Positions 1 through 64,000 of a stretch of DNA of 64,000 nucleotides are shown here, in pieces (the first letter of the stretch is position 1; each line of letters opens with the position of its first letter). The notes beneath the pieces were generated by a model. It made no database searches. It was not told the DNA's origin and was given only the letters and a program-made list of their open reading frames with translations. The stretch is taken from the NCBI GenBank assembly GCA_009746045.1, contig RPFO01001313.1, positions 186,001 to 250,000 of the forward strand. The letters are read 5' to 3'. Position numbers and translations under genes: made by a program. Origin of the DNA: Mesostigma viride (lineage: Eukaryota; Streptophyta; Mesostigmatophyceae; Mesostigmatales; Mesostigmataceae).

Positions 1-61
1 CCTCGTGTTCATGGCTAAATGATGTGTCCTGTTCGATAATGTGGCCATTTCGGTAGTGCAG

Positions 62-3000
62 GCGGTTCTGACTGCGTTTGGCAAGTTTGTGCCCAAAGTT
101 GTCGTCCAGCGCATCATGGAGGGCGAGGAGCAGGCGATGCAGCTCTACGTGTTCCCTGTGGTGGTCACCATCATGTTCACCGGTGGGTGGCTGCCACGTA
201 GACTATTCATCACGGTCCTAGTGGCCCCTATCATATCACTGTCCTGTTGGCTTCATCACGCGGTCCTATTGGCTTCATCACGGTCCTATTGGCTTGTTCC
301 TGATGCACACGGCATAATATCTTGATGAATAATCTGCGATAGAAACTGGTTGACTGCCCGCAGCCATTTGTTTTGCTCATCCTAAATATCAAGACGGAAA
401 GGTCGGCTGTTGTGTGGAACTTCACTTTAATAACCACAAGTTTAGATCAGGATGTTTCATCCCTATGTTAGGTGTTTGGAGTCCCTGCATCTTCAGCTTT
501 TTCTATATATTTGCCCCGTGCCCATAGTACAGCGATGGGAATGTCCAAACACAAGAAAATATCTATAAATTTGGACGCGCAAAGTCATTAGTTCAGTTGC
601 TTTATGCCTGTGAGTGTGCATCTCGCATTGTCGCGTTCGATACAGAGGGACATTCATACGGCGCCCGTGCCAGCGCCCAACTTGGTTACCACCGCATTGG
701 TTGCTACCTCTCCATGTCGTCAACCACGGTCCATGTATCTTCAAGCTGCCAGATCACTTGCAAGTGCATGACGGTGGCCAATGCAGAAGGGAAGGGAACG
801 GATGTTGACGCTGTCTTGCGTTGCCCTGATCGGCCCCCAACTCATCTCCCCCCGCCGCCTCATCCCCCCCTTCATCCCGGATTTATTCTCCCCCCCCGCC
901 CCCGCATCACTCCCACACAATTTATAAACGCCTGATCACACGTCCCTAAATGTGCAGACATCGCCAACTTTACAACCATCTCCGAAAAGGTCCCCCTGCA
1001 CAAGCTCATGCGCGTGATGGAGGAGTATTTGTCGGAGATGTCCGCGGCCATCGAGGCATCCGGTATGTGCGCAGCATGGCATGCCATGACGTACTCCCCG
1101 TTAAGCTGACCCCGTTTGATGGGGGATAAACCTCACGAAAGTTACATCTTAAGTCAACACTGGTTGCTGCAACATGCTGGTGTTTGACCGTTTGAAAGGT
1201 TCAACTGGGCTTTGAAAGTTTGCTCGTCCAAAGAAACCCGGTGGTCAGCCCTGGTACGGTCCTCCTTCAGCTTTGTGATACAGGCTTCTGGCAAGGCTCA
1301 TAAACACCTGTGGCTAGCCTAGTTAAAGACCTGAGCTCCACCCTGCTGGCTAGCCTGTTCATGGTGGCACTAGTAGTACCTTCTACAGCCGCCTTGCCCA
1401 GCTTTACACACTAGGTTGTCAATGCCTTTTAATATATGGCATCATAACATGCTTTCATCGTCGCCACTTCGACTTTGATCATTCCCCTTGCCGCTGCCGT
1501 GACCGCCTGCCCATGTGCGGCTTTCCATGTTAACAACTTGGCTATAGGATCCCCTAAGTGTTCTTAATTAATAGGATCCCATCTACTATAATCTACTATC
1601 CCATCTACTAAGGCTATAGGATCCCCTAAGGAAATAGGATCCCATGTACTATAATATACTATCCCATCTGCTATAAGGCTGTTGGATCCCTACTAAAGTG
1701 TTCTCAATTAATAGGATCCCAGCGGCACACCCAGGGTACATCTGCATCCCTCGCTTTGTAAGACCGGAAGTAGCGAACACTCCTGCCTGTTGCGCTGCCT
1801 GTTTGTAATAACGGAAGCTCACACTCCTGCCTGGTGCGCCTGCCTGTTGGCTATTCGGCACACGCATGTACTTGTCGGCTTTCTTATGCATCACCAACTT
1901 AGCTCCCCAACTTCACCTCTTAATTAATTAATTAATTAATAGTCACGTGACTGCGTCTACTTCACCTCTTACTCCATATTATACCCGATGGCTCATTCCA
2001 TCGTTGACTGCCGATATGACTGGATGCATGCATGTGGCATGGGATGCGTTGGTTCGACACAAAATGTCGCAGGCGGCGTCATCGGGGACTTTATTGGTGA
2101 CGGCATCATGGCGTTCTGGTACGCATCAAGTTTTGTTTTAGGCCTAGCTCATGCAAGGCCTTCGGCTTATCACCTTATGGTCATCCTGTTACTAATGCCC
2201 TTATTAGTGCATGTGGCATGCATTGGTATGCCGTGACTCATTGCCTGTATGAAACATAGCCTCTTTCTTCCCCGGCCATGAGGCTTTCCTCCTATTCTGC
2301 ATGGCATGTCGCCCAACCATGCAGAGCAGCCTTTAGCGTGGGCACTGCATTCATTCTTCTTTCGATCACCAATCATGTAGGTCCTTCTTTTACCAACAAA
2401 CCTGTAGGGAGGGTAGTTCCTGGAAGGGGTAGTTGTTCCTGGAAGGGGTAGTTGTTTCTGGAAGGGGGGGTTGTTCCTGGAAGGGGGGTTGTTCCTGGAA
2501 GGGGGGTTGTTCCTGGAAGGGGTAGTTGTTCCTGGAAGGGGGGGTTGTTCCTGGAAGGGGTAGTTGTTCCTGGAAGGGGTAGTTGTTCCTGGAAGGGGGG
2601 GTTGTTCCTGGAAGGGGTAGTTGTTCCTGGAAGGGGTAGTCGTTCCTGGAAGGGGGGTTGTTCCTGGAAGGGGGGTTGTTCCTGGAAGGGGGGGTTGTTC
2701 CTGGAAGGGGTAGTTGTTCCTGGAAGGGGGGTTGTTCCTGGAAGGGGGGTTGTTCCTGGAAGGGGGGGTTGTTCCTGGAAGGGGTAGTTGTTCCTGGAAG
2801 GGGTAGTTGTTCCTGGAAGGGGGGTTGTTCCTGGAAGGGGGGGTTGTTCCTGGAAGGGGTAGTTGTTCCTGGAAGGGGGGTTGTTCCTGGAAGGGGGGTT
2901 GTTCCTGGAAGGGGGGTTGTTCCTGGAAGGGGTAGTTGTTCCTGGAAGGGGTAGTTGTTCCTGGAAGGGGGGGTTGTTCCTGGAAGGGGGGGTTGTTCCT

Positions 3001-6000
3001 GGAAGGGGGGGTTGTTCCTGGAAGGGGTAGTTGTTCCTGGAAGGGGGGGTTGTTCCTGGAAGGGGGGGTTGTTCCTGGAAGGGGTAGTTGTTCCTGGAAG
3101 GGGTAGTTGTTCCTGGAAGGGGTAGCTGTTCCTCAGTGATAGGGGAAGTGTTCCTGGAAAACCATGACATTGTTCCTCAAGCGGATCTGTAGATCAGACG
3201 TGGGCGGTTGAATTCTTCCTTATCGTCAGAAGCTAGGACGAACAGTTCAAGTAAAAAGGTTCTCGCCAGGCATGGGCACTTGGTTTGGATCATGGCGGAA
3301 ATGGCTCCTGGTTATATTTGGGAGGGATTAGAAATATCTTGGCGACATCCTGCTAGTAGTCTGGCAATGTCCTTGTGTGGCTGAGATCCACTTGCCCCTG
3401 CCCTTCACAATAGCTAGCAGTGGTTGCTGCATCTTGCTCAATTTCGCCCACATCTTACTACAACGCTCGCATCGATGGTTTAAACAAGCATCCATGAGTT
3501 TTGAGGGTTTTGCACTGACTGAGGTACGCTCGAAAAACAAAGAAGAGTTGTGTTCATAATCACGGGTCTTTGGGATCCGGGGATCGATCGTCCAACTGTG
3601 CCAAACAAACGATGAAACGATACTGCAAAAAATCATATTTAAAAATTGTAGTTAAACAAGGCGTCCGTCGCCCAAGTGTTTTGACTGGATGGGGCAACAA
3701 AATATCAAGCCGATCCAACGTGTAAAAACGAAATGTGTTTAAATCCCAGACTGACTTTGATGGCTGTACGTCTACCAAAAAAACAAAATCAAACTAATTA
3801 CATAAGTCAAACCCTGGTGGGTTTCTGGTTAGCAGTTTGTAGTAAGTTGTTAACAGTTTTCGGGCCAGACTTTGTTGGCCCCCCGCTCAAGTTTATAAAA
3901 GTGAGCGATTGCTGTACCCTGTACCGCACGTTATCTAATACATCATATGTTATCTAATACATCGATCATATGTCATCTAATACATCATATGTTATCTAAT
4001 GCATCGATCATATGTCATCTAATACATCATATGCTATATCTAATGCATCGATCATATGTTATCTAGTACATCATATGTTATCTAATGCATCGATCATATG
4101 TTATCTAATGCATCGATCATATGTTATCTAATACATCATACGTAATATTCTCTCTTTTACCCTTCATAGACCCCATACATAGCTGAACCTTAGCTCACCT
4201 CTTAGCTCCACTCTCGTACCTCTCGTTCCTTGGCATTGCAACCCACGGTGCAGTTGTGTTGCTGGACTATGATATCCGCCCACAAGGCTGCCATCTGTTA
4301 CCATGGCTTAAGCCTCATTGATTGCAGCCCACTAGTTGTTCCTACAATAATTGCTTCTGGTGTTGATGGCCACATATACGCCACCTGTCCCCTATTATAA
4401 GTCATGACACATACAGATCGAATTCCCTGCGGAGGCCCATGACTGCAGCTACTCAATCGTTGTTTCATTGCTTCATTCATGCCACTAAGCAGCCAACGTA
4501 TACAACAGGCCGCTACAATGCATCAGTACCACTGCCTTCATTGGCACAGCTGCTGCATGGTGTTGCCTGGCTGATGCTCGAATTCTGTTGACCATGCATA
4601 CACGCATTCAAACTCACAAACTAGGTGTTCTTTCGATTTGCATCGGTCGCAGGAACTCCCCCATGCCGGTGGCGGAGCACGAGCGCAAGGTGCGCCTCAG
4701 GCAGGGTTGTTTGCATTCTTCATTTGTATTCCATTCTTTAATAGTTGTATTGCATCCAATTTCATCCACCCACCTTGAACCAGCCACCTAGACACTGTTT
4801 CAGTTGTGGTTGGATCTTCTTCAGTTAAACGGCAACAGCCCGTCATTTGACTTTGCAGGCAATGTGGGCTGTTTGCCTGGAAAGAATCGTTCATTCAAAT
4901 AATAACATTATTTGAAACACACTTGCCGGTATAATGGGACATTGTCTCACAGACAACCATGGCCTGCGCCGAGTTTTCAAAGCCATGCAGCCTCCCCAAC
5001 GAGGCACTTAAATTAAGAGCATGTATGCCGATGTGAAGCCTTCTTAAACGGGAGGAATATGCGAAAGCTGGCCTTGAGACCATCATGGGCTTTGCTGTGT
5101 TATACTTTTGTGGGCCCAGATCGATCCCTGCATGGCTCGAAAGGCTCGCTTACTATTACTAGTCTAAGGCAAGCTATCGGTCGCTTGCTGGCTTGATCCT
5201 TACGCAAAAAGTGCTTCAGACTTGTGGTCACCATGGGTGCGCTTGCAGTTTTTACCTGTATCTCATGAACCGGCCTTTTGTCCTTTCTCAAATAATATCC
5301 CTCGCAGGCAGTGGAGGCAATGGAGAAACAAAGGGAGCGCCTCATCACCCTGAACGAGCAGTGGTCGGCCGACGGTTTCCCCTCTGTGTGGCCCCGCTAC
5401 GGCATCCACGTTGGCAAGGTCTACTCGGGCAACATCGGGTCGCAGGAGAAGATGAAGTTTGGCATCGTGGGCGACCCCGTCAACCTGGCGGCGCGTCTCG
5501 AGTCGCTCTGCAAGCACTTTGGTAAGTACTTGCATAACCTTGTCGCTGCTCAAGCACTTTAATTTGTCTACTTCGATGTATGCTAACGCCGTTGCTCTGC
5601 AAGCACTTTGAGTGAGTACCAGCATCACCTTGTCATTAGAGCTGCAGTTTGGTATGTTCGATCATTTTAACTTTGCTTGCTCATATGGGCTCTGTAGCTT
5701 GTTATAGCATCGGCGTTAAGGCAAGCATCAGAAGCGTGCTCCGTGTGAGCCACAGACCTGCAGTACATGTTGGTGTAACATAGCATGAAAATTTGTTATA
5801 CTCATGTTCTTTGCAATCATGAACTGAAGCGTTTGGAATTTCTCAAAGCATGCGAGAGAATTCCTCAAAGCAAGAACCTCAAATCCACCAGCCGTGCATC
5901 TTTTGCAGATCAACTGAACTTGGTGACATTGTGGCTAGCTCGTAGTATACAAGGCGCTATAGCCAGGCCGGCCCCTGGACCTGATTTTTTTTTTCCTGCT

Positions 6001-8544
6001 CGGACCCCCCGCCCACATCCCGATTTCCCCCCCTTCCACCGAGCCACCCGTGCACCCACCTACCCTCTGCCTGGCCCCTGCATGTGTTCACCCATGCACC
6101 AAACCAGCGATAGCTACCTGTTCACCAGCCAATTCATGCTCATGTGTTCATGCTCATGTTCATGCTCATGCTCATGCTCATGCTCATGCTCATGCTCATG
6201 CTATGCCATATTTGCTCTTACATATAGTTCACGCTCATGCTCATGCTATGCCATATTCGCTCTTACATCTGCCTGGGATCTGCCTGGGATCGCCCGGCTG
6301 GCAGCATAATAATGTGGTGCCTATGCGTTTAATAGTTCCATGCCATGCCACTCGCAGATAACATATGCAGAGGCTTGCCTAAGTTGCCCTCACATCCATC
6401 ACATGCATGGGTTACCCATGCAGCACATCGCTGGTGCCTATACATGTGAAACTGCGCATGATCGAACTGCATGCATGGTTCCTCTACCTCTAAACCGCTC
6501 TCCTCCGGGTGGGTTGCGCCTTGGTTCGGTCGCACATCATGTTTGGTCGGTCTACGATGATGGTTCGGTCGCTCCCCCACTGACCACTCCGTAATTTATC
6601 TCATCTCCATAATTGATCATTCTCAATAAATATGTACTAGTATGAAACATGCCGTTTGTACACACCTTATCACATGCAGAGCCGGTGTGCCTAATGCCCA
6701 ATAATTCACCTGTTGAGCGACCGATTGTTGGTCTAATAATACTGCAATGCGGGTATTTATGGACCGCATGTGAAGTATGGTCCACCATGGTTGAGCAACT
6801 ACTACTAGGTGATATTTCACACAGAAACCGATTTGTGGTCGTCTCTCTTGACTACTGCCCTTGCTGTGGAGTGTTGGGTACATCCGCACACATGCCTATG
6901 CAGAGGCCAAGAGCCTGGTCAGTAAACGAATAGATGCACAAACCATGTCGCCTGTGGGAGCCTGTCTTCTTTCTTTAATTAATTACCAGCAAGTACCCTC
7001 GGTACTTGCTCATCGGTGCACTCAATAATGCAGACGCCTGGTTATTATATAAACAGAGCCTGGTTGCATACAGGGCCTGGTTACATATAGAAAAGTGTGG
7101 ATAGTAAAGTGTATATAGTAATTAGAGTGGATAGTAAAGTGTATAGTAAAGAGAGGATACTAGTAAAGTGTATAGTAAAGAGAGGATAGTAAGGACTGTG
7201 TATAGATAGTAAAGAGAGGATAGTGAGCAGATGCATGCATGTACGAACCATGTACCATTTGCTCATCGGTGTACACATGCGTGCAGAGGCCAAGAACCTG
7301 GTGAGCAAGGAGATCTACGAGCCGGTAGCCCCCATGTTCCTGGGCCTGCCCCACGGCAAGGTGGCGGTCAAGGGGAAGCTGACGCCCGTCACCGTGTACG
7401 AGATCCTGTGCCGGTGAGTGGCTACACCCACACAGCAGAAGTGGGAAGATTTCTTTTAATGACTTCAGTGTGCATGGTGTTGCCTGCCAGTGTTTATGCA
7501 TGGGGCCCTGTGCCGGGGAGTTGTAGCTATCACATAGAAGCTAGCTAGAAATTCGAGGATATACATAACTCTTTCAAAGGGTTTTGTGGTGGTGCCTGTC
7601 ACTGTGCACTGTATCTTATGCCGGTGAGTGCAATGACTTGACAGTAACCAATCGGATTGAAGTGGGCATGCAAGCACTGGCATGAGCTAGTGCAGTCGCC
7701 CAGGCTGCCTAGTCATGGCCGGTTTGCCTGCTCGGCAGCAGGGGTCTGAGCCATGGGCAGGCTGCATACTGTATGCAGTCGCACATCCCTCACCCACCCA
7801 CCGCTGCGCACAGCATGCGTTGCATGTGTTTGTAGCTATCAGGGCATGAATTTGTGATCGCAGTGCCGGACTGTCAGAAGGGAAAATGTCCAGGCTGGTA
7901 TCGATAACAGTTGCATGTGGCAGGATCGATGCAGTGCAGCCTGACTGGACCCTCCATGCAGAGTCTGGCTATACCCTCCAGAGTGCTGGGTCTGACCCTG
8001 CATGCAGCCAGTGCAGACCGTAATTGGCGCAAATGACAACATTTCTGGCCCTGCGGCGAGAAACGTTAGAAAACTGGCTCTGTCCGAGTCATTGTTTCAG
8101 GAAGTGTATACAGCTGGTTTGATGAACCCCTGCTATCAATTTATACGTAGACTGCTGCGTGCCCGCGTGTGAACCCCAGCCATAGCTTCATGACATCAGT
8201 ACGCACATTAGTGCATGCATGCTTACGCGTGGGTTATTGTTTTACCTATAGGTTCATTACGCCTGTTTCGCCAAAATTGACGAATCCTTGCACGTGCATG
8301 CAGGCGGGAGGGCGCCTCTGAGGATTGTATCCAGATGTGCGCCCAGATGCAGGCCTGCATGGACCTAATCGACGAACGGGACTTTTGGTCTGCGATGGAC
8401 GCGCTGCAGACCGTGAAGCAACTGCAGCTGCGCGTGTGGGGGGCTGTCAAGAACTGCGCGCTGAAATACGAGGCGGCCATCCAGCGCTGCTGCCTTGACA
8501 GCAATGACGAATGGGACGGGATCGAGAGGATGGACTCGAAATAG
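62..8544 (+). CDS. Class III adenylate/guanylate cyclase, 3' portion (7 exons)
   Basis: Exons 62-182, 958-1062, 2073-2118, 4653-4689, 5308-5521, 7287-7413 and 8304-8544 (TAG stop). All junctions are GT-AG, phases agree at every join, and together they give 296 residues. The product is the catalytic domain of a class III cyclase, which makes cyclic nucleotide from ATP or GTP. It reads from FGKFVPKVVV, the usual linker before the domain, through MFT|DIANFTTIS (first metal-binding Asp, codon split by an intron) and IGDGIMAFW (second metal Asp) to GDPVNLAARLE, which supplies the transition-state Asn and Arg. About 80 residues follow the domain: a Cys-containing, probably helical tail (DCIQMCAQMQAC near its start). 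The 5' part, with any sensor and membrane segments, lies outside the window. It is a paralogue of the gene at 45104-64000. Closest in type to bacterial-style class IIIb enzymes. ATP as substrate is likely but not proven. Confidence 0.93.
1540..1725. repeat. Short degenerate repeats around TAGGATCCC, intronic
   Basis: The third visible intron side of gene 1 carries repeated TAGGATCCC cores alternating with ATCTACTATA-like strings and CCTAAGTGTTCT. It looks like a decayed local tandem duplication. No coding potential seen. Confidence 0.6.
1918..1962 (-). mobile_element. Retroelement 3' end fragment with TTAA tail
   Basis: A (TTAA)n run followed by TAGTCACGTGACTGCGTC. The same junction occurs at 38481-38520, where it ends a minus-strand ORF2 copy and forms a CACGTGAC-TGC-GTCACGTG stem-loop. 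Only the last few tens of bases are present here, inside an intron. Confidence 0.4.
2401..3130. repeat. Minisatellite of GTTCCTGGAAGGGG units, intronic
   Basis: Nearly 40 head-to-tail copies of an 18-21 bp unit. Copies differ mainly in the join after AAGGGG: TAGTT, GGTT or GGGTT. The array lacks stops in some frames and so gives long Pro/Arg/Asn-rich false reading frames. It lies in the intron between exons 2073-2118 and 4653-4689. Confidence 0.95.
3930..4143. repeat. AT-rich tandem repeat (ATCTAATACATCATATG)
   Basis: Alternating TATCTAATACATCATATG and TATCTAATGCATCGATCATATG units, about ten copies, in the same intron as the 2.4-3.1 kb minisatellite. Confidence 0.9.
5591..5634 (+). repeat. 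Decayed copy of an exon end plus its splice donor
   Basis: GCTCTGCAAGCACTTTG followed by GTGAGTACC and a CACCTTGTC string repeats the last bases of exon 5308-5521 and the first roughly 25 bases of its intron, 87 bp downstream. A weaker third copy of the exon end lies at 5542-5560. The copies sit in the intron and do not extend the frame. Confidence 0.8.
6130..6260. repeat. TCATGC hexamer repeat
   Basis: A run of TCATGC/TCATGT hexamers at 6136-6201 and a second short block around 6230-6250, separated by a duplicated TATGCCATATT-GCTCTTACAT segment. Confidence 0.85.
6889..6931 (+). repeat. Decayed upstream copy of an exon start
   Basis: ACACATGCCTATGCAGAGGCCAAGAGCCTGGT resembles the acceptor and first codons of exon 7287-7413, 380 bp ahead of it. 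It ends in a TAG soon after (CGAATAG). A further fragment (CTCATCGGTGCAC) lies near 7011. Confidence 0.8.
7085..7216. repeat. TATAGTAAAGAGAGGATAG tandem repeat
   Basis: Imperfect repeats of GTATAGTAAAGAGAGGATAG just upstream of exon 7287-7413. Confidence 0.85.
7591..7632 (+). repeat. Decayed downstream copy of an exon end and donor
   Basis: GCCTGTCACTGTGCACT then CTTATGCCGGTGAGTG mirrors the end of exon 7287-7413 (coding ...TPVTVYEILCR) together with its GTGAGTG donor, about 209 bp downstream of the original. Confidence 0.78.
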
Positions 8545-9490
8545 CCATGAAGGTTTGATGTAACATATTTGACGTGAGGAGACATGCAAATGAACCTTCA
8601 GGGCGCATGGCTCGCATGGTGTGCATGCCAACGCCCACTACCACCTCAGTATATAATAGTTTTCCACATGCACACGAACAAGTGTCATGTGCACATTTTT
8701 GGGAGCATGCATATGGCATGGTAGGCACTACACAATTTTTTTACTATATTGTAAATTTTTATGGATTTTCATTGTGAGCATCGATTAATTAATTAGTCAA
8801 GCTGGTTATTGTATAGCACCATGCTGAGCCGGGCCCAGCATACTCGAACACAAGGTGTTGCCCCCACACCTCCTACCTGGCCTCCAAGGCTGACACAGTC
8901 GCCAGCCTAGGTGCCGAGTTTCTTTCCGCCATGGCCCCCCTCCAAGTTCTGCACGCTGCTGCAGCTAGCTCTACTGCCGCCCCTGTGTACATGTGGCCGC
9001 TACGGTTTCCCGGCGGACGCAGCTAGGGCGGCACCGCATGTCGTTCCCCCCACTACGGGGGCAGTTTCCAGCGGCTGCTTATTAGGCCTTTCACCCCCGG
9101 ACCGTCGTTCACAAGCCCAGGATCCATCGCCAGCCCCACCCCTGACTCCTGAGGCTGGGAGTTTCCCGGAGTTGAAGCCATTGTGGCGATAGGCCCTCTA
9201 CCCTACCGAGGAGTTGGTTTGGACGGAAACTGCTTCTAGCCAAACACCCGACCAGGGCTTGACATTTGGTAGGAAAAATTAAGGCATAGATATTCCCGCC
9301 TTGCAGAATTACTGAACTCCTCATTGATTAATTAATTAAGAACATAACTCCGTCCAGGAGGAAGGGGCGCTTTGCTGAGTAGAGTAGTTAGGGTTATCTA
9401 GATTAGCTTAGAGTTAGCTTAGTAACTTCGGTTTCGCGGCTTCGCCCACCTCCATCCATCCAGCCAGGGAATATGTGCTACATGATCTCC
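8545..9490. other. Intergenic, no gene recognised; possible retroelement debris
   Basis: Downstream of the first cyclase. 8830-9040 has a short open stretch with an Ala-rich GAEFLSAMAPLQVL-like reading that may be old retroelement ORF1 sequence. 9325-9365 has a TTAA tail followed by ACATAACTCCGT, matching the 3' ends of the ORF1-only elements described below. Nothing else is supported. Confidence 0.5.
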
Positions 9491-9496
9491 CAACGG

Positions 9497-10540
9497 AGTC
9501 ATATTATAATTGAATTTAACTCCGTTGGGATTATACGTAGCGCATGGCCCTGAGAAGGGGGCCTATGGTTTTTAATACATTCTGGGCTACAACCTCAGTG
9601 CAGGTGGGGAGGTATACAGCCACCTGTTCTGGGTGCACAAGGCGCACGTGCACCTCCATGTATTCCAGCTATAACTAAGGTGCGGACACGGCCATGGGGT
9701 GGAAGCTAGACGGATTGTGGCTAGGCAATAGTAGCTAGGGCATGACATTTGTAAAGCTATAAATGCGATATGTGGTACGTGTGCAGGGTCCCATCATAGG
9801 CATACATGCATGCACATGGGCGTAGTAAGCCACGTCGGCTAATTAATGAAGCCTTACTAAGATTCTACACTACTGTTATTATAGATTCCCCTAGGCTGGG
9901 GCGCTATCCCCCTACTAGTAGGCTAGGTGCTGGGGTCCCTGGGGCAGGGGTCGCCTACCAGGGCTTGTGCATGGTCGATCATGAACGTAGATGACCGCCC
10001 CCTTCCAGTTTACCGGCGTCTTCCCCGCCGTCTGCCGGAGCTGCATGGAGGTAGGTCGGCCATAGCTCCCGTCGCCGTTGTTGATGGGCCAGGGTCAAGT
10101 CGTCGTCCAGCTCGTGTAGGAGGTCCCCCAAAGCCGCTTGCGACGCTTGAGGAACTCCAGCTAGCTTATTCGCCATGCATGGTGTCAAAGGTGAGGATCG
10201 AGAAGCGTTGGCGGCCAGCCTTACCCCGCGAGCGGGAAAGGCGGATCACCGGGGCCCCCGGCTTGACCTTACCGTTGAGAGACATGGGGGCACTATATAT
10301 AGGATGGTGTTCTCAAACGCCTTGGCAAGGGACTCGCTCGCCCGGTCCTCACCTTCTTGAAGTAGGTCGAAACTCGAAAGTGCTTGACGATGACGTTGCG
10401 GCTGCGCTTGTCGCTAGCTCGATCGGCCTCCTCGCGGAGGTCGAGCGTCTGCTGCTTGAGCAGTGCAGTGATGGCGGTCAGGTGGTGGTGGTGGTGTGGT
10501 TCGATTCAGCAGCATGGCGGCCCCGCGGGGAACTCCTTAA
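9497..10540 (-). mobile_element. ORF1-only non-LTR retroelement, 3' half, decayed
   Basis: Minus-strand relative of the element at 29792-31759. 10010-10530 matches the C-terminal half of its ORF1 with frameshifts, followed leftward by the same kind of 3' UTR. It ends with an ACTCCGTTGGGA hairpin and an AATT-rich tail near 9500. It is interrupted at 10541-10839 by another insertion and may continue to about 11300. Confidence 0.75.
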
Positions 10541-10839
10541 TTAATTAATTAATTAATTAAACTCGTGCTCCCGTTGGGGAGTCACGGAGCACCGAAGTGC
10601 TTTTAATCCCTGTGTGTGCACTACAGGAGAAAGGGCAGAGACCCCCAGTCTCCTTCATGCCAAAGGCATGCCACAGCTGCAATCGGGCGCGGCTAGCTAA
10701 AAGGACAGGCTAACGATCCGGCAAACTGTGGGTGCAATAAGACCCATGTGAGCATGTCATAGCAAGGAGCGTGGGCAAGTAATCTGAACATAGCCAGGGC
10801 GTAGCATGGCTGTACTAGAACTAGGCTAAGGCTATGGCT
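10541..10839 (-). mobile_element. Short 5'-truncated retroelement with 12-bp target duplication
   Basis: A (TTAA)n tail, then the CTCCCGTTGGGGAG hairpin and about 280 bp of 3' UTR shared almost base for base with 34945-35225. It is flanked by a perfect direct repeat GGAACTCCTTAA (10529-10540 and 10840-10851). This is what target-primed reverse transcription with 5' truncation leaves. Confidence 0.85.
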
Positions 10840-10851
10840 GGAACTCCTTAA

Positions 10852-11345
10852 GTACTACCTATTGTCTCCTTACTACGTATGTCGTATTGTCTTTACCATA
10901 ACGCATAACATACATAGGATAAAAACAAAGGCGACAAAACAGCCAGAATTTCAGCCCCACCAGGCGACCATTCATTCTTCTTTGCTGAAAAACCGGGCAA
11001 TGATGAAGAGGCCGCGCTCGATCCTGATCGAGGAGTCCCACCAAGATTTGCTGGCCAGCCTAAAGCCTTGCATCCTCCCCGAAATTCTCGTCTGGCCACA
11101 CCCCAGGCCAAAAGATCGGCCGGGTCTGCGCTGTCAGTCAGGCTCTTGGCAGTTATGGGCTACCCAGGCTGGGTCCCAGGCACCCCGCGCTATAGCCCGT
11201 GATCTCCTTATAAGGCAGATTCGCCTCGATTGACCTGTGATTCTTTTCGTACCGTAGTAGCTGCTGGCCCTGGCCTCAGGGCCTAGCTGTATGCATGCAT
11301 GGCAAGTCCTTCCCGGCCGGCATTGTCCGACTAAAAAAACGCAGC
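10852..11345. other. No gene recognised
   Basis: Between retroelement pieces. 10920-11220 is open in one frame but resembles nothing I know. It may be the 5' part of the interrupted element at 9497. Confidence 0.4.
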
Positions 11346-11351
11346 TCCACT

Positions 11352-11636
11352 ATATATTATAATAATATAATTACTTACAGCAGAGTGAAATCACTCAAAC
11401 CAAAGCAAACGCCCAGCTATAAACCTATATACAGAGCCATGTCAAATCTCTATACTACGATAAGACCAATGGAAACTCCTAACGGGAGGAACCTAATAGC
11501 CCTGCTGCACCGCAAAATCAGCCCGCGTACGGCGGAGCATGATGTCAGCCATGGCCCGAGTCAGCGCCACCGACAAGCGCTGACGCCAATATGACGTCCA
11601 GGTCCGCGCCGACCATGAGGCCCGCTGGCCCTCCAC
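11352..11636 (-). mobile_element. Tail of endonuclease-bearing retroelement (family A)
   Basis: Nearly identical, in inverse orientation, to the last part of the copy at 15296-16020: end of the coding region (TSYWRQRLSVALTRAM region) plus the 3' UTR with the ACTCTGCTGTAAGTAATTAT end. It is 5'-truncated at 11636. Confidence 0.85.
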
Positions 11637-11889
11637 TATATATACTACAAACTAAGTTACATCCCGTAAACCGGTAAACGGATACTACGGATTTTCATAC
11701 GCGCCGTAAGTTATACACTGAACGTATATTGAATACATATACTTGCCACCCGTAAGTAAGTAAGTAAGTACTTGCGTGTCATGCGCAAAGGCATGCCACG
11801 GAGTACTATGCTAATCTCATTAGAAAAAATAATTACACAAAAGTTAAAACAAATATCGTCTGCATCATTCCCCAACCATTAAGTGCTCA

Positions 11890-14306
11890 CTAGATGGGGA
11901 TGTAATCCTCATCGGAGCTGTCCTCTACTGTAATGGCAGACGAGGCGGTAGTGTAGCGGCTATCCTCAGGGCCAATAACCTCCACCTGCGGACTTCTACC
12001 CTGGCTAGCAACGGGCCGCGGGGCCCGTGGGGAGAAAACAGGAGCATACCCCTCAGGAAGGTGCTTATCGCAGGTGGCAGCCCATTTCTCCTTGTCAATC
12101 ATGCGGGCGCGGAGTACGGATAGTCCCAGAAGCCCTGCATCTTCAAGCAGTTGTGTCAGTGACATAGGTCCGGGTCGCGCCGCGCCGGTGCTGGGCGCGC
12201 GCAAGTTTGCCAGTGGGTTGCGATGGGACAAGGGGACCCTGCCATAGTAGGAGGAGGTGTCTACCTGGCCTGGCCCGTCTTAAGCCCCCCGGCAGGGCCC
12301 ACATCGGTATTCACCTGGTCTGTGCGGGCAAGATGGCCGGCAAAGCGGAGCTAGGCGGCGGTGTCGGATGGTATGGGTGACAAGAGGGAGCTCGCAGACT
12401 GTAGAGCTCGGCCCGGGTGCGGCGTTCTTAAGGTAGCGGACGCCGAGGATATGACAGAGCATTCGTGTGACGGTGCCGTCAAGCTGCTGGCTCAGCGCCT
12501 GGTCCAGGGTCCACGCCTCGCAGCCGTAAAGGAGGATGCTGAGGACAAGGGCCTTGAACGGAATGCGCTTGCGTCGCTCACTCAGGTAGCGGCAGGTCCA
12601 GAAACTGTCGAGGCGGCGGAGGGCCGCCCAGGCCTGGCCAATGCGGGGGTTGATGTCGTCGGCCGTGGAGGGAAGCCATGCAGCTGCCAAGGAGCAGTTG
12701 AAGCGAGTCGCCGGGGGGACGGGGCTGCCGTCCAGCAAGAGGATCAAGGGTGGGTGGGGCTATCCCAGCAGGGAAGCCGATGGCCATGACCTCCGTTTTC
12801 TTGCTGATCATAAGCCCCACCGCCCGCGCTTCCAGTGATAACCTGTCTAGCCAGAGTTGCCGGGCTGACTCCGGGGTTTCCACGAGCGTCGTGTCATCAG
12901 CGTAGATCAGATCGCTCAGGCGGTAGGGTGGATCAACCCCGCCATAGCTGGCGTACTCCATGACCTCAATCCCCGGCCCGGGGCGCCCCTCCATCTGGGC
13001 GAAGCGGGCTTGTGCACGCCGCATAATATAGTCCGCCATAATGATGAATAGATATGGGGAGAGCACACAGCCCCGCTGCCACACCCTGGTGTGCAGGGGG
13101 AACGCCGGAGTGACGCCGTCGGCGGTACGGACCTGGGCTTGGGACCCTTCATAGAACTGGCGGATGATCTCAACGATGTACGATGGGACACGGAACAGGT
13201 GAAGGACCACCCACAGGGCGTCCCATATATAACCGTATCGAATGCCTTGGTGTAATCCACGAAGATCAATAGCAATGGCAAGAGGCCGGGGGCCAGGCGG
13301 CCCACTTCCTCGATCAGGCGGCGTGCGGTAATGGTGACCATAACACAATTGCGACCAACAAGGAAGCCCATCTGGGACTCGCCTAGGTGGGGATCGAGGC
13401 TGGCGCGCATGCGGTTCAGCAGGAGATGCATGAAGACTTTCAGCACGCAGCTTTGGAGGCATATACGCCGCGGTAGTTGCCAGTAATAATCCGCGGCGGA
13501 CCCCTTGCCCTTGTAGAGCATGACCCGAACAGCGGTCTTCCAATACGTCGCGGTGGGGGGAGGCCATCTCGTAGAATCCGGTTGCAAACACCCCGGAGGA
13601 AAGGCTCAAGCTCAGGCATCCTAACCACCTCCGGTGAAAAATTGTCCACTCCCATGCATGGCAGCATCATTGCGAAGGGTGGAGATGGCAGCAGCCCATT
13701 CCTGGGGAGTCCACTCGTCATGTGGGGGCCGCGCGTCCACCAGGGGGCCGGAGAGCGGTGGGACCAGGTAGTCCGTCTCACTGGTGGGCGCCTGCGGGGG
13801 CTCAATGGGGCCGCCTCGGCTGGCCGCAGGGCGTGCAGCTGCAGCGGGGTCAAGCGGGGGGGGCATGCCAGGGGCCCCCGATAGTTTGGCCTGGGAGCTG
13901 AACCAAATCTCAAGCTAGGCGTTCACTGGGGGTGCCCGGGATGTCAGCCCGTTGCGTTTCCCACCGTCCGGTGAGACGGTCGAGAGAGCGCCAGGCCGCC
14001 TTGTGCTGGTTGGCGGCCGTGTGGCGATTGATTTCTGCGGCAATTGTCTCCACCTCCTCCGCATGAGCGGCAGTATATATATGCTTGAGTAAGCCGTTCC
14101 TGGTACGGGTACAGGTCCTCCCTGCGGCGGCGGGCCTGCGCTAGCGCCAGCCGGGCGGCGACCACCCAGGCGTCGCGCAGGTAGAGCGGGGCTGGTCGGG
14201 CGCGGGATTGCTCGGGGAGAAGCTTAGAGCCAAGCTCCACCGATCGCATGAACAGTTCGTAGGGTGGCGTTAGATCTACACCGCGATCTGCATCCAGGTA
14301 CATCAA
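11890..14306 (-). pseudogene. Non-LTR retrotransposon ORF2 with reverse transcriptase, frameshifted
   Basis: Read right to left. 14306-13944 gives the usual charged stretch before the RT. 13590-12580 gives the RT fingers and palm: GFLVGRNCVMVTITARRL, motif A FVDYTKAFDTV, motif B QRGCVLSPYLF and motif C YADDTTL. Then comes the thumb-side signature YGCEAWTLDQ...LDGTVTRML, and 12231-11890 gives a C-terminal region ending IPI-stop. At least two frameshifts break it, one next to an expanded TATATA near 13230. The upstream endonuclease domain is missing, so the copy is 5'-truncated and dead. The YG-E-W signature is typical of LINE-type RTs with an apurinic endonuclease. Confidence 0.92.
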
Positions 14307-14344
14307 AGGTTACGCGTCCACGAAGGCAGACCACGAAGGCAGAC

Positions 14345-14620
14345 CACGCCCGTATACATGCTTTACGGCACGTGTACGGGCCGTAAATTTTACGGCCCGT
14401 TTATACGGCAAAAGTATACGGACCGTAAGCTTACCAGTGTCGCAGGCTTACACTCTTATACGGAGAAGTATATTTTGCGGCCCGTTTCGTACGGCAAAAG
14501 TAAACGGGCCGTAAGCTTATTATATATACTGTCGCAGGCTTACGCCCGTATATATGGGAAAAGTATACGGGCCGTAGATTTTACGGCCGTTTACGGAAAA
14601 AGTATACGAGCCGTAAGCTG
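14345..14620. repeat. Palindromic tandem repeat (TACGGCCCGT / ACGGGCCGTA)
   Basis: Repeated AAAGTATACGGGCCGTAAG and TTACGGCCCGTTTA strings with CTGTCGCAGGCTTACG spacers. Related pieces lie at 11655-11725 and 19355-19400, each beside an ORF2 fragment. Confidence 0.8.
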
Positions 14621-14689
14621 CACGAAAGTTACAAACAACGTCTGCATCATGCCCCATGCAACCATATAGTCACGTGGATGTATAAAACT

Positions 14690-15290
14690 CTTAATTTCTT
14701 CAGGGTTCTTCTTCTTTTCGGGTTTTTTCCTTATGTTGCATGCCAATCTCACCTCCGTTATTTATCATTCTCAATGAGTATATAAAACTCAACTGAGCTT
14801 TCCTCAGACTAGACTCGGTAATGGCAGACGAGGCGGTAGTGTAGCGGCTATCCTCAGCCGGGCCCTTAACCTCCAGGCCTGAGGACTTCTACACTGCATT
14901 CTACCAATGGGCCGCGGGGCCCGCCCGCGTGCATGTGGAGAAAACAGGAGCATGCCCCACAGGAAGGCATCGCAGACGGCAGCCCATTTTTCCTTGTCTA
15001 TCATCATGCGGGCGCGGAGTACAGATAATTCCAGAAGCCCTGCATCCTCTTGAGCAATTGTGTCACATAGGTCCGGGTTGCGCCGCGTCGGTGCGCAAGC
15101 CGGGCGTGCGCAAACTTGCCAGTGGGTTGCGACGGGACAAAGGGACCCTGCCATAGGAGGAGGTGTCTTAGACTAGTACCTGGTTGGCCAGTCCTTAGCC
15201 CGCCCGCAGGGCCCACATCGGTATTTACCTGGCCTGTGCGGGCAAGATGCCCGGCAAAGTGAGAGGAGACGGCCGGTGTCGGATGGTATA
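14690..15290 (-). pseudogene. Retrotransposon ORF2 C-terminal fragment
   Basis: 15290-14804 on the minus strand repeats the C-terminal part of ORF2 seen at 12360-11890 (FAGHLARTGQVNTD, then the LSVLRARM-DKEKWAAVCD region), with frameshifts. 14690-14800 is a conserved 3' module ending in TCATTCTCAATGAGTATA that also ends the B-family copies at 16020 and 17550. Confidence 0.8.
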
Positions 15291-15295
15291 TATAT

Positions 15296-16020
15296 ATGGG
15301 TGGCCTTTCCTGCATGGGGGGCCAACAGAATCAGAATTGGTATTTGTATTTGCACACTGTCCTCCTGACGGTGGTGCTCGCCATGATTCGGTCGGTTTTC
15401 CCCCACGCGAACATCCGGTCCGAGGATGCGGATGGCGCTGCCTTCTATTCCCCCAACCACCGGCCTGACATCGTGGTGCTGGACTTTGAGGGGGGTGGCC
15501 GGCATCTGCTTATCGACGTTTCGGTGGCGCGGCCCTTGGCTCTTAGCCACGTGGCTGGGGCCTCCCTCACGGCAGGTTACACGGCGGACCGGGCGGAGCG
15601 GGCCAAGCTCCTGGCCTACGGCGACGTCGGGCACCATCGTGTGGTGCCCTTTGTCCTGGAGGAGTTTGGGGCCATGGGGCCCCTGACCTCCGCCTTCTTC
15701 AAGGAGTGTTGCCGGCGGCTCCGGGAGGACCGGCTGGACCTGGAGGGCCAGCGGGCCCCATGGTCGGCGCGGACCTGGACGTCATATTGGCGTCAGCGCT
15801 TGTCGGTGGCGTTGACTCGGGCCATGGCTGACATCATGCTCCGCCGTACGCGGGCTGATTTTGCGGTGCAGCAGGGCTATTAGGTTCCTCCCGTTAGGAG
15901 TTTCCATTGGTCTTATCGTAGTATAGAGATTTGACATGGCTCTGTATAGAGGTTTATAGCTGGGCGTTTGCTTTGGTTTGAGTGATTTCACTCTGCTGTA
16001 AGTAATTATATTATTAATAT
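15296..16020 (+). mobile_element. Retroelement 3' end with restriction-like endonuclease (family A)
   Basis: 15296-15883 is open for 195 residues. It starts inside a zinc-knuckle region and continues NHRPDIVVLDFEGG...HLLIDVSV. That RPD...D layout is the catalytic core of the PD-(D/E)xK endonuclease found C-terminal to the RT in R2/NeSL-like and Dualen/RandI non-LTR elements. The RT itself is absent, so this is a 5'-truncated copy. After the TAG comes a 3' UTR ending in TAAGTAATTATATTATTAAT. It abuts a B-family copy tail to tail at about 16020. Confidence 0.8.
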
Positions 16021-16990
16021 ATATTCATTGAGAATGATAGATTACGGAGGTGAGATAGGCATGCAACATAAGGAAAAACCCGAGAACTGGGAGAATAACC
16101 CTGAAGAAATTAATAGTAATCTGACACAGACATCCAAGGATCACGCCAGCGGCACAAGGTACAACTAACTTATACATCACAAAACTACACGCAGCAACAG
16201 CGCTGCCGGCCACCATGCAGGCCTGGAAGGAATCTAGACCGCATGGGTCGCGACAAAGTCGGCCCGGGTGCGGCGGAATAACACATCAGCCACGGTGCGA
16301 GTGAGGGCGAGTGACAGACGCTGCCGCCAATACGAGGACCACGTGCGGGCCGACCACGGGGCGGTCTGACCCTCGAGGTCGAGGCGGTCTTCACGGCGCT
16401 GGCAGCACTCGTGGAAAAACTCCGCTGTCTTGGGGCCCATGGCCCCGAACTCCTCAAGGACAAAGGGGATGACCCGGTGGGGCCCACATTGCCGTAGGAG
16501 GCAAACTTGTCGCGCTCAGCCACAGCGGCAGCAGCGCCGGCATCCACAGCCGCCCGGAGGATGTGGCGACCGGAAAGCGGCCGAGCCACGGAGACATCGA
16601 TGAGCAGGTGGCAACCCTGCCCGTCGTAGTCAAGCACGGTAATGTCGGGGCGGTGGTTGGGTGAGTAGAGGGCGGCCCATCCGCGTCCTCGCACTTAATG
16701 GTGGAGTGGGGAAAGACCGACCGAACCATGGCACACACACCCGGAGGAGAGCGGTATGGAGATAGAGGAACCAGTTCTGGTTCTGCTGGCCACCCATGCA
16801 CGCGATGTAGTGCGTCCCAGTAGTATCCAGAGCAAGCCCGCAGCTGCCGCAGGACGCACCCGCCGTGATGAGAGGTTGCGGGGCAAAGAGCTGGTGGCGG
16901 AGAGCGATGGCGTAAAGGGCCGGAACCAGTGTGAACAAAGGGCTCATGGGGAGGGCGCGCAGGAATGCGGACCCCACGCTCCCCTAAGGG
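16020..16990 (-). mobile_element. Retroelement 3' end with restriction-like endonuclease (family B)
   Basis: Minus strand. 16977-16800 has CGSCGLALDTTGTHYIAC, a CCHC zinc motif. After a frameshift near 16690 comes NHRPDITVLDYDGQG...LLIDVSV and the conserved C-terminus to about 16236. The 3' UTR ends at 16020 in a TCATTCTCAATGAATATA module. Protein-level similarity to family A is clear, but the UTRs differ. Confidence 0.8.
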
Positions 16991-17145
16991 AAACGGAGTG
17001 AAGCCAGCTCTCCCTGATCGTTCAAGCTCGCATGCAGACCCATCCAGTCGGCACAGTGTAGTATACCCGCGTAGGTCTTTTGTTGTTTTTCATGAACGCA
17101 GGCAGGGAAGATATTAAAAGAGCTTAATATATATATTAATAGAGC

Positions 17146-17556
17146 GGAGTTTTTCCACGAGTGCTGCCAGCGCCGTGAAGACCGCCTCGACCTCGAGGGT
17201 CAGACCGCCCCGTGGTCGGCCCGCACGTGGTCCTCGTATTGGCGGCAGCGTCTGTCACTCGCCCTCACTCGCACCGTGGCTGATGTGTTTATTCCGCCGC
17301 ACCCGGGCCGACTTGTCGCGCACCACGCGGTCTAGATTCCTTCCAGGCCTGCATGGTGGGCCGGCAGCGCTGTTGCTGCGTGTAGTTTGTGATGTATAGT
17401 TAGTTGTACCTTGTGCCGCTGGCGTGATCCTTGGATGTCTGTGTCAGATTACTATTAATTTCTTCAGGGTTATTCTCCCAGTCATCGGTTTTTCCTTATG
17501 TTGCATGCCTATCTCACCTCCGTAATCTATCATTCTCAATGAATATATATTAAAAA
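17146..17556 (+). mobile_element. Family B tail, inverted copy
   Basis: Near-identical inverse of 16020-16435: the last coding part (GPRIGGSVCHSPSLAPW reading), 3' UTR and terminal TCAATGAATATATATT. It joins the family A copy at 17556 tail to tail, mirroring the 16020 junction. Confidence 0.85.
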
Positions 17557-18058
17557 TATAATTACTTACAGCAGAGTGAAATCACTCAAACCAAAGCAAA
17601 CGCCCAGCTATAAACCTATATACAGAGCCATGTCAAAGCTCTATACTACGATAAGACCAATGGAAACGCCTAACGGGAGGAACCTAATAGCCCTGCGCAC
17701 CGCAAAATCAGCCCGCGTACGGCGGAGCATGATGTCAGCCATGGCCCGAGTCAGCGCCACCGACAAGCGCTGACGCCAATATGACGTCCAGGTCCGCGCC
17801 GACCATGGGGCCCGCTGGCCCTCCAGGTCCAGCCGGTCCTCCCGGAGCCGGCAACACTCCTTGAAGAAGGCGGAGGTCAGGGGCCCCATGGCCCCAAACT
17901 CCTCCAGGACAAAGGGCACCACACGATGGTGCCCGACGTCGCCGTAGGCCAGGAGCTTGGCCCGCTCCGCCCGGTCCGCCGTGTAACCTGCCGTGAGGGA
18001 GGCCCCAGCCACGTGGCTAAGAGCCAAGGGCCGCGCCACCGAAACGTCAATAAGCAGA
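17556..18058 (-). mobile_element. Family A tail, inverted copy
   Basis: Minus-strand copy of 15530-16020: 3' UTR, then the C-terminal coding part up to the ARPLALSHVAGASL region. It is cut at 18058 where a second partial copy begins. Confidence 0.85.
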
Positions 18059-18240
18059 TGAATATATATTAAAAATATAATTACTTACAGCAGAGTGAAA
18101 TCACTCAAACCAAAGCAAACGCCCAGCTATAAACCTATATACAGAGCCATGTCAAAGCTCTATACTACGATAAGACCAATGGAAACGCCTAACGGGAGGA
18201 ACCTAATAGCCCTGCTGCACCGCAAAATCAGATGAATATA
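18059..18240 (-). repeat. Direct duplication of the family A 3' UTR
   Basis: ATATATATTAAAAATATAATT onward repeats 17543-17690 almost exactly, 514 bp further on, then runs into an AT dinucleotide tract at 18236-18257. Confidence 0.85.
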
Positions 18241-18254
18241 TATATATATATATA

Positions 18255-19320
18255 TATGGGTGACAAGAGGGAGCTCGCAGTAGAGCTCGGCCCGGGTGCG
18301 GCGCTCTTGGTAGCGGACGCCGATGAGGATGTGACGGAGCATTCGAGTGACTGTGCCGTCATGAAGCTGCTCGCTCATCGCCTGGTCCAGGGTCCATGCC
18401 TCGCAGCCGTAAAGGAGGATGCTGAGTGAGGACAAGGGCCTTGAACAGCATGCGCTTGCGCCGCTCATTCAGGTAGCGACATGTCCAGAACCTGTCGAGG
18501 CGGCGGATCGAGGGCTGCCCAGGCCTGGCCAATGCGGGGGTTGATGTCGTCGGCCGTGGAAAGTCTCAGGGGAGCCAGCTGCATGCCAAGGAGCTTGAAG
18601 CGAGTCGCCGGGGGGACGATAGGGTTGCCGTCCAGCAGCATTGGCCATGGCCCATGGGGGGGAGGAGGGTGGGTGGGGTCGGGTCCCAGCGGGGAAGCCG
18701 CATTAATCATGGCCATGACCTCCGTTTTCTTGCTTATCATAAGCTCCACCGCCCGCGCTTCCAGTGACAAGCTATCTAGCCAGAGTTGGGAGGACTCCGA
18801 GGTCGCCATGAGCGTCGTGTCATCATCGTAGATCAGAGCGCTGTCAGTTGGTAGGGCGGATCAACCCCGCCCTAGCTGGCGTACTCGATCCGTGATCTCG
18901 ATCCCCGGCCCGGGGCGCCGCCCGGCCCCTCCACCCGGGCAAAGCGGGCTTACTTGTGCACGGCTCATAATGTCCACCATAATGATGAATAGATATATGG
19001 GGAGAGCACGTACACAGCCCTGCCACACCCCGGTGTGCAGGGGGAATGCCGGAGTGACGCCGTCAGCGGTACGGACCTGGGCTTGGGACCCTTCATAAAA
19101 CTGGCGGATGATCTTAACAATGTACGATGGGACATGGAAGAGGTGGAGGACTACCCATGTACAGGGCGTCCCATATAACCGTATCGAATGTCATGGTGCA
19201 ATCCACGAAGATCATGCAATAGCAATGGCAAGAGGCTGGGGGCCCGGCCAGGCGGCCCACTAATTCCTCAATCAGGCGGCGCGCAGTCACGGTGACCATA
19301 GCACAATTAATTGGTTTTTA
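18255..19320 (-). pseudogene. Second retrotransposon ORF2 copy, heavily frameshifted
   Basis: Near copy of 12370-13340. It shows the YGCEAWTLDQAMSEQL signature, a damaged motif C region near 18825 and the motif B surroundings (SPHISIHHYGGHYEPC reading). Motif A survives only as FVDCTMTFDTV (19180-19220), so the catalytic Asp context is eroded. Many small indels, often at TA or GC steps. Confidence 0.88.
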
Positions 19321-19444
19321 TAACAGTCATGGTGACCATAACACAGTTAATATTGGCTTACGCTCGTATACGGGAAAAGTATACGAGCCACTGATCCACT
19401 TGTACCTCGGCATGCCACATATCACCGGCCAGCACCATTAAGCA

Positions 19445-19735
19445 GCGGCGCCTGCAGCTAGCTTAGGGCACTTAGTAGGCCGCACCGGACCAGGTAGACA
19501 CCTCACGTGGCCCCTCTGCAGGTTTGCGACCAGCTCAGCCCGGCCGGCACCTCCTCATGCGTGGGCCGGGCCCAGCGATGCTATCTAGACGCTGGGCCGC
19601 AAGGCCCGCACTTTCAAAGAACAGCTAGTAGAGGACATGGGGGGGCTAGGCCTCTCCGTGATCTGAAACAAGATGATGGACAAGGCCAAGTGGGCTCAGG
19701 TCATAGAGGAATTAAAATCAATTAATAGAGGACAA
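19445..19735 (+). pseudogene. Retrotransposon ORF2 C-terminal fragment, plus strand
   Basis: Reads through ...DQVDTS, RPAQPGRH and MRGPGPAM-like segments in shifting frames with stops. It matches the end of the ORF2 at 38722-39357, giving an opposite-strand fragment next to the ORF1-only element that follows. Confidence 0.6.
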
Positions 19736-20112
19736 CGAACCCCCCCCCCCCCCAGTGGGGAAGTGCCCGCGTGTCTGCAAACGCGGGAAGCATGCTAGAC
19801 CAACTGAAGACGCACACGCTGATATCACGCAATATTATGGCGAGCAAACGCTCCTCCGCGCAACGCAGCCTGGCGGCTGCGCTCAGCCCTGAAAATACGT
19901 CTGCAGCTCCGGCTGCAGCTTCGCCTTCCAGCCCCGAAGGCAGCGGCGCCACTAGCCAAGCCGGCCTAGTGCTCGCCCAGCCCCCGGCCCCCCCTAAGCA
20001 CACCTGGAATTGTACTACATTTTTCAAATTGTACTTCAGTTTTGAAAGTTGCATTTTCATGCATTTAAAGTTTCAACTAAAGTCTTTGAGGAAAAAAAAG
20101 TTCGTCGGCGGC

Positions 20113-20860
20113 CGGCACACCGGCACACCGGCACACCGGCACACCGGCACACCTCAAATTGCATGTATGCACACACCTTTGCACATGCAATTGTTATCCA
20201 TGGGATTTATGTAGGTGGATGGGTCATGCAAGGGTTACCTAGATGCTCATGACACCGTGGCACCGTGGCATCGTGCCACCGTGCCACCGTGCCACCGTGC
20301 CACCTCAAAAGTTGCATATAAACACACATATTTGCACATACAATGGTTATCCATTGGGATTTATCAAGGGTAATGGGTCATGCAAGGGTTACCTAGACAT
20401 GCTCATGACACCGTTGCATCGTGGCATCGTGCCACCGTGCCACCGGCACACCGGCACACCGGCACACCGGCACACCGGCACACCGTTGCACCTCAAATTG
20501 CATATAAACACACACCTTTGCACATGCAATTGTTATCCATGGGTTTTATGTAGGTGGATGGGTCATGCAAGGGTTACCTAGATGCTCATGACGTACACCA
20601 TGGCACCGTGGCATCGTGCCACCGTGCCACCGTGCCACTGTGCCACCTCAAAAGTTGCATATAAACACACATATTTGCACATACAATGGTTATCCATTGG
20701 GATTTATCAAGGGTAATGGGTCATGCAAGGGTTACCTAGACATGCTCATGACACCGTGCCACCGTGCCACCGTGCCACCGTGCCACCGTGCCACCGTGCC
20801 ACCGTGCCACCGTGCCACCGTGCCACCGTGCCACCGTGCCACCTCCACAACGGTATGAAA
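20113..20860. repeat. Left subterminal octamer arrays with 150-190 bp higher-order units
   Basis: Runs of GGCACACC and GTGCCACC octamers separated by a core of about 110 bp (CTCAAA-TTGCAT-ACACAC... GGTTACCTAGA-ATGCTCATGAC). Cores start near 20152, 20303, 20491 and 20645. The last octamer run spans about 20755-20842. Confidence 0.9.
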
Positions 20861-20870
20861 GTGCCAAAAA

Positions 20871-22950
20871 ATGCCCTTATAAGCCCTACATGGAGCAAAT
20901 TGAGTCCAAACATGCTAGATATTGGTAGGCAGCATGTCCAGGACACCAGTAGAAGGAATTTGACTTTCCAGAATTTTCCGACATCGGTTGGTCTATTTTT
21001 GGCATGTCTATTTTTAGCAACTTTCCAGATTTTAAGGGGAGGGTCCCATGGAATTGTATCAAAACTGAAGCCCCCTAATAACTACAGAAATGCAACTGAC
21101 AACCACTGAATGATGTTTGGGGACCATAAACATGATGTTTGGGCATGCATACCACCACTTGTTGGGGGTACTACCCGCAGCCATACACCGGCTATGAGCT
21201 AAAAATAGAAAAAAACGCTGTCCGGGGCACATCTTGCCCAGACCAGTGGGAGAACCAGTTGCATGAAAAAAGTAATACCCATATAAAAATGTCATGGGAC
21301 ATGGTTTCTACCTAATTGGATCAACAAAATCAGCACATCCCTTTGAGTTATTAATTTTTGGGCCAAAAATACGCTTTTTTAGGCGGGGCGCCCCCATACA
21401 CACTCATAACACATCAATTAGGCCTAAAAAGTAATAGTCGAATTCTGTCATGACCATAGAAGGCACTACCAAAGTTTGGTGGCATTCTGAGCTCAGCTGT
21501 AGCAGTTATTAATTTTGGCAGTTGGCCACCTGTGCAGACGCTAAGGAAGGCATTAGTGAGTATTAAGGCACACTAACACTTCCTATGCCATCCAAAAGGC
21601 TCCTGACCATGCCCAATTCGACCACAATGTACAAGGAGGTGGCTGGGCACGTCATGTGCCCTTGCCTTACCTTGACACGGGCAACCTGTTGCGTGTGTGC
21701 ACAACAATGAGGCAGGTAGCTCTACATGCCTAGCCGACACTTCTAAAGCATATTCCAGGTTTATGGTGTGGGCATCATCCCAAAACCAAGCTCAAACACA
21801 CCCTAGAAAGCCATATCCACTAATTGCCCAACAAGGGTAACAACAGACAGTCCACAGAGAAAGCAGAATTGTCATACATGCTGATTGCCAAGGCTTCTCA
21901 CCATGGTTACCTTGCCTTGCCAGCATATGAATTAGGGCTCTCCCATTTTAGTGGGAGAAAGGCCGACAAGACAACCATAACCCCTACCTACGTGCAGTTC
22001 CACCCATGCAGTATGCCCCTCAGAAAAACCACTGCCACCTTTCTTTCCAGCGCAATTGTTTGGCAAGAAAGAAACTCAAGCTTGTGAGCCTCTAACCACA
22101 ATGAAGCCTCTGCTAAGAAAGGCCGCGTCAATATTCACACAAAACTGAGTGCTGTTAGCAATCTCCTTCCAAGAAACCACTCAGCAAATCCCTGACAACT
22201 TGACGATATGCCACGGTCGCGCTTTGACACGTCCCAGCCATGCAACGTACATAAAAACCACTGAAAGGTGCCAGGAATCTGGCGATGCGCAGCACGGAAT
22301 GGCATTATACCTGGCGCTAACTGCACGGAAAAAAGCCGAAAACTTGCGTTGATAACCCATCAAGGAAGCGAAACATTCATAGGGTCACGTTGATCACACG
22401 ATCGTACCATTACCGGCATTGTCCTTCGCCCAGCGGCGCAAGAAAGAACAACCTTCCATGGAATAATAAGACGCGCATCCCGCGAGCCTGGAGAGTGTCT
22501 TACCGATCATGACGGAAATCTTGCCGAAACCCAGCAAATTTTTTAAATCTTTACCAATAACAATTTAAACGCATCCTTGACGCTAGGTAAAGCCCATAAA
22601 ACCTGACAATCACCGCCGCCAGCGTGCATTCTAATTTATTCCTCTCGACGAAAACATCAGATTGGACCCCCGTGGCGATGGTCATCAATAAAATCATCGA
22701 CACTGCAAAAAACGCGAACTCCGCTACGAAGTAGTATCATTTACTCATCGTCTTTAAGATTCGCTCAGTTTCTCTGCATTCCGCGAGCTATCTTTTTCTA
22801 CTCTGCCTGAAAGCACGTCGCCATGGCCAGCTCCGGTAGGGGTGCGCGCACCGTGCACCACTTTTTCACGGTACGGACGGGTACCGCGAATTTTTCGGCG
22901 CCAAAAATATTCGCGCCGGGACCGTCCCCTTAATATAAACAAATCCTCAT
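20871..22950. other. Interior of the 14.66-kb element, no gene recognised
   Basis: AT-richer, low-copy-looking sequence with only short open frames (for example 21824-22087 plus, 88 codons) that match nothing I know. 22650-22950 becomes CpG-rich and could be promoter-like, upstream of the palindrome. Confidence 0.5.
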
Positions 22951-22956
22951 AATCGC

Positions 22957-23425
22957 TTCCATCGCTGGTGCTTCCATCGCTGGTTCATTATCCCCTACAT
23001 GTAAAGACCATCGGGCATTCTGGAGTACAATTTGGTGGTGTGCCGGTGTGCCGGTGTGCCGGTGTGCCGGTGTGCCGGCCAGTGATTGGCCCGTTGCTGA
23101 TTTGCTGACATGCAGCCTAATAAAAATTGGCCGCAAATTCGTCCGGTCGCACGTGGGCACAAGATTTGCGGCCAATTTTTACTAGGCTGCATATCAGAAA
23201 ATCAGCAACGGGCCAATCACTGGCCGGCACACCGGCACACCGGCACACCGGCACACCGGCACACCGTGCCACCACCAAATTGTACTCCACCGGTGTGCGG
23301 CGTGGGACACAACAACAACAACAACAATGGCGGCGTGCCACCACCATTAATTTTGTACTCCGTGCCACCACCATTTGGTCTTTACATGTAGGGGATATCG
23401 GAAAGCACCAGCGATGGAAAAGGAC
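22957..23425. repeat. Large imperfect palindrome with octamer arrays in both arms
   Basis: The left arm reads CCATCGCTGGT, CCCCTACATGTAAAGACCA, GGAGTACAATTTGGTGG, GGTGTGCC repeats, CAGTGATTGGCCCGTTGCTGA and CAGCCTA-AAAATTGGCCGCAAAT. The right arm carries the inverse complements in mirrored order out to ACCAGCGATGG (about 23407-23417). The centre lies near 23142-23160. The right arm is longer through repeats of the CCACCA-TTGTACTCC piece. This resembles a foldback element or two abutting inverted ends. Confidence 0.85.
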
Positions 23426-23652
23426 GCAGTAGCCCCACCAGACACAATGGATCCCGGCCATGAACCACCGGGGCAAGAGAACCAGACAAAGGATACAGGC
23501 CCTGTATCCGTGACAGGTGTAGATGATGAAGAAAGGAAGAAAATGCAAGCGGCCGTGTATCACAGGGGCGCAGTGAATGAACTTGAGAGAATACTTGCCT
23601 CTGGTGCTTCGGATGATGAAGCCGACCGTGTCACTGGGAAATCTGAGGTAAA
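23414..23652 (+). CDS. Hypothetical protein, possible first exon
   Basis: ATG at 23414 opens a frame of about 78 codons ending at a good donor (CTGAG|GTAAAT, about 23647). It reads acidic and Pro-rich first, then AAVYHRGAVNELERILASGA, which looks like one ankyrin-type helix-turn-helix. It starts right after the palindrome, whose right arm would be the 5' leader. If spliced to the strong acceptor at 26092 in the same phase it stays open for another 56 codons, but that frame is not the one that carries the zinc-ribbon reading. I do not recognise a function and it may not be a gene. Confidence 0.35.
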
Positions 23653-23664
23653 TTTATGACAGGG

Positions 23665-23849
23665 GAAATCCGGCTGTTATTTTACTAAAGGTATATTACA
23701 ATAAGTGCAGTTCTTGGCGTTTGGAATCATGACATTGCTTGTGCTATTGCTCTTGAATTGCATTTTACCAAAGGAATATTACAATAAGTGCAGTTCTTGG
23801 CGTTTGGAATCATGACATTGCTTGTGCTATTGCTCCTGAATTTAAGTGC

Positions 23850-23850
<1 letters not shown>
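23665..23850. repeat. 93-bp tandem duplication
   Basis: TTTTAC-AAAGG-ATATTACAATAAG ... GCTATTGCTC-TGAATT occurs twice in a row with a few substitutions. Confidence 0.9.
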
Positions 23851-24660
<810 letters not shown>

Positions 24661-24924
24661 ATATATCATCTAGATGTGTTGTTGGGAACCTGACTATATA
24701 TCCCAAACTGGAAGGGTTGACATTCAACTATGGGATGAAACCCACGAAAAACAATTACTAGGAACTGCCATTTTTGTGCTATGTTTGCTAGCATCTGTCA
24801 CCTATTTGTCATGCAAACAGTCTGAATTTCTTGTGGGCAGTTAACATAGATGTTTTTATGAGCTGTGCAATTTTCTAGGCTTAACTGAGTTCATTGATAT
24901 AGGCACCCATGTGTTGGAACCCTT

Positions 24925-25575
24925 GGAAAACCAAGAAAAACTGCATTTGGGGGGTATTTATGCTAGCATTTGTCACCTATTTGTCATCCAACCAGCCTGA
25001 AACTTTGTGGGCATGCTGCTTGGGATGTGTTTACAACATGTGCAAAGTCCCAGGCCCAACTGAGTTCATTTGGAGTCATTATGTATGCATATGTGTGATA
25101 AAACCCTTGAAAAACCAAGAAAAACTGCATTTGGGGGGTATTTATGCTAGCATTTGTCACCTATTTGTCATCCAACCAGCCTGAAACTTTGTGGGCATGC
25201 TGCTTGGGATGTGTTTACAACATTGCAAAGTCCAGCCCAACTGAGTTCATTTGGAGTCATTATGTATGCATATGTGTGATAAAACCCTTGAAAAACCAAG
25301 AAAAACTGCATTTGGGGGGTATTTATGCTAGCATTTGTCACCTATTTGTCATCCAACCAGCCTGAAACTTTGTGGGCATGCTGCTTGGGATGTGTTTACA
25401 ACATGTGCAAAGTCCCAGGCCCAACTGAGTTCATTTTGAGTCATTATGTATGCATATGTGTGATAAAACCCTTGGAAAACCAAGAAAAACTGCATTTGGG
25501 GGGTATTTATGCTAGCATTTGTCACCTATTTGTCATCCAACCAGCCTGAAACTTTGTGGGCATGCTGCATGCACA
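24925..25575. repeat. 184-bp satellite, array 1
   Basis: Units begin around CTGCATTTGGGGGGTATTTA at 24941, 25125, 25306 and 25490 (periods 184, 181, 184). Each contains GCTAGCATTTGTCACCTATT, CATGCTGCTTGGGATGTG and ATGTATGCATATGTGTGATA. A diverged unit lies upstream at about 24720-24900. Confidence 0.95.
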
Positions 25576-26092
25576 TCAATCCGACGCCGCGCCAAAGTGT
25601 CCGCGGCAAATCCGGGGTGAAATTGACGAAATTCGGTGCGCGCGGGAGATGTTGAGTGCAAATTTCATTGCGAAGGCTATGGTGGCGTGAAAATTTACTG
25701 TGCACGGATTACGAAGCCATTTTGTACCGGATTTCGCTTGTTCGATCGGCATTGACGTAAGGAAATTTATTCTGCAAAAAAAAGGTCGGTAAACAGTTTT
25801 TGTGTGTGTGTGTGCGAGGGCAAACACGCAGCAGTGGCCAGTTTCGCGCGCCGAGCGCAGCCACCCCTGCGTGTTCAAGGTAATGGCTAGCACAGATTAG
25901 ACGCTACTGGTGGGAGGGCACACTTTCGAACGATTCCTTATATCATTTCGAAGAAATCCAGCACAGCGATTCCCTTAATTTTGCGTTTCCATGTTGCACG
26001 CAATTTTCCCGTAAAAGTCAGATTTATAGGAGCGCTGACAGGGGCAAAAATGCATGTCGTGGATTTAATCGCTTTTACCCCTTTTTTTGCAG
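25576..26092. other. Unique-looking stretch, possible intron end
   Basis: No long frame and no repeat match inside the window. It ends in a strong pyrimidine tract and acceptor (TTTTACCCCTTTTTTTGCAG, 26073-26092). Confidence 0.4.
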
Positions 26093-26096
26093 CTTT

Positions 26097-26219
26097 ATGA
26101 CTTCCCTTGGGCAGAGCAACATCGTCAGCTGCATAACCTGCGGGCGGGGCTCGCTGCCGACGTCGCTGGTGTGCCCGGGGTGCGGGAGAACCACCATCTA
26201 CTGGTTTCTATCGTCGTAA
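26097..26219 (+). CDS. Hypothetical 40-residue zinc-ribbon-like frame, possible last exon
   Basis: Just after the strong acceptor at 26092, the frame from ATG 26097 to TAA 26219 reads CITCGRGSLPTSLVCPGCG near its middle. That is a CxxC...CxxC pair with 13 residues between, as in zinc ribbons, followed by a hydrophobic end (IYWFLSS). It could be a short protein or the last exon of a gene whose first exon is at 23414, though the phase would need a different donor. It repeats nowhere else in the window. Confidence 0.35.
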   Translation: MTSLGQSNIVSCITCGRGSLPTSLVCPGCGRTTIYWFLSS

Positions 26220-26362
26220 CCCGCTTTCTTGTCGTAATTAACCGGCGTAGTCTAGTGGTTTAAGCGTCCGGCGACGGGCGAAACGAACTCTTAACCTGAC
26301 GCCATGGCCTGAGAAGGCACTCCGAGAAGGACTGGGGCGGGCGGGCTAAATAAAACGCGACA

Positions 26363-28000
<1,638 letters not shown>

Positions 28001-28049
28001 TATATATCCCAAACTGGATCAGAATATATCCCAAACTGGAATGGTTGAC

Positions 28050-29000
28050 TTGCAACTATGGGATGAAACCCTTGAAAAACAATTACTAGGAACTGCATTT
28101 TTTGTGCAATGTTGCTAGCATCTGTCACCTATTGGTCATGCAAACAGTCTGAATTTCTTGTGGGCAGTTAACATAGATGTTTTTATGAGCTGTGCAAAGT
28201 TCTAGGCTTAACTGAGTTCATTGATATAGGCACCCATATGTTGGAACCCTTGGAAAACCATGAAAAACTGCATTTTGGGGGTATTTATGCTAGCATTTGT
28301 CACCAATTTGTCGTCCAACCAGCCTGAAACTTTGTGGGCATGCTGCATGGGATGTTTGATCAGGCACTCCCTGCTGGCATGCTGCATGGGATGTGTTTAG
28401 AACATGTGCAAAGTTCCAGCTCCAACTGAGCTCATTTGGTGTCATAATGTATGCATATGTGTGATAAAACCCTTGGAAAACCATGAAAAACTGCTTTTTT
28501 TGGGTATTTATGCTAGCATTTGTCACCAATTTGTCATCCAACCAGCCTGAAACTTTGTGGGCATGCTGCATGGGATGTGTTTAGAACATGTGCAAAGTTC
28601 CAGGCCCAACTGAGTTCATTTGGTGTCATTATGTATGCATATGTGTGATAAAACCCTTAAAAAACCATGAAAAACTGCATTTTTGGGGTATTTATGCTAG
28701 CATTTGTCACCAATTTGTCATCCAACCAGCCTGAAACTTTGTGGGCATGCTGCATGGGATGTGTTTAGAACATGTGCAAAGTTCCAGGCCCAACTGAGTT
28801 CATTTGGTGTCATTATGTATGCATATGTGTGATAAAACCCTTGGAAAACCATGAAAAACTGCATTTTTTGGGTATTTATGCTAGCATTTGTCACCAATTT
28901 GTCATCCAACCAGCCTGAAACTTTGTGGGCATGCTGCATGGGATGTGTTTAGAACATGTGCAAAGTTCCAGGCCCAACTGAGTTCATTTGATGTCATTAT
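28050..29000. repeat. 184-bp satellite, array 2
   Basis: Four to five units in a variant form (CATGCTGCATGGGATGTG, CACCAATTTGTC). One unit is broken by a short extra GATCAGGCACTCCCTGCTGG segment near 28358. Confidence 0.95.
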
Positions 29001-29004
29001 ATAT

Positions 29005-29210
29005 GCATACATGCCAGAAAGTGCTGAAAATACGGTATTTTTTGCTAGCAAATGTCACCATGTTACCATGCTGCCAACTCCCAAAATTTTTTTTGACCAC
29101 ATGGCATCATAAGATATCTGATAAGGAACCTTGGTGCCAAATTTGAGGTCAAACTGACCATTATTCCATCTCCAAATATTTTCCAGGGGAAGAAAATGGG
29201 TTTTCGGATT
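29005..29210. repeat. Uninterrupted copy of the retroelement target region
   Basis: ACCATGCTGCCAACTCCCAA ... CACATGGCATCATAAGATATC ... GGTCAAACTGACCATTATTCC ... GGAAGAAAATGGGTTTTCGG. The same segment reappears split at 29690-29791 and 31760-31850 around the 29792-31759 insertion, so this is a paralogous empty site. Confidence 0.85.
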
Positions 29211-29214
29211 GATG

Positions 29215-29640
29215 TGTGGAATGTGTTTAGAACATGTGCAAAGTTCCAGCTCCAACTGAGTTCATTTGGAGTCATTATGTATGCATATGTGTGATAAAAC
29301 CCTTGAAAAACCAAGAAAAACTGCATTTGGGGGGTATTTATGCTAGCATTTGTCACCTATTTGTCATCCAACCAGCCTGAAACTTTGTGGGCATGCTGCT
29401 TGGGATGTGTTTACAACATGTGCAAAGTTCCAGCTCCAACTGAGTTCATTTGGAGTCATTATGTATGCATATGTGTGATGAAACCCTTGAAAAACCAAGA
29501 AAAACTGCATTTGGGGGGTATTTATGCTAGCATTTGTCACCTATTTGTCATCCAACCAGCCTGAAACTTTGTGGGCATGCTGCTTGGGATGTGTTTACAA
29601 CATGTGCAAAGTCCCAGGCCCAACTGAGTTCATTTGATGT
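29215..29640. repeat. 184-bp satellite, array 3
   Basis: About 2.3 units closer to array 1 in sequence (CTGCTTGGGATGTG, CACCTATTTGTC) than to the nearer array 2. Confidence 0.95.
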
Positions 29641-29791
29641 CTTTATATTCTGATCAGGCACTCCTGATGTCTTTATATATGCATACATGCCAGAAAGTGC
29701 TGAAAATACGGTATTTTTTGCTAGCAAATGTCACCATGTTACCATGCTGCCGACGCCCAAAAATTTTTTGGACCACATGGCATCATAAGAT

Positions 29792-31759
29792 TGAATTGAA
29801 TTGAATTGTAACATAACTCCGTTGGGAGTATATGTAGCACATAGCCCAGAGAAGGGGCATATGGCCTATCATACATTCTAAGCTACTTCCTGCAAGGGTG
29901 GGAATGTAAACAACACTTGCTCTAGGTGCACTAGGGCACCTGCACCACCCAGAGTTTCAGGCAACACCCAGCGAAGGGGAGCCTGTCATAGGTGGGGAAG
30001 ATCATCATGGCTATACAAGAGCTAGGACATGGCTTCTCTACAGAGAGCATCTCTCTGCATGGCATAGAATGGCGAAATTCTTAATGCAACATCCATGGGG
30101 GTCCCGTTATAGGCAGGGCTTGGCTAAATCCTGTAGACAACATCCATGGGGGCCATTATGGGCGCACATGCGCGTGGGCCACATGCTAGGCTAAGCCTGA
30201 CTAATCTACACTACTGGTATGAATTCCCTAGTCTGGGGTGGCAGGAGGGGGCTGCCAGGGCTTGTGGTCAACGTGGATGACCGCCCCCCTCCAGTATACC
30301 GGCTTCCCCCCTGCGCTGTGCCGGAGCTGAAGGTAGGCCGGCCATAGCTCGCGTCGCCGCTGTTGCTGGGCCAGGGTCAAGTCGTCGTCCAGCGTGAAGC
30401 GAGTCCTCGAGAGCTTCTTGCGGCATTTAAGGAACGACAGCTTGTCCGCCATGTACTTAAAGGTGAGGAGCACGGGTGCCGGGCCAGCCTTCCCCCGCGC
30501 GCGGGGGAGGCGGACAGCCGACATGTCCAGCTCACCAGTGAGTAGCATGGGGGCAAGAATGTCGCGCTTAAATGCCTCAAGAAGGGTCGTGGAGGTCTCA
30601 CCTGCCGGCTGGTCGAAGTGCTTGACGATGACATTGTGGCTGCGCCGGGCGATGTCGGTTTCCTCGCGAAGGTCGAGGGCTTGTTGCTTGAGTTGTGCCG
30701 AGATGGTGGAGGTGGTGGAGGTGGTGTGCTGCTTAAGCAAGTCCGCCCAGGTGGAGGGAGCATCGCCGGCCGGGCCAGCAGACGCCGGCTGGGCGGCGAT
30801 GTCCTTCACCGCCTGGGCGGTGAGGCCGGCGGTGTCATGCAAGCTCTCAAGGGCGTTGGCGGTGGCTTGAAGGCGTTGGTCGAGGTCGAGGAGCTGGGCT
30901 TTGATGTCGGCAGTGGAGGCGGAAATGGCAGTGGAGGTGGAGGCGGCAGCGGCGGAAATGTGAGGAAGTTCAGCAGCCAGCGTGCCACCCATTGCTGCGA
31001 CGTCAGCAGCAAGGGGGGTCACGTGCTGCTGAAAGGCTTCCGTGAGGATGGAACGGAGGGTGGGGGCGGAGATGGATGGAGCCCAGATCTCGTCGTCAGA
31101 GCGCTCGAGAAGGGAGTTGAGGATGGTGTGCTGGAGCTGGGGGCGGGGGCAGCCAAGCAGGGCGCCGTGGGTTTGCCAGCGGCAGCCGTTGCTGCCGATG
31201 AGGCGACCTTGGTCGTAAAGATGGAGGCACAGGTCGTAAAGCGAGGCGTAGTCCCCGTAGAAGATGCAGTCCATAGCATCGTAAGGAGACAGGTTGTTCC
31301 AGTCGTGATCATCGACCTTGAAAGGGTGGGGCCGAAAGCGCGGTTCCGAGGGGCGGGACCATCCTGTTTTGTCGGCTGGGCGGGTGCGTTTCGGGTCAGG
31401 CGATGCCGATGGCGAGGCATTAAGCCCGGGAGGTTGCTGGGTGGCCACCAGTGCACGACTAGTGTCACCGCTGTCTACCGGACCTGATGGCGAAGCTGCA
31501 GCCGCAGCTGCCGCATTTTCATGGGCGAGCGCATCCGCCAAACTGCGTTGCGTCAAAGGACGTTTGCTCGTCATATATTGCGTGTTAGATTCGGAAAATT
31601 ATATCAGCATGTGCGTCTTAGAGAGACGAAGCGATAGTGATATTCACAGCTGAATTTGGGGCTCAAACGTGAAAGTTATGAGCTCCGCCGTCAGCCATGG
31701 CTACCTCGTGGCTCGTGGCTCCGATATTATCCATCCATCCACCGGGGTTAATGCTCCGT
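29792..31759 (-). mobile_element. Essentially full-length ORF1-only non-LTR retroelement
   Basis: Flanked by ATCATAAGAT (29782-29791 and 31760-31769; the 12-bp windows differ at one base). In sense direction it has a leader of about 185 bp, an intact ORF1 (31574-30228), a 3' UTR of about 435 bp, an ACTCCCAACGGAGT hairpin and an (AATTC)n-like tail. No endonuclease or RT is present, and the 3' UTR follows ORF1 directly. It compares in layout to mammalian HAL1 elements, which are L1 derivatives that keep only ORF1. Confidence 0.88.
30228..31574 (-). CDS. Retroelement ORF1 protein (448 aa)
   Basis: Likely an RNA-binding nucleoprotein of a LINE-type retroelement. Residues 1-85 are low-complexity, Ala/Ser/Pro-rich with basic spots (PDPKRTRPADK). 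Residues 90-165 form a conserved domain (DAMDCIFYGDYASLYDLCLH, LYDQGRLIG). Residues 185-310 are Ala/Ser/Thr-rich with heptad-like spacing, probably coiled coil (DLDQRLQATANALESL). Residues 315-440 look like the RRM-type and C-terminal region of LINE ORF1 proteins (NVIVKHFDQP, VLLTFKYMADKLSFLKCRKKL, DDDLTLAQQQRRRELW, VYWRGAVIHVD). The start is the first ATG, conserved as M-SKR--QRSLA in the broken copy at 19837. It has no frameshift, unlike every other mobile coding region here, so the insertion is young or the frame selected. Confidence 0.85.
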   Translation of the reverse strand: MTSKRPLTQRSLADALAHENAAAAAAASPSGPVDSGDTSRALVATQQPPGLNASPSASPDPKRTRPADKTGWSRPSEPRFRPHPFKVDDHDWNNLSPYDAMDCIFYGDYASLYDLCLHLYDQGRLIGSNGCRWQTHGALLGCPRPQLQHTILNSLLERSDDEIWAPSISAPTLRSILTEAFQQHVTPLAADVAAMGGTLAAELPHISAAAASTSTAISASTADIKAQLLDLDQRLQATANALESLHDTAGLTAQAVKDIAAQPASAGPAGDAPSTWADLLKQHTTSTTSTISAQLKQQALDLREETDIARRSHNVIVKHFDQPAGETSTTLLEAFKRDILAPMLLTGELDMSAVRLPRARGKAGPAPVLLTFKYMADKLSFLKCRKKLSRTRFTLDDDLTLAQQQRRRELWPAYLQLRHSAGGKPVYWRGAVIHVDHKPWQPPPATPD

Positions 31760-31856
31760 ATCATAAGATATTAGAGGTCAAACTGACCATTAATTATTCC
31801 TTCTCCAAATAATTTCCAGGGGAAGAAAATGGGTTTTCGGAGTGATGCGTGTGTCA

Positions 31857-32515
31857 AGAAATGTCACGGTGGCACGGTGGCACGGTGGCACGGTGGCACG
31901 GTGGCACGGTGGCACGGTGGCACGGTGGCACGGTGGCACGGTGGCACAGTGGCACCCCACGTTGGGCAGTGCTTGTGGGCAATATAACATTAATATTGGA
32001 CGTTATGTTACCTCGTGACACCATACAAAATCATAAAATGGTAGTTTTATGGTGGCATGGTGGCACGGTGGCACGGTGGCACGGTGGCACAGTGGCACCC
32101 CACGTTAGGCAGTGCTTGTGGACATTATAACATTAGTATTGGACGTTAGGTTACCTTGTGACACCATACAAAATCATAAAGTGGTAGTTTTATGGTGGCA
32201 TGGTGTGCCGGTGTGCCGGTGTGCCGGTGTGCCGGTGTCACAGTGGCACCCCACGTTAGGCAGTGCTTGTGGACATTATAACATTAGTATTGGACGTTAG
32301 GTTACCTTGTGACACCATACAAAATCATAAAATGGTAGTTTTATTGTGGCATGGTGTGCCGGTGTGCCGGTGTGCCGGTGTGCCGGTGTGCCGGTGTGCC
32401 GGTGTGCCGGTGTGCCGGTGGCACAGTGGCACACCACGTTAGGCAGTGCTTCTAAACCCTAAAGATTAGTATTGGACGTTAGGTTACCTTGTGACACCAT
32501 ACAAAATCATAAAAT
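31857..32515. repeat. Right subterminal octamer arrays with 150-bp higher-order units
   Basis: Runs of GGTGGCAC and GGTGTGCC (inverse of the left-end octamers) alternate with a core of about 110 bp (CACGTTAGGCAGTGCTT ... CATACAAAATCATAAAATGG). Cores begin near 31950, 32100, 32250 and 32432. The last core is cut at 32515 by the split-direct-repeat element and resumes at 34479. Confidence 0.92.
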
Positions 32516-32933
32516 CGGGGTTCTTTGAACGGAGTTTCTTCTATACGTGAATGCGGGAACAAGAGGCCGCTGGATGAGCGGCTTATAGGTCGTAGTGTTT
32601 ACTCGTAGCTGTTTGGCTAGAGCTTTTGTGATTAGTAGATGCAATATAGTGCATGGTTGAAAAATGAATTAAATAAAATGTGCGTTCCGCGCTTGGGTTG
32701 ATTATACCCGGGCGGAACGGGGCGTGAGGTGCAGTGCCCCTGAAAAGAACAACCTACGCATTATTTAATACTAGCCGTGCAGATTCGGGATATTCTACCC
32801 CCGGTCTGTACGGTTAGCGTCTTACTAGCATCCACTAAACATAAGGGTTTAATGACGTCAGTTAGCTAGGGATAAGGGAGGTTTTGCGACTAAAAGCCGC
32901 TCTGGCTGGTTTTGTCGGCCTCTTTCTTTGCTC
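32516..32933 (+). repeat. Split direct repeat A1
   Basis: Starts CGGGGTTCTTTGAACGG, ends CCTCTTTCTTTGCTC. Copy A2 is at 33899-34316. It contains GTTCCGCGCTTGGGTTGATT followed by CCCGGGCGGAACGGGG, a small inverted repeat. Confidence 0.9.
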
Positions 32934-33769
32934 GTTGTCGTTGCGGCGGCAGCCGCAGCTATGGGTGCTGCGGAGCAAAATCCCAAAAGCACTGGTTGCA
33001 CTGGCCACTTGGCCAGTGGTGAGACTTCCAGTTGTTAACCGGCCAGGCGTAGTTCCTCGCTCGGTTAACTAAAAGAAAAGAAAATGATTACCTCCGGTCC
33101 GCACCTTTTCCCCAGCTTGGGGTCTTTGGTGGGCCGGATGCCGTGACAGGTGCTCAACTGTCGCTTGGTCGGCCCAGTGCGCGAGCTGGTGCTCCGTACC
33201 TGGGGATGCTTGCACCCCGGGTTGGAGCCGGATGGCTGGCACTGGCGACCCGTGTCTCGGTCCGCGGCCTGCGGCTTTTTCTTCGGAAATTGCTGCTGGC
33301 CAGCAAACTTTGCAATTGCCTTCCGCCGAGGGGGGGTGGTTGGGGCTGGGGACGGCGATGGGAAAAGCGCCTAAGCTAGAAATTTTTTCCCCACGCATAG
33401 AAACCTCGGGGGGGAATGCGGTCTTGGCTGAACGGACTCTCGTTCAGCCAGGTGCCTGGGGCTGTGGCCTCGGGCATCCGGGCTGGCGGGGCCTGGGCTA
33501 GGTCCACGTTTTTTCTCGAAGCACCCCGGGTCTATGGGGAGACGGCCATAGCGGTACCGACTCGGGGCCCCGAGAGGGGTCATGATAGGCTGGCCGTGCG
33601 CAATCGCAGTACAAATGCGCTGGGCCTTTTTGGGCCTGGCCATGCATCCACAGCCGCCGGGCACACGCCTCCCGATGTGGGGGGGCTCCCGTTTTGCGGC
33701 AGGGCGGTCACTTGTGACAACGAGCAAGGTGGAGTGCGGCTTCAAGGGAAAGCCAGGGCGGGGGTGATT

Positions 33770-33898
33770 GGGCAACGTACTTCATGAAGGGCCTTGAACG
33801 GCGTGCCTCCGGGCATGTCAATTAGTGTCACATGTATGCTTCCACTTATTGTTTTAATGAAGATGCTGGTTTTTGTGGGAGCTACGTGGGACATGAAT
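33770..33898 (+). repeat. Split direct repeat B1
   Basis: GGGCAACGTACTTCATGAAG to GCTACGTGGGACATGAAT. Copy B2 is at 34350-34478 and forms the right end of the element. Confidence 0.9.
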
Positions 33899-34316
33899 CG
33901 GGGTTCTTTGAACGGAGTTTCTTCTATACGTGAATGCGGGAACAAGAGGCCGCTGGATGAGCGGCTTATAGGTCGTAGTGTTTACTCGTAGCTGTTTGGC
34001 TAGAGCTTTTGTGATTAGTAGATGCAATATAGTGCATGGTTGAAAAATGAATTAAATAAAATGTGCGTTCCGCGCTTGGGTTGATTATACCCGGGCGGAA
34101 CGGGGCGTGAGGTGCAGTGCCCCTGAAAAGAACAACCTACGCATTATTTAATACTAGCCGTGCAGATTCGGGATATTCTACCCCCGGTCTGTACGGTTAG
34201 CGTCTTACTAGCATCCACTAAACATAAGGGTTTAATGACGTCAGTTAGCTAGGGATAAGGGAGGTTTTGCGACTAAAAGCCGCTCTGGCTGGTTTTGTCG
34301 GCCTCTTTCTTTGCTC
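33899..34316 (+). repeat. Split direct repeat A2
   Basis: Second copy of A, fused directly to B1 so that the joint reads ACATGAAT|CGGGGTTC, equivalent to a closed circle of the element ends. Confidence 0.9.
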
Positions 34317-34349
34317 CCCACCCACCCACCCGTGTCTTGGTTGCCTCTA

Positions 34350-34478
34350 GGGCAACGTACTTCATGAAGGGCCTTGAACGGCGTGCCTCCGGGCATGTCA
34401 ATTAGTGTCACATGTATGCTTCCACTTATTGTTTTAATGAAGATGCTGGTTTTTGTGGGAGCTACGTGGGACATGAAT
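34350..34478 (+). repeat. Split direct repeat B2 (right terminus)
   Basis: Second copy of B. The flanking GGTAGTTTTATGGTG resumes the satellite core interrupted at 32515. It is preceded by CCCACCCACCCACCC and TTGGTTGCCTCTA (34317-34349), not seen between B1 and A2. Confidence 0.9.
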
Positions 34479-34487
34479 GGTAGTTTT

Positions 34488-34542
34488 ATGGTGTGCCGGT
34501 GTGCCGGTGTGCCGGTGTGCCGGTGTGCCGGTGTGCCGGTGT
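34488..34542. repeat. Right-end GGTGTGCC octamers
   Basis: Six tandem octamers about 95 bp inside the right terminal inverted repeat. They mirror the five GGCACACC copies (20113-20152) about 95 bp inside the left one. Confidence 0.92.
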
Positions 34543-34923
34543 CAAAACATGATGAGACACTTACCAGCTCCTAGCTTTGGACCTAAGGGAGGTACAAAAT
34601 AACAAAGTTGAAAAAAAGTCAATTTGTACTTGTGCTGTAGTACAATTCCAGGTGTGCCTAGGGCCCGGGCTCGCCTCGCCCGCAGCGTCGCCTGAGCCCA
34701 AGCGCAGTCGCCCTGCCGGGACGAACTGGGACGAGTTCGACTTTGACACCAGCCAGCCCAGCTTTTTCGACAAGATCACTTACGACCGCATCGTGAGCTA
34801 CAGTACGTGTTCTGGGGATCGCACGCCTCGCTTATACTGAATAATTGTGCAAGCAGCTCTTCCACCAGGGTCGCCTCGTCGATTCCTACCATACTGCATG
34901 GTCAGGCGCCCGTACGAATACAT

Positions 34924-35644
34924 TAATTAATTAATTAATTAAACTCGTGCTCCCGTTGGGGAGTCACGGAGCACCGAAGTGCTTTTAATCCCTGTGTGTG
35001 CACTACAGGAGAAAGGGCAGAGACCCCCAGTCTCCTTCATGCCAAAGGCATGCCACAGCTGCAATCGGGCGCGGCTAGCGAAAAGGACAGGCTAACGATC
35101 CGGCAAACTGTGGGTGCAATAAGACCCATGTGAGCATATCATAGCAAGGAGCGTGGGCAAGTAATCTGAACATAGCCAGGGCGTAGCATGGCTGTACTAG
35201 GACTAGGCTAAGGCTATGGCTGGTTGTGTACCGTGCGTTGGCGGCACGTGACTAGGTGTGTTGGCACAGCTAGGCATGGCTGCCTTAGCGGCAGTGACGC
35301 CAATGGTTACAAGCTAGGGCTATTGCTATTCTAGCCCGCTGGGGGCGTCCACATCTTGTGGTTGATCATCAGGTCCCCGCCCCTCCAGTACACCTTGGGC
35401 TTCTGGGGGTCCTGCTTATGGCGGAGGTATTCCGGCCACAGGTCGCGTCGCTGCTGTTGCTGAGCGGGGGTGAGGTCGTCATCCAGCGTCCAGGTGAGGT
35501 CGTGCAACCGCTTGCGACGAGAGAGGAACCGCTGCTTATCCTCAGGGGAGGGGAAGGTGAGTAGGACTGGTGGGGGGGCCGCCTTGTCCCGTGAGTGGGG
35601 AAGGCGGTGGCACCCACGCAGTTCTACCTCACCTACCAGGCCCA
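34924..35644 (-). mobile_element. 5'-truncated ORF1-only retroelement with target duplication
   Basis: Flanked by TACGAATACAT (34913-34923 and 35645-35655); the match extends outward as GCCC-TACGAATACAT. In sense direction it has the ORF1 C-terminus, a 3' UTR shared with 10541-10839, the CTCCCCAACGGGAG hairpin and a (TTAA)n tail. This second insertion shows ORF1 running straight into a 3' UTR. Confidence 0.88.
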
Positions 35645-35645
35645 T
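35331..35645 (-). pseudogene. ORF1 C-terminal fragment
   Basis: About 100 open residues related to the end of the 448-aa ORF1: LPHSRDKAAPPPVLLTFPS, WTLDDDLTPAQQQQRRDLW, KVYWRGGDLMINHKMW. It lacks everything upstream, so it is not a functional protein. Confidence 0.8.
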
Positions 35646-36017
35646 ACGAATACATCCTCACCGCCTCCCGCCCCAAGCTGCAGATATACGCCCTCTTCCC
35701 CCGGCCTCCTTGGACGCTCCATCGTGGTGGAGCTCTGGCCCCCCAAGCCCCTCACCTGACCACCTCGACCGACGATCAGATTACTTGCCCACGCTCCTTG
35801 TTATGCCATGCTCACATGGGTCTTATTGCACCCACAGATTGCCGGATCGTTAGCGTGTCCGTTTAGCTAGCGTGCCCGAATGCAGCTGTGGCATGCCTTA
35901 TAGGCATGAAGAAGACTGGGGGTCTCTGCCCTTTCTCCTGTTGTGCACACACAGGGATTAAAAGCACTTCGGTGCTCCGTGACTCCCCAACGGGAGCACG
36001 TGTTTAATTAATTAATC

Positions 36018-37263
36018 CATCCATCCATCCATAGTTCCATCCATAGTTCCATCCATCCATCCATCCATCCATCCATCCATCCACCCACCCACCCACCCAC
36101 CCACCCACCCACCCACCCACCCACCCACCCACCCACCCACCCACCCACCCACCCACCCACCCACCCACCCACCCACCCACCCACCCACCCACCCACCCAC
36201 CCACCCACCACACCCACCCACCCACCCACCCACCCACCCACCCACCCACCCACCCACCCACCCACCCACCCACCCACCCACCCACCCACCCACCCACCCA
36301 CCCACCCACCCATCCACCCACCCACCCACGTACCCACCCACCCACCCACCCACCCACCCACCCACCCACCCACCCACCCACCCACCCACCCACCCACCCA
36401 CCCACCCACCCACCCACCCACCCACCCACCCACCCACCCACCCACCCACCCACCCACCCACCCATGCACCCACCCACCCACCCACCCACCCACCCACCCA
36501 TGCCCACCCACCCACCCACCCACCCACCCACCCACCCACCCACCCACCCACCCACCCACCCACCCACCACACCCACCCACCCACCCACCCACCCACCCAC
36601 CCACCCACCCCCACCCACCCACCCACCCACCCACCCACCCACCCACCCACCCACCCACCTGACCCACCCACCCACCCACCCACCCACCCACCCACCCACA
36701 CCCACCCACCCACCCACCCACCCACCCACCCACCCACCCACCCACCCACCCACCCACCCACCCACCCACCCACCCACCCACCCACCCACCCACCCACCCA
36801 CCCACCCACCCACCACCCACCCACCACCCACCCACCCACCACCCACCCACCCACCCACCCACCCACCCACCCACCCACCCACCCACCCACCCACCCACCC
36901 ACCCCATCCATCCATCCATCCATCCATCCATCCATCCATCCATCCATCCATCCATCCATCCATCCATCCATCCATCCATCCATCCATCCATCCATCCATC
37001 CATCCATCCATCCATCCATCCATCCATCCATCCATCCATCCATCCATCCATCCATCCATCCATCCATCCATCCATCCATCCATCCATCCATCCATCCATC
37101 CATCCATCCATCCATCCATCCATCCATCCATCCATCCATCCATCCATCCATCCATCCATCCATCCATCCATCCATCCATCCATCCATCCATCCATCCATC
37201 CATCCATCCATCCATCCATCCATCCATCCATCCATCCATCCATCCATCCATCCATCCATCCAT
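36018..37263. repeat. 1.25-kb tetranucleotide array: (CCAT)n, (CCCA)n, (CCAT)n
   Basis: CCAT units with GTTCCATCCATA breaks to 36081, CCCA units with sparse slips to 36903, then nearly pure CCAT to 37263. It starts directly on the TTAATTAATTAA tail of one retroelement and ends at the 3' hairpin of another in the same orientation. Confidence 0.97.
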
Positions 37264-37395
37264 CGGTGTTAATTATGCTCCGTGACTCCCCAACGGGAGC
37301 ACGAGTTTAATTAATTAATTAATTAATTAATTAATTAATTAATTAATTAATTAATTAATTAATTAATTAATTAATTAATTAATTAATTAATTAAT
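37264..37395 (+). mobile_element. Solo retroelement 3' terminus with an 88-bp (TTAA)n tail
   Basis: GCTCCGTGACTCCCCAACG with GGGAGCACGAG (37277-37306), then about 22 TTAA units. No UTR or coding part precedes it, only the tetranucleotide array. Confidence 0.85.
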
Positions 37396-37590
37396 ACGAG
37401 CCATAATCTTGTGATCGCCAGTCTGACTGACTGACACTGCCATTTGACTTCATGAAAGCCCACGTAGTTGTGCAAAAATTAGGAGCTTACGTTATGAACC
37501 ATGCGGCAAACATGCAAATTAATTAATTGGTTGATCGATGTTTCAAATTAGGAAAATGCCCAGTAGCCGGATGCTGGGCCGGTAAGGAAC
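37396..37590. other. No feature recognised
   Basis: Short AT-rich stretch with one AATTAATTAATTGG run; no frame. Confidence 0.4.
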
Positions 37591-38010
37591 GGGAGCCATC
37601 AAGGAGGAAGAGGTCTGGCAGATTGTCGTGACCGACCGCCAGGGCCTCTGTCTCCTTGCTGATCTCGAGCCCCACGTACCACGTGGTTCTCAATGGCTAG
37701 TAGGCAGGCAAGCCAGGTCTGCAACTCTGCACGTGCTCTACGTACCCCCGAGGAGGGTGGTTTCGTCGGCGTAAATAATTTCCGCTAGCACCGTGTGTCA
37801 GCCCCACCGTACCAACGCCGGTTGGCTACCAGCACCCCGGGTTTCCGACTCGTCATGCGAGCAAAACGCTTGCGCGCTTGGGTCATCACGTAGTCCATCA
37901 CAAGGATGGACAACTATGGCGAGAGCACGCAGCCGCCTTGCCACACTCCCTTTGGGAGAGGGCATGGGGGTGTGGGCCCACGTCCGAAGTGCGCACCGAG
38001 GTGGCTGACC
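37590..38010 (-). pseudogene. Reverse transcriptase fragment
   Basis: Minus strand: a damaged SILVMDYVM (motif B side, 37900-37870), then LAEIIYADETTLLGG around 37795-37745 (YADD changed to YADE), then a KETEALAV-like stretch to 37620. It is a relic of the same ORF2 type as at 38481-39520. Confidence 0.65.
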
Positions 38011-38029
38011 CTTCTTTAATTAGTCTGGT

Positions 38030-38470
38030 ACGTGTCCCCGTTGGGGGACCACGGAGCACTGAATTCCCCAGTTTAAGATATAGTGGACGTCTCCCCAAGA
38101 GGTCAATATGTACATGTATGTCCACATGCAGCTAGTCTAAAATATGGGCCTCAAGTGAGGCCTCGGGCTAATCTTGCCCGCAAACTATGCCTACCATGCT
38201 TTTTATATTTCCTAGGACCCACAGTTGGGGGGTCGTAGGACTTCTTTGACAATGTTCGCCCAACGCTGCTTGTCCTGCATATCCGACCATATCGGTTTTC
38301 ACCTTTGCGGCGTGCCAAATCAGAATATACGCTTGGCTGATCGCGATAGTACCGGCTACGCCCCCTTCTAATAAAGAAGGTTCCAGCCGTGTTTGAACAG
38401 CCCGTCTCACGTTGCGAGACTGAACAAGTCTCGCGTGCAGACACGTGTGTAGTACTCCTACACACACAGA
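38030..38470 (-). mobile_element. Retroelement 3' UTR with variant terminal hairpin
   Basis: GTGTCCCCGTTGGGGGACCA (hairpin with CAAC loop in sense) at 38033-38052, then about 400 bp without a gene. The piece TTTTCACCTTTGCGGCGTGC (38294) recurs at 39793. Confidence 0.5.
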
Positions 38471-38480
38471 TCTCGAATGA

Positions 38481-39520
38481 TTTAATTAATTAATTAATAG
38501 ACACGTGACTGCGTCACGTGAGCATAAGTCCTCAGTGGGAGGGGAACATGGGATGGAATGGATGGTATAAGCTATCTAGGTCCTAGTTACAGGGGTGTGG
38601 GCACCGCGGCCCGAATCGCTATGAATGCCATACTTGGTCACGCGCGGAGCCCCCACAGGCTTGGGGGTGGTCTCCTTCATCACTACTTGCCATCTATCCT
38701 TGCGCACCATCTGCCTCCATATTACAGACAAACCAGGAGGCTGCCCGGGGGTGAGCCCGTCACGTCTAGTGTAGCACATGTCCATGCCGAGTCTATCACG
38801 AAAAGTCCACGGGTGGCGGCCCTGCCGCGCGCCGGGCCGGGGGCACGCCAGGTTAGGACATATCGCCCAGGCTGGGCGGGCTTGGTGCCAGCTAGTCTAT
38901 CTGAGGTATCTACCTGATCTGTGCGGGCCAGGTGCCCGGCTAGCGGGCCCAGGCGCCTGTGCCTAATAATGTGGGAAACATAGGGCAAATCAGCGTACAA
39001 ATCCTCATTACTAATGTGCAAACCAAAGGGGAGGTTAAGGGCCTTGCGCAGCATCTTGGTGACGGCGCCGTCGAGTCGTTGCTCCAGCTCCTGCGTCAGT
39101 GCCCACGTCTCGGCGCCGTAGGTCAGGATCGTCAGAATGACGACCTTGAAGAGGTCACGCTTGACGATCCGGGGTAGGGCGGGGTTGCTCCACCAGCGGC
39201 GGTGGTCATGGAGGTGCGCCCACGCCATGCCGATCCGTGTCGTCATGTCGTCCTCGCAGTCGGGAAGCCAACTGCCGAGCAGCTTGAAGCGGCCTGAAGG
39301 AGGGTAGTTGACCTCGGCATCGTCTCGGAGGCGGAGTGTGGGTGGGGGCCCTGCCATGCCGAGGGCCAGGGCCTCCGTTTTGGGGCTGATTTCTAGACCA
39401 ACCGCCCGAGCCTCGAGCGCCAGGCAGTCCAGCCAAAGTTGGGCAGACTCCGGCTTCTCGATGAGCGTGATGTCGTCGGCATAAATGAGGTCAGCTAGTA
39501 AATTCTGCTTGTTAGTCAGC
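38481..39520 (-). pseudogene. Retrotransposon ORF2 3' part with TTAA tail
   Basis: From about 39510 down to 38722 one frame is open: LLADLIYADDITLIEKPESA, ...EISPKTEALALGM..., FKLLGSWLPDCEDDM, LTYGAETWALTQELEQRLDG, HIIRHRRLGPLAGHLARTDQ, RPAQPGRYVLTW-like end. It starts at RT motif C, so it is 5'-truncated, but this part is undamaged. The 3' end has the CACGTGAC-GCA-GTCACGTG stem-loop (38500-38520) and a TTAATTAATTAATTAA tail. Confidence 0.88.
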
Positions 39521-39584
39521 CCCCCTTCCCCAAGCTCGTTCGTGATCGCTAGGCCAGGGGCACGGCCTGCAATGATTTATCTAG

Positions 39585-39800
39585 TACCAAATCCGAAAGG
39601 CTTGCATCACTCCCCGGAAAGCAGAACTTTTGCGGATGACTGTAGGTGTAAGTTGGCGATGCCCTAGGATCCGGAGACGTCCGTCCTATAGTCAGCGAAA
39701 GTTGGTGCGAGAGGTCCCCAGTTCGATTCCGGTCGGATTCATTTGCAGATCGCGTTTTCCGCGTTTTCCGCGGACCGGCACTGAACGCAAATGGTTTTCA
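39585..39800 (+). other. Possible tRNA-derived (SINE-like) relic
   Basis: CCCAGTTCGATTCCGG at 39717-39732 resembles an internal pol III B box, and TCGGATT after it could pair with AATCCGA at 39592. The spacing is far too long for a plain tRNA and the T stem is imperfect. I would not call a tRNA. Confidence 0.2.
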
Positions 39801-39829
39801 CCTTTGCGGCGTGCCAAATCAGAATATCG

Positions 39830-40509
39830 GAGTAAGAGGGGTTGAGCGGATGACGCCAACAGCGTCTTTGCTCTGCATGTCAGCTAAAATCATGTCGCGG
39901 TATGTCCAATGTTGGCCACCACGTCGCCTAAGCATGGCAGGGCCTGACCATGTCAGAAGATATCTCCCGGGCTGGCCAGTCCGCAAGGAACCAGCAGGGC
40001 CCTCATCTGTATCAACCTGATTAGTACGGGCTAGATGGCCAGCAAACTGTTGTAGTCTACGCTGCCTAGCTAATAATATCGGACACACGGGGCATCCCAT
40101 CATACAACTCTGCCAAGTGGCGGTGTTCGCCGTACTTCACCCCCAAGATATACTGAAGCATCCTAGTTACTGTTCCATTCAATCTGGACTCCAGATGTTC
40201 AGTGAGTGTCCAGGCTTCCGCCCCATAGGTCAGAATAGTAAGAACAAGAACCTTGAAAAGATCCCGTTTCCAGCCAGCGCTCACGTCCTTGGCGTGCCAC
40301 ACTCTGTCTAATTTACGCAAAGCCATCCATGCAAGACCTATGCGTGTGTCGATGTCATCCTCGGTGTTAGGAAGCCAACTGCCCAAGAGTTTAAAACGCT
40401 CAGTATAGGGAACTGCTATGCCGTCCAGGTGTAAAAGCGGTGGGGGGCGACCATCAAGCCCCAAGGCCATCGTATACAGACCCTTCATACAGTTTGTGTA
40501 TGACTGCAA
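39830..40509 (-). pseudogene. Third family of ORF2 C-terminal fragment
   Basis: 40509-40070: LHLDGIAVPYTERFKLLGSW, TRIGLAWMALRKLDRVW, LTYGAEAWTLTEHLESRLNG, YILGVKYGEHRHLAELYDGM. After a frameshift near 40085: RQRRLQQFAGHLARTNQVDT and GQPGRYLLTWSGPAM. Diverged from the copy at 38722. No RT catalytic motifs present. Confidence 0.85.
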
Positions 40510-40739
40510 CTAGGCGTGCGGGAATCCGGAACAGAGCCAGAACGTGCCATGGTTAGTTGGATGATGCAAACTGGACATTCTTAGCCATCCCATGTGCAGC
40601 GCCAACGCAGGGTAGAACGTAACCATGCATGCCTCTCTAGCCTAACCAGTAGCCAACAGACATCCGCCAGCCTAGCTGTGCGATTCGCCTAGCACTGCTG
40701 GTTTGCTCACGTCGATCTCCATAGCAATGTAATGCTCAC

Positions 40740-40915
40740 ACGGGTCATATTGCACCCACAGGGGATGCCGGATCGTTTCGACGGGTCCGATTGTGCACCC
40801 TGTGGCATGAGGAGAGGGAGGGGTCTCTGCCCTTTCTTCCTGTTGTGCACACTCAGGGATTAAAAGCACTGTGGTGCTCCGTGGCTCCCCGACGGGAGCA
40901 CGTGTTTAATTAATG
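40740..40915 (+). mobile_element. Retroelement 3' terminus, plus strand
   Basis: About 175 bp related to 35800-36005: GGGTCTCTGCCCTTTCT, GGGATTAAAAGCACT, CTCCCCGACGGGAG hairpin (loop CGAC instead of CAAC) and a short TTAATTAAT tail. Confidence 0.75.
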
Positions 40916-40984
40916 CCACTGTACCCTTGGGCCAGTGGGCGCGGTGGCCCACCAGCAAGTCCAGCAAAATCATGCATATGTTTA

Positions 40985-41465
40985 TAGTACACAAGGAGAC
41001 TTTGCTAGCTGACCTCGTCTACGCGGACGACATTGACGCTTATTGAGACGCCTGCGTCGGCCCAGCTGGCTCTGGCTGGACTACCTGGCCCTTGACCATG
41101 ACACCGAGGTACCCTACCTCGGCCGCTGCAAGCTGCTCGGCATCTAGGGCTAGTACCCCACTTAGAGGACGACATGAAGACCCGGATGGACATGGCGTGG
41201 GGGCACCTCCAGGAGCACTGCGCCGCTGGTGGAGCAACCCCGCCTTGCCCCGGATGATCAAACGCGACCTTTTCAAGGTGGTGATTCTGACGGTCCTCAA
41301 CCTACGGCGCGGGGGCTTGGACTGTTGACATGCACAGGAGATGGAGGCTCCGCTCGACGGCGCTGTCACCAAGATGCTGCGTAGGGCGCTCAATATACCA
41401 TACAGTTTGCATGTTAGCAGTGAGATTTGTATGCGGATTTTTCCTTTTGTTTCCCACATTCTTAG
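40985..41465 (+). pseudogene. ORF2 fragment, plus strand, decayed
   Basis: LADLVYADDIDAY-stop (41008-41046), WLDYLAL and CKLLG-like pieces, RMDMAWGHL, NPALPRMIKRDLFKVVILTVL, then LDGAVTKMLRRALNI to about 41460 in shifting frames. The order matches the copy at 38722-39510. Confidence 0.75.
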
Positions 41466-43400
41466 CTAAGCACAACAGCACATAGAAAAAAACATGGGAG
41501 GGAGAATTCCTATGCAGGAGCAGAACGTAGCATGAAAGTGAAATGTCGAAACTGGCATGAGCTGAGCCAATATCAGGCTGATGCAATTATACCTGCAGAA
41601 GTGACATATTACTCAGAGAAATATGGCTTTTACTCAGAGTTGAGTGGGCGCATTTTCTCCAAGAAAGATTGCTTCTAGCCAGAGCACGCGCCCTGCTTGG
41701 CTTCAGTTTTGTCGCTTGGTCTGAAGCCAAGCAGGCGCCAGCCTTCAATCCTGGGTTAGCATACCACTATTTATTCTGGTTCATTTATACATCACCCACA
41801 TTGATCTATCTGGAGGATGTAAGAAAGCAACCACCACCCACAGCGGTCAATTATAGCACAAAAGACAGGTTTCTGCATCCTGAAGATAGGTGTAACGGGC
41901 CTCATGGCTTTTCCTAGTAGAGATGGCTCTCATCCAAGCACCAGATTGGGAGGCGTGCAGGAAATCCCAGCCCTGCAGCCCTCGCCCTAAGCTCTTTTCT
42001 CAGCCAAGCTTGGCGGGACTTCTACAGTGGGCGACACATCAACTTACAATCAAGTTCATTGCATGGCTGGCCCACCGTGGCGAGACAAAATTAATACACA
42101 CGGAAGCAATGCGCTCATGTCGCTTTGGGAACAAGGAGGTCGCTCGAAGCCAGCGACGGCTGAGCTAGCTACCGAATCTGCCACTACCGCCAATGGAATG
42201 GCAATAAACATATGCAGGGTCCCTCTGCAGAAAATCGACTAGCTATGGCGGGGGTGGGAAGAAGGGATGAGGATGCGTCCAGAAGAAATACGTAACCCCG
42301 GCAAATTGGTGACAAACTGAATGCCAACATTTCGTGCATGCAAGTGACTTTCTAGATCAATTAATTAAGCCAAACCTCGTGTATAGCACGTCCGAATAGG
42401 AAAATGAGATGCGATTTCGGTATACGGCTTCCCAAACGACTGAAAAACATTTAAAACACTTTTAGCGGTAATAATACGCACATTACGTACCTATCGGTGG
42501 TACTGGTAGTTGTTGTAGTAGGGAAACGAGATAAAAAGGCCAGAAAATACATACATTTTGGCGCGCATCTGACTGCGTCGCACCAATGACGCACGTTAAC
42601 CTGAACATTGAACAATCATGTCAAAACTCGAGAGATCGTGCGACGCCAAGGCATACGTCACAGTCCTGTGCTTCGTCAGACACCCGGCATCTAACCGCCA
42701 TCCAAACAAAATCAGCTTGCGAGTTTAACGGCTTGAACGCCCATGTGACAACTGGGAATTGGATTGGGAAATGATGGGAACCTTGCTCTGAACAAGCCAA
42801 CAGAGATTACCGAATAGATCCTGGTTGCCCCTCATGCTAGAGATCAATTATCAGATCAATTATCGCCGCTGCGGGCCCGACCTCAGCAGTCAGCCGGGCC
42901 GCCACGAAATTCGCTATCCGGTGTCGGTGGGTTCTGTGCGCACCAACACATCACAGTTACATTGCCAATCAAAGGGGCACGTGGTCTTGCCTCCTGAACA
43001 GCATAAAAGTTGGCGCCACGTGGCTTTCTACCGGCTGGAATAATACAACAAAGAGTGATCAGTCATCGGCTCTTCAGTGGCCTCGCCTGTGCCTGGACGT
43101 AAATGGCAATGAAGAACTGGCCGACGCTGAATTGGTTAAGTTGGCTACCGATGCGGCACAGCGGCAGGCGACAAATACCGCATTCCCCAGACAACTCAAT
43201 GTCCAGGAGCCAGTGGTGCACGACACGTACCTGCTTCAAGCAAGGCTGCTTCAAACAAGATCTTGCCAAGCGGGAACCAAATTGTCGTCAACTAGTATCA
43301 CCTCAGCAGTCAGCCCAGGCAATGGGGTCTTAAACATGCACGGAGCCGGCTGCTAAAAGCTCGGCTCTATTTCAACCACGAGCCATATTCACAAACGGCT
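41466..43400. other. Intergenic, no gene recognised
   Basis: About 1.9 kb of moderate GC without repeats or convincing coding signal. A stretch near 43080-43356 stays open in one frame (NGNEELADAELVKLATDAAQ region) but matches nothing I know and may belong to the 5' region of the cyclase gene downstream. Confidence 0.4.
41688..41738. other. Hairpin with 18-19 bp stem
   Basis: GCGCCCTGCTTGGCTTCAG and CTGAAGCCAAGCAGGCGC are inverse complements apart from one bulged C, with a 14-nt loop. No T-run follows. It could be a small-RNA-like foldback or a chance local inversion. Confidence 0.7.
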
Positions 43401-43402
43401 CC

Positions 43403-43897
43403 ATGCCTGTTTCAGGCTCTCACACCCCACCGGGAAGCTTGGTGAATGGAGGGGTATGCAGTGCGCGCAGCATCGAAGGAAATGAGATGATATTGGCGGA
43501 CATGTCCGAGGAAGAACCCGTTTCTGACCCTCGCGAGCTTTCCGAGATTGCCGGTTCTGAGGTCGTAAGCGGGCAGACCGCTAACCAGTTATCTACGTCT
43601 GTTCTCACTAGCGCCTGCCTTCTTACGGGCAATCACATGGACTCTCTCTCGAACCCGTTCGCGGTGAGCGGTCGTGAGGGCAGAGGTCGGCGCGATTCAA
43701 GTGAGGAATTTTGGCGGCCTTCCATAGCCCTAAAGGATCGCGACCGGGTGTGCATGACAACGCGATCATTACCAGTGTCAATGGTTGTCCTCACACTATT
43801 TGCCCGTGAGTGGGTTACGGCCGTTAAGGTTTTATGGCTCGCAGTGTTGAAATTTCGTGCACCGGACCAGTTCGCAGTCCTTAACTGTTCTCGTTAG
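43403..43897 (+). CDS. Hypothetical 164-aa frame, possible N-terminal exon of the second cyclase
   Basis: Open from ATG 43403 to TAG 43897. The first 130 residues are polar and acidic (ILADMSEEEPVSDPRELSEI), then comes a more hydrophobic end (SMVVLTLFAREWVTAVKVLW). A reading just after the stop is membrane-like (LAVLLAGLMVSFFGSIW). Receptor cyclases of this plan have a short cytosolic N-terminus and a first membrane helix ahead of the sensor region, which these could supply. The next secure exon (45104) needs a phase-2 junction that I cannot place. Confidence 0.3.
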   Translation: MPVSGSHTPPGSLVNGGVCSARSIEGNEMILADMSEEEPVSDPRELSEIAGSEVVSGQTANQLSTSVLTSACLLTGNHMDSLSNPFAVSGREGRGRRDSSEEFWRPSIALKDRDRVCMTTRSLPVSMVVLTLFAREWVTAVKVLWLAVLKFRAPDQFAVLNCSR

Positions 43898-45103
43898 TTG
43901 TGCTTGGCTGTGCTACTGGCTGGCTTGATGGTGTCCTTCTTTGGTTCAATATGGAAAAGTAACGGCAAGCATATTGCTCGCACTACGCTCAAGCAACTCA
44001 AAACCTATGTTTTTTGCTGCTCTGCGCTATTGCGTTTGCACTTGCACGTTGCATGGGCTGGACCGGCGGCGACGCGACACAGTCGTCATCGTTGCGAACT
44101 TCGCCCTCTTCTTTGTCATCCGGAAACTGGGGCGTGACTGGGCGGCAGAATCTTTCCAGCGCTTTGGGTACGTCTCTCCCCTGGCTGTCTTTGCCGGTAC
44201 GTCTCTTGAATCTCCCCTGGCCGACTCTGGCACTTTCCTTGCCATGCGTAATCTCTGGGAGGTCCCCGTGCAAGTGTGATTGGTGACTAGGAAAGACGAG
44301 AGATTCCGGGGACCCGGATTTGTTTCCATTTTCCGTTCATTTCTAGTTCCCGGCCTCGGGCGCGGCGCTTTGAACCTGGACTGGTCCAGATCTGACTGGA
44401 AAGCGCCACCAAAGGTCAGTCATGACCGACCTTTGGGAACAAATCTTGTTCATGCCCAGAGAATATTGGTGAACCGGGATACCTTGCGCGCGCCGGTTTT
44501 CCGGTCACGGTCGTACGATGTCGTATGCCTCCAAAACATTTTTGCATGCCGCGTCACCATTTCGCTTCAGCGAGCACAGAATCAAGACCCAAAACGGGGA
44601 TGTTGCTTTCCGGGTACGCGGAAGCTTGAGCTAAAAGCGGCTCGCGGGCCATAAGTTGTTCCAATCCCCCTCACAATCCGAACCGAAAACGGAAACGGAA
44701 ATGGAAATGGTTTTCCGGAATCTCTCGAGAATTGGAGGGTCGGCTGAGTTGGGGTTGGTTCAAGAGTGCAGGTCCCAACAGCCCCAATTTTCGGTCCCAA
44801 TCTTTGTCTGGTAACGTTAGCAAGTAACCATGCGTTTGCGGTGCTGGCAGCAGCCACCCCTCTTGTTCCCTCCCAACAGCCCATTTCGGGGCCTTGGAAC
44901 TCGGTCGCTGCGGGCGGCATGGCGGTGCGTGCTTTGTTGCCTTGGTCGCGTCATGGCTGCCGTCGCTGTGCCACCACAGTCGCAGCCTGACAGCTTCGCA
45001 AAGCAACCACTGTGCCAGACTTGTAGCGATTCGCCAGTGCCTGACCACCCCTTTTCGTGACCCCATCTGCCCTCCCCCCCCCCCCCCCCCCCCCCTCCTG
45101 CAG

Positions 45104-64000
<18,897 letters not shown>

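Follow-up and report, generated by a model that had tools for sequence, protein, structure and literature searches.

Can introns lengthen through small duplications that reach across the borders of the neighbouring exons? The question is raised by a 64,000-nucleotide stretch of the Mesostigma viride genome (hereafter the window; G000:C236:186001-250000, in a 440-Mb assembly with 2,243 contigs), in which the first-pass annotation had described introns of two cyclase genes that carry copies of the adjoining exon ends together with their splice sites. These copies, here termed echoes, are confirmed as real and are more extensive than was first noted.

Gene 1 is present as the 3′ part of a class III cyclase gene (61..8544, plus strand), with exons at 61-182, 958-1062, 2073-2118, 4653-4689, 5308-5521, 7287-7413 and 8304-8544, the last of which holds the stop codon. 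Gene 2 (45104..64000, plus strand) is a cyclase gene that runs beyond the end of the window and has 14 exons within it, at 45104-45136, 46347-46452, 46768-47163, 47982-48107, 49108-49214, 55289-55519, 56639-56781, 57840-57914, 58724-58813, 60130-60250, 60795-60899, 61671-61716, 62980-63016 and from 63900 onward. Both models are based on translation and paralogue alignment and, with seven and 14 exons, contain 19 complete introns with 38 borders. Each gene is translated into a single cyclase reading, except that exons 3 and 4 of gene 2 (47154-47163 and 47982) do not match in phase when the best donor, a run of G followed by GTGAG, is used, possibly owing to a homopolymer error or to the use of another donor. 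The gene 2 exons joined to the 3′ exons of gene 1 yield a 731-residue reading that matches Guanylate_cyc (PF00211, E 3.6e-18), with a dCache match under its cut-off, and its best relatives of solved structure belong to the class III cyclases, e.g. CyaB (3r5g, E 8.6e-26).

Two paralogues on the same contig, A (C236:76-106 kb) and B (C236:10-40 kb, minus strand), have an exon structure in common with genes 1 and 2; G1 and G2 denote genes 1 and 2 with their flanks beyond the window. A DNA match at C236:58176-58336 (minus strand) indicates a fifth cyclase copy, a likely further paralogue near C236:58 kb with the exon-12-end repeat described below, and the DNA search also found a weaker, distant match (73%) at C1802:1498629-1498746. 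Between genes 1 and 2 lie repeats and, on the minus strand at 12578-13666 and 38722-39576, ORFs in which YADD motifs like those of reverse transcriptases were spotted by eye and which are probably remains of LINE-type retroelements. Very long tetranucleotide arrays lie at 36049-37262, 26577-27850, 24063-24542, 47671-47891 and 62401-62661, and 44 matches to a dynein heavy-chain domain were found, as would suit a flagellate.

Copies of exon edges in the adjoining introns

The exon-only edge of 45 nt (or the full exon, if shorter) was compared with its own masked intron. Within the window, three of 19 donor edges and six of 19 acceptor edges matched at p<1e-4, i.e. nine of 38 borders in all, while no match at this level was seen for exon middles (0/27, with one below 1e-3), reverse complements (0/38) or edges set against non-adjacent introns (0/152). 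Among the four paralogues (A, B, G1 and G2), own-intron matches at p<1e-4 were obtained for 21 of 49 donor edges and five of 49 acceptor edges, a significant difference (p 4.5e-4). At p<1e-3, 31 of 98 edges matched their own intron vs none of the 562 controls; exon middles, named beforehand as the control by which the claim should be judged, gave 0/72 at this threshold, and edges compared with other introns 0/392. Four borders were dropped as uncertain (the ends of exon 3 and the starts of exon 4 in both A and B), and the models omit B intron 3 and gene 1 upstream of exon 7. The pattern extends beyond the two genes of the window, not only to the other C236 paralogues but also to three other cyclase groups on other contigs (donors 4/34, acceptors 0/35 at p<1e-3). 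This survey covered cyclase genes, with groups X, Y and Z represented by some exons only and L046 and L047 left out.

The places listed in the first-pass annotation amount to 21 coordinates, if its six-unit array is counted at both ends, and 15 of these were borne out when each was tested against its own border (intron-wide p<=0.002, uncorrected for the 21 tests): 5591, 7591, 48690, 58871, 63091, 63281, 6889, 46110, 46629, 56466, 59911, 59987, 60619, 63687 and 63796, with 48690, 59911 and 59987 borderline (p 0.001-0.002). Weak signals were obtained at 56849 (p 0.2), 57932 (0.06) and 57381 (0.02), and 5542 gave no signal separate from the copy at 5591. The six units are a true tandem array of ~85-92 bp (55516..56059, plus strand) that begins four bases inside exon 55289-55519; as an exon echo the array is not significant (p 0.2 and 0.6 at its two ends), because the unit holds only these four exon bases. 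The statement that echoes occur in most introns was too strong, as edge matches at p<0.01 were obtained in nine of the 19 introns of the window. One might suspect chance similarity or errors of assembly, since roughly one in four of the listed places is weak when taken singly; for the set as a whole, this explanation is refuted by the 31/98 edges against 0/562 controls, and the copies are mostly diverged and present on several contigs, so that its probability is negligible.

All individual echoes in the window lie on the plus strand. In gene 1, exon 5308-5521 has a donor echo at 5594..5634 that comprises 17 exon and 23 intron bases (88%, p 7e-8), and exon 7287-7413 is echoed on both sides, by a donor copy at 7594..7630 (30 exon and seven intron bases, 78%), by an acceptor copy 385 nt upstream at 6888..6925 (84%) and by a second acceptor copy at 7006-7038 with five exon bases only. 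The acceptor echoes of gene 2 include near-perfect copies for exon 46347 (46118..46145, CAG + 25 nt, 27/28), exon 46768 (46629..46654, CAG + 23 nt, 25/26) and exon 60795 (60616..60647, CAG + 29 nt, 30/32), a decayed copy for exon 56639 (56469..56516, 73% across 48 columns) and two for exon 63900 (63691..63720, 83%; 63796..63832, 84% over 37). Part of the start of exon 60130 is contained in a tandem array of 2.1 units of 75 bp (59868..60021). An open stretch noticed by eye at 59869-59917, directly before an echo of the exon-10 start, would read VAQFYVLYLKMWPTVQ and is a possible lost exon. On the donor side, exon 58724-58813 is echoed at 58876..58914, with a left flank in common with a gene B echo, and exon 62980-63016 at 63092..63123 (91%, left flank common with gene A) and again at 63280..63307 (82%).

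The excess of donors could reflect the way in which splice sites are chosen: if the spliceosome tends to use whichever competent site is made first, an extra donor would be harmless and an extra acceptor often not. Acceptor echoes are also under-counted, as illustrated by B intron 13, where two more decayed copies of the acceptor and the start of exon 14 are visible by eye beside the one that was aligned.

Tandem units, decay and minisatellites

In the alignments, donor echoes comprise 9-56 exon and 0-23 intron bases, except for the one array with four exon bases, and acceptor echoes 5-29 exon bases, starting mostly 3-15 bases before the exon. None of the aligned echoes is a whole-exon duplicate with both splice sites; each has one exon edge and one splice site. 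Repeated spacings (98, 196, 280; 79, 163, 261; 95, 194; 63, 126; 44, 88) reveal head-to-tail arrays, with junction-spanning units mostly of 44-125 bp, and every stage is represented, with almost perfect repeats at one extreme and isolated, decayed exon edges at the other. Six donor echoes are near-complete tandem duplications in both their exon and intron parts (~91-100% alike, also according to TRF), with units of 63 bp (A exon 12), 98 bp (A exon 15), 79 bp (B exon 15), 44 bp (G2 exon 14), 95 bp (G2 exon 15) and 85 bp (G2 exon 6). Whereas the first-pass annotation allowed that a few copies fit ordinary tandem duplication, most of them can be explained by such duplication, decayed to different degrees. 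A preferred unit of ~95 bp was considered, given a median shift of 96 at borders (25, hand-listed) vs 73.5 within introns (60; KS p 0.003), but was not built on because short shifts are poorly detected at borders; no common spacing was found at homologous borders (permutation p 0.78).

Beyond position +10, the intron part is still significantly similar in 15 of the 25 cases examined (p<=0.04), and not in the other 10 (p>0.05), of which six (A9, B4, B6, B7, B8 and G2.13) are 85-100% identical in their exon part. Moreover, five acceptor echoes of gene 2 start exactly at CAG or CCAG. Such sharp-ended echoes look more like patches than like decayed duplications. However, selection acts on the exon copy and spares the echo, so that the two should remain recognisable as a pair for roughly twice the time of a pair of intronic copies; many sharp edges can thus be accounted for, if not with certainty, without invoking a particular mechanism.

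The decay of the echo donors looks neutral. GT is retained in 34 of 41 donor echoes (24 borders, score >=34, at most three per border), and 33.7 are expected from sequence identity; in a hand-picked set of 32, GT is present in 28, and these donors are not significantly weaker than the real ones (p 0.066). Selection might nevertheless keep the echoes as alternative or regulatory splice sites, as some echoes at introns 9, 13 and 14 have part of their flank in common between the deeply diverged A/B and G1/G2 genes (B-G2 p 1e-7 for intron 9 and 4e-16 for intron 14, A-G2 7e-6 for intron 13; many pairs compared, uncorrected). These echoes thus appear to predate the split between A/B and G1/G2, a long life for neutral sequence. 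Against a function as decoys, GT retention is what identity predicts, the exon-12 end is copied 68, 6, 0 and 0 times in A, B, G1 and G2 (up to three mismatches of 23), and all paralogues tested lack exon-only donor echoes (p<0.01) for exons 5, 10 and 11, which together makes such selection improbable. Insertion of introners or transposons, with target-site duplications as the exon-edge repeats, would fit the presence of two copies of ~26-40 nt at distances of ~80-400 nt, which resemble such a duplication. This reading was set aside and has very little probability: exon edges do not match other introns (0/392 at p<1e-3, for edges and not intron bodies), the repeats range from ~20 to 70 nt in length, and many cases are multi-unit tandem arrays.

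The clearest expansion is found in A intron 12, where exon 12 is followed by 68 copies of its own end with the donor, 67 of them with GT, chiefly in units of 75 and 55 nt. This intron is 4,753 nt long, compared with 841 nt for B intron 12 with its six copies, and the pair bears out the proposal that introns lengthen through duplications across exon borders. In G2 intron 12, one more decayed copy was recognised in a cross-gene alignment. An acceptor-side counterpart is B intron 10, in which an 85-bp unit bearing an acceptor plus 25 nt from the start of exon 11 is repeated at least 10 times. Overall, of the 43 TRF rows with a period >=20 that touch introns in A, B, G1 and G2, 10 contain a match to the edge of their own exon, representing eight distinct borders, with three rows being parts of the one A exon-12 array, and no array unit matched the donor edge of a non-neighbouring exon of the same gene. 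Together with the A intron 12 array, this upholds the suggestion that some minisatellites start as exon-edge copies. A 61-bp unit repeated 93 times (49600-55280) takes up the greater part of intron 5 in gene 2, right up to the acceptor of exon 6; this array is outside the set that matches an exon edge.

Signs of exchange between copies and the probable origin of the echoes

The junction in use need not be the original one. In B intron 12, the sequence after the last copy matches the start of G2 intron 12 (p 1e-5), and the donor GT of this last copy is now AT. Judged by this match, the ancestral junction, its donor now dead, apparently lies ~365 nt into the intron, and the working junction would be a copy. 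At exon 15, the working end of A is identical to the B echo at +163 (46/46 nt) and the working end of B to the A echo at +280 (34/34 nt), including an I/V difference in the protein. This reciprocity indicates that echo and working edge have swapped places or sequence, within an array or between genes. Concerted evolution is thereby indicated for exon 15 and, by similarity of echoes to their own exon, for exon 7. It is not indicated for exon 9, as the A and B echoes have a common change that is missing from both exons, and the comparison with exon 7 shows that homogenisation of echoes is not uniform across exons. Gene B (L038) has an echo 204 nt past the end of exon 9 with FKEVRHME-like coding, as in A and G2, while its own exon 9 has changed, and this echo is possibly a fossil of an older exon 9.

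The most probable explanation, held with some confidence, is that local tandem duplication is combined with selection for an intact exon-proximal splice site and with exchange between echoes and the working edge. Local tandem duplications, mostly of ~45-125 bp and produced by slippage or break repair, would occur in introns prone to repeats, and some of them would span the junction with an exon. The two copies would be equal at the start; splicing would choose the copy attached to the body of the exon, leaving the mRNA unchanged and the duplication tolerated. The remaining copy or copies would turn intronic and then either decay neutrally or expand into a minisatellite, whose members could swap sequence with the working exon edge. 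The intron would thus lengthen at its ends, and the junction in use may itself be a copy, with the ancestral one dead deeper in the intron. Selection alone would yield echoes of exon edges and none of exon middles, as a duplication within an exon lengthens the protein or shifts the frame and is lost, while one at the border leaves a complete junction beside the exon body.

A second question is whether borders are favoured as sites of duplication. Of 21 TRF arrays with a period >=40, seven reach over an exon border, with overlaps of 4-44 nt, vs 1.9 expected from the share in length (p 0.002). This excess is a minimum, because at least four of the 14 arrays counted as intronic are themselves seeded by an exon edge, and it is based on few arrays in related, non-independent paralogues. 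In introns without a border echo, repeated windows are found in 4/269 cases within the 5′ 50-350 nt vs 23/260 at the 3′ end. The rate of donor echoes climbs with intronic repeat density across seven gene groups (rho 0.82, p 0.02), a correlation that is partly circular because the density includes border-derived arrays; at more than 400 nt from borders, repeated windows amount to 3/48 in A, 89/192 in B, 30/246 in G1 and 4/107 in G2, so that these rates span 4% to 46% by gene and do not follow the echo rate in A. Locally repeated intron windows make up 29% without and 9% with masking, and the verdict on uniform duplication therefore depends on how the giant arrays are counted. Uniform duplication without any border effect was not cleanly accepted, given the seven border arrays vs 1.9 expected and the difference between 5′ and 3′ ends.

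Targeting of mutations to junctions would make borders true hot spots. Here, breaks would be repaired from the sister, the allele or a paralogue via the conserved exon, with synthesis into the heterologous intron and end joining, leaving an exon edge with its splice site, a foreign piece of intron and again the exon edge. Besides the excess of border arrays, this fits the cases in which homology ends sharply just past the splice site, the presence in A and B of each other's exon-15 end, and the relation between exons and introns of the paralogues. Identity reaches 92-95% in exons 10, 11, 12 and 14 of the pair formed by genes 1 and 2, and 98-100% in exons 10-12 of the A-B pair, against 56-84% in the other exons compared within these pairs; across the paralogues, exons 10-14 are 73-100% identical, many at or above 90%, while the introns of G1-G2 and A-G2 do not align and those of A-B align in part (B-G pairs lay outside this comparison), which suggests probable exon-limited gene conversion at exons 10-14. 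Several echoes, however, are plain full-unit tandem repeats, the excess comes from few arrays of related genes, and none of the inserted stretches of intron was assigned to a paralogue by a dedicated search, so that targeting is considered rather unlikely. Longer persistence of exon-anchored arrays and true targeting could both explain the border excess, and the former is ranked above the latter. The claim of a recurring pattern centred on splice junctions hence stands in that edges match and middles do not, but the focus on edges is partly due to selection and a targeted process is not established.

Tandem duplication with retention of the exon-proximal site might be taken a step further, tentatively and with clearly less confidence than the basic scheme. 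The exon edge, being under selection, would act as a permanent master copy, and exchange with it would preserve the intronic array far longer than ordinary repeats; echoes would in turn write changes into exon ends, as with the I/V difference of exon 15, and the junction in use would migrate along equivalent sites. If so, splicing must choose by position and not by strength. Both the lengthening of introns and the neglect by splicing of nearby perfect copies of splice sites are hard to watch in natural genes. The cyclase genes provide natural ladders of two to 68 near-identical donors and ~10 tandem acceptors beside the working sites, so that position effects in splice-site choice become readable from RNA, and they make visible a route from coding sequence to intronic satellite DNA, which may be copied back.

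Comparison with known systems

In plants, patch-mediated or paired-nick tandem duplications are short and local, with lengths of tens to ~100 bp, and in these respects resemble the units found here; they are not known to be centred on splice junctions. Introners are likewise repeated sequences tied to introns, but differ in that the cyclase edges match their own intron only (edges and not intron bodies having been compared).

A further likeness is offered by human genes in segmental duplications, for which internal tandem repeats at exon-intron boundaries have been reported (PMC2812944). These repeats are described as being of minisatellite type, lying across exon-intron boundaries of recently duplicated paralogues and altering gene structure. 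The cyclase repeats, too, have head-to-tail units over a coding exon end and copy numbers that differ among paralogues. The human repeats, as described there, give rise to new introns or to variable exons, and to alternative transcripts, while the cyclase repeats pile up in existing introns at conserved positions, many of them derived from the junction. Intron gain by tandem genomic duplication of exonic AGGT segments (reviewed in PMC3443670; for Drosophila, PMC2891723) is similar in that a splice or proto-splice site is duplicated in tandem and one copy turns intronic. There the result is a new intron, whereas in the cyclase genes an existing intron is extended: no new intron position was seen in the four paralogues, and borders and phases are homologous at nearly all located exons (with exons 3, 4 and 9 as exceptions). 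In the literature searched, which lacked most subscription journals, no earlier description was seen of junction-derived arrays that fill existing introns across a gene family. Beside these systems, the cyclase genes represent a well-supported and unusually clear case of introns that grow at their ends by junction-spanning tandem duplication, with some of the duplicates becoming satellites.
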